Origin: Waterburya agarophytonicola KI4
GTDB lineage: Bacteria; Cyanobacteriota; Cyanobacteriia; Cyanobacteriales; Xenococcaceae
Assembly (NCBI RefSeq): GCF_020640915.1
Contig: NZ_JADWDC010000036.1
Span: 1 to 45,832, forward strand
Direction of reading: 5' to 3'
Length of the DNA stretch: 45,832 nt
Within the stretch, counting starts at the first letter, position 1, and the number at the start of each line of letters is the position of its first letter. A program made the translations under genes and the position numbers. The notes beneath the pieces are model-generated. The model worked only from the letters and a program-made list of their open reading frames with translations. It was not told the origin of the DNA and did not search any database. Shown one piece after another: positions 1 through 45,832 of the stretch.

Positions 1-67
1 GGTTTTGATGTTCAATATTTCCTCTCAACGAAACTGAAAACCCGCAACCAGTTGCCTGCCAAGAAAA

Positions 68-838
68 TTAGCGTTTAATCAAGACAAATACGGCAACAGC
101 TAACACAAAATAACCAAAGCCTTTCTGGAGATTCTTGGCATCGATAAAGCGAGTTAAATATGCACCTACGAGAGTGCCTAAGCTGGCTGCAACAGTAAAG
201 GAAATTACTAGATTCCAATCTAACTCTACTTGGGAAAGATAACCCCAAAACCCTGTAGCAGAATTAAAAGCAATAATTAATAAAGAAGTACCGATCGCTT
301 CTTTCATCGCAATACCACCGAAAAGCACCAAAGCAGGAACAATAATAAAACCCCCTCCTACCCCAACAAAGCCAGTGATTATACCAATGCCTAACCCCTG
401 TAGGGGAATTGCTAACCAGTGACTTGCCAAATTATATTGCTTGCTGGCAACTTCTGCTTGAGTTTCAGATGATTTCCCCTTCTTACGTATCATCAAAATA
501 CTAGCGGTTACCATTACTAAGCCAAAACAAATTAGTTGAAAAGTTTCCGTAATTAAGGGCAAATCTGCAATCCGCGCTCCCAAATAAGCCCCAATCATAG
601 CTGTAGGAGCAAAAAACGCAGCAGTTCGGAAATTTACATTACCTTGTCGCCAATGAGGAATCACGCCAATTACACTCACCATCCCCACTACGGCTAAACT
701 AGTAGCGATCGCAGTTTTGGGTGTTAGTTCCATAACATAAATTAAAATTGGGACGGCTAAAACCGAGCCACCACCGCCAATTAAACCCAGACTCAGACCA
801 ATACATAAGGCTAAAAGATATCCCACAAACTTCATCAT
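68..838 (-). CDS. TSUP (TauE/SafE) family sulfite/sulfur-compound exporter
   Basis: A 256-residue polytopic membrane protein of the TSUP family, which moves sulfite, thiosulfate or organosulfur anions across the plasma membrane. The sequence shows a glycine-rich first helix (GLIGGGGSVLAVPIL) and a second copy of the same half-motif (GFVGVGGGFIIVPALV) near residue 160, the tandem-repeat layout of TSUP proteins. It is the last gene of a minus-strand operon behind a persulfide dioxygenase and a DUF442 protein, with only 7 bp to the preceding stop. Persulfide dioxygenase releases sulfite, so sulfite export is the natural inferred role; the substrate cannot be read from sequence. Two adjacent ATG codons (838 and 835) are possible starts. 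Confidence 0.88.
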   Translation of the reverse strand: MMKFVGYLLALCIGLSLGLIGGGGSVLAVPILIYVMELTPKTAIATSLAVVGMVSVIGVIPHWRQGNVNFRTAAFFAPTAMIGAYLGARIADLPLITETFQLICFGLVMVTASILMIRKKGKSSETQAEVASKQYNLASHWLAIPLQGLGIGIITGFVGVGGGFIIVPALVLFGGIAMKEAIGTSLLIIAFNSATGFWGYLSQVELDWNLVISFTVAASLGTLVGAYLTRFIDAKNLQKGFGYFVLAVAVFVLIKR

Positions 839-845
839 CTTGTCA

Positions 846-1298
846 TCACTCTGCTACGGTTTGGTTGAGTGTTTGTAGATAATGACGGGCAAAGCGATCG
901 GGAGGAGAATCAGGGGGATAAGTAAAGCCAATGGAAGCTAGTTGCTGGAAGAATTTTTCTTCCGTCCATTTTTCTTTAGTTGCCAAGGTGAGTAGGGTCA
1001 TTAAACTAGCGCGGGTAGCGGAGACGCATCTAGTATAAATGGGCTTTGGTACAGACTCAATAGTCTGCATGAACATTTCCAGAGACTTTTGATTGATATC
1101 ATTGCGATATACAGGAACGCTGAAATAACCCAAACCAAGGGCTTCTACTAAACTCCTATTGAGTTGACTACCTTCCTGGGCAGGGCAGAGATCGATAAAT
1201 GTGCGATATCCCTGTAGGGCAATTTGCTGTATTTTTTCTATTTCAGCAGCATTGCCAATTGCCAATTCTTCAGTGATTTGCTGTAACAACGGTTTCAC
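846..1298 (-). CDS. DUF442 protein-tyrosine-phosphatase-like protein, partner of persulfide dioxygenase
   Basis: A 150-residue soluble protein of the DUF442 (beta-lactamase-hydrolase-like, PTP-fold) family. In several proteobacteria this domain is fused to the N-terminus of an ETHE1-type persulfide dioxygenase (Blh), and a rhodanese-like sulfur-transfer role has been proposed. Here it is a separate gene directly downstream of the dioxygenase (40 bp gap) and upstream of a TSUP exporter. The phosphatase-loop cysteine is C91 in TRCVSATRAS, with the arginine at R96. The usual form is HCRSGTRS, so the His before Cys and the loop Gly are replaced by Arg and Ala. The protein may therefore bind sulfane sulfur or an anion without classical phosphatase activity; that is inference. 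Confidence 0.8.
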   Translation of the reverse strand: MKPLLQQITEELAIGNAAEIEKIQQIALQGYRTFIDLCPAQEGSQLNRSLVEALGLGYFSVPVYRNDINQKSLEMFMQTIESVPKPIYTRCVSATRASLMTLLTLATKEKWTEEKFFQQLASIGFTYPPDSPPDRFARHYLQTLNQTVAE

Positions 1299-1338
1299 TC
1301 CTCATCTACCTAATTTAAATATATTTACTGCATCAGTT

Positions 1339-2040
1339 CTAATTAATTGCAGAAGCTACTTTGCCACAACGCTCGTTAGCAGGGACAGCCTCCATAATCT
1401 TTTTGGGATTGGGCAGATTAAGGTTATCCATAAAACTGATAAAACTGTCGCGGTCTTTGCCTAAAAAACGAGGATTAAACCGCTTTTCTTCGCCGATAGT
1501 GGAAACTGTCTGTCCTTTATAGTCGTGTCCTGGATAGACTAAAGTCTCATCGGGTAGGGTAAAAAGTTTTTGGGTAACGCGATCGTACAGAGTCCCCGCA
1601 TCTCCGCTTTGAAAGTCGGTGCGTCCACAACCCCGAATAAACAAGGCATCACCAGTTAAAACGTAGGTGTTATTTACCAGATATGCCACATGGCTGTCAG
1701 TATGACCGTGAGTTTCGATCGCTTTAATTTCAACATCTCCAACCTGTAAAATTTCGTCATCTTTGATATAGCGATCGGCACAAGCAGCTTGAGCATTTTC
1801 TGGCACAATACCAATGCAGCCAGTCATTTCTCGTAATTTGCCAGTACCAGTAATGTGATCGGCATGAATATGAGTTTCTAAACAGTATTTCAACTTTAGA
1901 CCCAACTCGCTGAGTAATTTAAAATCTCGTTCTACCTGTTCTAAAACTGAATCCACCAGAACAGCCTCTTTGGTTTTGAGGTCTGCAATCAAATAAGTGT
2001 AAGTCCAAGTATCTGCATCGAATAGTTGACGAAATAGCAT
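1339..2040 (-). CDS. ETHE1-type persulfide dioxygenase (MBL fold)
   Basis: A 233-residue metallo-beta-lactamase-fold protein. The metal-binding motif THIHADH (H57, H59, D61, H62) and the ETHE1 fingerprint FIRGCGRTDFQ followed by YPGHDY mark it as a persulfide dioxygenase, an iron enzyme that oxidises glutathione persulfide to sulfite and glutathione. It would act in the cytoplasm on the persulfide produced by SQR, encoded divergently at 2343. The ATG at 2040 is preceded by GGAGGA at good spacing. It is the first gene of an operon with DUF442 and the TSUP exporter, and an operator-like palindrome (2115-2134) lies in its promoter region. Confidence 0.92.
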   Translation of the reverse strand: MLFRQLFDADTWTYTYLIADLKTKEAVLVDSVLEQVERDFKLLSELGLKLKYCLETHIHADHITGTGKLREMTGCIGIVPENAQAACADRYIKDDEILQVGDVEIKAIETHGHTDSHVAYLVNNTYVLTGDALFIRGCGRTDFQSGDAGTLYDRVTQKLFTLPDETLVYPGHDYKGQTVSTIGEEKRFNPRFLGKDRDSFISFMDNLNLPNPKKIMEAVPANERCGKVASAIN

Positions 2041-2114
2041 GGGGTTAACTCCTCCATTAAAACTAAGGTAATAAGTGCAAGCTAAGTTTACAATCTAATC
2101 TAAATTAGACCACC

Positions 2115-2134
2115 ATATTATTATATAGTAATAT
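2115..2134. promoter_or_regulatory. Operator-like palindrome, site 1 (persulfide dioxygenase operon)
   Basis: ATATTATTATATAGTAATAT is self-complementary except for one symmetric pair of positions. It lies 75 bp upstream of the persulfide dioxygenase start. It belongs to a twelve-member set with consensus ATATAACYAWATAGTTATAT and is read here as a binding site for one of the ArsR-family regulators of this window. The binding is inferred, not shown. Confidence 0.7.
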
Positions 2135-2254
2135 ACTTTTAATTTCAGGTTAAAGTCACAGATTACTCCGTCGTTTTACGGCGGACGCTGCCCTCTGCTG
2201 TGACCGTTGTCAAGATCGACATTCTAAGCTTAACATTTTCTCAAGAAAAATCAA

Positions 2255-2278
2255 TCATATAACCAAATAGTTGTATGA
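2255..2278. promoter_or_regulatory. Operator-like palindrome, site 2 (type II SQR)
   Basis: A 24-bp palindrome whose core, 2257-2276, reads ATATAACCAAATAGTTGTAT and lies 66 bp before the GTG start of the SQR gene. The outer arms TCATA and TATGA extend the symmetry. Together with site 1 it gives the divergent promoter region one site per direction. Confidence 0.72.
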
Positions 2279-2342
2279 TAAAAACAATATATAAGATTAA
2301 TTTTAAGTTTCAAACTCAATTTAAATTGACGAGGAAATTATT

Positions 2343-3704
2343 GTGTCAACATCAAGCAAGCGATCGCGCAGTGCCTCACTTTCAGCGAGATCGCCATCAA
2401 GAGAAAAAAATCCCGACGAACACTATCAAATTGTCATCGTTGGTGGTGGAGCAGCAGGAATTACCACCGCAGCCCAACTACTCAAGCAAAACTCTAAGCT
2501 GGATATTGCGATCGTTGAACCTGCTGAAAAGCATTACTATCAGCCAGGATGGACATTAGTAGGTGGTGGTATTGCACCCATAGAACAATTTGTTCGGCAG
2601 GAACAAGATGTTATTCCTAGAGGAGCAAAATGGATTCAGGATTACGTGACTGCTTTTGACCCCGATCGCAATAGTGTAACCTTAGCTCAAGGGCATGAGA
2701 TAAAATACGACTACCTTGTAGTGTGTCCTGGCATCCAGATTGATTGGCATCTAGTTAAAGGATTAAAAGAAGCATTGGGTAAGGGTGGAGTAACCAGTAA
2801 CTACTCCCAAGACTATGCACCATATACCTGGTCAACCATCAAAAACTTCCAGGGGGGTACGGCGATTTTCACCTATCCCAATACTCCGATTAAATGTGGT
2901 GGCGCACCGCAAAAAGTGATGTATATGGCAGATGACTATTTTAAAAGTAAGAGCGGAGTGGGTGTGAATACTAAAGTCATGTTTTGCACTGCGGGGGCGA
3001 AAATGTTTAGTGTTCCTGCATACAATGCAACTTTAGAAGAAGTAATTGAGAAGCGGGAAATTGCGACTAAGTTTAAACATAACCTTAAAGAAATTAAAGC
3101 CGATACCCAAGAAGCTATTTTCGATGTCACCACCGACAACGGCGTAGAAGAGGTCAGTATTCACTACGATATGATTCATGTCACTCCACCGATGAGTTCC
3201 CCTGATTTCATCAAGCATAGCCCTCTAGCCAACGATCAGGGCTGGGTGGATGTTAACAAATACACCCTCCAACACAATCGCTATCCCAATGTATTTGGCT
3301 TAGGTGATGCCTCATCCCTACCTATCTCTAAAACTGCCGCTGCTGCTCGTAAGCAGACTCCTGTAGTAGTGCAGAACCTAATTTCCCAAATGAACGCTCG
3401 GCAACTGAATAGCAAATACGATGGTTATACATGTTGTCCGTTGATCACGGGCTATCATTCGGCAATTATGGCTGAATTTGACTATGAAGGCGATCCTGCT
3501 CCGTCTTTTCCTCTCGATCCAACCAAAGAACGCTACTCGATGTTTCTGGCTAAAGCTTACGCGCTACCTTGGATATATTGGAATCGAATGCTCAAAGGAG
3601 AATCTTTTGAAGCAGATATCTTCAAGCCCATCAATCGACTATTACAAAAAGATAGCGATAAATCACCTGTTATAAAAACAGAAGAGAAAAACACTACTTG
3701 TTAA
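2343..3704 (+). CDS. sqr: Sulfide:quinone oxidoreductase, type II (SQRDL-like)
   Basis: A 453-residue flavoprotein that oxidises sulfide and passes electrons to the plastoquinone pool, acting as a peripheral membrane protein. The FAD-binding GGGAAG lies at residues 34-39 and a second FAD motif GLGDAS near 319-324. The redox cysteines are C185 in KCGGAPQK and C364/C365 in DGYTCCPLITG, the pair typical of type II SQRs, the class that includes mitochondrial SQRDL. Translation starts at GTG 2343, with GAGGA seven bases upstream. A serine/arginine-rich N-terminal extension of about 25 residues precedes the FAD domain. The gene is divergent from the persulfide dioxygenase operon, which would handle its persulfide product. 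Confidence 0.93.
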   Translation: MSTSSKRSRSASLSARSPSREKNPDEHYQIVIVGGGAAGITTAAQLLKQNSKLDIAIVEPAEKHYYQPGWTLVGGGIAPIEQFVRQEQDVIPRGAKWIQDYVTAFDPDRNSVTLAQGHEIKYDYLVVCPGIQIDWHLVKGLKEALGKGGVTSNYSQDYAPYTWSTIKNFQGGTAIFTYPNTPIKCGGAPQKVMYMADDYFKSKSGVGVNTKVMFCTAGAKMFSVPAYNATLEEVIEKREIATKFKHNLKEIKADTQEAIFDVTTDNGVEEVSIHYDMIHVTPPMSSPDFIKHSPLANDQGWVDVNKYTLQHNRYPNVFGLGDASSLPISKTAAAARKQTPVVVQNLISQMNARQLNSKYDGYTCCPLITGYHSAIMAEFDYEGDPAPSFPLDPTKERYSMFLAKAYALPWIYWNRMLKGESFEADIFKPINRLLQKDSDKSPVIKTEEKNTTC

Positions 3705-3829
3705 CAAATATTTCTAGAGTTGGTTTTTGGCGTTTAAACACCCTATTCTACCAGCATAGCTTGGCATCTTCTTCGCGCAAATACAGATAATCTTGACTAA
3801 AAAGTATAAATTTTGACAAGAACAATTAA

Positions 3830-4234
3830 CTATTGACGTAAAGTTTTGAGCATTTCCAACTGTTGACTTTGCTGTTCAAATTGAGCGGATAAAGCGTCAC
3901 AAACTAGATCGCATAACTCAAATAAGCAAGAATTGGCAATTTGATAGTAAGTATAAATTCCTTGTTGTTCGCGGGCAACCACATTTGCTTTGGTAAGCAC
4001 ATTCAAATGTTTGGAAACATTGGCTTGTCCCAAACCCGTTTCTGACACAATTTCGCTGACGTTTTTTGCTCCATTTTTCAAGCTACAGACTATTTGCAGC
4101 CGACTAACTTCAGATAAAACTTTGAAGAAGTCAGCCATCAAGCCCAATGCAGCAGGGGAAAGTTTGGTAATTCTACAATCATCAGCTTTACTGGCTAGTT
4201 TGGTTTTGGGTTTTGTACTTGCTTTACTGGGCAT
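3830..4234 (-). CDS. ArsR-family regulator, probable persulfide sensor (BigR/SqrR-like), copy 1
   Basis: A 134-residue winged-helix repressor. The recognition region GLGQANVSKHLNVL and the core LSEVSRLQIVCSL are typical of the ArsR family. Cysteines C50 (after SRLQIV) and C103/C108/C112 (NSCLFELCDLVCDAL) sit in the regions where BigR and SqrR place the two thiols that form a polysulfide bridge and release DNA. I see no ELCVCDL metal-binding box of arsenite or cadmium sensors. The N-terminus is lysine-rich. It is transcribed away from cysK, with an operator-like palindrome at 4271-4290 in front of its start, suggesting autoregulation. Sulfide control of the neighbouring SQR genes is inferred. 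Confidence 0.85.
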   Translation of the reverse strand: MPSKASTKPKTKLASKADDCRITKLSPAALGLMADFFKVLSEVSRLQIVCSLKNGAKNVSEIVSETGLGQANVSKHLNVLTKANVVAREQQGIYTYYQIANSCLFELCDLVCDALSAQFEQQSQQLEMLKTLRQ

Positions 4235-4270
4235 AAGCTTGATTTGGCAATTTAATACAGAGTTATTACT

Positions 4271-4290
4271 ATATTACTAAATGGTTGTAC
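4271..4290. promoter_or_regulatory. Operator-like palindrome, site 3 (arsR copy 1)
   Basis: ATATTACTAAATGGTTGTAC keeps the AC...GT core positions of the shared consensus. It lies 37 bp upstream of the arsR ATG at 4234, where it could overlap the promoter. Confidence 0.6.
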
Positions 4291-4327
4291 TGTATACCAA
4301 TATAACTTGCCAAGAAAGAAGCGTATT

Positions 4328-5287
4328 TTACACAGTCTTTACCAAAGTTGATTCAGGGCTGGCAAACATTGCTGTGCTGAGATATCGCTCGCCACCACTG
4401 GCTTGAATTGCCACAATCAGGCGATCGCGGTACTGCGATCTCCTTGCTACTTCTATCGCTCCATAAACTACTGCTCCTGTAGAAATACCACTGAGTATTC
4501 CTTCTTCCCGTCCTAAACGCCTACCGATTTCATAAGCTCGTTCTTCTGTTACCTGAATAATTTCATCGATTAAATCCACCCGTAACACATCGGGAATAAA
4601 GCCAGCCCCAATCCCCTGAAGATCGTGAATTCCCGAAGGTTTACCACTTAGTACTGCACTCTTAACTGGTTCGATCGCCACAATTTTTAAACTAGGTTTT
4701 TTTTGTTTGAGATAAAGACCAGCACCTGTAAGAGTACCGCCAGTCCCGACTCCGACAACCAAAACATCAATTTGTCCTGCCGTATCCGACCAGATCTCTG
4801 GACCTGTAGTTTCGTAGTGAATCTTGGGATTTGCTGGGTTGCTAAATTGCTGGGGAGAAAAAGCCCCTGGAATACTCGCAATCAGTTCATTAGCACGGGC
4901 GATCGCACCTGGCATATCTAATTCAGCAGCAGTAGTAATTATTTTTGCCCCATAAGCTTTAACAATTGACTGTCTTTCCTGGCTCATATTTTCAGGCATC
5001 GTCAGAATTAAACGATAACCCTTAGCAGCACACACCATTGCTAAACCAATGCCAGTGTTGCCAGAAGTTGCTTCGATAATTGTAGATACTCCAGGTTCGA
5101 TTAAGCCGACTTTTTCTGCTTCCTCGATCATGCTAATAGCAATGCGGTCTTTAACTGATTTGGCTGGATTAAAGCTTTCTAACTTCAAGACCAGATCGGC
5201 AACACAGCCAGAGCTTTGAGATAGTTTTGGTAACTTCACTAAGGGAGTGCGACCAATAATTTCGGTAATGTTATTGTAGATAGCCAT
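4328..5287 (-). CDS. cysK: Cysteine synthase (O-acetylserine sulfhydrylase)
   Basis: A 319-residue PLP enzyme that joins sulfide to O-acetylserine to make cysteine. The PLP lysine is K46 in FNPAKSVKDR; the substrate loop EATSGNTGIGLA and the phosphate-binding loop GVGTGGTLTGAG are intact. Length is normal for CysK. It is the last gene of the long minus-strand operon headed by the second SQR, 14 bp after the CRP/AAA/4Fe-4S fusion gene. Placed here it would supply a sulfide-assimilating outlet when sulfide is present. Cyanobacteria usually carry other cysK copies, so this one is probably a condition-specific paralogue (inference). Confidence 0.92.
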   Translation of the reverse strand: MAIYNNITEIIGRTPLVKLPKLSQSSGCVADLVLKLESFNPAKSVKDRIAISMIEEAEKVGLIEPGVSTIIEATSGNTGIGLAMVCAAKGYRLILTMPENMSQERQSIVKAYGAKIITTAAELDMPGAIARANELIASIPGAFSPQQFSNPANPKIHYETTGPEIWSDTAGQIDVLVVGVGTGGTLTGAGLYLKQKKPSLKIVAIEPVKSAVLSGKPSGIHDLQGIGAGFIPDVLRVDLIDEIIQVTEERAYEIGRRLGREEGILSGISTGAVVYGAIEVARRSQYRDRLIVAIQASGGERYLSTAMFASPESTLVKTV

Positions 5288-5301
5288 AGAAAAAAGTAAA
5301 T

Positions 5302-7917
5302 TTAAAACATAAGTTGGAAAAAGACCAAAATAAATCCACCCATTAATCCCATATGGGGCAGATTACTCCAGAAAGGACGCTGGGTAATTTTAATTAAGGG
5401 AAAGAGGCTAAGGAGAAAAACCGCTAATAAGGTCGTACCTTGCAGAAATGCAGCAACATCACTACTCCAGGTTAGAGTTGGTAAACCCACTCCACTAAAG
5501 CCAAAACTGCGAGCGATCGTGGGGATAATTTTACCAGCTTCGGTAATCGCAGCAGGGATATAATAAGCAAGGTTAAGTCCCAAGGTCATGGGCAGATAAG
5601 CATAAATGACTTTCAGATAATCTGGCATCTGGGGATCGAACAGGCGGGTTAGCTTATGGATTAGATAAGTAGTTACAAAAGGAATACTCAGCAAAATAGT
5701 AACTACAGGCAGTGAAATTAGTAAATGCTCGGAATCAATCGCTAAATCTCCCCAACCGATCCAACTGAGAATTTTGGCAGAATAGTGCATAAATACTCCC
5801 CCAAACAGCAAGAGCATCAAAGCGACTTCGGCGGGAAACCCGCGATGGTTTTCCAAGATATCCGCAGCAGGAAAGCGAAAATTAAGTTGAACCGAACGAT
5901 TGGGACAAGCCTTGAGACAAGTCATGCAGAGAACGCAATCGCGATTATCGGTTAACTGGGCTGGATGGGAGTACAGGGGACAACCACCAGTTGCTTGTCC
6001 TTCAGTGGGGAGGGCATTAGCAAAGTTAACAGTCGTTGCTTCTCCACCTTTATAACAGCCAAAAGTGCTACATTGACTACCGCACACTTGTTGAGTTGAG
6101 CGCAATTCAATGGCAGCCAGCTTGGCAAACATCCCATTCATTCCCCCTATAGGACAGAGATAGCGACACCACAGACGACGCTCATAAATTAGACTACCAA
6201 GAACCGCCCCAGCAGCAATAATAATTAATAACCAAGAGGAGAGATAGGCAGTGTGAGGGAGATCCCATAATTTTTCCCAAAGATAAATAGCTACAAAACC
6301 CAACCAAAGTACCCAAGCTCCCCATTTGTTCAACCATTTAGTTGGCCAAGGGAGCAATTTTCGCGGCCAAATCCAGAGAGAGATAGTTCTGATCCATTCT
6401 CCCGCAATCATAAAGGGACAAACCGCACACCAAAGCCGACCGATAATAGGAAATAGCAAAAGGTAAAATGGCCACCACCACGCCCAAAAGAAATTGAGGG
6501 TGATGCTGGAATCGCGAGTTTGAGGACCGATAAAACCCAGAACCGTAACGGGAATAAAAACCGCCATCATCAGTAGCCAAAACCTTTCTGGCCACCAGTT
6601 ACTGAGTAAAAACCGACGTAACCAAGGAAATTGATTGAGTAAATCGACCCGAAAGGTATTTTTAGATGATTCAACCGACCACAGTACCTGTTCGGGAATC
6701 ACAGCCTGTTCGGCAGGGGTCATGCTCGCTGCTCGTTTGAGAATGGCTGCGAGTTCGGCAATATTTTCAGGATAGTCGTAACTGAGCAAACGACGGAGAT
6801 CCGCTTGGTTGATTTCTAAAGGAGTTCGTCCTCGTTCTCGGCAAAATTTAGTCAGGAAATAACGAGTAAAATCAGGAATATCCTGTTTGCGTTGGGCTAG
6901 GGTAAAGAGTTTGATTTGATGGGCTTCAACTGCGGCAAAAGAGATTTTCTGAGGACTGGCACAAACAAGACGCACCCAACTGGCAGTTTCTCTTACTTGC
7001 TCTCCTGTTCTTTGGTTGACAATAATCCGCCCTGTTTTAAAATAAGCACTCAGACGATCTCGCTCGGACTGACTTAAGAGGTGAGCATTGTCGATTAATA
7101 ATGTACCTCTTTCTAATAATTCAATCACACCCAATTGGGATTTCTCTCGACCAAAAAGAGCATCGGTATTTAACTGACCGTTTTCTTGTGTGGGTAATTG
7201 AGCTAAGTCAATTTCGGCAAAAGGACGGTTTTTCAATCCCGAATTACCGTGAATTAAACCCGCCAAAAAGGTTTTACCACTACCAGGAGGTGCTTGTAGA
7301 ATAACTGGCTTTAAATCTGTTGCTGTTTGTCGAACCTGCTGGGCTAATTTTTGACTGGCTTTACTGCTGCCAATAACCGACTCATCCACTGGGATAGGGC
7401 GAATAAAAGATTGTAATCCTTGAATGCGTTCTTGTTCTTTAGCTGCTCGTTGGGCAAAGTAGGCTAAGTCTTGAGCGAGTAGAGAATTAATCGCTCCCTG
7501 AAAATCGGGATAGGTATTAGTAAGCTGCAAAAAGCGATCGCGTTCTAAAAACCAAATTTCACTTTTACTCAATGCTACGGCACTAGCAGGATAAATAGCA
7601 GTTTTTTCACTGTTTAGTAAAGGTACACAGCCAAAAATTTCCCCCGCACTACGGTAATTAATATGGGTTCTTCCTACTAAAGAAGAGCGATAAATTTCTA
7701 CCGACCCCCATTTAAGCAAGTAAAACCCTAACGCTTTAGTTTCCTGTTGGTAGATTTCCGTATTGGCTTCGACTTGGAAAACTTGTAAACATTGAGCGAT
7801 CGCCTCAATCGCTTTACTGCTCAACCGCCCCCAAATCCGATGAAAACTCAACCAGTTAATACATTCTTCAATTGCTGGTGCGTCTAAATTAGAAAGCTGT
7901 AAGGACTGGGTATTCAT
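5302..7917 (-). CDS. CRP-like sensor / AAA ATPase / NapH-NosR-like 4Fe-4S membrane fusion protein
   Basis: About 871 residues from the ATG at 7917; an upstream in-frame TTG at 7935 is less likely. Domains in order: a cyclic-nucleotide-binding (CRP-like) fold at about 30-135; an AAA+ region like that of sigma-54 activators, with Walker A APPGSGKT near 209-216 and Walker B LLIDNAH near 273-279; several membrane helices from about 445; CxxCP (497-501) and CxxxCP (584-589) pairs as in NapH/NosR; further cysteines at 612, 616 and 621; a ferredoxin-type CVLCMTCLKACP (661-672); and more helices at the C-terminus. The GAFTGA loop that contacts sigma-54 is missing. It probably passes electrons at the membrane under control of an effector or nucleotide, but no function is established. 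It sits between a Nudix-like gene (27 bp) and cysK (14 bp). Confidence 0.8.
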   Translation of the reverse strand: MNTQSLQLSNLDAPAIEECINWLSFHRIWGRLSSKAIEAIAQCLQVFQVEANTEIYQQETKALGFYLLKWGSVEIYRSSLVGRTHINYRSAGEIFGCVPLLNSEKTAIYPASAVALSKSEIWFLERDRFLQLTNTYPDFQGAINSLLAQDLAYFAQRAAKEQERIQGLQSFIRPIPVDESVIGSSKASQKLAQQVRQTATDLKPVILQAPPGSGKTFLAGLIHGNSGLKNRPFAEIDLAQLPTQENGQLNTDALFGREKSQLGVIELLERGTLLIDNAHLLSQSERDRLSAYFKTGRIIVNQRTGEQVRETASWVRLVCASPQKISFAAVEAHQIKLFTLAQRKQDIPDFTRYFLTKFCRERGRTPLEINQADLRRLLSYDYPENIAELAAILKRAASMTPAEQAVIPEQVLWSVESSKNTFRVDLLNQFPWLRRFLLSNWWPERFWLLMMAVFIPVTVLGFIGPQTRDSSITLNFFWAWWWPFYLLLFPIIGRLWCAVCPFMIAGEWIRTISLWIWPRKLLPWPTKWLNKWGAWVLWLGFVAIYLWEKLWDLPHTAYLSSWLLIIIAAGAVLGSLIYERRLWCRYLCPIGGMNGMFAKLAAIELRSTQQVCGSQCSTFGCYKGGEATTVNFANALPTEGQATGGCPLYSHPAQLTDNRDCVLCMTCLKACPNRSVQLNFRFPAADILENHRGFPAEVALMLLLFGGVFMHYSAKILSWIGWGDLAIDSEHLLISLPVVTILLSIPFVTTYLIHKLTRLFDPQMPDYLKVIYAYLPMTLGLNLAYYIPAAITEAGKIIPTIARSFGFSGVGLPTLTWSSDVAAFLQGTTLLAVFLLSLFPLIKITQRPFWSNLPHMGLMGGFILVFFQLMF

Positions 7918-7944
7918 AATTTTAGCATTCAACAAAAGCTTAAC

Positions 7945-8514
7945 TTAATACAGGTTTTCCTCAATCGCTCCCTCGTGTTGCTGCCATTCTAATAAGACAG
8001 CACGACATTGCAGGCAGGTTAAATCTTGCAGTAAGTTTTTAATGCCGATCGCGTTGTGGGAATAAACGGTAGAAATCAGTTTTTCAGGTTTGACAATAAT
8101 TTTAGGTTTAATTTCAGCGATAAAACCATAAAGTTTTTGATTGGAAAAAGAACTATTAATTGCCCAACCAGTTTGATTTAAAGGATCGAGGCGGATTAAG
8201 TCGCAATTGCTGATGCCTAACTCTCGGCGGAGGATATTTGACACTGCATCAACGGTGGTTTGTTCGGGTAAAACCCTACCCCCTGGAAAATCGAGGGTAG
8301 TTTGTCCTAATCCAGGACGATAAACAGGTTTGGGTAATATAAACTGACCGTTTTGAATCGTGATCATCACTACAGAATCAGTTTTTTCCACTCGCCAGTA
8401 ATCTAATATTCGTTGTCGATCGTCTTGTAGTTTTTCACCAATTAAAGTCAACCAAGGAGAACGAATTTCCACAAAACGTTCTAAAGTTTGCCATTGATGT
8501 TCGAGATTTTCCAT
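7945..8514 (-). CDS. Nudix-fold protein with degenerate Nudix box, copy A
   Basis: About 189 residues from ATG 8514, which is preceded by AAAGG. The region FPGGRVLPEQTTVDAVSNIL aligns with a Nudix box, but the catalytic RELxEExG part reads NILRRELGIS. The box Arg and Glu and one of the two paired Glu are therefore absent. Hydrolase activity is doubtful and a binding or sensing role is possible. The C-terminus has a conserved LLQDLTCLQCRAVLLEWQQ with a CxxC pair. A close paralogue lies at 33417-33962 next to the nitronate monooxygenase-like gene. It is cotranscribed with the CRP/AAA/4Fe-4S fusion. Confidence 0.72.
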   Translation of the reverse strand: MENLEHQWQTLERFVEIRSPWLTLIGEKLQDDRQRILDYWRVEKTDSVVMITIQNGQFILPKPVYRPGLGQTTLDFPGGRVLPEQTTVDAVSNILRRELGISNCDLIRLDPLNQTGWAINSSFSNQKLYGFIAEIKPKIIVKPEKLISTVYSHNAIGIKNLLQDLTCLQCRAVLLEWQQHEGAIEENLY

Positions 8515-8538
8515 CAAAAATAGCCTTTTTGTCCGATT

Positions 8539-9048
8539 TTAAGTGGCAACACTCTGCCATTCCAAAACCACTTCTGGAGGAATGGATAGCTGGGTAGTTT
8601 CCTCACCTTTCATCGGTAAAGAGAGATTCAGTTTGGTTGCAGGTAACTGAGATAAAACATTTTGCATATCAAACTCACCGACATTGGCAGCAGGGGCTTT
8701 TTCGGCAAACACATCTTCAGCTTTAAATAAGTCTTTGTTAGTAGTAATTTGCAATGGTTGAGGGTGAGCAAAATCTGCTAATCCTGGAAAATCTACTAAC
8801 CGTAAATGGATCGTACTCGAACCATCTGCTTTGGTGCGTTTGAATAACACTACTTGCCAAGAATTACCGCGATCATCTTTTAATGTATGTCGCGATTGAA
8901 CTAATATTTGTCCTGGTGCTTCTTCCATTTGGCGGATCGAAGCAAAAGCTGGTTGAGTATGGAAATTATCTAAACCGATGAACAATAGCAGAACTATTGC
9001 AGCAATTAAAGTCAACTTGGATAAAAATCCGCGAATTCGATACCACAT
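8539..9048 (-). CDS. DUF3122 family exported protein
   Basis: A 169-residue protein with a basic start and a hydrophobic helix at about 12-27, then PAFAS, which resembles a signal peptide or membrane anchor. The body, starting MEEAPGQILVQSRHTLKDDRG and continuing WQVVLFKR, matches the cyanobacterial DUF3122 family of unknown function. It lies inside the SQR/cysK operon, 21 bp before the Nudix-like gene. The mature domain would face the periplasm or thylakoid lumen. No catalytic motif is visible. Confidence 0.7.
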   Translation of the reverse strand: MWYRIRGFLSKLTLIAAIVLLLFIGLDNFHTQPAFASIRQMEEAPGQILVQSRHTLKDDRGNSWQVVLFKRTKADGSSTIHLRLVDFPGLADFAHPQPLQITTNKDLFKAEDVFAEKAPAANVGEFDMQNVLSQLPATKLNLSLPMKGEETTQLSIPPEVVLEWQSVAT

Positions 9049-9136
9049 TAAATTTGTCCTTTTTTAATAAGTTACTAGGTTAGGCTTTATTTTCGATCCT
9101 TTGTTCTTTGTTATCAATGACAGCTAATGTTTCTTT

Positions 9137-9180
9137 CTGCCTCCTGCCTTCTGCCTTCTGCCTTCTGCCTTCTGCCTTCT
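9137..9180. repeat. Heptanucleotide tandem repeat (CTGCCTT, six units)
   Basis: Six consecutive 7-bp units, the first CTGCCTC and the rest CTGCCTT, fill the gap between the DUF3122 and DUF3365 genes. This is the short tandemly repeated repetitive (STRR) type of repeat known from cyanobacteria. Three other 7-bp repeats with different units occur in this window. Confidence 0.9.
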
Positions 9181-9186
9181 ATTAAA

Positions 9187-9768
9187 TTATTCAGCTTCAA
9201 GATAGGGAATAAACGCCGAATACATTCCCCGCAAGTCGCCGACATTAAAATCAAAAGCTAAATCTTGAGGATATTTATCTTTAACAAACTGTGGACGAGC
9301 ATTTTTACCGCCATGACAAGCAAGACAGCTAGATTCAACATTAATGCGACGATAGTAACGAGTACCTTGTTGACCATCAATGGTTTCTGAATCCCAAAAT
9401 CCCATCAATTCTGGATCGTTTTTAAACTTTGCTAGTGCCATAACAGCGTGTAAATTGTCGGGCGCGTGAGCAGGATTGCGATATTTAGTAGCAATCTGTT
9501 TGACCTGCCAGCCATTTTCTTTACTTAGCTGCATGGCTCTCATCCCTACTGGTTTACAAACCTCTTTAAAAGTCTCTATTGTCGGTTCGGTAGTTGAACC
9601 TTCTAAGGTAGAAGCTAACCCAGAGCGCATCGCGTCGAGATTTTCAATTTCCTGTACCGCTTTGGCTAACTGAGTAGGATCGGTTTGAGCGTTAGCCAAA
9701 GAAGGATTCGCAATTAAGAGTAGAACCATAACTACGAATCCTATTAAAACTCGGTTCAAATATTTCAT
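9187..9768 (-). CDS. DUF3365 (Tll0287-like) exported c-type heme protein
   Basis: About 193 residues from ATG 9768; a TTG two codons upstream is also open. A signal peptide covers about residues 1-28 (VMVLLLIANPSLANA). A single heme c attachment site CLACH lies at 148-152. C71 in KEVCKPVG is conserved in Tll0287-like proteins, where it has been reported as an unusual axial thiolate ligand. The fold is PAS-like and the protein would sit in the periplasm or lumen. Members of this family are thought to sense redox state or small molecules. Here it is cotranscribed with a type I-like SQR and an ArsR regulator, suggesting a sulfide- or redox-linked job (inference). Confidence 0.82.
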   Translation of the reverse strand: MKYLNRVLIGFVVMVLLLIANPSLANAQTDPTQLAKAVQEIENLDAMRSGLASTLEGSTTEPTIETFKEVCKPVGMRAMQLSKENGWQVKQIATKYRNPAHAPDNLHAVMALAKFKNDPELMGFWDSETIDGQQGTRYYRRINVESSCLACHGGKNARPQFVKDKYPQDLAFDFNVGDLRGMYSAFIPYLEAE

Positions 9769-9792
9769 TTTCAATGTCTTGTGCTTTTAAAA

Positions 9793-10143
9793 TTAACAGT
9801 TATGTAACTCGGCGATCGCCTTTGACAAGCTAATTTCCACCGCTTTGATTTCCTCCGCAGTTTTGTCTTCCAGTGCCATTGCCAAGAGAGACAAGCTAAT
9901 TTCCACCGCATCATCTCGATCCATAATCAAACCCAATTCCTCCGCAGTACCTAAGAGACTTGGTAGTTTTTGGGGATGTTCGACGTTAAATGTTAAATGG
10001 ACAGCAGAAGTATCTTTTTTTCCTGGTTCTGGCTGGTCTTCTAAAATTGATACTTGATGCCCCGTAAGTGTAATGCTGGTGACATTACTCATTGCTGTTA
10101 GTTTGCCAGTTTTAAGGGGATTAGTTACTAGTTTAGTAGTCAT
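9793..10143 (-). CDS. Small protein of unknown function
   Basis: 116 residues, not recognised. The ATG at 10143 is preceded by a near-perfect AGGAGGT, so expression is likely. The protein is soluble and acidic in its C-terminal half. Two related segments, AVEISLSLLAMALEDKTAEE and AVEISLSKAIAEL, suggest a short internal duplication or paired helices. The only cysteine is the penultimate region residue in ELHNC. It lies in the operon between the arsR gene (copy 2) and the DUF3365 heme protein, 18 bp before the latter. Confidence 0.6.
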   Translation of the reverse strand: MTTKLVTNPLKTGKLTAMSNVTSITLTGHQVSILEDQPEPGKKDTSAVHLTFNVEHPQKLPSLLGTAEELGLIMDRDDAVEISLSLLAMALEDKTAEEIKAVEISLSKAIAELHNC

Positions 10144-10239
10144 GTCGTACCTCCTGGGTAAGTTTGAGAGATTTAATAATTAAGACTTCACTCAAAACCA
10201 TAGATTGATAAGTTGAGGAAGTTATGAAGGAAGATATTT

Positions 10240-10539
10240 TCAGGATTCTGGCTCGATCTGGCGATCGCCTTGGCTACATAAATCGAGTAAATCTAAATCG
10301 ATAATGCGGTAATAACGGCAGATACCAACTCGGCGACAAGCGACAACTCCCGCACTTTTAAGTAACTGTAAATGCTTGGAAACATTGGCTTGATTCAGCT
10401 TAGTGAGATCGCATATTTCACTGACGCTACGTTCCTCTCGACAAATCGCTTGTAAAATCCGTAAACGACTTGCTTCACTGAGAAGCTTAAAACGATCTGC
10501 CAGTTTTTCTAATTGATGGAGTTCCAGAGTCCTTTTCAT
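10240..10539 (-). CDS. ArsR-family regulator, copy 2
   Basis: About 99 residues if translated from ATG 10539, which has AAGGTG just upstream; a TTG at 10632 would add 31 residues of low complexity. The winged-helix core is LSEASRLRILQAICREE and KLNQANVSKHLQLLKSAG. Cysteines follow the SRLRIL core (C33), lie in SEIC (C43), in the wing (VACRRVGIC, C68 and C74) and near the C-terminus (LLDLC, C88). The pattern is richer than in the other two ArsR copies of this window, so thiol or persulfide sensing is likely but the pairing is unclear. It is the second gene of the operon headed by the three-cysteine SQR. Confidence 0.78.
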   Translation of the reverse strand: MKRTLELHQLEKLADRFKLLSEASRLRILQAICREERSVSEICDLTKLNQANVSKHLQLLKSAGVVACRRVGICRYYRIIDLDLLDLCSQGDRQIEPES

Positions 10540-10647
10540 CTCACCTTTGGTTATTTCAGTAATTGACGAAGTCAGAGGAACAGTTGCGGGTAAAGCCTTA
10601 CTCGTCGTCTCACGGCGGAGTCTCTCTGACAAGTAGCAGAATAATGT

Positions 10648-11979
10648 TTAACTTTTAACCACCTCTTGATTTGTATCAGTTATTTTTTGATTATCTCCTT
10701 CAGATAGTTTGAGGGATTTCAGCATCGATAAGCCAAATAACAAGCGCAATCCTAATTTTTCAAACCAAGGCATTCCCAAGCCCCAGCGCATCTTCAGCAG
10801 AAAATATTCCTCAAAGGCTGCCTTAACCCAATTCACCCAAAGTCCTCGCACTGCATAGGAATATCGTCGTTTGCCAGTAACAGGATCGGGAAGGACAGGG
10901 GCAGCAATATAAGCAATGCCAATATTGCCGTATTCGGCAAAGCAGAGAGCTTCTAAAGTCGGTTTGGTTAAAGGCGATTTAATCGCTCCCAATTCCACAG
11001 CAATATTATGTGCCACTGCTACGCCCATAGCTTCGGTCATTTGTCCACTTTTAGGTAAGCCGATGGGAACGGTAGTTTGTTCTGGCTGTTCTAAATGCAC
11101 CCCCACCCCCAAAGCATAAACAGAGGGGAAATCTGGATGTCTTTGGTCAGGTAGTACGGGAATAAATCCTTTTTCGCTAGTCAATCCAGGTACTTTCCGC
11201 AGAAACTCAACTCCCCGAAAAGAAGGGAGAATCATCGAATATTTAAAGGGAAGTTGGCAGCCGTCAGCTAAAGTAATGTTCTGTGGATCTATGTGAGTAA
11301 TTCTGGCATTGGCGATCGCCTTAATTCCCCGTTCTGCCATCAGTTCTTCCGTCAATTTTTGGGCATTTTTAATCCCTCCTACCCCTGTATGACCGATATA
11401 AGGTTCTGGGGTGACGTAGGTAATGTTTACTTTGTCTCGTATTCCCCGACGACGCAATTCCCAATCTGCCATCAAGACGAACTCATAAGCAGGACCAAAG
11501 CATCCCGTACCTGGCATTGCTCCCACTACTAAATCTCCTGGGTTTTCTAGAAATTCTAACCAAGCATCTCTCGCGTGCAGGGCATGATCGGGAGTACAGA
11601 CAGACTGGGTATATCCTCCATGAGGTCCTAATCCTGGGATTTCTTCAAAGGCTAAAGAAGCTCCTGTGGCGATCGCCAAGTAATCGTAATCAATAACTTG
11701 GGTTTCTTCGACAGTAATTTTCTTGGTTTGAGGATTGAGAGCGGTAACTTTTCCCGCTACCCATTCAATTCCCTGTCTTCGTGTCAACCGCTTTAAATCT
11801 AGTTGAATATGTTCTAGGGGGTTGAGATTTAACGCGACTCTGATTAATCCTGGGATGAAAGTAAATTGAGGTTTATCGGAAATTAAAGTAACGGTGTGTT
11901 CTTTGGGCAAATAATGCCTTAATTCATAGGCTGTGGGTAATCCTCCTAGTCCTCCTCCAATTACTACAATATTAGCCAT
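10648..11979 (-). CDS. Sulfide:quinone oxidoreductase, type I-like (three-cysteine)
   Basis: A 443-residue flavoprotein, distinct from the SQR at 2343. The FAD motif GGGLGG is at 8-13. Three cysteines, C128 (SVCTPDHA), C160 (GTGCFGPAYEF) and C346 (EALCFAEYGN), have nearly the spacing of the catalytic trio of type I SQR from Aquifex (124, 156, 347). A C-terminal amphipathic segment (residues ~380-425, WVNWVKAAFEEYFLLKMRWG) would dock it on the membrane. It would feed electrons from sulfide to plastoquinone. It heads the minus-strand operon ending in cysK, with an operator-like site at 12064-12085. Substrate could also be another reduced sulfur species; SQR-family membership is clear, exact class less so. 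Confidence 0.85.
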   Translation of the reverse strand: MANIVVIGGGLGGLPTAYELRHYLPKEHTVTLISDKPQFTFIPGLIRVALNLNPLEHIQLDLKRLTRRQGIEWVAGKVTALNPQTKKITVEETQVIDYDYLAIATGASLAFEEIPGLGPHGGYTQSVCTPDHALHARDAWLEFLENPGDLVVGAMPGTGCFGPAYEFVLMADWELRRRGIRDKVNITYVTPEPYIGHTGVGGIKNAQKLTEELMAERGIKAIANARITHIDPQNITLADGCQLPFKYSMILPSFRGVEFLRKVPGLTSEKGFIPVLPDQRHPDFPSVYALGVGVHLEQPEQTTVPIGLPKSGQMTEAMGVAVAHNIAVELGAIKSPLTKPTLEALCFAEYGNIGIAYIAAPVLPDPVTGKRRYSYAVRGLWVNWVKAAFEEYFLLKMRWGLGMPWFEKLGLRLLFGLSMLKSLKLSEGDNQKITDTNQEVVKS

Positions 11980-12063
11980 TGGTATATTCCTCTTGCTTAA
12001 ATTTGGTTATTAGTCATTTGTGTCGATTGACGATCTATCTTTAATTTAGATTTATTCAATATT

Positions 12064-12085
12064 TATATAACCAATAAGTTATATA
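12064..12085. promoter_or_regulatory. Operator-like palindrome, site 4 (type I-like SQR operon)
   Basis: A 22-bp palindrome with perfect 8-bp arms, TATATAAC and GTTATATA, separated by CAATAA. It lies 85 bp upstream of the SQR ATG at 11979. It shows the strongest arms of the twelve-site set. Confidence 0.75.
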
Positions 12086-12213
12086 GTGATAATAACAGAA
12101 TTGTGAAATTCGTCAAAAGATTAAAAATTTAACTTCAATAGAAGTTACTCTCCTGTAAACCAAAATTAGTTCTCTGGATTCAATTTAAATTTATTTCGTC
12201 CAATTACTTGACT

Positions 12214-12233
12214 AAATTACTAAATAGTAATAT
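12214..12233. promoter_or_regulatory. Operator-like palindrome, site 5 (DUF302/Rieske operon)
   Basis: AAATTACTAAATAGTAATAT, with perfect inner arms ATTACTA and TAGTAAT, lies 64 bp upstream of the DUF302 start. The 317-bp divergent region 11980-12296 therefore holds one site per direction. It also holds a short inverted repeat, AACTTC and GAAGTT, at 12131-12146. Confidence 0.73.
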
Positions 12234-12296
12234 GTTGATAATTAAGAAGTGTAAACTTACTCATCACAACCAACTTCACAACAACGAGGTATATCA

Positions 12297-12707
12297 ATGA
12301 ATCACTTCAGTAAAGTATTAGACACATCATTTGAAGAAGCGATCGCGCAAGTAACCAACGCCCTGAGAGAAGAAGGTATGGGCATTTTGACCGAAATTGA
12401 TGTCCAAGCTGCTTTTAAAAAGAAACTGGATGTAGATTTCCGCAACTATAAAATTCTTGGGGCTTGTCATCCTCAAATTGCCTATCAAATGCTCCAAACC
12501 GATGATAAAGCAGGAGTTTTCTATCCATGCAATGTCGTCGTCCAAGAACATGAAGATGGCAGAGTTGAGGTATCGGCAGTCGATCCTTTAATGATGTTTC
12601 TGACCATTCACAGTCCTAAAGCGAAAGAAATTGCCCTCGATGCAAGTCAAAAGATGCAAAGGGTAATCGAAAGCCTTGGTTCGCCTGAATTAGTCGCTCA
12701 AAGTTAG
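12297..12707 (+). CDS. DUF302 family protein
   Basis: A 136-residue soluble protein matching DUF302: the opening SFEEAIAQVTNALREEGMGILTEIDVQ and the central LGACHPQIAYQML plus FYPCNVVVQE are typical. The family is small, widespread in sulfur- and metal-stress contexts, and without a settled function. Two cysteines (LGACHP and FYPCN) might bind a metal or sulfur. It is the first gene of the plus-strand run, just behind operator-like site 5, with an AACGAGGT ribosome-binding region upstream of the ATG. Confidence 0.82.
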   Translation: MNHFSKVLDTSFEEAIAQVTNALREEGMGILTEIDVQAAFKKKLDVDFRNYKILGACHPQIAYQMLQTDDKAGVFYPCNVVVQEHEDGRVEVSAVDPLMMFLTIHSPKAKEIALDASQKMQRVIESLGSPELVAQS

Positions 12708-12754
12708 TTAGATATCTGCAAAGCAAAATAATTTAATTTAAGGAGAAAATAATC

Positions 12755-12964
12755 ATGTTTAATAATGTAGGAACAGGCGATCGCATCATTCGTTTAATTT
12801 TAGCTAGTGCCTTAGCTTATTTCGGTTTATTAATCTATAGCGGTTCGGCTTTAGGTATTGGTTTGACTATTGCAGGTGCTGTCTTAGCAATCAGTGCTTT
12901 AGCTGGTTCGTGTATGCTTTATGGCTTATTGGGCATCAATACTCGTAAACCCCAACAAAACTAA
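12755..12964 (+). CDS. DUF2892 small membrane protein (YgaP C-terminal-like)
   Basis: 69 residues with two membrane helices (RLILASALAYFGLLIYSG and GLTIAGAVLAISALAGSCMLYGLLG). This matches the DUF2892 membrane domain, which elsewhere is fused to rhodanese in YgaP and is thought to help move sulfur or thiocyanate across the membrane. A strong AAGGAG lies before the ATG. Two rhodanese genes occur further along the same run, so a partner role is plausible but inferred. Confidence 0.85.
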   Translation: MFNNVGTGDRIIRLILASALAYFGLLIYSGSALGIGLTIAGAVLAISALAGSCMLYGLLGINTRKPQQN

Positions 12965-12993
12965 ATAATAAAAATTTAAGGAGGTATTAACAA

Positions 12994-13527
12994 ATGGAAG
13001 AAAGTCTTCCCTTAGAAAGTCCATCTATGTCACGACGGCAGTTACTCAATTTTCTCACTGGTGCAGCGATTGCTGCTACTGCTGGTGCAGCCCTGTATCC
13101 TGTAGGTAAATATTTCATCCCACCCTCTGAAGTTGGCGAAGATGGCTCGATACTGGCAAAGGATATTAACGGTAATGTTATTCCTGCCAGTCAAATTTTA
13201 GCAGAACCCCCTGAAACTCGCGCTTTGGTAGCGGGACTTGCTGGAGAACCGACCTATTTAACTATTAAAGAAGACGGTACGCTGCATCCTTGGGGCATCG
13301 TGGATAATTGCACCCATCTAGGCTGTACTTTCCCTTGGAATGAAAATGACGCTCAATTCCAATGTCCCTGTCACGGTTCTCGCTACGATGATGAAGGGAG
13401 AGTGGTAAGAGGTCCTGCTCCTCTACCTTTGCGACTGGCTCATATAAATGTTGAAGGGGATTATATTCGCATTTCTCCTTGGACTGAAACCGACCCCCGT
13501 ACAGGTGAAAAACCCTGGTGGGTTTAG
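12994..13527 (+). CDS. Rieske 2Fe-2S protein, alternative PetC of cytochrome b6f
   Basis: A 177-residue Rieske protein close in length and layout to PetC. A twin-arginine start (SRRQLLNFL) and one membrane anchor (about 17-36) lead to the flexible hinge and the lumenal head. Cluster ligands are C106/H108 in CTHLGC and C124/H127 in CPCHGSRY, with disulfide cysteines C111 and C126. The Ser and Tyr of CHGSRY are those associated with a high redox potential. The C-terminal [13 protein letters not shown] is PetC-like. A perfect AGGAGGT precedes the ATG. Cyanobacteria carry minor PetC isoforms; placement among sulfide genes suggests this one serves electron flow from SQR-reduced plastoquinone (inference). 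Confidence 0.9.
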
Positions 13528-13539
13528 CTCATACCTTTC

Positions 13540-13599
13540 AAGGTGGGCAAATTTTTTTCAAGCATATTGAAGAGTTACACTTGCTGATTTGCCCACCTT
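13540..13599. repeat. 13-bp perfect inverted repeat between the Rieske and NifX-like genes
   Basis: AAGGTGGGCAAAT at 13540-13552 and its exact complement at 13587-13599 enclose a 34-base loop. The structure fills most of the 115-bp gap. It lacks a clean trailing T-tract on the plus strand, though ACTTTTCTT follows. It could attenuate transcription, protect the mRNA end, or be a small palindromic repeat element. Confidence 0.75.
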
Positions 13600-13642
13600 A
13601 CTTTTCTTGATCATTTCTCAAAAAAACTGAAATATAAAAACC

Positions 13643-14056
13643 ATGGAAATTGCCGTTGCCAGTCAAAATAAAAGCAGCATAACAAGTCATACAGGGAAAT
13701 GCCGAAACTTCTGGATTTATGAAGTCAACCCCAAAGAAGTCCTCGGTAAAGAGCTTATAGAACTATCCTCAGAACACACTTTCTACAATAGTTCTCCCCA
13801 TGACCCCCATCCTTTAGATAATGTTCGAGTTTTAATTTCAGGAAAGATAGGAAAGGGATTGATGCGTCGTTTAGAAAAACAAGGAATTGAAGGAGTCGTA
13901 ACTTTGGAAAGCGATCCAGATTTAGCGGTTATTTCCTACTTGGAAAATTCCTTAGTCCAAGAAATATTGCAACCAAAACCTCCATCAAGGGAACGCAGAC
14001 ATCTTCAGGGACACAAACATCAGCATCGTTACAGACACGCTTACAACTGTAGTTAA
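13643..14056 (+). CDS. NifX/NifB-like iron-molybdenum-cofactor-binding domain protein
   Basis: A 137-residue protein of the dinitrogenase iron-molybdenum cofactor biosynthesis family (NifX/NafY/MTH1175-like): ASQNKSSITSHTGKCRNFWIYEV at the start and the glycine-rich GKIGKGLMRRLEKQGIEGVVT in the middle. No other nif gene is seen, so a role in nitrogen fixation is unlikely. Stand-alone members are thought to bind metal or Fe-S precursors. The C-terminal tail is rich in His and Arg (residues 116-135), a possible metal-binding tail. It lies behind the Rieske gene across a hairpin-forming gap. Confidence 0.8.
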   Translation: MEIAVASQNKSSITSHTGKCRNFWIYEVNPKEVLGKELIELSSEHTFYNSSPHDPHPLDNVRVLISGKIGKGLMRRLEKQGIEGVVTLESDPDLAVISYLENSLVQEILQPKPPSRERRHLQGHKHQHRYRHAYNCS

Positions 14057-14087
14057 GCAAAAGCTTTTTAATTTAAAGGAGTTTAAA

Positions 14088-14465
14088 ATGACATCTATCG
14101 CAAATTCCCCACCACAAGTTATTAACCTCTCCCCAGAAGAATTTACCCAGTTACCCCAACCACCTCGGTTAATTGATGTTCGCAGCAAGTTTGAGTATGG
14201 TGTGTTTCATGCTCCCAATGCTATCAACCTCAGTCTGCCTCGCATTTTGATGAATAATCCTCCCTGGTTGAGTCGTTATGTTTTACCTCAATGGTTTCAG
14301 GAGTTACCCGAAGATGAACCCATTGCCCTAATCTGTTTAACTTCTCATCGTAGCCCTATCGCAGCCGAACAACTTACTAAAGCTGGATTTACTGAAGTCT
14401 ACAACGTTACGGGTGGCATGATGGAGTGGAAAGAATTAGGGTTGCCTACTTGTAAAGGAAAATAA
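14088..14465 (+). CDS. Rhodanese-like sulfurtransferase, cytoplasmic
   Basis: A 125-residue single-domain rhodanese. Conserved blocks are RLIDVRSKFEYGVFHAPNAINLSL and the active-site loop CLTSHR (C83 to R88), ending in GGMMEWKELGLP. It would carry sulfane sulfur as a cysteine persulfide. The active loop is six residues, the single-domain sulfurtransferase type. AAAGGAG lies upstream of the ATG. Its genes-in-row with a DUF2892 membrane protein mirrors the YgaP fusion. Confidence 0.88.
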   Translation: MTSIANSPPQVINLSPEEFTQLPQPPRLIDVRSKFEYGVFHAPNAINLSLPRILMNNPPWLSRYVLPQWFQELPEDEPIALICLTSHRSPIAAEQLTKAGFTEVYNVTGGMMEWKELGLPTCKGK

Positions 14466-14574
14466 GCTCATAAATTCCTCAAATTAAATAAAGATTATTG
14501 GTTTAATTACTGGCGTTTTATAGAACTTGCCATAACCAACAATTCACACAAATCAATTATCAGAGGAAAACAAA

Positions 14575-15045
14575 ATGAACTTCGAGATTCCTGAAACAAT
14601 TAAAACTTGGTCGCAATTTTTCCATCCCATCATTATGTGGGTTTTGTTTGCCACTGCCATTTATGCCCTGTATCTCGGTTGGCAAATTCGCCGTACTCGT
14701 AATGCTCCCAAAGAACTCCGCCAAGAACTTGTCAAACAAAATTTTAGCAATAGACATCATCGAGTTGGTTCAATTTTACTCGCTTTAATGGTGCTAGGGG
14801 CTTTGGGCGGAATGGCAGTAACTTACATTAACAACGGCAAATTGTTTGTTGGACCTCACTTATTAGCAGGATTGGGCATGGTAGGACTTATTGCTACATC
14901 TGCTTCTTTAGTTCCATATATGCAAAAGGGAAATGACTTGGCTCGTTACAGTCATATTTCCCTCAACGCAATACTTTTAGCATTATTTAGCTGGCAAGCA
15001 ATAACAGGGGTACAGATCGTACAGAAGATTATCAGTAATTTGTAA
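14575..15045 (+). CDS. DUF4079 family four-helix membrane protein
   Basis: A 156-residue polytopic protein matching the DUF4079 family found in phototrophs. Four membrane segments lie at about 18-38, 65-85, 93-113 and 125-145. Histidines at helix positions (FFHPIIMW, NRHHRVGS, GPHLLAG, YSHISLNAI) resemble the heme ligands of b561-type cytochromes, so membrane electron transfer or heme binding is possible. AGAGGA precedes the ATG. Its neighbours are rhodanese and a BASS/ACR3-type carrier. Function is unknown. Confidence 0.72.
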   Translation: MNFEIPETIKTWSQFFHPIIMWVLFATAIYALYLGWQIRRTRNAPKELRQELVKQNFSNRHHRVGSILLALMVLGALGGMAVTYINNGKLFVGPHLLAGLGMVGLIATSASLVPYMQKGNDLARYSHISLNAILLALFSWQAITGVQIVQKIISNL

Positions 15046-15161
15046 TTTTTTAGCAAGTGGAGATCGCTGTCCTCTGCCTCCTGCCTACATGCGGCTAAAG
15101 CCTTTGTGCCTTCGATGAGAATACCGCTTCAAACTTATCTAATGAAAAAGAATTTAAACCC

Positions 15162-16148
15162 ATGTGGAAAATATTATCCGCCCTGAAAAAAAATCTAGTT
15201 TGGTCAGTTCCCGCATTTATGATTGCAGGGATTATCTTCGGCGCGTTGGCTGATGCGAGTTTCCTCAAAGCTGCGATCGTTCCTCTGACTTTTTTGATGG
15301 TTTATCCGATGATGATTAACCTTCAGATCGCTAAAGTCTTTGCGGGGGGAGATTTTAAACTGCAAGCTATTACTCAAATAATTAACTTTGCCGTTGTACC
15401 TTTCTTTGCTTTCGGCATTGGTAAACTGTTTTTTAACGATCGCCCGTTAGTTTTACTAGGATTATTACTCACTTCCCTACTTCCCACCAGTGGCATGACC
15501 ATATCTTGGACTGGCTTTGCTAGGGGAAATCTCAATGCTGCGATTAAGATGACGGTGATTGGATTAATTGCTGGTTCTTTGGCTGCGCCTCTTTATGCCA
15601 AATGGCTCATGGGTACGGCAGTAGAAATCCCTTTAGTTGATGTTTTTAAACAGATTGTGATGATCGTCTTTCTGCCGATGTTATTGGGGTTTGTCACCAA
15701 AAAAATCTTGATTGCTACGGTAGGGGAGAGTAAATATAATCGCAATCTCAAGCAAAAGTTCCCTGTCTTTTCTACCATTGGCGTACTCGGCATCGTATTT
15801 GTAGCAATGGCATTAAAAGCCAAGTCCATTGTTAGCAATCCTCTAGAAGTTCTATCCTTCTTTGTACCTCTACTAATTATTTACGGTTTCAATTTTGTTT
15901 TAAGTACTATTATCGGCAAAGCTTTATTCAATCGGGGCGATGCGATCGCTCTTGTGTACGGTACGGTAATGCGGAATCTTTCTATTGCTTTGGCGATCGC
16001 CATTACCGTCTTTGGTTCGGAACAAGGTTCGGAAATCGCCCTAATCATTGCGATGGGTTACATCATCCAGGTTCAATCCGCAGCCTGGTATGTCAAGTTA
16101 ACCGACAGAATCTTTGGCATACCTGCGATCAAAGCACAACTTGAATAA
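15162..16148 (+). CDS. Bile acid:sodium symporter / ACR3 superfamily carrier
   Basis: A 328-residue protein with about ten membrane helices of the BASS/ACR3 fold. The segment LTSLLPTSGMTISWTGFARGN corresponds to the fourth-helix region where true ACR3 arsenite carriers hold an essential cysteine. Here no cysteine is present, so arsenite efflux is doubtful. With sulfur genes on both sides, an organic or sulfur oxyanion is a more likely cargo (inference). There is no ArsC, ArsH or ArsM nearby. The start has no strong ribosome-binding site. Confidence 0.78.
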   Translation: MWKILSALKKNLVWSVPAFMIAGIIFGALADASFLKAAIVPLTFLMVYPMMINLQIAKVFAGGDFKLQAITQIINFAVVPFFAFGIGKLFFNDRPLVLLGLLLTSLLPTSGMTISWTGFARGNLNAAIKMTVIGLIAGSLAAPLYAKWLMGTAVEIPLVDVFKQIVMIVFLPMLLGFVTKKILIATVGESKYNRNLKQKFPVFSTIGVLGIVFVAMALKAKSIVSNPLEVLSFFVPLLIIYGFNFVLSTIIGKALFNRGDAIALVYGTVMRNLSIALAIAITVFGSEQGSEIALIIAMGYIIQVQSAAWYVKLTDRIFGIPAIKAQLE

Positions 16149-16189
16149 GCGATCGTAATTCAAACACACTTAATTATTGGAGAAACACA

Positions 16190-16462
16190 ATGAGAAATAG
16201 AAATAGAAAATTTAAGCGGTATGGCTTGCCAATTCTAGAGGATTCTTTTGTGGGAAAAGTGGAAGCTCCCGAAACCTTGGAAATCGCCTGTCAAATGGGT
16301 GTAGAAGCAGAAATTGCTAATGTAAAAATGTACGATCGCTTCCTTGATTTTGTCCGAGAAAGTGACTTAAGAGACACCTTTACCCAACTGCGTTATGTTT
16401 CCCAAAACAAGCACAAAGTAGCATTTGAAAGATGCCTCAATTCCAGAAGATCCAAAATATAA
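16190..16462 (+). CDS. Small ferritin-like (DUF2202-like) protein
   Basis: 90 residues. The segment from residue 25, APETLEIACQMGVEAEIANV followed by KMYDRFLDF and LRDTFTQLRYVSQNKH, looks like one helical hairpin of the ferritin-like DUF2202 family, with Glu and His at possible metal positions. It is shorter than usual members, so it would need to dimerise to build a four-helix bundle. A GGAG lies before the ATG, and only 3 bp separate its stop from the methyltransferase gene. Confidence 0.65.
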   Translation: MRNRNRKFKRYGLPILEDSFVGKVEAPETLEIACQMGVEAEIANVKMYDRFLDFVRESDLRDTFTQLRYVSQNKHKVAFERCLNSRRSKI

Positions 16463-16465
16463 ATT

Positions 16466-17140
16466 ATGAATTTATCAACCATTCAAAAACGTCTATTTGC
16501 CTGGGGCATGGGTCAAGCTAATGATGCCGATGTAGATAGAATTAAACTAATTGATTGCCCTGAGTATCAAAGCTTAGGAGAACTAAAACGGGCATTATTA
16601 GGCAATGCACAGCATCAAGTTTTAGAAATTGGTCCTGGTGCGGGAGCGAGTCTTGCTTATTACCCTAAAGATATTCATTGGATTGGTATCGAACCCAATC
16701 CCTTTATGCACCAATATTTAGAACGAGAAGCACAGCAGCAAGGATTGGCTAACATCGAACTGCGTCAAGGAACAGCAGAAGATTTACCTGTAGAAGATGA
16801 AAGTATCGATACCGTGGTTAGTACTCACGTTCTTTGTTCCGTTACAGATTTAGAGACTAGTTTTCAGGAAATTAAACGTGTCCTTAAACCAGGAGGTAAT
16901 TTTGTCTTTATCGAACACGTAGGAGAAGAATGTGGCACTTGGACGCGGAAAGCTCAAGATAGTATCAATCCTGTTTGGAAAAATTTGTTTGATAACTGTA
17001 ATTTGAACCGTGAAACCTGGAAAATTCTCGAACAGGTTGGGTTAGAGAAAGTTAATTATTATCAGTTCAAACTGACTATCCCTCTTGTCAGCCCTCATAT
17101 TGCTGGAATCGTCAGGAAAAAACCCGTGGCAGTTGGGTAA
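16466..17140 (+). CDS. METTL7/TMT1-like thiol S-methyltransferase
   Basis: A 224-residue class I SAM methyltransferase. Motif I is VLEIGPGAG (52-60); the acidic end of strand 2 is GIEPNP (74-79). Beyond the generic fold, several blocks closely match, as I recall them, vertebrate METTL7A/B (TMT1A/B): VLCSV (122-126), RVLKPGGNFVFIEHV (138-152), then NPVWKNLFDNCNL with RETWKILE (168-189) and the final PHIAGIV. Those enzymes methylate hydrogen sulfide and other thiols. In a cluster with two SQRs this suggests methylation of sulfide or thiols as a disposal route. The biochemical claim is inference from resemblance and context; generic Methyltransf_11 membership is certain. Confidence 0.8.
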   Translation: MNLSTIQKRLFAWGMGQANDADVDRIKLIDCPEYQSLGELKRALLGNAQHQVLEIGPGAGASLAYYPKDIHWIGIEPNPFMHQYLEREAQQQGLANIELRQGTAEDLPVEDESIDTVVSTHVLCSVTDLETSFQEIKRVLKPGGNFVFIEHVGEECGTWTRKAQDSINPVWKNLFDNCNLNRETWKILEQVGLEKVNYYQFKLTIPLVSPHIAGIVRKKPVAVG

Positions 17141-17192
17141 CCAGATTCTAGAAGTTTAATTGTCTATTTAGGCTAAATCTACCGATAAAATT

Positions 17193-18191
17193 ATGCAACT
17201 TTCTAAAAATAACCTTCAAGAAAAAAGCGATCGCGTTTACGATGTCATTGTCATTGGTGGTGGTGCGGGGGGACTTTCAGCAGGGGTTTATCTCCAACGT
17301 TATAACCTTTCGACCTTAATCGTCGATAAAGGGAAAGCACGCTCTTTTTGGATGCAGGAACTCCATAATTACTTGGGTTTACCTCCCGATTTACCAGGTA
17401 AAGAACTACTAAAGCGGGGTAAGGAACATTTTCTCTCTCTCGATGGTGACTGGCTTAACGGTTATGTTGAGGAAGTAGTGGATGAGGGTGAAACCTTTGC
17501 GGTACAGGTCAAAGTTGGTCGTCAAAACAGTATTGATCCCGTGCTTCGGAGTAAATATCTAATTGCTGCTAGCGGGATTATCGACAATCTCATTCCGTTA
17601 GAAGATATGCTCAATGTTTACGAATACGCGGGTTATAACCTTCACGTCTGTCTGGTGTGCGATGGTTATGAAATGACCGATAAGCAGGCTGGTTTATTTG
17701 TCGGTAGTGAAGCCAGTATCGAAACTGCCTTTGCCTTGAGTTGGTTTACCCCGAAGATTACAGTCTTTACTCACGGATTATTTGAAGTCAGCGAATCTAT
17801 GAGTTCTCGACTGAAAGAGTTGGGCTATCGTCTGGTGGAAACCCCGATTAAGCAGTTTTTAGGGAAAAATCATCAAATGACTGGAGTGGAAATGGTAGAT
17901 GGTTCGGTGGTGGAGTTGGAAACGGGACTTTTGGCAATGGGTTCTCGCTACCACCATACTTATCTCTCTAACTTTAATCTCGAAAAAGAACGGAATTATC
18001 TTGTCACCGATAAAACAGGGCGCACTTCCCATCCCCGCATCTTTGCTATTGGGGATCTCAAAGTCGGACTCAATCAAGTTGCGATCGCTGTAGGGGATGG
18101 TGCTTTAGCTGGTACGCAAATTTGGCGCGATCTCCGTCGGGTGAAAGGTGCCATACAGAATCTGGATAATTTGCCTGTATCTGTTTCGTAA
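17193..18191 (+). CDS. Thioredoxin-reductase-like FAD disulfide oxidoreductase
   Basis: A 332-residue two-domain flavoprotein. The FAD site is VIGGGAGGLSAG (20-31), the redox pair is CLVC (C153 and C156) in VCLVCDGYE, and the C-terminal FAD motif is FAIGDLKVGLNQVAIAVGDG. The usual NADPH-binding GGGDSA and HRR elements of thioredoxin reductase are not seen; that place reads FVGSEASIETAFAL. It may therefore use another electron donor, as reported for some cyanobacterial and Gloeobacter relatives. A role in reducing protein or low-molecular persulfides is plausible from context. No thioredoxin gene is adjacent. Confidence 0.82.
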   Translation: MQLSKNNLQEKSDRVYDVIVIGGGAGGLSAGVYLQRYNLSTLIVDKGKARSFWMQELHNYLGLPPDLPGKELLKRGKEHFLSLDGDWLNGYVEEVVDEGETFAVQVKVGRQNSIDPVLRSKYLIAASGIIDNLIPLEDMLNVYEYAGYNLHVCLVCDGYEMTDKQAGLFVGSEASIETAFALSWFTPKITVFTHGLFEVSESMSSRLKELGYRLVETPIKQFLGKNHQMTGVEMVDGSVVELETGLLAMGSRYHHTYLSNFNLEKERNYLVTDKTGRTSHPRIFAIGDLKVGLNQVAIAVGDGALAGTQIWRDLRRVKGAIQNLDNLPVSVS

Positions 18192-18220
18192 TTTTCGATA
18201 ATTTTAGTAATGAAAAAATT

Positions 18221-18697
18221 ATGGCTTTTAACAAAATTTTAGTTCCCCTGGTTCGTTCTGAATCGGCATCGGTAATATTCCAAGAAGCTCTAAAACTGGC
18301 TCAAGACAATAACAGTAAGCTGATGTTATTTCATAGCGTCGATTGGGATATGGGAGAGCATTTTGGCTCTTTTAATGAGATTGAAGCAGAAGTAGATTTC
18401 TCTGGTGCTTACATTCAGGCTCAACAAGAGAGATTACAACAGGAACTCCAGGAGAGTAAAGACTGGTTGCAAACTTATGCCGAACAAGCAACCGCCAAAG
18501 GAATTCCCACTGAGTCAAAATGCCAAGTCGGTCATCCTGGCTCTCTAATTCGAGATCTGGCAAAAGATTGGAACGCAGATTTAATTGTAATGGGTCGTAG
18601 GGGACTTAACAGTCTTCAAGAAGTTTTTCTCGGCAGTGTTAGTAATTATATACTGCATCACGCTCCCTGTTCTGTTTTGACCGTTCATGGAGAATAG
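18221..18697 (+). CDS. Universal stress protein (UspA family)
   Basis: A 158-residue single Usp domain. The ATP-binding signature GRRGLNSLQEVFLGSVSN (G-x2-G-x9-G-S) is complete near residues 127-144, so it is the nucleotide-binding type. It is cytoplasmic and likely dimeric. It lies between the thioredoxin-reductase-like gene (29 bp) and the exported rhodanese (3 bp), and is therefore probably cotranscribed with the sulfide run. Confidence 0.9.
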   Translation: MAFNKILVPLVRSESASVIFQEALKLAQDNNSKLMLFHSVDWDMGEHFGSFNEIEAEVDFSGAYIQAQQERLQQELQESKDWLQTYAEQATAKGIPTESKCQVGHPGSLIRDLAKDWNADLIVMGRRGLNSLQEVFLGSVSNYILHHAPCSVLTVHGE

Positions 18698-18700
18698 TAG

Positions 18701-19189
18701 ATGAAAAAACTCTTAGCTACCTTCTGGTTGGGAATCTGGCTCTATTTTGGTACTTTTTTGGCAGCTACTCCTGCTTTTGCTGCTGGTAATATGGCTCAAA
18801 CCACAGATAAAGTTGAGGCACTGCGCGATCGTAATCTAACAAGGGTACAGCAGTTCCTAACTTCAATTCCTCGTGACTATTACACTGTCAGACAGATAAA
18901 TAAAGTTAAAGCTCTGGGGAAAGAACAGCAAGCACTATTGGTAGATGTTCGAGAGCCAAAGGAATATGCTTCTGGTCATATTCCAGGGGCAATTAATCTT
19001 CCTTTACGCAGTTTAACCGATAATCTCGACCAAATTCCTAAAACTCGTCCTGTAATACTTTACTGCTCTACGGGTTATCGCACGGCAATGGGAGTTATGG
19101 CTCTGCAAATGCTCGGATACGATAATGTTCGGGGTTTTCCTCCCAGTATTGAGGGGTGGAAAAAAGCAGGTGAAACCTTAGAAAAATAA
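18701..19189 (+). CDS. Exported rhodanese-like sulfurtransferase
   Basis: 162 residues: a signal peptide (1-27, ending ATPAFA) followed by one rhodanese domain. DVREPKEYASGHIPGAINLP and the active loop CSTGYR (C122 to R127) are intact. It would act in the periplasm or thylakoid lumen, unlike the cytoplasmic rhodanese at 14088. It overlaps the Usp gene closely and ends the run. An 8-bp stem hairpin follows at 19213-19234. Confidence 0.88.
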   Translation: MKKLLATFWLGIWLYFGTFLAATPAFAAGNMAQTTDKVEALRDRNLTRVQQFLTSIPRDYYTVRQINKVKALGKEQQALLVDVREPKEYASGHIPGAINLPLRSLTDNLDQIPKTRPVILYCSTGYRTAMGVMALQMLGYDNVRGFPPSIEGWKKAGETLEK

Positions 19190-19212
19190 AGATACTCAGA
19201 TTTATTCTCTGT

Positions 19213-19234
19213 GCTGTCCGAAGGTGCGGACAGC
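19213..19234. terminator. Hairpin at the end of the Rieske/rhodanese run
   Basis: GCTGTCCG and CGGACAGC form a perfect 8-bp stem with loop AAGGTG between two converging genes. A T-tract is lacking on either side, so it is at best a weak or factor-dependent terminator, possibly serving both directions. Confidence 0.5.
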
Positions 19235-19252
19235 AATATTAAAGCTATAAAC

Positions 19253-19420
19253 TCAATTTTTACCTGTTTTGGCGGTCGTCTGTTTTGGTATCAGCTTCAT
19301 CTGTTCCCCACAGCAGATCTCTGAATGAGGCATACCTTCTGGACAGGGGCAAGGCTTCTCATACACAAGCTGGGCTCCGCACTTTTTGCAGACATAACGA
19401 TCTCCGACTTCCCGTGGCAT
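19253..19420 (-). CDS. Desulforedoxin-like 55-residue iron/zinc protein
   Basis: A short gene starting at ATG 19420, preceded by a perfect AAGGAGG. The 55-residue product has CKKCG at 11-15 and ICCGEQM at 35-41. This is the Cys4 pattern of desulforedoxin and of the N-terminal domain of desulfoferrodoxin (C-x2-C ... C-C-G-x-x-M). An extra CPC (residues 24-26) lies between the two pairs, so up to six cysteines are available. Desulforedoxin-like centres bind one iron and shuttle electrons; zinc is an alternative. It is divergent from the sulfur permease genes, with an operator-like site (19461-19480) shared between them. Such proteins are typical of anaerobes. Confidence 0.78.
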   Translation of the reverse strand: MPREVGDRYVCKKCGAQLVYEKPCPCPEGMPHSEICCGEQMKLIPKQTTAKTGKN

Positions 19421-19460
19421 TATTATACCCTCCTTCTATTTTCAAGAAACTAATGTTAGT

Positions 19461-19480
19461 ATATAACTATCTAGTTGTTT
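19461..19480. promoter_or_regulatory. Operator-like palindrome, site 6 (desulforedoxin-like gene / sulfur permease)
   Basis: ATATAACTATCTAGTTGTTT lies 41 bp from the desulforedoxin-like start and 30 bp from the permease start. It could control both. The conserved AAC and GTT blocks are intact. Confidence 0.68.
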
Positions 19481-19509
19481 AATCAAATGTAAATATTATA
19501 ATATTTATT

Positions 19510-19926
19510 ATGGCAGAAGTTAATTGGATTGCAGCTTTAATTGGTGGGATGCTGATTGGAATGAGTGCAACTATTCTACTGGCTTTTGATGGTCGGATTG
19601 CTGGTATTAGTGGCATGGTCAATGGTGCAATCAAATTCAAGTCAGAAGAGAATTGGCGGTGGCTGTTTATCGCAGGGATGTTGGGTGGAGGTTTGATTTA
19701 TGAATATATTTTTGCTTCAGAACCTACTCCTGTATCTGACTTTGCACCAGTAGCCATGATTGTTGGTGGTTTTCTCGTCGGTGTCGGTACGTGGATTGGA
19801 AATGGTTGCACTAGCGGTCATGGTGTTTGTGGTTTGGGTAGATTATCATTCCGCTCTCTAGTTGCGGTGATTACTTTTATGATGACTGCCATTATTACAG
19901 TATTTGTTACTCATCATGTTTTTTAG
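19510..19926 (+). CDS. YeeE/YedE family sulfur transporter, N-terminal half-protein (PmpA-like)
   Basis: A 138-residue protein with four membrane helices, the first half of a split YeeE/YedE (TsuA-like) transporter. The motif GNGCTSGHGVCGLGR (about 97-111) holds the conserved cysteine that passes thiosulfate or sulfur in TsuA. Paired small proteins of this type, PmpA and PmpB, are common beside SQR and ArsR genes. The second half follows 24 bp downstream. Direction of transport and substrate are not determined. Confidence 0.87.
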   Translation: MAEVNWIAALIGGMLIGMSATILLAFDGRIAGISGMVNGAIKFKSEENWRWLFIAGMLGGGLIYEYIFASEPTPVSDFAPVAMIVGGFLVGVGTWIGNGCTSGHGVCGLGRLSFRSLVAVITFMMTAIITVFVTHHVF

Positions 19927-19950
19927 TCATCAGTCATTAGTTGTAAAAAA

Positions 19951-20406
19951 ATGAAACAGAAATTAATTGCTCTTTTATCTGGACTGCTATTTGGTTTTGG
20001 TTTAAGCCTTTCCCAAATGATCGATCGCGATCGCGTGTTAGGATTTTTAGATGTTGCAGGAGACTGGGACCCCACCCTATTATTTGTCTTGGGTGGTGCG
20101 GTTGGGGTTACTGTAATTGCTTTTCGCTTTGTGCTGCGTTTACCGCGACCAATTTTCAGTAGTAAATTTTATCTACCCACTAGGAAAGATATCGACCTTC
20201 CTTTAATTCTCGGTACTGCGATTTTTGGTATTGGTTGGGGTATTGCAGGCTACTGTCCTGGTCCTGGGATTACCGCTTGGGTGTTGGGAATACCGAATCC
20301 AGTTTTGTTTATTATGGCGTTTATTCTTGGTTCACTTGCCTATCAATGGTATGCCCATAAATCAAATAAAAGCGATCGCCCAGACAAAACCCAGGTTCAA
20401 CATTAG
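19951..20406 (+). CDS. YeeE/YedE family sulfur transporter, C-terminal half-protein (PmpB-like)
   Basis: A 151-residue protein with four to five helices. The motif GIAGYCPGPGI (about 97-107) is the second conserved cysteine motif of YeeE/YedE transporters. It pairs with the preceding gene to make the full permease. The tail is charged (SNKSDRPDKTQ). It is cotranscribed with PmpA behind the operator-like site at 19461. Confidence 0.86.
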   Translation: MKQKLIALLSGLLFGFGLSLSQMIDRDRVLGFLDVAGDWDPTLLFVLGGAVGVTVIAFRFVLRLPRPIFSSKFYLPTRKDIDLPLILGTAIFGIGWGIAGYCPGPGITAWVLGIPNPVLFIMAFILGSLAYQWYAHKSNKSDRPDKTQVQH

Positions 20407-20443
20407 TCTATTAATAATTTAATTGACTGAAAACAGAAGTTAG

Positions 20444-20878
20444 TTATCTTCCTTTTCTCTTATACTCTTGATGCCAGCGATTTAATCGCTTCTTTGCATA
20501 TCCAGAAATCTTTTCATTAGAAGATGCGGCAATTTTCCTTAGTGCTTCTTTTGCTTCCTCTGTGCCGATATCTGCTAACGCCCAAGTACATTTTCTCCCT
20601 AGACCAAAAGAGTCATCATATTCTAAATACTTAAATTTACGTTCTACCGTTTTTTGTAAGATTTTAATTGCTCTAGGATCTTTTAATTGCTGTAGCTGTA
20701 AAACTATATTCTCATGACAAAGATGCCAATCTGCTGACAAAAGCTCGATTAGAATACCAACATAGTCATCAGAGTTTTCTTTTGTTTGAAATCCTGCCAT
20801 TATTGCTTTTTCTAGATCATCAATATTTTTATTGGCGATCGCATTTTTGAGAAGTTCGGTAATCTTTTTTTTCTGCAT
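20444..20878 (-). CDS. HEAT-repeat protein
   Basis: A 144-residue helical protein. Repeats such as KDPRAIKILQKTVERKF and IGTEEAKEALRKIAASSNE resemble HEAT / PBS-lyase-type repeats, which bind other proteins or, in cyanobacteria, phycobiliproteins. No catalytic motif is seen. It stands alone, convergent with the permease genes. Its promoter region is shared with the MBL-fold gene at 20957. Confidence 0.7.
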   Translation of the reverse strand: MQKKKITELLKNAIANKNIDDLEKAIMAGFQTKENSDDYVGILIELLSADWHLCHENIVLQLQQLKDPRAIKILQKTVERKFKYLEYDDSFGLGRKCTWALADIGTEEAKEALRKIAASSNEKISGYAKKRLNRWHQEYKRKGR

Positions 20879-20906
20879 TAACTTTCGGTCATAAAATTTT
20901 GAGAAA

Positions 20907-20926
20907 ACATAACTAAATACTAATTA
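20907..20926. promoter_or_regulatory. Operator-like palindrome, site 7 (weak)
   Basis: ACATAACTAAATACTAATTA has a perfect left half but C instead of G at the conserved right-arm position. It lies between the HEAT-repeat gene and the MBL-fold gene, 31 bp before the latter. It is the weakest of the twelve sites. Confidence 0.4.
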
Positions 20927-20956
20927 CCTCGAACGCTAACTTGAGAATATTTAAAT

Positions 20957-21799
20957 ATGTACAGCCTGAACAAGCTAAAAATCACCGTTTTAGTAGAAAA
21001 TACCGCAGGGGGGAAGGGTTTACTGGGAGAACACGGGCTTTCTTTTCTGATTGAGGCTGATGATCGACGAATTCTGTTTGATACGGGGCAGGGATTAGCG
21101 TTACGTCATAATGCACAAACATTAGGCATTTCTCTGGAAAACCTAGATACCATCGTCCTCAGCCACGGACATTACGATCATGCAGGAGGACTACCAACCA
21201 TACTAGAGCATTGTATCAACACGGATTTATTTCTCCATCCCCAAGCGATCGCTCCTAAGTATAGTCCTAGAGGCAATATTGGTTCTCCCATCGACAATGT
21301 AAAAACTTTAGCCAGTCACTGCCGACGGCTAATTTGGACTGAAACCCCCACTGAGATTATGCCAGGAGTATCTGTAACAGGAACAATTCCGCGACATCAT
21401 CCCTTAGAAAATACAGGAGGAGCATTTTGGCACAATTGCGAACAGACAGAAGTCGATGGCCTGTTGGATGACCAAGCTTTATATCTGCAAGTACCTGAAG
21501 GTCTAGTGGTCATCTTGGGCTGCGCTCATGCAGGAGTAATCAATACTCTCGATTATATTGCCCAGATCGCCAATACGAAGAAGTTTTATGCCGTGATTGG
21601 TGGTATGCACTTATTAAGAGCAAACGAAGAACGTTTACAAGCTACAGTTGAAACTCTGACTAAATATGATGTTCAAATAGTCGGGGCGAATCATTGTACG
21701 GGAATGAAAGCAATGACTTTTTTGTGGCATCAATTGGGCGATCGCTGTTGGGATTGTCGTGTCGGTACTCAATTACAGTTTGGTAATGTTGAGACATAA
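20957..21799 (+). CDS. MBL-fold metallohydrolase (COG1237-like)
   Basis: A 280-residue metallo-beta-lactamase-fold protein with the metal motif SHGHYDHAGG (H70, H72, D74, H75), then GCAHAG and a C-terminal GANHCTG. The layout matches the COG1237 group, whose members include dihydropterin phosphate synthase-like enzymes of methanogens; most are uncharacterised. It differs clearly from the ETHE1-type enzyme at 1339. The N-terminal LVENTAGGKGLLGEHGLSFL is typical of the group. Substrate is unknown. A weak operator-like site lies upstream. Confidence 0.8.
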   Translation: MYSLNKLKITVLVENTAGGKGLLGEHGLSFLIEADDRRILFDTGQGLALRHNAQTLGISLENLDTIVLSHGHYDHAGGLPTILEHCINTDLFLHPQAIAPKYSPRGNIGSPIDNVKTLASHCRRLIWTETPTEIMPGVSVTGTIPRHHPLENTGGAFWHNCEQTEVDGLLDDQALYLQVPEGLVVILGCAHAGVINTLDYIAQIANTKKFYAVIGGMHLLRANEERLQATVETLTKYDVQIVGANHCTGMKAMTFLWHQLGDRCWDCRVGTQLQFGNVET

Positions 21800-21839
21800 G
21801 AATTTCAGAATCGTGTTAGCTGATTTTTAGAATAAGTAG

Positions 21840-22946
21840 CTAGGCGGAATTAAATATAAAACGTTCTAAGTGATAATTACCTCTTTCACTACGATTTTTC
21901 ATTCCTTGTATAACTGTCATGGCTAAGTCATATTCATTGTCAAACATTTGCCCCGCAATTTCATGCGCTTTAAGTTGATGCCATTGTGTTTCAATATCAT
22001 TAAGTTCAGAACAATATGCAGGAAGGAAAAATAGCAACAATCCTTGTTCTGACCAACGCGACCAACAAGCACGAACTTCTTTGCTCTTGTGTATGGGACT
22101 ATTATCTTGAACAACCACAGTTAGTTTTCCTGTCTCTTTGAATAAAGAGGCTGCTTTTTGCGCTACCCAATTCATTACTTTGATATAGCTTTTGCTGTTG
22201 AAGCCGCCTTGAGCCAAACCATATTCAAAAGGCGGCTTTTGAGTAAGAGTACTCTTACTCAAAACGCGCCGTAACTTTCTCCCACTTGCCATAAACCTAA
22301 AATACTAATCCTCGAACCGGATCTTTTCTGACTTTGTTCTAGACATTTTTGTTCGCCAATTTGACTATAGCTATAGCTCACAGGACTCCACAGACAGAAT
22401 CCTGCTTCGTCTAAGTATTTTAGGTCTATATCTCCATCAACTGCTGCCATTTTTAGCATGGCTAGATCGGCTTTCTTAATCTCTTTTAGTTGTTTATTTT
22501 GCTTCTTCTTGTTGCTCTGTCTGGTTCTTTTCCAACGATATCTTTTTTTTTAGTATTCGTCTTAAGCGATCGCTACTTAAATCTACCGCTCTTTCCTCCT
22601 GGAGTTTTCTAGCTAACTGAATGCTGTTGTATGTTCGCTCTTCTTCATTTAAACAAGTTTCTATGTATTCCAAGTCTTCTGGAATCCACTTCGGTTTTGC
22701 TCCTCTTCCACGGGCTGACCATAATCCTGTCAAGCCTCGGTCTTGCCAACGTTGAATTGCTGCTCTGACTGTATGCTCATGACAATTGAATATTTGAGCA
22801 ATTTCTGGAACGTTTCTCCCCTGAGCATTTAATCTCAGCATCATAGCTCGATTTCTGGTTCGGTAAGGCACTGAGCTTGCCTTCTGTAATTCTCCCAACG
22901 TTTCTTCTTCTAACCGACTTAGTTTTACTCTTAGTGGTGCAGGCAT
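21840..22946 (-). pseudogene. IS630-family transposase, broken in two places
   Basis: The coding region is in three frames. An N-terminal helix-turn-helix part (22494-22946) ends after RRILKKK at a run of nine A. Reading in the +1 frame there restores [15 protein letters not shown] and the DDE part (LDEAGF). That first shift is at a slippery run and may be programmed, as in other IS630 elements. The second break, near 22235-22274, is a palindromic insertion of about 44 bp that brings a stop after GESYGAF. The remaining frame then reads FEYGLAQGGFNS, VVQDNSPIH and the last DDE block LPAYCSELNDIETQWHQLK. The second lesion makes the copy inactive. Confidence 0.85.
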
Positions 22947-22995
22947 TTTTTACTCATTTCTCAGCCTTTCTATCTTATATTTAATTACAACCGCC
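21843..22995 (-). mobile_element. IS630-family insertion sequence
   Basis: About 1.15 kb bounded by TA at 21841-21842 and 22996-22997, the target preference of IS630. The ends begin GGCGG on both sides, and an AATTAAATAT block follows at slightly different spacing, giving imperfect terminal inverted repeats. It inserted between the MBL-fold gene and the small membrane protein gene without breaking either. Confidence 0.78.
22235..22274. repeat. 40-bp palindromic element inside the IS630 transposase
   Basis: Two 14-bp perfect arms, TTTTGAGTAAGAGT and ACTCTTACTCAAAA, abut with no loop. They are extended by GGCGGC on the left and CGCGCC on the right. The element shifts the transposase frame and adds a stop. 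It looks like a small palindromic repeat that inserted into the gene. Confidence 0.75.
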
Positions 22996-23064
22996 TACTA
23001 AAACAATATACAAATAAATAGCTTCGACCCTAGAACAAACCTTCTTATTGGTTTTAATATTATT

Positions 23065-23084
23065 AAATTACGATATAGTAATAT
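23065..23084. promoter_or_regulatory. Operator-like palindrome, site 8 (small membrane protein)
   Basis: AAATTACGATATAGTAATAT has perfect inner arms ATTAC and GTAAT and lies 50 bp upstream of the ATG at 23134. Confidence 0.68.
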
Positions 23085-23133
23085 AATGATGTATATTGCA
23101 GATCTTTAAATTTAGCAAAATTAAGGAGATTTC

Positions 23134-23349
23134 ATGCTTCCTTATGTTTCAATCACCCTCGTAATTGCCTTTGTTGCTACTTGCTTTAGTTTTAATCCGC
23201 GAGAGGAAATAGCAATTCTAGGGACAATTATTGCCCTCATCAGTGTATTTATTAGCTGTACTTTGGCACCCTTAGTGATAAAGCTTTTAGTTGTAATTGT
23301 TGCTTGGTGGGGGATAAAGTCTATTTGCCGTAGCTCCAACAATTGTTAG
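23134..23349 (+). CDS. Small two-helix membrane protein of unknown function
   Basis: 71 residues, not recognised. Two to three hydrophobic segments (SITLVIAFVATCFSF, ILGTIIALISVFISC, LVIKLLVVIVAWWGI) leave little outside the membrane. Four cysteines are present, two at the very C-terminus (SICRSSNNC). AAGGAG precedes the ATG at good spacing and an operator-like palindrome sits in its promoter, so it is probably a real, co-regulated gene. Confidence 0.65.
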   Translation: MLPYVSITLVIAFVATCFSFNPREEIAILGTIIALISVFISCTLAPLVIKLLVVIVAWWGIKSICRSSNNC

Positions 23350-23406
23350 CAGACACTGAATATAAGTACCTAAGCAGAATTAGTTACACATTTGGGTGAC
23401 GGGGTG

Positions 23407-23441
23407 CTACTACCTACTACCTACTACCTACTACCTACTAC
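23407..23441. repeat. Heptanucleotide tandem repeat (CTACTAC, five units)
   Basis: Five exact 7-bp CTACTAC units and a partial sixth, in the gap before the pentapeptide-repeat gene. STRR-type. Confidence 0.9.
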
Positions 23442-23507
23442 CTACCCTTCACTATAAAATTAATTTTGCACGACTACTTATACGCCACAAATCCTAAATT
23501 AAAATCA

Positions 23508-24215
23508 ATGGAAGTCAATCAATTTTTACAACAATACAGTGCGGGAGAAAGAGCTTTTGCCAAGATAAATCTAAGAGAAGCAGAATTAGTCAAGATGAAT
23601 CTCAGCAAAGTAGATTTAACCGCAGCAGATTTACGACAATCGCGATTAGGAAGAACTAATTTAAGCTACGCCTGTTTACAAGAAGCAGATTTGAGTGAGT
23701 CAATTCTCTGGGGTACGGATTTGACTGAAGCAAATCTAAACCGAGTCATTTTGCGAGAGGCAGATCTAAGTGGAGCAATTCTTACCAAAGCAAATTTAGA
23801 GGGAGCTAACTTGCTAAAAACTGCCTTAAATGGCGTAAATCTCAGTGGAGGTAAATTGTGTCATGCTTTAGCGATCGAGGCTGATTTTCATCCTGCTTCT
23901 GATTATCTTAGCAACTTAAGTCAAGCAGATTTAAGCCATGCTAATCTTAGCTATGCCAATTTCCGTATGGCTCTCTTGTATCAAGCCAAATTAGATGGGG
24001 CAAAACTTTGTCGTGCTAATTTAAGTGGTGGTATGGGAAGTTTAGCTACCGATCTAACAGAGGCTAGTTTACAGGGTGCAGATCTCAGTTATGCTAATCT
24101 CAGTGGTGCAATTTTGGCTAAAGCCAATTTACGAGATGCCGATTTGACGGGAACAAATCTCGATGATGCAGATCTGACGGGAGCGATTATGCCCGATGGT
24201 AGTGTTTATTTGTAA
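23508..24215 (+). CDS. Pentapeptide-repeat protein
   Basis: About 235 residues from ATG 23508; a TTG 14 codons upstream is open but the family usually starts ME(V/I)NxFLQQYxxGER. Some 30 pentapeptides of the A(D/N)Lxx type (LREAEL, LSKVDL, LTAADL and so on) form a right-handed quadrilateral beta-helix, interrupted around residues 125-145 by a short loop (ALAIEADFHPASDYLSNL). Function unknown; such proteins in cyanobacteria are often linked to membranes or light responses. It converges on acsF across a short hairpin. Confidence 0.9.
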   Translation: MEVNQFLQQYSAGERAFAKINLREAELVKMNLSKVDLTAADLRQSRLGRTNLSYACLQEADLSESILWGTDLTEANLNRVILREADLSGAILTKANLEGANLLKTALNGVNLSGGKLCHALAIEADFHPASDYLSNLSQADLSHANLSYANFRMALLYQAKLDGAKLCRANLSGGMGSLATDLTEASLQGADLSYANLSGAILAKANLRDADLTGTNLDDADLTGAIMPDGSVYL

Positions 24216-24219
24216 ATCG

Positions 24220-24247
24220 TAAGAGAAGGAAAATTATCCCTCTCTTA
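24220..24247. terminator. Possible bidirectional terminator between pentapeptide-repeat gene and acsF
   Basis: TAAGAGAAGG and CCCTCTCTTA form an imperfect stem across an eight-base loop, in the 47-bp gap between two converging genes. There is no long T-tract. Confidence 0.45.
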
Positions 24248-24262
24248 AATCGTCTTATCCTT

Positions 24263-25321
24263 TTAACGCACAGTACCCCGTAAAGCCTCTGCATCAATGG
24301 GTTTAATCAAATACAGAACTAACAAATCCCAAAAAATGCCAGTAATTAAAGGCAACTTACAGAAAAACTTGACTATTTTCGGTGCATTACTTGCTTCTAT
24401 CGCTTTTAACTCTTCATTGCGATCTGCACAATGTTCTAACCGTTTGAAAAACTCAGGATGATCGACATTAAGAATAGCGGGAAATGCTCTAGCTGAAGTT
24501 TCGTTAGTTTTGCGAATTACCTCGCGATCGTATTCTTGTGCATCTAAGCCGACGCTGGCATAAAAGTCTGCCCGTTCGTGTACGGTTAAGGTATGGGTGG
24601 CAAATACAGATAATAAGAAGAAACGCGCCCATAATCTACCCTTCCAACCTTGCCACATAGATTTTTGCGATCGCAATAAGGCTTTAAAGATATCTCCGTG
24701 ACGGTTTTCATCCTGACACCAGCTTTCAAACTTTTTGAACAGGGGATAAAACTGATATTCGGGATGTTTTTCTAAGTGACGATACATCAGGATATAACGC
24801 CAGTAACCAATTTTTTCAGAGAGATAGACGGCGTAAATTACCCACTCTGGTTTAAAAAATGTATAGTTGCGATTTTTAGTTAGATATCCTAAGTCTAAAG
24901 AAATATTAAAATCACTCATGGCTTTATTGAGGAAACCTGCATGACGAGCTTCATCTCGTGCCATTAGATGAAATATTTCTGCCAAAATCGGATTGCGACC
25001 TTTGAGTTTGCGGGATAACTCTTTAAATAGCAGAAAACCAGAGAATTCTGAAGTGCAAGAACGTTCCAAGAAGTCCACAAATACTCGACGGGTATTTTCA
25101 TCGATATGATCCCAAGATTGCTTGAAATCTTCATCCCGTAAAAAATGATCCCGATTATAATCCGTCTTCATCTCGGCAATCATTGCTTTTAACTCTTCCT
25201 CTTGAGAAGAGATGTCCATATTGGCGATCGCATCAAAATCCGTAGTGTAAAAACGCGGAGTCAGCAAAGTTTCTTCTGTAGAGGTTTTTTTAGTAGCGGG
25301 TTGAGAAACAGTACTAGTCAT
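24263..25321 (-). CDS. acsF: Mg-protoporphyrin IX monomethyl ester oxidative cyclase (low-oxygen paralogue likely)
   Basis: A 352-residue di-iron oxygenase that forms the fifth ring of chlorophyll. Iron-binding motifs are ERSCTSEFSGFLLFKE, MARDEARHAGF and CQDENRHGD. Length is normal. Cyanobacteria have two forms; the one clustered with a second heme oxygenase and hemN (chlA-II in Synechocystis) serves at low oxygen. The grouping here is the same, with hemF added, and an operator-like site sits in the divergent promoter (25422-25441). It is the only acsF in view, so the low-oxygen assignment rests on context. Confidence 0.9.
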   Translation of the reverse strand: MTSTVSQPATKKTSTEETLLTPRFYTTDFDAIANMDISSQEEELKAMIAEMKTDYNRDHFLRDEDFKQSWDHIDENTRRVFVDFLERSCTSEFSGFLLFKELSRKLKGRNPILAEIFHLMARDEARHAGFLNKAMSDFNISLDLGYLTKNRNYTFFKPEWVIYAVYLSEKIGYWRYILMYRHLEKHPEYQFYPLFKKFESWCQDENRHGDIFKALLRSQKSMWQGWKGRLWARFFLLSVFATHTLTVHERADFYASVGLDAQEYDREVIRKTNETSARAFPAILNVDHPEFFKRLEHCADRNEELKAIEASNAPKIVKFFCKLPLITGIFWDLLVLYLIKPIDAEALRGTVR

Positions 25322-25421
25322 AATTACTTAGGTGTATAGCTAATTAGTTATGAAATATATTTTATCCAACAAAGCCAGCAAAAAGCAATAAAGTTTTGTA
25401 AATCATATATTTATCTTCAAT

Positions 25422-25441
25422 ATATTCTTATATAGTTAAAT
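25422..25441. promoter_or_regulatory. Operator-like palindrome, site 9 (acsF / hemF)
   Basis: ATATTCTTATATAGTTAAAT has a good right half but a poor left half. It lies only 8 bp before the hemF ATG at 25449 and 101 bp from acsF. This places it over the start of the hemF transcript or promoter. Confidence 0.5.
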
Positions 25442-25448
25442 AACGTAT

Positions 25449-26513
25449 ATGAAAATTAATCGAAAATTTGTAATGAGCATTCAAGCCGTTAGTAAGGTCG
25501 TAACTAAGAATCAAAACTTACCCCCTACAGATTCAAGAGAACGGGTCAAACAATTTGTCCAGCAATTACAAGATAATATTTGCGCTAGTTTAGAACAACT
25601 CGATGGTAAAGCTAGCTTTAGAGAAGATAGTTGGCAAAGAGAACAAGGTGGTGGCGGACGTTCTCGTGTCATTAGAGATGGCAGAGTGTTTGAACAGGGT
25701 GGGGTCAACTTTTCCGAAGTTTGGGGTGATACTTTACCTCCCTCGATTTTAGTTCAACGTCCCGAAGCAGCAGGACACGGTTTTTACGCTACAGGTACAT
25801 CAATGGTACTGCATCCTCGTAATCCCTACGTTCCCACCGTACATCTGAATTATCGCTATTTTGAAGCGGGTCCCGTTTGGTGGTTTGGGGGTGGTGTGGA
25901 TTTAACTCCTTACTATCCTTTTGTCGAAGATGCAGTGCATTTCCATCAAACTATTAAACAAGCTTGCGATGTTCATCATCCCGAATATTATCCCGCTTTT
26001 AAACGCTGGTGCGATGAATATTTTTATTTAAAACATCGTCAGGAAGCACGGGGTATTGGCGGGATTTTCTTTGATTATCAAGATGGCAATAGTCCTCTTT
26101 ATTGTGGTCCCGATCCCGATGGTGCTGCTGCTGAGTACAGTAATAAAGTAGGCAAGGTATCTCGTAGTTGGTCAGATTTATTTGCTTTCGTGCAGAGTTG
26201 CGGTAATTCTTTCTTACCTGCTTATGTTCCTATTGTCGAACGCAGACAAGATACAGAATACGGAGACAGAGAGCGTAACTTCCAGCTTTATCGTCGCGGA
26301 CGCTATGTAGAGTTTAATTTAGTTTACGATCGCGGTACGATTTTCGGTCTACAAACTAAAGGACGTACTGAGTCTATTTTAATGTCCTTACCTCCTTTGG
26401 TGCGTTGGGAATATTGCTATCAACCCGAACCAGGAACACCAGAAGCCAAGTTAACAGAAGTTTTCCTCAAACTTCAAGATTGGGTTAATTATCAGTCAAC
26501 AGTTAACAGTTAA
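25449..26513 (+). CDS. hemF: Oxygen-dependent coproporphyrinogen III oxidase
   Basis: A 354-residue HemF, which decarboxylates coproporphyrinogen III using oxygen. Conserved blocks are [47 protein letters not shown] and [12 protein letters not shown] 25449 is used here; ATG 25473 (MSIQAVSK) is an alternative start. The C-terminal residues QSTVNS are encoded by a 7-bp tandem repeat that runs past the stop. It leads a plus-strand cluster with heme oxygenase and HemN. An oxygen-dependent enzyme with an oxygen-independent one in the same cluster covers a range of oxygen levels. Confidence 0.93.
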
Positions 26514-26527
26514 CAGTTAACAGTTAT
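26493..26527. repeat. Heptanucleotide tandem repeat (CAGTTAA, five units)
   Basis: Five 7-bp units (CAGTCAA, three CAGTTAA, CAGTTAT) that begin inside the hemF coding end and pass its stop codon. STRR-type. Confidence 0.88.
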
Positions 26528-26564
26528 CAGAGTTATTTAAATTTTAATTAGGAGAGTATTAGTT

Positions 26565-27314
26565 ATGAGCAATCTAGCTAGTCAATTAAGAGAAGGTACA
26601 AAACAATCTCACACAATGGCAGAAAATACGGCATATATGAAGTGTTTTCTCAAAGGGATTGTGGAAAAAGAACCTTTCCGTAAGTTAATTGCTAATTTAT
26701 ATTTTGTTTACAGCACCCTCGAAGCAGAACTATTAAGACACCGAGATCATCCAGTAGTTGGGTTGATTTATTTTCCCGAACTAAATCGCAAAGCTAGCTT
26801 AGAAAAAGATTTAGCTTTTTATTATGGTGATAATTGGTCTAATGAAATTGTTCCTTCCGAAGCTGGTAAAGTTTATGTCGATCGCATCAAAGAAATATCT
26901 AATAGCGACCCTGCCTTGTTAGTGGCTCATTCCTACGTGCGCTATATGGGGGATCTTTCTGGAGGACAGGCATTAAAAAAAATTATCCGTTCTGCCCTGA
27001 ATTTACCAGAAGACCAAGGAACTAATTTCCATCAATTTGATGCTTTTCCCTCCGTAGAAGCCAGAAGGGGATTTAAAGGCAGATATCGCGATGCTTTGAA
27101 TGCTTTACCAGTTGATAATGAATTAATTGAGAAGATTGTCGCTGAAGCTAACGCTGCTTTTGCCCTCAACCGTGATGTGATGCACGCTTTAGAACTAGAA
27201 GTGAAAGCTGCTATCGGCGATCATGTCTTCGATCTTATTACTCGTCAAGATATTCCAGGTGCTACAGAACGCTCTCCAGGTAATGGTTCTGTGGAATTGA
27301 TGAACGTAGAGTAA
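26565..27314 (+). CDS. Heme oxygenase (biliverdin-forming), HO2-type by context
   Basis: A 249-residue heme oxygenase that opens heme to biliverdin for phycobilin synthesis. The proximal ligand is H16 in REGTKQSHTMAEN; the distal-helix motif is RYMGDLSGGQALKK. Length and sequence fit cyanobacterial HO1/HO2. Its place between hemF and hemN, divergent from acsF, is that of the low-oxygen isoform ho2 in Synechocystis. AGGAGAG precedes the ATG. Confidence 0.92.
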   Translation: MSNLASQLREGTKQSHTMAENTAYMKCFLKGIVEKEPFRKLIANLYFVYSTLEAELLRHRDHPVVGLIYFPELNRKASLEKDLAFYYGDNWSNEIVPSEAGKVYVDRIKEISNSDPALLVAHSYVRYMGDLSGGQALKKIIRSALNLPEDQGTNFHQFDAFPSVEARRGFKGRYRDALNALPVDNELIEKIVAEANAAFALNRDVMHALELEVKAAIGDHVFDLITRQDIPGATERSPGNGSVELMNVE

Positions 27315-27441
27315 TTGATTCGCTCTGTCATTTGTTATTAGTCATTGGTCATTAGTGTTCAATATAGACAAAAGACCAATGACAACTACGATAAAAATTT
27401 TCCGTTTTATAGAAAGTTAATTATTTACAGTACACAATAAG

Positions 27442-28863
27442 ATGAAAGTTGCTGATTTATCCGTTCAATTTAATTCCACTCTTTTACAAAAATACGATAA
27501 ACCTCTACCTCGTTATACCAGTTACCCTCCTGCCACCCAATTAAGTTCTGATTTTAACGAACATAACCTTCTCGCTATTATTGGCGTTGGTAATTATAAA
27601 CAAACTCCCATTTCCCTATATTGTCACATTCCTTTTTGTGAAACTCCCTGTTATTTTTGCGGTTGCAATACTGTTATTACTCAAAACAAGGCGTTTGCAG
27701 AACGTTATTTAGAATATCTCGCTCGCGATATCGAACAGACTGCATCTTTAATTGATTCTAAAAGAACGGTACATCAACTTCATTGGGGTGGTGGTACGCC
27801 TAACTATTTGAATTTGTCACAAATCGAGTTTTTGTGGAATAAGCTCAATCAACATTTTAGTCTTGATTGCAATGCGGAAGTTTCTATTGAAATTAATCCG
27901 AGATTTATAGATCGCAACTATATTTACGTTCTTAAAAGTTTGGGTTTTAACCGCATTAGCTTTGGTATTCAAGATTTTAACCCCCAAGTGCAAGCAGCAA
28001 TCAATCGGGTACAGCCAGAAGAGATGTTGTTTGATGTCATGGACTCCATTAGATCCGCAGGTTTTGAAAGTGTCAATGTGGATCTGATCTATGGTTTACC
28101 CTATCAGACGTTAGCTACCTTTAGAGAAACCATCCGCAAGACAATTAAACTCAATCCAGATCGCATAGCTGTCTTTAATTTTGCCTACGTACCTTGGTTA
28201 AAACCAGTACAGAAAAATCTGCCTGTGGAAGCTTTGCCTTCTGCTGCTGAAAAACTGGCAATTTTCCACATGACAATTGATGAATTGACCAATAATGGTT
28301 ATGTCTATATCGGCATGGATCACTTTGCTAAACCCGATGATGAACTTGCAGTGGCACAACATCAAGGCGAACTACACCGTAATTTCCAAGGTTACACCAC
28401 CAAACCCGAATCGGATCTATTTGGTTTTGGCATGACCTCCATTAGTATGCTTAATGATGTTTACGTCCAAAATCAGAAACGCATCAAAGATTATTATCGG
28501 GCGATCGATCAAGGAAAATTACCTATTGAAAAGGGTGTGAGTCTCAGTCGCGATGACATTCTCCGTCGCACCGTAATTATGGAATTAATGTGTCAGTTTT
28601 GTCTTTCCCAATACGATTTAGAGGAAAAATATCATCTCGGTTTCGATCTCGATTTTGACAGCTATTTTAGTTCCGAAATTTGCGAACTAAAAGCCTTAGA
28701 AGCCGATGGCTTAATTAAGGTTTTTGATGATGGTATTGAGGTAACACCCACGGGAAGATTATTAATTAGAAATATTGCCTCGGTTTTTGATACCTATCTC
28801 ACCAGACATGGCGATAAGCCTGACGGCATGGCTTCGCTACGCTCTTTTTCTAAATCGATTTGA
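27442..28863 (+). CDS. hemN: Oxygen-independent coproporphyrinogen III oxidase (radical SAM)
   Basis: A 473-residue radical SAM enzyme. The motif YCHIPFCETPCYFCGC gives cluster ligands C66, C70 and C73; the glycine-rich HWGGGTPNYL follows. It performs the same decarboxylation as HemF without oxygen. True HemN (not HemW) is indicated by the N-terminal LPRYTSYPPATQLSSDF and the full length. It completes the low-oxygen tetrapyrrole cluster. The 127-bp gap upstream holds ATTAGTCATT-type direct repeats. Confidence 0.93.
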   Translation: MKVADLSVQFNSTLLQKYDKPLPRYTSYPPATQLSSDFNEHNLLAIIGVGNYKQTPISLYCHIPFCETPCYFCGCNTVITQNKAFAERYLEYLARDIEQTASLIDSKRTVHQLHWGGGTPNYLNLSQIEFLWNKLNQHFSLDCNAEVSIEINPRFIDRNYIYVLKSLGFNRISFGIQDFNPQVQAAINRVQPEEMLFDVMDSIRSAGFESVNVDLIYGLPYQTLATFRETIRKTIKLNPDRIAVFNFAYVPWLKPVQKNLPVEALPSAAEKLAIFHMTIDELTNNGYVYIGMDHFAKPDDELAVAQHQGELHRNFQGYTTKPESDLFGFGMTSISMLNDVYVQNQKRIKDYYRAIDQGKLPIEKGVSLSRDDILRRTVIMELMCQFCLSQYDLEEKYHLGFDLDFDSYFSSEICELKALEADGLIKVFDDGIEVTPTGRLLIRNIASVFDTYLTRHGDKPDGMASLRSFSKSI

Positions 28864-28900
28864 TCCTTTAAAGCTTTGAATATGATTTGAAATTATGGAG

Positions 28901-29052
28901 CGATCGCATTGACTCTCGCTCATTTCTACCATCAGGCGATCACACTGACTTTCAATCATCTCTACAATAGAGCGATCGCATCTACTCTCAATCATCTCTA
29001 CCATCGGGCGATCATGCTGATTCTCAATTAAATCTATAATCGGGCGATCGCA
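28901..29052. repeat. 36-bp tandem repeat, four units plus partial
   Basis: Four head-to-tail 36-bp units start with CGATCGCA or CGATCA and share the core CTCTCAATCATCTCTA. They lie at 28901, 28937, 28973 and 29009, and the start of a fifth follows at 29045. Units touch with no spacers. Each junction forms a HIP1-like GCGATCGC or near variant. The period resembles the long tandemly repeated (LTRR) class of cyanobacteria. Related single units occur at 29803 and 30371. Confidence 0.85.
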
Positions 29053-29137
29053 ATAATTAGAATATTGCTTGTTTTAAAATTAAGAAAGCTATGTTGTAAC
29101 ATTAAGAGCAAAACAGCTTAGTCCTCACATAACATTT

Positions 29138-29362
29138 ATGAACACTAAAAATATTACAATTCGGGTTAATGCTGAAGTTGCCCGTATATTTGAAACTGCC
29201 TCAGAAGAACAACGCCGTAAACTGGAAGCCTTGCTAAGTCTAAAACTTAGTGATGCAACTCGAAACAAAAGAACACTTGAAGAAGTTATGAGTGAAATTA
29301 GTCAAAACGCCCAAGCACGAGGCTTAACTCCAGAAATTTTAAATTCACTTCTCAATGAGTAA
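29138..29362 (+). CDS. Putative antitoxin for PIN-domain toxin
   Basis: 74 residues. An N-terminal strand (KNITIRVNAEVARIFETAS) resembles a ribbon-helix-helix start, followed by a charged helical tail (TLEEVMSEISQNAQARGLTPEIL) that would wrap the toxin. It overlaps the PIN gene by 8 bp (ATGAGTAA), the usual type II toxin-antitoxin arrangement. The family is not individually recognised. Confidence 0.75.
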   Translation: MNTKNITIRVNAEVARIFETASEEQRRKLEALLSLKLSDATRNKRTLEEVMSEISQNAQARGLTPEILNSLLNE

Positions 29363-29768
29363 TCGAGTGCGTTATGTTTTCGATACAAATGTAATTATTA
29401 GTGCGCTTCTCTTTAAAAATAGCAAACCTGCTCAAGCTTTCCAATACACTTTGGCAAACGGAGAAATATTACTATCCCTCGATCTGTTAGAGGAATTAAA
29501 TGAGGTACTGGGACGTAAAAAATTCAACAAATATGTGACAAACGAGGAAAGAGAGGAGTTTTTAGAAGCGTTAATTGAGCGAGCAGTTTTGATTGAAATA
29601 GTCGAAAATGTCCAAGAGTGTCGCGATCCGAAAGACGATAAGGTTTTGGAGTTAGCATTAAACGGAGAGGCACATTACATCATAACTGGCGATCGCTATT
29701 TACTCGTACTGAATCCCTTTCGTAATGTAAGAGTAATTACAGTAGAAGATTTTTTGAAGACAATTTAA
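29355..29768 (+). CDS. PIN-domain toxin (COG1569 family)
   Basis: A 137-residue PIN-domain nuclease. Acidic residues in FDTNVIISALL, SLDLLEELNEVL and DPKDDKVLELAL are those of a metal-dependent ribonuclease site. It is typical of the family labelled putative toxin-antitoxin toxin, PIN family. It is translated with overlap from the upstream antitoxin. RNA target unknown. Confidence 0.85.
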   Translation: MSNRVRYVFDTNVIISALLFKNSKPAQAFQYTLANGEILLSLDLLEELNEVLGRKKFNKYVTNEEREEFLEALIERAVLIEIVENVQECRDPKDDKVLELALNGEAHYIITGDRYLLVLNPFRNVRVITVEDFLKTI

Positions 29769-29802
29769 AGCTATGTTATTGCCTGTTCTCAACTTTAAAG
29801 AA

Positions 29803-29847
29803 CGATCCCACTAACTCTCAATTATCTCTACAATCGGTGCGATCGCC
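29803..29847. repeat. Single copy of the 36/37-bp repeat between the two toxin-antitoxin pairs
   Basis: A 37-bp unit with core CTCTCAATTATCTCTACAAT, bounded by CGATCC and CGATCGCC, matches the tandem units at 28901-29052. Confidence 0.75.
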
Positions 29848-29897
29848 TAAACTACAGAGCATTAGCCTATAATCAGAAATAAAAACCAAAGATAACA

Positions 29898-30104
29898 ATG
29901 ACAGAAATTGTATTTTTAGTAGAAGACGATCCAGAAGTCGGCTATACAGCTAGAGCTTTAGGAGAATCTATCTTTACTCAAGCAGAAGATATAGAAAGCC
30001 TTAAAGAAATGATTCGTGATGCGGTAGATTGTCATTTTGAAGCTGAAGAAAAACCCAAAATAATTCGCTTACATATTGTTCGCGATGAGGTTATTGCTTC
30101 GTGA
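29898..30104 (+). CDS. HicB-like antitoxin (DUF1902-like)
   Basis: 68 residues. IVFLVEDDPEVGYTARALGESIFTQAEDIESLKEMIRDAVDCHF has the partial RNase H fold of HicB-type antitoxins. A DNA-binding tail is missing, as in many short HicB relatives. It overlaps the HicA-like gene by 4 bp (GTGA). Confidence 0.78.
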   Translation: MTEIVFLVEDDPEVGYTARALGESIFTQAEDIESLKEMIRDAVDCHFEAEEKPKIIRLHIVRDEVIAS

Positions 30105-30343
30105 AGTTACCACGAGATATATCAGGTAAAGATTTAATTAAGACTCTTTCTCGCCTTGACTATCAAGTCACTCGCCAGACAGGTAGTCATATCAGATTAA
30201 CAACTCAACGAAACGGAAAACATAGTATTACTATTCCCGCACACGATCCAATCAAACTAGGAACTCTCAATGGGATTTTACGAGGTATTGGCGAGCATCA
30301 CAAACTGGATCGCGATCGATTAATCGTAATTTTGTTTGAATAG
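30101..30343 (+). CDS. HicA-like mRNA interferase toxin (YcfA family)
   Basis: 80 residues, starting at GTG 30101 inside the antitoxin stop. The dsRBD-like fold carries the catalytic histidine in RQTGSHIRLT and the following HSITIPAHDPIKLGTLNGILR. It would cleave mRNA when free of HicB. Confidence 0.86.
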   Translation: MKLPRDISGKDLIKTLSRLDYQVTRQTGSHIRLTTQRNGKHSITIPAHDPIKLGTLNGILRGIGEHHKLDRDRLIVILFE

Positions 30344-30370
30344 TATTTTAAGAAGAACTACAAAAAGCAA

Positions 30371-30403
30371 TCTCTCAATCATTTCTATAATCGGGCGATC
30401 GCA
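30371..30403. repeat. Partial copy of the 36-bp repeat downstream of the HicA-like gene
   Basis: TCTCTCAATCATTTCTATAA then TCGGG and CGATCGCA match the 3' two thirds of the unit seen at 28901-29052. The repeat family thus brackets both toxin-antitoxin pairs. Confidence 0.72.
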
Positions 30404-30418
30404 AGTTTTAAGTTCAAT

Positions 30419-30886
30419 TTATGTCAACGCTCGCAGCATCCAAGCAGTTTTTTCGTGAATACGCATTCGATCTGAAACCAATGAAGCTGTTGATTCATCA
30501 TTAGCTTCTTGAGCAGTTACTAAAACCTCACGACAGGTTTTTACCACCTGTTGATGACCTTGGGTGAGAATTTCCACCATATCTTTAGCAGCAGGAACAC
30601 CCTCGACTTCTTTAATCGAACTTAATTCAGCAAAAGACTTATAAGTACCAGGCGCGGGAACGTCTAAAGTGCGGATTCTTTCAGCAACATCATCAACCGC
30701 AGTGGCTAGTTCGGTGTAGTGTTCTTCAAACATCAAGTGTAACTCGCGAAACTGGGGACCAGTGACATTCCAATGAAAGTTATGGGATTGTAGATAGAGA
30801 GTATAGGAATCTGCTAGCAAACGTTTCAGTCCCTGGGCAATTTTGATGCGGTCTTGTTCTTTGATGCCAATATCAATAGTACTCAT
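30419..30886 (-). CDS. dps: Dps-type ferritin, DNA-protecting iron-storage protein
   Basis: A 155-residue Dps. The inter-subunit ferroxidase site is shown by [11 protein letters not shown] and [23 protein letters not shown]. It would form a 12-mer that oxidises and stores iron and guards DNA. GGAG lies before the ATG. It is divergent from psbA, with an operator-like site at 30982-31005 between them, though nearer to psbA. Confidence 0.92.
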
Positions 30887-30973
30887 ATCAATTGCTCCAT
30901 TCTAATTAGAGTGCTGAAGAATTCTCCATTATTATACGCCAACTTACAAATCTAAAAAAATATAATTTTATGC

Positions 30974-31005
30974 TTGACTTTTTATATAACCATATAGTTA
31001 AATAA
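30974..31005 (+). promoter_or_regulatory. psbA promoter elements with operator-like palindrome, site 10
   Basis: TTGACT (30974-30979) is a good -35 box, and TTAAAT (30998-31003), 18 bp downstream, is a possible -10. A 24-bp palindrome, 30982-31005, covers the spacer and -10. Its core at 30984-31003 is ATATAACCATATAGTTAAAT. A protein bound there would block polymerase, so repression is expected. The -10 assignment is tentative. Confidence 0.68.
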
Positions 31006-31058
31006 AGACATAAAGTTAAAATTGCCTTTAACAATGATTAACCTCGGAATTAAACATT

Positions 31059-32141
31059 ATGACTATATCTCTGCAAGAACGCCAAAGTAACAATCTTTGG
31101 GATAAATTTTGTAATTGGATTACCAGCACCAACAACCGTATGTATATTGGTTGGTTTGGGGTACTGATGATTCCCACTTTATTAACGGCAACTATCTGTT
31201 TTATCATTGCCTTTATTGCTGCACCTCCTGTAGATATTGATGGTATTCGCGAACCCGTTGCTGGTTCTTTACTCTATGGCAATAACATCATTTCTGCTGC
31301 GGTAGTACCTAGCTCTAACGCCATTGGGTTACACTTTTATCCCGTTTGGGAAGCTGCCTCTTTAGATGAATGGTTATACAATGGCGGTCCTTACCAGTTG
31401 ATTATTTTTCACTTTTTGATTGGTATTTTCTGCTATCTAGGTCGTCAATGGGAATTGTCTTTCCGCTTGGGAATGCGTCCCTGGATTTGTATTGCTTACA
31501 GCGCACCTGTTGCTGCTGCGACTGCGGTACTTTTGGTTTACTCTATCGGACAGGGTTCTTTTTCTGATGGTATGCCTTTAGGAATCAGTGGTACATTTAA
31601 TTTCATGTTTGTTTTGCAAGCAGAACACAATGTGCTGATGCACCCCTTTCATATGCTTGGTGTTGCTGGTGTCTTTGGTGGAGCGTTGTTTTCTGCCATG
31701 CACGGTTCTTTGGTAACTTCTTCTCTAGTAAGAGAAACTACTGAAACTGAATCCCAAAACTACGGTTACAAATTCGGTCAAGAAGAAGAAACCTATAATA
31801 TAGTTGCTGCTCATGGTTATTTTGGCAGATTGATCTTCCAATATGCCTCCTTTAATAACTCTCGTTCCTTGCACTTCTTCTTAGGTGCTTGGCCCGTAGT
31901 TGGTATCTGGTTTGCTGCGATGGCTGTATGCTGTTTTGCCTTTAACCTCAATGGTTTTAACTTCAACCAATCTGTTTTAGATGCTCAAGGTCGAGTAGTT
32001 AATACCTGGGCGGATGTTTTAAACCGTGCTGGTTTGGGAATCGAAGCTATGCACGAACGTAATGTCCATAACTTCCCCCTAGACTTAGCTAGCGGAGACA
32101 GCCAACCTGTAGCTTTAGTTGCCCCTGCTGTTCACAGCTAA
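31059..32141 (+). CDS. psbA: Photosystem II D1 protein, microaerobic D1' isoform
   Basis: A 360-residue D1 with five membrane helices. Mn-cluster ligands are all present: D170, E189, H332, E333, H337, D342 and A344 (before a 16-residue cleaved tail). Tyr161, H190, H198 and S264 are kept too. Aligned by position, it carries A80, L158 and A286 in place of Gly, Phe and Thr. These three changes are reported as the signature of D1' isoforms induced at low oxygen. It also has Q130 (low-light type) and S162 instead of the usual Pro beside Tyr161. It is a lone gene with its own terminator, next to low-oxygen tetrapyrrole genes. Confidence 0.95.
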
Positions 32142-32197
32142 TTGGTTATCAATTGCGTTCATGCTAATTTTCCTCTAACTTCCTTCTAATAATTTAA

Positions 32198-32242
32198 GCA
32201 ACCCAAGTTTTAATTACTTTAATTACTTCGGGTTGCTTTTTT
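32198..32242 (+). terminator. Rho-independent terminator of psbA
   Basis: GCAACCC (32198-32204) pairs with GGGTTGC (32230-32236); AAG and CTT extend the stem around a bulge, and a TTTTTT run follows directly. It lies 57 bp after the psbA stop. Confidence 0.88.
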
Positions 32243-32248
32243 ATCGCT

Positions 32249-32268
32249 AATTAACTATATAATTATTT
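32249..32268. promoter_or_regulatory. Operator-like palindrome, site 11 (nitronate monooxygenase-like gene)
   Basis: AATTAACTATATAATTATTT fits the consensus but has A in place of the conserved right-arm G. It lies 67 bp upstream of the ATG at 32335. Confidence 0.5.
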
Positions 32269-32334
32269 AAAGTATAATTTTGAATTAGCGATCGCTTTTA
32301 ATACTGCTATTCAACAGTTAAATAACAACATATT

Positions 32335-33411
32335 ATGACCACACTTCCACCGCTTCGTATTGGTAAATATCTTGCTCCCTACCCAATTATTCAAGGAGGT
32401 ATGGGGATTAGAATTTCTGGTGCAAATCTTGCTAGTGCTGTAGCCAATGCTGGCGGTATTGGTATTATTTCGGCAGTTTGCTTAGGACTCAATTCTCCTT
32501 ATTACCAAAAAGGTAATTTATTTAAAGCTAATCGTTTGGCATTAATCGATGAAATAACAAAAGCTCGTCAACTCAGTCCCCAGGGTATTATCGGGATCAA
32601 TGTCATGGTAGCGGTAAGGGATTACGAAACTTTAGTTCGTACTGCTGCCGAATCTGGTATCGATTTAATTATTTCTGGTGCGGGATTACCCTTGCACCTA
32701 CCTGAATATACTGCTGACTATCCCGATGTGGCATTAGTACCGATTATTTCCAGTACCCGTGCTGCTAAAGTCATCTGTCGGAAATGGGAACGTCAATATA
32801 AACGCTTACCCGATGCTTTTGTAGTGGAAAATCCCAATCGAGCAGGGGGTCATTTAGGAGCAAAATATGGAGAATTATCCAGTTCCAAACTAGAAGCCGA
32901 GCAAGTCATCCCTGAATTAGTCAACTATCTACAAAATGAATTGGGACAAGACATTCCCGTAATTGCTGCGGGAGGAATTTGGGATCGTTATGATATAGAC
33001 CGAGTATTAGCTTTGGGAGCTAGTGGAGTGCAAATCGGCACGCGCTTTATAACTACCGATGAATGCGATGCAGATCTTCGCTACAAAGAATTTCATCTCA
33101 ATGCCCGTCCCGAAGATGTGGCAATTGTCCCATCTCCTGTAGGGATGCCAGGCAGAGCTTTACACAATCAATTTGTGGAAAAAGTTTTACAAGATTCTCC
33201 AGATTTAGATAAAAAATGTCTGGCTAACTGTTTGCAAGTATGTCGCTGTCGGGATACTCAAGAAACTTACTGTATTGTTCGCGCTTTAGATCGGGCTGCT
33301 CGCGGTAATGTAGAAGAAGGTTTAATTTTTGCTGGTACTAATGCAGGACGTGCGGAAAAGATCGTCCCTGTCAAAGAGCTAATGGCAGAATTGATTGCTA
33401 ATTCTAATTAA
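32335..33411 (+). CDS. Nitronate monooxygenase / 2-nitropropane dioxygenase family FMN protein
   Basis: A 358-residue TIM-barrel flavoprotein. IIQGGMGIRISGANLASAVANAGG, INVMVA, NPNRAGGHLG, VIAAGGIWD and ASGVQIGTRF are the FMN-binding and family motifs. Near the C-terminus a cluster of cysteines, KKCLANCLQVCRCRDTQETYC, is unusual for a simple nitronate monooxygenase and could hold a metal or Fe-S centre. The substrate is unknown; related proteins act on nitronates or on enoyl thioesters (FabK-like). It is followed 5 bp later by a Nudix-like gene. Confidence 0.82.
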   Translation: MTTLPPLRIGKYLAPYPIIQGGMGIRISGANLASAVANAGGIGIISAVCLGLNSPYYQKGNLFKANRLALIDEITKARQLSPQGIIGINVMVAVRDYETLVRTAAESGIDLIISGAGLPLHLPEYTADYPDVALVPIISSTRAAKVICRKWERQYKRLPDAFVVENPNRAGGHLGAKYGELSSSKLEAEQVIPELVNYLQNELGQDIPVIAAGGIWDRYDIDRVLALGASGVQIGTRFITTDECDADLRYKEFHLNARPEDVAIVPSPVGMPGRALHNQFVEKVLQDSPDLDKKCLANCLQVCRCRDTQETYCIVRALDRAARGNVEEGLIFAGTNAGRAEKIVPVKELMAELIANSN

Positions 33412-33416
33412 ATCTA

Positions 33417-33962
33417 ATGGTAAATTCTCCAGATGACTGGCAAACTCTAGAACGTTTTGTAGAAATCCGTTCGTCTTGGCTGACTTTAATTGGTGAAAAA
33501 CTACAAGACGAACAACAACGAATATTAGATTACTGGCGAGTTGAAAAAGCTGATTCGGTGGTAATTGTTACGATACAAAGCGATCGCTTTATCTTGCCCA
33601 AACCTGCTTATCGTCCTGGTGTAGGAAAGACTACCCTGGATTTTCCAGGGGGTAGAGTTTTACCCGAACAAACAACCGTCGAGGCTTCTAAAATTATTCT
33701 CCAGCGAGAATTAGATATCAAAGAATCAGATATTACCAGTCTTGAACCTTTAAATCAAACTGGCTGGGCAATTAATAGTTCTTTTTCCAATCAAAAACTT
33801 TTCGGTTTCGTCGCCGAAATTGACTCTCAAACTATCGTTAATCCTGAGAAATTGACATCAATTACTTATATCAATACTGCCAGTGGCATCAACAATTTAC
33901 TCCAAGACCTAACTTGTCTTCAATGTCGCGCTGTGTTGTTAGAGTGGCAACAAAGTATTTGA
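33417..33962 (+). CDS. Nudix-fold protein with degenerate Nudix box, copy B
   Basis: 181 residues, close to copy A at 7945 over the full length (shared QTLERFVEIRS, EKLQD, QRILDYWRVEK, DFPGGRVLPEQTT, LTCLQCRAVLLEWQQ). The catalytic part reads SKIILQRELDIK, so this copy lacks the box Arg-Glu, one Glu and also the Gly. Hydrolysis is unlikely. Both copies lie in operator-linked units of the same island, which suggests a shared non-enzymatic role, perhaps nucleotide or redox-cofactor sensing. Confidence 0.72.
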   Translation: MVNSPDDWQTLERFVEIRSSWLTLIGEKLQDEQQRILDYWRVEKADSVVIVTIQSDRFILPKPAYRPGVGKTTLDFPGGRVLPEQTTVEASKIILQRELDIKESDITSLEPLNQTGWAINSSFSNQKLFGFVAEIDSQTIVNPEKLTSITYINTASGINNLLQDLTCLQCRAVLLEWQQSI

Positions 33963-33972
33963 TATTTCAAAC

Positions 33973-34347
33973 TTATTTCTTGGAAGGACTAAAAGCACTT
34001 AATCGTTTGAATTGATCGGCTTTTTGCTGCATCCGTTGGTACAGGCGATCGCAAACTAACTCGCATAGCTCGAAAATCATCGGGTCTTGAATTTCATAAT
34101 AAACAGCTACCCCTTGAGGTTTACGGGATAAAATTTCGGCTTCGGTAAGCATTTTGAGATGTTTGGATAAATTTGCCTGTCCCAAACCAGTAGCTTCCCC
34201 TATCTCACTGACATTCATCGCTCCTTCTCTCAAGCAGCTTAAGATTTGCAGCCGACTAATTTCTGATAGCACTTTAAAATAATCGGCAACTGGGGCAAGA
34301 TATTCGGTGGGTTTTGCTGTCTTGTCGCGAGAGTCAGTTTTGGGCAT
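33973..34347 (-). CDS. ArsR-family regulator, probable persulfide sensor, copy 3
   Basis: About 124 residues from ATG 34347; an in-frame ATG at 34401 would place the operator inside the gene and adds a hydrophobic stretch unlike the family. The core is LSEISRLQILSCLREG and GLGQANLSKHLKMLTEA. Cysteines C38 (after SRLQILS), C95 and C99 (FELCELVCDRL) match the arrangement of copy 1, to which it is clearly related. A good operator-like palindrome (34377-34396) lies 30 bp upstream. It stands next to cydB and convergent with the Nudix copy B. Confidence 0.84.
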   Translation of the reverse strand: MPKTDSRDKTAKPTEYLAPVADYFKVLSEISRLQILSCLREGAMNVSEIGEATGLGQANLSKHLKMLTEAEILSRKPQGVAVYYEIQDPMIFELCELVCDRLYQRMQQKADQFKRLSAFSPSKK

Positions 34348-34376
34348 GGACAAAATAAAGATAATTTTTATATTAT

Positions 34377-34396
34377 ATATAACTATATAGTATTCT
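34377..34396. promoter_or_regulatory. Operator-like palindrome, site 12 (arsR copy 3)
   Basis: ATATAACTATATAGTATTCT has an intact AACTATATAGT core. It lies 30 bp upstream of the proposed arsR start, a position fitting autoregulation. Confidence 0.65.
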
Positions 34397-34463
34397 AACA
34401 AAAAAGTAAAAGATTGAAAACTATGCTGGTATTGATACTGGCATAGTTTTCTAACCAGTAAAA

Positions 34464-35474
34464 TTACTCTGGCTCAACACTAACAACTTTGCCCCGAAAC
34501 ACAATATAGTTATAGATGTTGTAAGCTAGCATGATCGGAATTAAAAAACCGATGAAAATAATCATAAACACCAGAGAGCTAGGACTGGCAGCAGCTTGGT
34601 AAATTGTAATTTTAGTCGGGATGATGTAGGGAAAGATAACTAATCCCAAGCCCACAAAGGAAACCAGAAACAGCAATAAAGTCCAAACAAACGGTCTTCT
34701 TTCCTGCTTTAAATAAAGACTTCTGAGCAACAAAAAGATTAATAAAGCTCCCAATAAAGGAATTAAGGCAAAGATATAGACAAGAGGTGGGTCAAACAAT
34801 CTGGCTCTAGCACCTTCAGAAAAGATGGGCGTGGTAATAGTAAGATACACTGCACCGATAAATGTCGTCACCGCCGAAATTCTCGCAGTCCAATAATGAG
34901 TAGTTTGTAAATCTCTCTCTGTTTTGGTGATGAGATAGGTCGAACCAATCAAGACATAACCTTGAATCAAGGTCAAAGCGGTCAAAAAAGAACGCCAACT
35001 CAACCAGTCCCAAGTTCCACCGATAAAGCTGCCAGCATCATCTACCGCAATACCTTGTAAGATTCCGCCCAAGGCAAAACCCTGTCCCAATGCAGCTAAA
35101 AAACTACCACCACCAAAGGCAATATTCCAAAATATTTTAGTTTTGGCATTTTCCCGAAATTCAAAAGCGACAGCGCGAAAAATTAAACCAAAGATCATCA
35201 CCATCACGGGAATATATAAAGCCTGGAGAATCGTGCCGTAAGCTAGAGGAAACGCGCCAAATAAAGCACCCCCCATCAAAACCAACCAAGTTTCATTGGC
35301 ATCCCAAACATTGCCCAAACTGGTCATTAACATTCCACGACGTTCTTCGGTGGAGGCGGTAATCGAGAGAATCCCCACCCCCAAATCGAATCCATCCAAC
35401 ATTACATAGAGAAATAAAAACAGTGCCAAAACGGCAAACCAAACCTGTGGTAAAAAATATTGCAGAGATTCCAT
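34464..35474 (-). CDS. cydB: Cytochrome bd quinol oxidase subunit II
   Basis: About 336 residues from ATG 35474; a TTG three codons earlier is less likely. Nine or so membrane helices. MLDGFDLGVGIL, NVWDANETWLV and the FEFRENAK segment identify CydB. It would work with CydA as a high-affinity terminal oxidase on the plastoquinone pool. The gene is intact, but its upstream partner cydA has lost its 5' part to an insertion element, and with it the native promoter. Confidence 0.92.
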   Translation of the reverse strand: MESLQYFLPQVWFAVLALFLFLYVMLDGFDLGVGILSITASTEERRGMLMTSLGNVWDANETWLVLMGGALFGAFPLAYGTILQALYIPVMVMIFGLIFRAVAFEFRENAKTKIFWNIAFGGGSFLAALGQGFALGGILQGIAVDDAGSFIGGTWDWLSWRSFLTALTLIQGYVLIGSTYLITKTERDLQTTHYWTARISAVTTFIGAVYLTITTPIFSEGARARLFDPPLVYIFALIPLLGALLIFLLLRSLYLKQERRPFVWTLLLFLVSFVGLGLVIFPYIIPTKITIYQAAASPSSLVFMIIFIGFLIPIMLAYNIYNYIVFRGKVVSVEPE

Positions 35475-35486
35475 AATTTCCAATAA

Positions 35487-36425
35487 TTACTGTTGAGCTT
35501 CGACAGGACGGCTATCGGGAAGATGTTCGGCTGGGGTGGTATCTAAATCTTCCGCAATTTCCTCTCCTGGTACGGGTAGATCGAAGTTGGGTCCAAGACG
35601 AATAATCCGACTGCCAAAATAAAGAGCGAAAACGAATAAAAGACTGTAAACAACGGCAAAAGCAGTCAGAGAAGTCAAAACATTACTAGCAGGTAACTGC
35701 GAAGCTGCATCAACGGTGCGAATTTCTCCATAGACTGTCCAGGGTTGCCTGCCCACACAACGCACGATCCAACCTGATTCCACGGCAATATAACCCAATG
35801 GTGCAGCTAAAAGCCAAATTCTTAGCAGCCAACGTTGTTGGGTAATATTTTCTGGTGAGAGTTTGCCACGCAACCATTGTAAGACTGTGATCGTCATCAA
35901 ACCTGCCAGGAAAAAGCCGATCGCGATCATGATTCTTAAGGCATAGTAAATTAAACCAATCTGATGGGGTCGATCTTCTGGTGAGTATTCTTTTAAGCCT
36001 AATACGGGCGCAGATAATTGAGGTTTAATTTCCAGAATGTAACTCAACAACCCAGGAATAGAAATTTCCCAGTCATTTTGTTCCGCTTTGTCATTAGGCA
36101 GAGCGATCGCACTCCAAGCAGGAGATGTTCCCGCAGGAATTGTCTCCCACTGAGCTTCCATTGCAGCCAGTTTTGTAGGCTGATGGTGGTAAACTTGTTC
36201 GCCACTTAAATGTCCGATATAAATTTGTAGGGGAGTAACGGCGATCGCGATCGCCAAAACGATTTTGAAAGATAAAGCAAAAAATTCTGAATTCCGTTGA
36301 TTGAGAATATACCAAGCACTAATTCCGCCAATTACAAATAAAGAAGTCTCCAATGTCGCAAAGAACATATGGAGGACACTATTGAGCATGAAAGGATTAA
36401 AGATGAGAGCGTAACAAAATTGCAT
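35487..36425 (-). pseudogene. cydA: Cytochrome bd quinol oxidase subunit I, N-terminally truncated by an insertion element
   Basis: 312 residues remain of a protein that normally has about 470 to 520. The first residues (MQFCYA) come from the end of the ISKra4-type element; native sequence resumes at LIFNPFMLNSVLHMFFATLE. Kept are a histidine likely equivalent to the b558 ligand (VLHMFF), the methionine in LRIMIAIGF, the region of the Q-loop, and GRQPW. Lost are the first helices with the b595 histidine and the glutamates of the proton path. The oxidase is therefore probably inactive unless another cydA exists. The missing 5' part is not found on the other side of the element. Confidence 0.9.
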
Positions 36426-37860
36426 GAAAAAGAAACTTTATGATATGCTCGTTATCAGTTGTAGAAATCAAGAGAGAGCATGGAATTTGAATTGAGGATA
36501 GTAGTAGAAAAGGTTGCAATCAGTACTCAAGAAGTTGTCGAGTGCAATATGCTCAAAGTATACGATATCGAAGCACCTCAATCTATCCTAGAACTTGGAT
36601 TGCGACATACAGAACAAATATCATTATTGTCCAAGGTTCAAAACTCGGTTCTAGCAGAACAATGTAAACTAATCCGCAAAGATCACAAGACTTGTCCTAA
36701 CTGTGGTGGAAAGCTGGGTCGTAATGGAACTACAAAATCCAAATTTCACGCTGTTTTCAGTGACCATCAATTGACGATCCAAAAACATCGCTGTCAAAAC
36801 CCAGATTGTCGTTGGCAGCAATCTTCTACTACGAATGCAGTGTTTGGCACCAATATTCATCCAGATTTAGCTAAATTACAATGCGAACAAGGAGCTAATT
36901 TCAGTTATCGACAAGCACAAGAGAACCTGGAAAAGATCAACACTTGTCATCGCCCCATCAATAATCATACTCAAATTAGTCGTCTGACTTCACAGGTGGG
37001 AGAAATGCTCTCAAAGCAAAATTTAATTACACCCGAACCAGAAGAATGTGCCGAGGCATCAAAGGAGATCATTCTACAAGTGGATGGGGGACATATTCCG
37101 ATTAAAGAGAAACAGAAAAGAAGCTTTGAGGCTCTGTTTGCAGTTACTTATCGCCCTGAAAATCTGCAACCAGTTGATGAGAATCATCGCCAAATAGTGG
37201 ATAAATCTTGTGCCATATCTGCCCAAGAAGACAATCTCGAAATGATGAAAACTTATGTTCTAAATACGGCACTCAAACAAGGACTTAACACCAAAACTCT
37301 GGTGACAGCATTAGCTGATGGAGCAAAGAATTGTTGGTCAGTGATTCAAGCTCTTAAACCTCATTGTCGTGACATTGAAGCTATTTTGGATTGGTTTCAC
37401 ATTGGTAAAAAGTTTCAAAATGTACTGAATGGATTAGACGCAACCAATCAAGAATCACTAGAGAATGCCAAATGGAAACTATGGCATGGTCAAGCAACAG
37501 AAGCAATCGAAAAGCTGGAAACATTAAGGAGGCAAATTACAGACGAGAAACAAAAAAATAAACTCAAAGGATTAAAGGATTATCTTCTACGGAATCAAGA
37601 ATATCTCATCAATTATGAGCAACGGAAACAATCAAATCAAACTTTTACCTCTCAAGTGGCAGAATCTCATATTGATACTGTAATTAATGCCCGTCATAAG
37701 AGAGATGGCAAAATGCAGTGGAGTCGAGTGGGAGCGCATAATGTGCTACAAATCAGGGCAGCAATGATTTCTCAGCAATGGCAACATCATTGGCAAAGAA
37801 CTGTACTTCCTGCTTTGGGAATAGTAGCATAAAATACTATTCCATGCAAATTTGTTACGC
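36409..37860 (+). mobile_element. ISKra4-family insertion sequence
   Basis: 1452 bp with 18-bp terminal inverted repeats: GCGTAACAAAATTGCATG at 36409-36426 matches the complement of 37843-37860 with one mismatch. No target duplication is visible; the left neighbour is cydA and the right neighbour is a transporter fragment. This points to an adjacent deletion or recombination between two copies after insertion. Confidence 0.87.
36480..37832 (+). CDS. ISKra4-family transposase
   Basis: A 450-residue transposase in one open frame. An N-terminal zinc-binding part (CPNCGGKL ... RCQNPDCRW) precedes the catalytic region with LQVDGGHIPIKE, TALADGAKNCW and ILDWFHIGKKF, typical of ISKra4 members. The gene looks intact and potentially active. 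It lies between inverted repeats at 36409 and 37860. Confidence 0.88.
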   Translation: MEFELRIVVEKVAISTQEVVECNMLKVYDIEAPQSILELGLRHTEQISLLSKVQNSVLAEQCKLIRKDHKTCPNCGGKLGRNGTTKSKFHAVFSDHQLTIQKHRCQNPDCRWQQSSTTNAVFGTNIHPDLAKLQCEQGANFSYRQAQENLEKINTCHRPINNHTQISRLTSQVGEMLSKQNLITPEPEECAEASKEIILQVDGGHIPIKEKQKRSFEALFAVTYRPENLQPVDENHRQIVDKSCAISAQEDNLEMMKTYVLNTALKQGLNTKTLVTALADGAKNCWSVIQALKPHCRDIEAILDWFHIGKKFQNVLNGLDATNQESLENAKWKLWHGQATEAIEKLETLRRQITDEKQKNKLKGLKDYLLRNQEYLINYEQRKQSNQTFTSQVAESHIDTVINARHKRDGKMQWSRVGAHNVLQIRAAMISQQWQHHWQRTVLPALGIVA

Positions 37861-38312
37861 CAGCCATGCTATTTGGTCTCCATCCCTTGGCGGGGATGGG
37901 CAGAGTAGAGGTAATTAATGTCTGGCTAACACCGCAATTAGGAAATTCGCCTTTCTCTACCAAAATCAAACAGGGTAATCTCAATCTAACTATGTTGATG
38001 GCATTACGACTCCATCGCAGTTGGCAGGGTTCTTTAAATTTGATTACCGTCGTAGCCGATACAGAAGAGGTTAAAGCAGCACAACAATACATCAAAGAAC
38101 TACGAGATCTCGCCCGCATACCCCATCGTGCTAAAACCTTTGTGCTGGTAGGAACATTTATAGACTGTCTCACCCAAGCACCCCAGTCGGATATGGACTT
38201 TGTAGGACTGACCTTAGAACCAGATTTTGAATTTATTAATCGAATGATTAAAATCACGGGTTCTTCCTGTCTATTTTTCCGCGATTCTGGTAACGAAAGT
38301 GCGATTGCTTAA
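37861..38312 (+). pseudogene. C-terminal fragment of an SLC12/APC-type cation transporter
   Basis: About 149 residues open from the element end. INVWLTPQLGNSPF, LNLTMLMALRLHRSWQGSLNLITVV and SSCLFFRDSGNESA resemble, as I recall, the cytosolic C-terminal domain of cyanobacterial Na-K-Cl (SLC12-like) transporters. All membrane helices are missing, removed at the ISKra4 junction. The first ATG (37866) is chance rather than a native start. Confidence 0.72.
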
Positions 38313-38396
38313 TTGGTTAGTAGTTAATACTCCTAACTTCAATAAATTTCTTATAATGAAAGTAGGAAAGCCGTCCTGTATTAGGAGGAGGGCATA

Positions 38397-38738
38397 ATGA
38401 AAAACAGAGCTTTTATCCACGATTCGCTCGAAACTTTACTAGTAGCGTTAATTATTGGCTTGCTAACAGTTTGGGCAGTCAAGGCAGAAAATAAACCAGA
38501 TGTAGGTGTTCTCAACGGACTGTTTACACCAACACAGTCGGAAAGATTTTTTGAAACTGGTAGAGAAGATTTTGAACGGGAAATCGAAATATTTACTCAT
38601 CCAGAGAAATATTGGCACGACGATCTGTTGCAAATAGATTCCGAATCAATCGAACAGATGAATCGAGGTCAGTTTGATTCTGATTATGACTGGGATAATT
38701 CGATCCGTGAATTGCGTATAGACATCATCGAACATTAA
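38397..38738 (+). CDS. Unknown membrane-anchored acidic protein
   Basis: 113 residues, not recognised. A hydrophobic helix at about 13-28 (LLVALIIGLLTVWAVKA) is a signal anchor or signal peptide. The rest is strongly acidic (for example TGREDFEREIEIFTHPEKYW and DSDYDWDNS). AGGAGG precedes the ATG at good spacing, so it is likely translated. Neighbours are an IS-truncated transporter and an IS-cut gene. Confidence 0.6.
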   Translation: MKNRAFIHDSLETLLVALIIGLLTVWAVKAENKPDVGVLNGLFTPTQSERFFETGREDFEREIEIFTHPEKYWHDDLLQIDSESIEQMNRGQFDSDYDWDNSIRELRIDIIEH

Positions 38739-38820
38739 GTAAGGGCGATCGCCTCTAACCCTAACCTACACAACTATCAAGCGTCCTCTAAAAATAGATT
38801 TTTTTGTGAGGGAGTTTACT

Positions 38821-38872
38821 ATGAGAAAAACTAAAATTATTATTGCTTTGGGTCTGACTAGTTTAATTACTT
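38821..38872 (+). pseudogene. Signal-peptide stub of a gene cut by the IS1-type element
   Basis: ATG at 38821 with GGGAG upstream opens MRKTKIIIALGLTSLIT, a typical signal-peptide start, which runs directly into the element end at 38873 and stops. No continuation is evident on the far side (39647 onward), so the rest of the gene seems lost. Confidence 0.6.
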
Positions 38873-39646
38873 GGCGTTGCTGAATAAAGAGTGGATTTGT
38901 TAAAAAGAAAGAGTACAGAAAACTCTTTTGATAAATATGAAATGTCCTCGTTGTCAATCTGATAATATCCGAAAAGATGGTCATGCAAATGGAAAACAAA
39001 GATGGGAATGTAAAGACTGTGGTCGTATTTTTCGTGACTCTTATTCCAGTAGAGGTTATCATCCTCAAGTCAAGGAAATTTGCCTGACTATGTACCTTAA
39101 TGGCATGGGATTCCGAGGCATTGAAAGAGTCACAGGAATTCACCACACAACGATTATAAACTGGGTCAAAGAATCGGGAGAAGAGTTACCTGAAGACGAA
39201 TCTGGAGAACCAGAGTTTGCCGAACTGGATGAACTTCAGACTTATATTGGTCGTAAAACCGATAAGATATGGATTTGGACTGCTATTAATCATCTTGCTC
39301 CAGGTATTGTAGCAATAGAAATCGGTGATCGAAGCGGTCAAACTTTTGATAAACTTTGGCAGAGAATTAAAATCTGGGATAGTCGGAAGTATTTTACCGA
39401 TGGATACTGTATCTACGCAATTTATATTCCGCCCTTTAAGCATCAAGTATTACCAAAAACTAAATTGACTAGAGTAGAGGGAGAAAATACTAGATTAAGA
39501 CATTATTTAGCTAGACTACATCGAGCGACATTATGTTACTCAAAATCAATCCAAATGTTAAAGTATTCGGTTCGGCTTTTAATGCATTATTTAAGATTTA
39601 AACGAGTGCCTATTCTAGCATAATCCACTTCTTATTCAGCAACGCC
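38873..39646 (+). mobile_element. IS1-family insertion sequence, copy 1
   Basis: 774 bp with perfect 15-bp inverted ends GGCGTTGCTGAATAA, followed on both sides by a similar GTGGATT block. Flanks (ATTACTT and CTGAGTT) give no clear target duplication. A second copy in opposite orientation starts at 45778. Confidence 0.88.
38937..39623 (+). CDS. IS1-family transposase (single frame)
   Basis: About 228 residues from ATG 38937 (MKCPRCQSDN); a TTG three codons upstream is open. The zinc-binding CPRCQS ... CKDCGRIF and helix-turn-helix GFRGIERVTGIHHTTIINWV form the InsA-like part. AELDELQTYIGRKTDKIWIWTA and the later RVEGENTRLRHYLARLHRAT form the InsB-like catalytic part. Both parts are in one frame, as in many cyanobacterial IS1 elements. 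It appears intact. Confidence 0.88.
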   Translation: MKCPRCQSDNIRKDGHANGKQRWECKDCGRIFRDSYSSRGYHPQVKEICLTMYLNGMGFRGIERVTGIHHTTIINWVKESGEELPEDESGEPEFAELDELQTYIGRKTDKIWIWTAINHLAPGIVAIEIGDRSGQTFDKLWQRIKIWDSRKYFTDGYCIYAIYIPPFKHQVLPKTKLTRVEGENTRLRHYLARLHRATLCYSKSIQMLKYSVRLLMHYLRFKRVPILA

Positions 39647-40002
39647 CTGAGTTTAAGACATTTACCCATCCTACTTTTTACTACCAACAACTAATTATTA
39701 TTAACTGACGTTACGCGATAATCTATTTGTAAGGATAGGTAAAAGGTAAAAGGTAAAAGGTAAAAGGTAAAAGGGGTAGATTGATCGTTACCTTTTAAAT
39801 CCTCTAAAATTTAACGCTGCGGTCAAGAGATCATATAAACCCTTAACCCTTTCCCAGCCTTCGCAGATTAATGAGTGCGTAACATCAGTTATTAAGATTG
39901 CAGCTTTAATCTTCCTACCTATTAACCACTAAGTAAAAAAATCATCACAAATTTCTCAAAGTCTTTAATTAAATTTAAGCTAGAACAACTGGGAGAATAA
40001 AA
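39647..40002. other. Intergenic region with heptamer repeat and marginal operator match
   Basis: 356 bp with no gene visible. It holds five GGTAAAA units at 39738-39772 (STRR-type). A marginal match to the operator consensus, TATTAACCACTAAGTAAAAA at 39920-39939, keeps only the AACCA and AAGT core. The THUMP-like gene starts at 40003 behind GGGAGAA. Confidence 0.6.
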
Positions 40003-40557
40003 ATGCTCTACTGGAACGTACTAATCAAAGTGCAAAAACATAACTTTAGCCCAGCATATTTACTATTGGAAAAACTGGGCAGAGTCTATCAAAGCGATTT
40101 CGAGGATTTGTTACTCGTCAAGGTTGAGAGTATTCCGCAGTTTTTGGCAGAGTGCGATCGCGCCTTTAAAAAAGATGCCCACTTACTAAATCTGTTTGAA
40201 CGGATCGTTCCCGTTACCAAAACTTTTGATTTTCAATCGCAAGAAGAATTTGAAACTCAAGCCAAAGAAATAGTCATGGATTGGATACCTATGTTGGCAG
40301 ATAAAAAGTTCTATGTGAGGATGCACCGTATTGGTTTTAAAGACCGTATAGATCGCCACGAGGAGGAAACTTTTCTCGATTTAGTAATTTTGCAAGAGTT
40401 AGAAAATATCGGCAAACCAGGACAAATCGGTGGTGTCGATCCCGATATGATTGTGGCGGTAGAAACCGTAACCGAACGAGCGGGATTGGCTTGTTGGACT
40501 CGCCAGGATTTACAAGCTTATCCTTGGTTGGGTTCGGGATTGCTAGTCCCTCAGTAG
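40003..40557 (+). CDS. Stand-alone THUMP-like domain protein
   Basis: 184 residues. The C-terminal half, KKFYVRMHRIGFKDRIDRHE followed by GGVDPDMIVAVETVTERAGLACWTRQDL, resembles a THUMP RNA-binding domain, here without a fused catalytic domain. The first half (SPAYLLLEKLGRVYQSDFEDLLLVKVESIPQFL) looks like the N-terminal strand-helix lead of such proteins. It may bind RNA or assist modification; assignment is moderate. Confidence 0.62.
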   Translation: MLYWNVLIKVQKHNFSPAYLLLEKLGRVYQSDFEDLLLVKVESIPQFLAECDRAFKKDAHLLNLFERIVPVTKTFDFQSQEEFETQAKEIVMDWIPMLADKKFYVRMHRIGFKDRIDRHEEETFLDLVILQELENIGKPGQIGGVDPDMIVAVETVTERAGLACWTRQDLQAYPWLGSGLLVPQ

Positions 40558-40674
40558 ATATCCTTGATAAGCTGCGAACACAGGTTAATTTGGTTTATTT
40601 AGGGATATTTTGCTGTTTTTTCGTATTTCTTAACCTAAAATTACAAAACAGTTAAGTAGTTGCACTTAAGATAA

Positions 40675-43073
40675 TTGCAGGAAGTATTTTTATTTTTACA
40701 GATCGCAATTAAATTTATAGTGCAGTCAAATCAGTTTTTCTCCTTGTCACAGATAATCGATCGCCAGCCGTTAACCGTCAGCCCTAGTACTCCTCTATCG
40801 GAGGCTGTCAGACTAATGCAGGATAGGGGTAATAGCTGTAGGGTAAGCAGTTCTGAGGATACTGCTGCTAGCAATAGTAGCTGCGTGCTAATTGTAGAAG
40901 ACAATCGGCTACTGGGCATCTTTACCGAACGAGATTTGGTTAAGCTGATTGCCAGGGAAATCGATCTGACGAAGATGGCAGTCGAACAAGCCATGAGCAA
41001 AGAGGTAGTGGCGTTAACCTACACTGGTACTGAGGATATTTTTGCAGCATTAAACCTGCTGCGATCGCATCGCATTCGTCATTTACCGATAATAGATGCG
41101 GATAACAATCTGTTGGGTCTAACTACGGTCAAGAATTTACGTCGCAAGCTTCAGCCCGTCAACATGATGAAGTGGCGTAAGGTGATAGAAGTGATGAAGA
41201 CAGGAGTGATTTATACCGATCCTGAAGATTCACTCAGGCACGTAGCCCAATTGATGGTGGAACACAAAGTAAGCTGTGTGGCAATCTGCGAAACCGTTTC
41301 AGAGTCAGATACTGTAAAGCCTTTGGGAATTGTGACCGAACGAGATATCGTCCAGTTTCAGAATCTCGATTTAGATTTGGAACAGCCAGCGCGGGATGTA
41401 ATGAGTTCGCCCTTGTTTTTGGTTAGTCCCGATGATACCCTGTGGTCGATACACCAACAAATGCAGCAGCATCGCGTTAGACGTTTATTGGTAGGGGGTA
41501 GGCAAGGAGAACTAGCAGGAATCGTTACCCAGACTAGTTTGTTACAGGTGTTCGATCCGAGTGAGATGTACGGGGTAATTGAATCGCTACAGCAGCAGGT
41601 ATGTCAGTTAGAATTGGCACAGACTAAACTCCTAGAAAATCGTCAAGTAGAGTTAGAAACAGAAATTGCAGAACGCACTGCTGCCCTGAGAATTGCCAAC
41701 CATCAAAGAAAAGCGATCGCCGAACTGGGTCAATATGCTCTAGTAACTCCCAATTTGCCGTTAATTTTAGAAAAAGCGGTTTGCTTAGTCGCCGACACTC
41801 TAGAAGTTGAATACTGCAAGGTACTGAAACTATTGCCCGATGATAATCTACTACTTGAGGCAGGAGTAGGCTGGCATGATGGTTTGGTCGGCACTGCTAA
41901 ATTGGGAATCGAACAGAGTTCTCAGGCGGGCTATACCCTACAGCAGTCTCAACCTGTAGTAGTGGATGATTTGCGTACCGAGACACATTTTGATGGACCT
42001 CCTCTTCTAATCGACCATCAGGTAATTAGCGGAATCAGCGTCATTATTGCCGATAGCGGTAAACCTTATGGAGTTTTGGGGACTCATACCACCCAGCAGC
42101 GAAATTTTACGACCGATGACGTTAATTTTTTAAGTGCGATCGCTAATATTATCGCCCAAGCCAACGAACGCTTACAGGCAGAAACAGCCCTCAAAGCCAG
42201 CGAACAAAAATTTGATAGTATTCTTAATTCTCTTAATGACATCATTTGGTCTGCCGATGCTCGAACTCTCAAATTAACCTATATCAATCAGGCTGCGGAA
42301 AAAATCTATGGTTATCCAGTGGCAGAATTTTATCGCAGTGAAAACCTGTGGTTAGAAGTAATACATCCCGACGATCGCGATCGCGTCAGCGAGTTTCCTC
42401 ATATAGTTGTCGAACGGGGTAGCTGTGAAATGGAATACCGTATCCTACGTCCTGACGGAGAAATACGCTGGTTATTAGACCGCGCTAATCTTACCCGCGA
42501 TGAAAGCGATCGACCGCTACGTATAGATGGTAACTCTACCGATATTACCGAACGCAAACAGGCAGAAAAGCTGCTCGAAGAAAGTCAAGAACGTTTTGAC
42601 TTGGCAGTTCGGGGTTCTCGCGATGGTTTGTGGTACTGGAATGTAACTACCAATGAAGTATTTTATGCCCCGCGATTTAAAGCCATGATTGGTTATACCG
42701 ATGCAGAAATGCCCAATCTATTGGAGGCTTGGTCGTCCAAACTGCATCCAGAAGATCGAGAACCAGTCTTAACAGCAGTGCAGCATCACCTCGAAGATCG
42801 TACCCCCTACAACGTTGAGTATCGCTTGCAGACTAAACAAGGGGACTATAGCTGGTTTAATGCCAGAGGTCAGGCAATCTGGAATGAGGACGACGAAGCA
42901 ATACGCATGGCGGGTTCGATTACCGATATTAGCGATCGCAAACGACGGGAAAGTATTCTCAAAGATATTGCTTCGGGAGTTACTATTCCTATCGGGACAA
43001 ACTTCTTTTCTTCTTTGGTAGAGTACCTCAGCAAAACACTCAAAATAGATTATGCTTTCATCGGTGAATTAGT
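40675..43073 (+). pseudogene. CBS/GAF/PAS sensor histidine kinase, N-terminal part, split by an IS4-type element
   Basis: About 800 residues up to the insertion. Domains: four CBS motifs in two pairs (about 25-165 and 168-300), a coiled coil (about 300-340), a GAF domain (about 350-500), two PAS domains with PAC tails (about 510-630 and 640-765), and the start of a second GAF domain that is cut after IDYAFIGELV. Start is uncertain: TTG 40675, or GTG 40720 (MQSNQFF). The frame resumes exactly at 44871 when the element and one 10-bp duplication are removed. The paired CBS domains suggest adenylate or energy sensing. Confidence 0.85.
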
Positions 43074-43244
43074 TTTTGGGGTGACAAGCATCTGAAAAAC
43101 CCTTAAGAAATGAGATTTACATTCGAGAAGCTGATTTAAAAAACAACAATGATATAAATTAGTTTAATCTTTTTAGCAAATTAAATAAGTAAAATCAAGA
43201 ACAACCTCATTCAAGATAATCTCTCAACAAATTGATATGTACTA

Positions 43245-43416
43245 GGACTTACGCATTGACAGAAAAATTTAAATCTGCGGTATTGGTTTTGGGTATCTAT
43301 AATTTTGGTTTTTTCACTTTTAGGCGATCGCCACCTTTTAAAAGATGTTTGAAATAAGGCTACAATCACCTATTTTCGTTGTCAAAATATAGTAATTTTG
43401 TACGATGCGTAAGTCC
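43245..43416. mobile_element. MITE nested in the IS4 element
   Basis: 172 bp with 12-bp perfect inverted ends GGACTTACGCAT and ATGCGTAAGTCC, flanked by TA on both sides (43243-43244 and 43417-43418). It has no coding capacity and contains a HIP1-like GGCGATCGCC. It occupies much of the 412-bp gene-free stretch 43096-43507. Confidence 0.8.
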
Positions 43417-43507
43417 TATGTACATTAATCTTAAATAGACAAAATAAAGTAGACTATTTGATAATAACTAAGCCTAAAACTAGAGAATAATTAATTAAAA
43501 TAGATGC

Positions 43508-44662
43508 TTAACTAATTGCCGCTAAAACTTTTAATCCTTGTTGATAATACTTGAGCTTATGGCGGTTAATTACCATAAGTTTTTCAACTAAAAACACACA
43601 AGAATCCCAAGCAATTACCCAGTTTTGTCCATATAATCCTACTCGAAAATCACTATGTCTTCTATATTTTCTTTGAGCTTCTCTAAGACGAGTAATATAC
43701 TTTTGATGTCCTTTATTCTTAAAAGACTTGCCTTTTAAAGAAGCTGAAGTATAGGCAATCGCGATTAATAAAATCAAGTTAGTTAATCTCAAGATATTAG
43801 CTTTGCTGCCTTCAAGATTGTAACCTCCACTTTTATAATCACGAAACATAGCTTCGATAGCATATCTTTTTTTATAAAGTTCAACCACTTCAGATGCATT
43901 ATTCAAATTAGTTAGAATAAACCAAGTATCTTTTTCTTGATAGTGACGATAATTTCTCTTTTGATACACTAACAAATTAAATCTACCAAAACCTTTTTGC
44001 TTGGTTATGTTGACCTTGTTATATAAAACTTTGACTCCTGGAATTAATTTTAGATCTTTCAGTCTTTCGAGATTTTTCTTGTTTCTTTTTAGATAAATAT
44101 TATCTTTTTCTCTGAAAGCAAAATAAATAGCTTTCTTGGCTTTTTTATTTTTTTGTTTTAGCCAATAAGATAATTCAACACCATGAAACTCCCTATCTCC
44201 TAAAATTACTACTTCGTAGTCAGAAAATAATTTCAATACAGGTCTAATTAAGGCAATTTGTTCGCGAATATTGCTGCTCCCTTTCTTTTCTAAAATCAGC
44301 CAATAAATTGGTAAAGCTCGCTTTCTCCACATTACACTAATCATGAAAACATTATTGTCTGACCACTGAGTTCTATCTAGTATTAGAATTAGACGTTTTT
44401 CTGATTTAAATTCTTTTTCTACTATTAATTTAATTATGGGAAACCAAAATAGAGATAGGCTTAAAGAGGATAAAACTAAGAATCTCTGAATCTTTTTTCG
44501 ACGGCTTTCGTAGAGAATTGGCATCGGTAAATAGCTAGCTAATCTCTCTATTCTTACATCTTTTTGTATTTGAAGTAGCCAAATTAATAGCTGTAAAGTT
44601 AATATTTGACTCTTAGTTAAATATTTTTCAACCTGAGATTGATGAGCAGAAAAAAAGTCCAT
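43508..44662 (-). CDS. IS4-family transposase
   Basis: A 384-residue DDE transposase. The catalytic region shows LILDRTQWSD, VVILGDREFHG and the C-terminal YKKRYAIEAMFRDYKSGGYNLE, the Y-x2-R-x3-E-x6-K signature of IS4. The codon use is strongly A/T-rich compared with chromosomal neighbours, a sign of foreign origin. The gene is complete and may be active. Confidence 0.9.
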   Translation of the reverse strand: MDFFSAHQSQVEKYLTKSQILTLQLLIWLLQIQKDVRIERLASYLPMPILYESRRKKIQRFLVLSSLSLSLFWFPIIKLIVEKEFKSEKRLILILDRTQWSDNNVFMISVMWRKRALPIYWLILEKKGSSNIREQIALIRPVLKLFSDYEVVILGDREFHGVELSYWLKQKNKKAKKAIYFAFREKDNIYLKRNKKNLERLKDLKLIPGVKVLYNKVNITKQKGFGRFNLLVYQKRNYRHYQEKDTWFILTNLNNASEVVELYKKRYAIEAMFRDYKSGGYNLEGSKANILRLTNLILLIAIAYTSASLKGKSFKNKGHQKYITRLREAQRKYRRHSDFRVGLYGQNWVIAWDSCVFLVEKLMVINRHKLKYYQQGLKVLAAIS

Positions 44663-44870
44663 GATTGGGATTTTAAAGTCGCGCTTTATTTAACTTTTTT
44701 TATCATTAATTGCTCAATTAATTCTGTTCATCAATAATAATTAACGAGAATTGCTATTTTAATAGTTTTTATGTACTAATATGGATTGCTTGGATTTGTT
44801 TTAAAAATCACCCTCTCAACTTGTAGACCTTAGTTTAAAAGGGCTTTTCAGATGATTGTCACCCCCAAAA

Positions 44871-45777
44871 GTGAATTAGTCCAGCCAGAATTAGACCGCA
44901 TCCAAACTTTAGCTGTATATGACAGCGATCGTATTGTCAGCAATTTTGAATACAATTTGGGGGATGGTCTTTGTGGGAATGTCATCGAACAAGGAATCTG
45001 TATCTATCCCACAGCAGTTAGAGAAACATTTCCTCAGATCGAGCCACTAGCAGACATTGGAGCAGAAAGCTATGCAGGAATGCCCATTGTGAGTGAATCG
45101 GGGCAACCTTTGGGTTTAATTGCGGTTATCGATCGCAAACCTTTAGAAGATATCTCTTTAATTGAGGAAGTATTAAAGATTTTTGCCTCTCGCGCTACTG
45201 CGGATATAGAACGCAAACGAGCAGAAGCAAAAAACCGCGAACAGGCAGCATTACTCGATGTCGCCACCGATGCGATTATGGTTCGGGGCTTAGATAACCA
45301 ACTGCTGTTTTGGAACAAAGGAGCAGAAAGACTCTATGGCTGGACACAATCAGAAGCTTTAAACCATGATGCTACCGAACTTTTATATCGTACCTCTCTT
45401 AATAGATTGGGTGAAATACAGCAGGCTGCAAGAGAAAAAGGGGAATGGCAAGGAGAACTCAAGCAAGTAACCAAAGCAGACAAAGAAATTACCGTTGAAA
45501 GTCGCTGGACAATGGTAAGAAATGAGGCAGGCGAACCCAAGTTTTATTTAGTAGTCAATACCGACATTACCGAGCAAAAACAGTTAGAAGCGCAGTTTCT
45601 CCGCACCCAACGGCTAGAAAGTTTGGGAACGCTAGCGGGTGGCATTGCTCACGATCTCAATAACATCCTCGCGCCAATTTTGGGCTTTTCTAAACTACTG
45701 CCCCTCAAACTACCCGATGTAGACGAGCAAACTAAAGGTTTCTTTGACATTATGCAAACCAACGCCCAACGGGGAAC
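44871..45777 (+). pseudogene. CBS/GAF/PAS sensor histidine kinase, C-terminal part, cut by IS1 copy 2
   Basis: Continuation of the gene at 40675. The rest of the GAF domain (PELDRIQTLAVYDSDRIVSN to the FASRATADIERKRAE linker) is followed by a PAS domain (about 45250-45570) and a HisKA dimerisation region with the phospho-acceptor histidine in GGIAHDLNNILAP. The frame is cut at NAQRGTALL by the second IS1 copy, so the ATPase domain is not in this window. An ATG at 44852 lies inside the IS4 end and is not native. Confidence 0.83.
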
Positions 45778-45832
45778 GGCGTTGCTGAATAAGAAGTGGA
45801 TTATGCTAGAATAGGCACTCGTTTAAATCTTA
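45778..45832 (-). mobile_element. IS1-family insertion sequence, copy 2 (partial, runs off the window)
   Basis: The last 55 bases are identical to the reverse complement of 39592-39646, the right end of IS1 copy 1. The element is thus inverted relative to copy 1 and continues beyond the window. Confidence 0.9.

Follow-up and report, generated by a model that had tools for sequence, protein, structure and literature searches.

A palindrome conserved across cyanobacteria as the predicted operator of SuoR-type ArsR repressors at sulfide and low-oxygen photosynthesis genes

The closest described counterpart of the system considered here is the suo locus of Synechocystis PCC 6803: two divergent gene pairs under the ArsR repressor SuoR, which is reported to bind and repress at the suoS/suoC region (excerpt of a review, PMC4307280). 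A wider set of sensors, i.e. SqrR of Rhodobacter capsulatus, BigR and YgaV, resembles the regulators described below in the ArsR fold, an association with sulfide genes and possibly a conserved cysteine pair, and RexT of Anabaena is likewise a cyanobacterial redox sensor of the ArsR family. Grim and Dick found sqr near arsR and low-oxygen psbA, hinting at linked regulation (passages of PMC5061849), and a later mat study describes the genetic control as little known (passages of PMC8651085).

The window, i.e. the whole 45,832-nucleotide stretch of Waterburya agarophytonicola KI4 DNA that was analysed, encodes the following components relevant to this comparison:

1339..2040, minus strand: persulfide dioxygenase-like MBL protein
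2343..3704, plus strand: SQR1, sulfide:quinone oxidoreductase family
3830..4234, minus strand: arsR1, ArsR/SmtB regulator (HTH_5, E 2.9e-12)
5302-7935: cNMP/AAA/ferredoxin-like protein of 877 aa, in the same block
10240..10632, minus strand: arsR2, SuoR ortholog (HTH_5; 49% identity to SuoR over 90 residues, same neighbours)
10648..11979, minus strand: SQR2 (63% identity to Synechocystis SuoS)
12297..12707, plus strand: DUF302 protein (65% identity to SuoC)
12994..13527, plus strand: PetC Rieske paralog (52% identity to the copy on contig C7, taken as housekeeping)
24263..25321, minus strand: acsF2, oxidative cyclase isoform (TIGR02029, 520 bits)
25449..26513, plus strand: hemF2, then heme oxygenase and hemN
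31059..32141, plus strand: psbA, D1'-type protein (A80, L158, A286)
33973..34347, minus strand: arsR3, likely start ATG at 34347

Orthology links the SQR2-ArsR2/DUF302 block to the suo locus on the plasmid pSYSM, and the gene order is the same, the identities given above being joined by 68% for the DUF3365 protein; SuoT had no match among the window proteins. A plasmid search with SQR2 recovered pSYSM, which is absent among the matches listed for ArsR1 (best 40 of 185) and SQR1 (best 15 of 217). The two systems have in common the ArsR repressor, sqr and DUF302 targets, the gene block and, as described below, a palindrome. They differ in that the predicted operator here recurs before about ten units, which beyond the suo genes include those of D1', acsF2/hemF2 and a Rieske protein as well as two additional paralogs of arsR. 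The window psbA was assigned to D1' by alignment, A80 and L158 replacing G80 and F158; we take these positions, after the D1' literature, to be marks of the micro-oxic D1.

All three ArsR genes named in a preliminary description of this DNA are present, and their products have in common a recognition-helix core, QAN(V/L)SKHL. For arsR3 the ATG at 34347 is favoured; the longer TTG frame would overlap the operator. In ArsR1, Cys50, Cys108 and Cys112 are mostly conserved (111 homologs); Cys50 aligns with the first cysteine of BigR, while the second aligns with Ser116, one helical turn from Cys112. The sensing cysteines of BigR are those numbered 42 and 108. Against the NCBIfam BigR equivalog model, with its cut-off of 155, ArsR1 and ArsR2 score 41.0 and 37.3 bits. 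The SqrR site (ATTC-N8-GAAT) differs from the palindrome and has its sole window match inside a gene at 33696, and on this published motif and scan SqrR was rejected as the motif's owner. RexT differs in its vicinal cysteine pair and its motif ATTCG-N15-CGAAT (excerpted source), of which the window contains no copy.

The palindrome, ATATWACYAWWTRGTWATAT, occurs at twelve places, listed with each site's score against a matrix built from the other eleven (held-out score) and with matches in the relatives G016, G008 and G004:

2115..2134: predicted operator before the persulfide dioxygenase (PDO-phosphatase-TauE run, minus strand); 23.5 bits, a score that no background position reaches; orthologous site 24.7 in G016, 22.8 in G008
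2257..2276: predicted operator before SQR1; 22.5; G016 21.7, G008 21.8
4271..4290: predicted operator before arsR1 (autoregulation); 16.2; same place in G016 (19.6), G008 (25.3) and other relatives
12065..12084: predicted operator before the SQR2-ArsR2 run (suoS-suoR orthologs); 16.6; orthologous Synechocystis suoS-suoC region with one match of 20.9
12214..12233: predicted operator upstream of the suoC ortholog (DUF302) and of the Rieske petC run; 24.2; G016 21.8, 181 bp before petC
19461..19480: predicted operator before YedE-type sulfur permease genes; 18.8; G016 23.9, G008 13.1, G004 13.1
20907..20926: weak, doubtful site before an MBL-fold hydrolase; 6.9, 96 background positions
23065..23084: predicted operator before a small ORF and a pentapeptide gene; 19.9; G016 16.8 before the pentapeptide gene
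25422..25441: predicted operator between divergent acsF2 and hemF2; 15.2; site at 10/10 non-window hemF2, 0/19 other hemF
30984..31003: predicted operator before psbA D1', with a divergent ferritin-like gene opposite; 23.3; 4/5 other D1' psbA (near relatives), 0/23 standard psbA
32249..32268: predicted operator before a nitronate-monooxygenase-like gene; 18.1; G016 22.9
34377..34396: predicted operator before arsR3; 16.5; same place in G016 and G004, 21.2 each

Each sequence was re-found at the first base previously given, and the column counts proved exact on recount (column 6 A in eleven, columns 7 C and 14 G in ten each). The invariance of columns 9 (A) and 15 (T) is confirmed but not unique, columns 1 (A) and 4 (T) being likewise constant in all twelve. 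The sites are indeed intergenic: none overlaps a listed gene, in a window with 6,057 of 45,832 bases intergenic (arsR3 starting at 34347). When the matrix is run over the window, the top twelve positions are exactly the twelve sites, followed by a match of 12.3 bits inside hemN. Against 619,126 background bases from this genome, the held-out scores of eight sites are reached by no position and those of three by one position each, whereas that of 20907 is reached by 96; eleven sites are thus beyond chance and 20907 is not. On these 619 kb the window matrix attains a maximum of 17.0 bits, with only one match of at least 14. This top background match, of 17.0 bits, lies at C29:72185.

A whole-genome pattern search with up to two mismatches gives 11 places, eight of them in the studied contig, which makes up 0.9% of the genome; since the pattern was derived from the twelve sites, this tests location only. 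With up to three mismatches 43 places are found versus 37 with a reversed control, so that weak matches carry no meaning, and a looser pattern with W flanks is uninformative (297 versus 209).

Three corrections concern the assignment of sites to genes. Site 20907 is unsupported: in G004 the orthologous MBL-fold hydrolase gene follows the permease genes and has no site of at least 11 bits directly upstream. Site 34377 sits downstream of cydB and would serve arsR3 rather than the bd oxidase. Site 12214, which TTGACT directly adjoins, does have the Rieske run downstream, but the suoC-like DUF302 gene comes first. Elsewhere in the genome, a second hemF2-heme oxygenase copy on contig C58, with sites of 18.9 and 12.5 bits, is a likely further target. 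Two other matches were not counted as targets: the first, C96:77263 (12.9 bits), falls within a 205-aa frame; the other, at C26:4405 (20.5 bits), follows a membrane protein close to the end of a contig, and no plausible target is visible for it.

The same site recurs before orthologs in other genomes, out to Nostoc and Planktothrix, as found with a matrix built from the window sites only and with the window gene omitted from paralog counts. A contrast between paralogs is seen for the micro-oxic hemF (hemF2; 10 of 10 versus none of 19 other hemF) and for D1' psbA (four of five, all near relatives, versus none of 23 standard psbA); it is uneven for PetC (5/20 versus 0/9), and SQR1 orthologs in this set have the site in 8 of 21. 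None of 500 column-permuted palindromic matrices reaches any of these four positive counts. Sites of at least 12 bits lie upstream of arsR in 16 of 29 relatives, counting the best arsR locus per relative (a match was obtained in 29 of the 57 genomes), as against a mean of 0.19 and a maximum of 3 in shuffles.

In named genomes, a count over 250 bp before the extrapolated start gave a site at 9/10 SQR1 and 21/34 dioxygenase loci and none before TauE (0/30), CydA (0/6) or HemN (0/8), but missed some gene-near sites (e.g. arsR L170 and L171). A recount over 350 bp before the match gave 26/35 for the dioxygenase and 1/30 for TauE, with two of eight rhodanese controls also gaining a site. Only 24 of 82 ArsR1-like places in the named loci have a site of at least 12 bits (28 in the recount), and AcsF has one at 5 of 30 loci; sites before acsF, petC and arsR orthologs are less regular than those before hemF2, D1', dioxygenase and sqr. 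In some relatives a variant occurs that shares one of the half-sites but differs at its centre. Among psbA genes with all three D1' marks, L178, L355, L359 and L386 have no 12-bit site, and L383 and L390 reach 11.8 and 11.6; in one set of 30 psbA loci, 22 were scored. In Nostoc, sites before the dioxygenase, arsR, D1' psbA and SQR2 occur within one stretch. A de novo dyad search using no window data places TTAC-N6-GTAA on top in 40 dioxygenase/sqr upstream regions (17 of 40 versus 0.29 expected); in the small D1' (4) and hemF2 (10) sets it is not the top dyad.

The suo locus itself supplies the link to a regulator: the 117-bp suoS/suoC intergenic region contains one match, of 20.9 bits, the next best in 17 kb scoring 4.2, so that the binder of the motif is likely a SuoR-type ArsR. 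The shared sulfide/low-oxygen operator proposed earlier is supported by this strong single match in a reported SuoR-bound promoter, together with the phylum-wide conservation and the paralog contrasts.

An unlikely alternative would assign the acsF/hemF and D1' sites to ChlR, a MarR-type low-oxygen activator, and leave an ArsR operator at sulfide genes only. The gene sets do overlap (acsF2, heme oxygenase, hemN and D1' psbA): Synechocystis ChlR activates chlAII-ho2-hemN, and a variant form of ChlR binds at the promoter of psbA1, in excerpts of a review (PMC4500134) that also has D1' already proposed to help under sulfide-rich conditions. ChlR differs, however, as an activator with an Fe-S cluster and another motif, TTMCC-N3/4-GGWAA (excerpt of PMC13421787), which is found neither in the window nor in the 36 upstream regions checked; two MarR models retrieve no clear ChlR from the genome (the matches inspected by eye are Crp-like, SufR or ArsR, plus a 56-aa and a 241-aa frame left unassigned), and a single matrix fits sulfide and tetrapyrrole promoters equally. 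On published motif and scans ChlR was rejected as the motif's owner.

It is also improbable that another low-oxygen regulator, e.g. the 877-aa protein encoded in the same block, binds the motif, with the arsR genes as ordinary targets, as genes with a site could well be. In Synechocystis the motif lies within the promoter reported, in the excerpted source, to be SuoR-bound, and arsR adjoins sites in Planktothrix and Nostoc. Further, the AAA domain of the 877-aa protein resembles those of sigma-54 activators. Such activators are not known to bind between -35 and -10.

SufR, an iron-sulfur sensor (excerpt of PMC13421787), is a very improbable owner and was rejected on published motif and scans. 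Its operator CAAC-N6-GTTG agrees with the palindrome in the spacing of the AAC-N6-GTT core, but column 4 is T, not C, in all twelve sites, several of which read TTAC-N6-GTAA. The SufR box that this genome has before its sufR gene reaches 1.1 on the matrix, and the sole CAAC-N6-GTTG of the window, at 6331, falls within a gene. Chance AT-rich palindromes in intergenic DNA have next to no standing as a general account: they explain 20907 and the three-mismatch genome matches, but are refuted for the other eleven sites by the held-out scores, and the contrasts between paralogs, the permuted matrices and the recurrence of the site in distant genomes likewise speak against them.

The motif, its statistics, its conservation, its promoter geometry and its presence in a promoter reported for SuoR are read directly from the sequence; from these we infer binding by the ArsR proteins, repression and the inducer, and consider it highly probable that the palindromes are operators of SuoR-type ArsR/SmtB repressors, relieved by sulfide or persulfide. 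A repressor dimer would occupy the palindrome, which at the D1' promoter is predicted to span from just past the -35 box to about the -10 position, so that bound repressor would block RNA polymerase. Among 13 psbA promoters selected for a site of at least 11.6 bits, nine have a TTGAC starting 6-10 bp upstream of the palindrome (mean of 0.09 with letter-shuffled flanks). On entry of sulfide, persulfide would modify the conserved cysteines and release the repressors. Arsenite may modify the cysteines instead; for SuoR, work by Nagy in 2014 is reported to have found dual induction by sulfide and arsenite. Release would derepress SQR1, SQR2, the dioxygenase, the sulfite exporter and the permease for sulfide oxidation and disposal, the arsR regulators along with their targets, and the isoforms fitted to water that is sulfidic and low in oxygen, i.e. 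D1', the Rieske protein, acsF2, hemF2, heme oxygenase and hemN. When PCC 7002 is given polysulfide, a psbA rises by as much as 8.6-fold and petC by 5.6-fold, the copies being unspecified, and psbA is also placed among the genes going down (excerpts of PMC12466478).

A regulon tying D1', chlorophyll/bilin genes and Rieske to sulfide genes has no earlier description in the literature searched. With the chances evenly balanced, it may be cyanobacteria-wide: one ArsR operator would swap D1', Rieske and micro-oxic chlorophyll/bilin enzymes together with sulfide oxidation, replacing ChlR where that is missing, and at least three ArsR paralogs with different cysteine sets and one shared operator would combine sulfide, arsenite and perhaps redox signals at every promoter. 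With regard to how cyanobacteria switch between photosynthesis driven by water and by sulfide, a defined operator would make the hint of Grim and Dick testable in engineerable strains and offers an answer to how micro-oxic enzymes may be controlled in species without chlR (excerpt of PMC4500134). The operator would also serve as a sequence marker for sulfide-adapted cyanobacteria and their target genes.

Twelve copies of the 20-bp palindrome had been placed in the window; all 12 were found at those first bases, and the column counts reported for them proved exact on recount. None overlaps a listed gene, with only 13% of the window being intergenic, and the best 12 window positions under a symmetrised matrix built from the 12 sites are exactly these sites. 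Since a matrix always favors the sites it was built from, every site was held out in turn and scored by a matrix of the other 11, against a background of 619,126 bases drawn from 40 stretches elsewhere in the genome: no background position reached the held-out score of eight sites, one reached that of three, and 96 reached that of the site at 20907. Thus, the shared palindrome stands against chance for 11 sites but not for 20907. With the full matrix, at least 14 bits is reached by one background position (17.0 bits) versus 12 in the window, 11 of them at 18 bits or above; genome-wide, 11 places lie within two mismatches of the consensus, eight of them in the window's contig.

The genes around the sites, assigned by Pfam and NCBIfam matches and, for psbA, by reading residues, are:

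persulfide dioxygenase-like protein, phosphatase and TauE exporter
two SQR-family proteins (SQR1, SQR2)
PetC Rieske paralog and a long run of further genes, some sulfur-related
YedE-type permease
acsF2, divergent from hemF2, heme oxygenase and hemN
psbA, its product with A80, L158 and A286, which we take to be D1' marks

Three ArsR proteins (ArsR1-3) are encoded as well, as had been claimed. The target of site 34377 is arsR3, which probably starts at 34347; bd oxidase genes lie upstream of this site, and their cydA, which adjoins a transposase-like gene, is missing its first third. This cydA and a UPF0236-type transposase gene (35487-36425 and 36480-37832) adjoin such that the latter starts just upstream of cydA, whose match covers Pfam profile positions 165-418, the N-terminal third being missing; the bd oxidase is probably broken. 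The sulfide block also encodes an 877-aa protein (5302-7935) with cNMP-binding, sigma-54-activator AAA and 4Fe-4S membrane parts, whose role is puzzling because cyanobacteria are not known to have sigma-54. A ferritin/Dps-like gene (30419-30886), divergent from the D1' psbA across the operator, may be a further target, as the arrangement is repeated in the relative G008. Elsewhere in the genome, a second hemF2-heme oxygenase copy (contig C58, 7631-10065) has operators of 18.9 and 12.5 bits and a divergent acsF match of only 68 residues; a 20.5-bit match at 4405 of C26 lies downstream of a membrane-protein frame and close to where the contig ends, and its target, if any, would lie past that point.

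In 16 of 29 relatives the 300-bp region ahead of the ArsR1 homolog contains a site of at least 12 bits, and in 13 one of at least 16 bits (dinucleotide-shuffle means 0.19 and 0.025). In the relative G016 it precedes the dioxygenase, SQR1, ArsR1, petC, YedE, pentapeptide, acsF/hemF, psbA, nitronate monooxygenase and arsR3 genes, and in G008, where the cluster is reordered, it is retained at psbA, arsR1, SQR1, dioxygenase, YedE and petC (there ~375 bp upstream). Among the best 80 of 388 named cyanobacterial loci (one, L095, being the G019 contig), sites of at least 12 bits lie upstream of SQR1 (9/10), dioxygenase (21/34), SQR2 (4/5), DUF302 (2/2), psbA (2/3), acsF (3/6), heme oxygenase (3/7), YedE (2/4), phosphatase (3/6), ArsR1 (24/82) and pentapeptide genes (3/16), these counts not being independent since divergent pairs have one site in common. 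In the same 80 loci none was found upstream of TauE (0/30), CydA (0/6), HemN (0/8), rhodanese Rhod2 (0/8), Usp (0/3), PetC (0/2), ArsR2 (0/3), NMO (0/1) or MBL2 (0/1). Recounting over 350 bp before each match gave 26/35 for dioxygenase, 28/82 for ArsR1, 1/30 for TauE and 2/8 for Rhod2, the remaining genes being as before. Two Planktothrix loci group arsR, a pentapeptide gene and an acsF2/HO/hemN operon; the sites there score 14 and 18 bits (L172) and 11 bits (L124), and neither window SQR is matched within the 10-kb flanks of these loci. The acsF2 frame of the Epithemia clementina endosymbiont is still open and, like its arsR, has the operator (19.5 and 20 bits; L322, L146); the psbA remnant of this endosymbiont is full of stops (L368). 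Upstream of the ArsR homologs of L005, L007 and L011 is a variant with the right half-site GGTAATAT unchanged and a TGTG center, while a third variant, CTGTATAGCTATAT, precedes a fourth ArsR of the genome itself (C3, 1202).

The site also tracks particular paralogs. Among HemF proteins sharing at least 81.8% identity with the window's, 11 of 11 have it (10 of 10 without the window copy), against 0 of 19 for the remaining HemF; of the psbA genes bearing all three D1' marks, five of six have it (four of five without the window copy), against 0 of 23 standard psbA, three of these with marks unread. It is present at 8 of 21 SQR1 genes and at 5 of 20 PetC of at least 65% identity (0/9 below 55%). 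Of 500 palindromic matrices with permuted columns, not one came up to the four positive counts. Among genomes at greater distance, one of three genes bearing all three D1' marks in a first set has the site (the stop-ridden L368 set aside), as do two of five in a second, where two more reach 11.6-11.8 bits; other D1 genes with non-standard residues in the second set score 17.1, 25.9, 14.1, 10.0, 11.9 and 11.9 bits, and its remaining far or unusual D1 copies at most 11.8. Standard psbA has no site in these sets (0/17 in the first, with 22 of 30 loci scored and one with residue 286 unseen; 0/1 in the second).

Without any window data, a dyad search of 40 de-duplicated dioxygenase/SQR1 upstream regions returned TTAC-N6-GTAA as the top palindromic dyad (17 of 40 regions versus 0.29 expected). 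It is outside the top six in the control sets and in two small sets, D1' (4) and hemF2 (10), both of which are led by other, mostly AT-rich dyads. Five of the six sets, controls included, have among their top six GCGATCGC, the common cyanobacterial repeat.

As for the likely binder of the palindrome, the window's SQR2-ArsR2-Tll0287-DUF3122 / DUF302 block corresponds to the suo region on pSYSM of Synechocystis PCC 6803 (identities: SuoS 63%, SuoC 65%, DUF3365 68%, DUF3122 41%, SuoR 49%). The 117-bp suoS/suoC region, reported to be bound by the ArsR repressor SuoR (PMC4307280), contains a single match, ATACAACTATGTAGTTATAT, of 20.9 bits, the runner-up in 17 kb scoring 4.2. ArsR1-3 and SuoR have in common the recognition-helix core QAN(V/L)SKHL, and among 111 homologs Cys50 is retained in 102, Cys108 in 111 and Cys112 in 107. 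In the alignment, the first sensing cysteine of BigR corresponds to Cys50 and the second to Ser116, one turn from Cys112.

Among known regulators, SufR is rejected as owner of the palindrome, the genome's own SufR box scoring 1.1 on the matrix, as is SqrR, whose motif differs; the RexT motif differs too. The MarR-family ChlR is likewise rejected: its published motif is different, no ChlR box was found in the window or in 36 upstream regions, and two MarR models gave no clear ChlR gene candidate in the genome. The site is present at 5 of 30 AcsF loci from 23 named genomes, including one in a Cyanothece strain presumably close to ATCC 51142. Cyanothece ATCC 51142 lacks chlR yet has these micro-oxic enzymes, according to a review (PMC4500134).

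In 9 of 13 psbA promoters a TTGAC starts 6-10 bp upstream of the palindrome (mean with letter-shuffled flanks 0.09); the 13 were picked for a site of at least 11.6 bits and include those of the window and near relatives. Thus, the palindrome would fill the spacer and roughly the -10 position, and a dimer bound there is predicted to block RNA polymerase; by analogy with SuoR and SqrR, sulfide or persulfide would release the repressor. In Synechococcus PCC 7002, a psbA and a petC transcript (copies unspecified) rise with polysulfide and fall with hydrogen peroxide, though the same study also lists psbA among down-going genes (PMC12466478). The pAQ7 plasmid of this strain carries a petC paralog near sqr; the paralog follows a DUF2892 gene that has a 12.5-bit site, the highest-scoring in the 11 kb scanned, within which sqr has no site of its own.

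Grim and Dick noted the gene clustering and said that it hints at linked regulation; their text does not contain 'motif', 'promoter' or 'regulon' (PMC5061849). The preliminary description's view that such a regulon is not known held in a literature search, with subscription papers mostly outside its reach, which turned up no cyanobacterial operator described as common to sqr, D1' psbA and tetrapyrrole genes. We file the system as SuoR/SqrR-like ArsR control, much widened.
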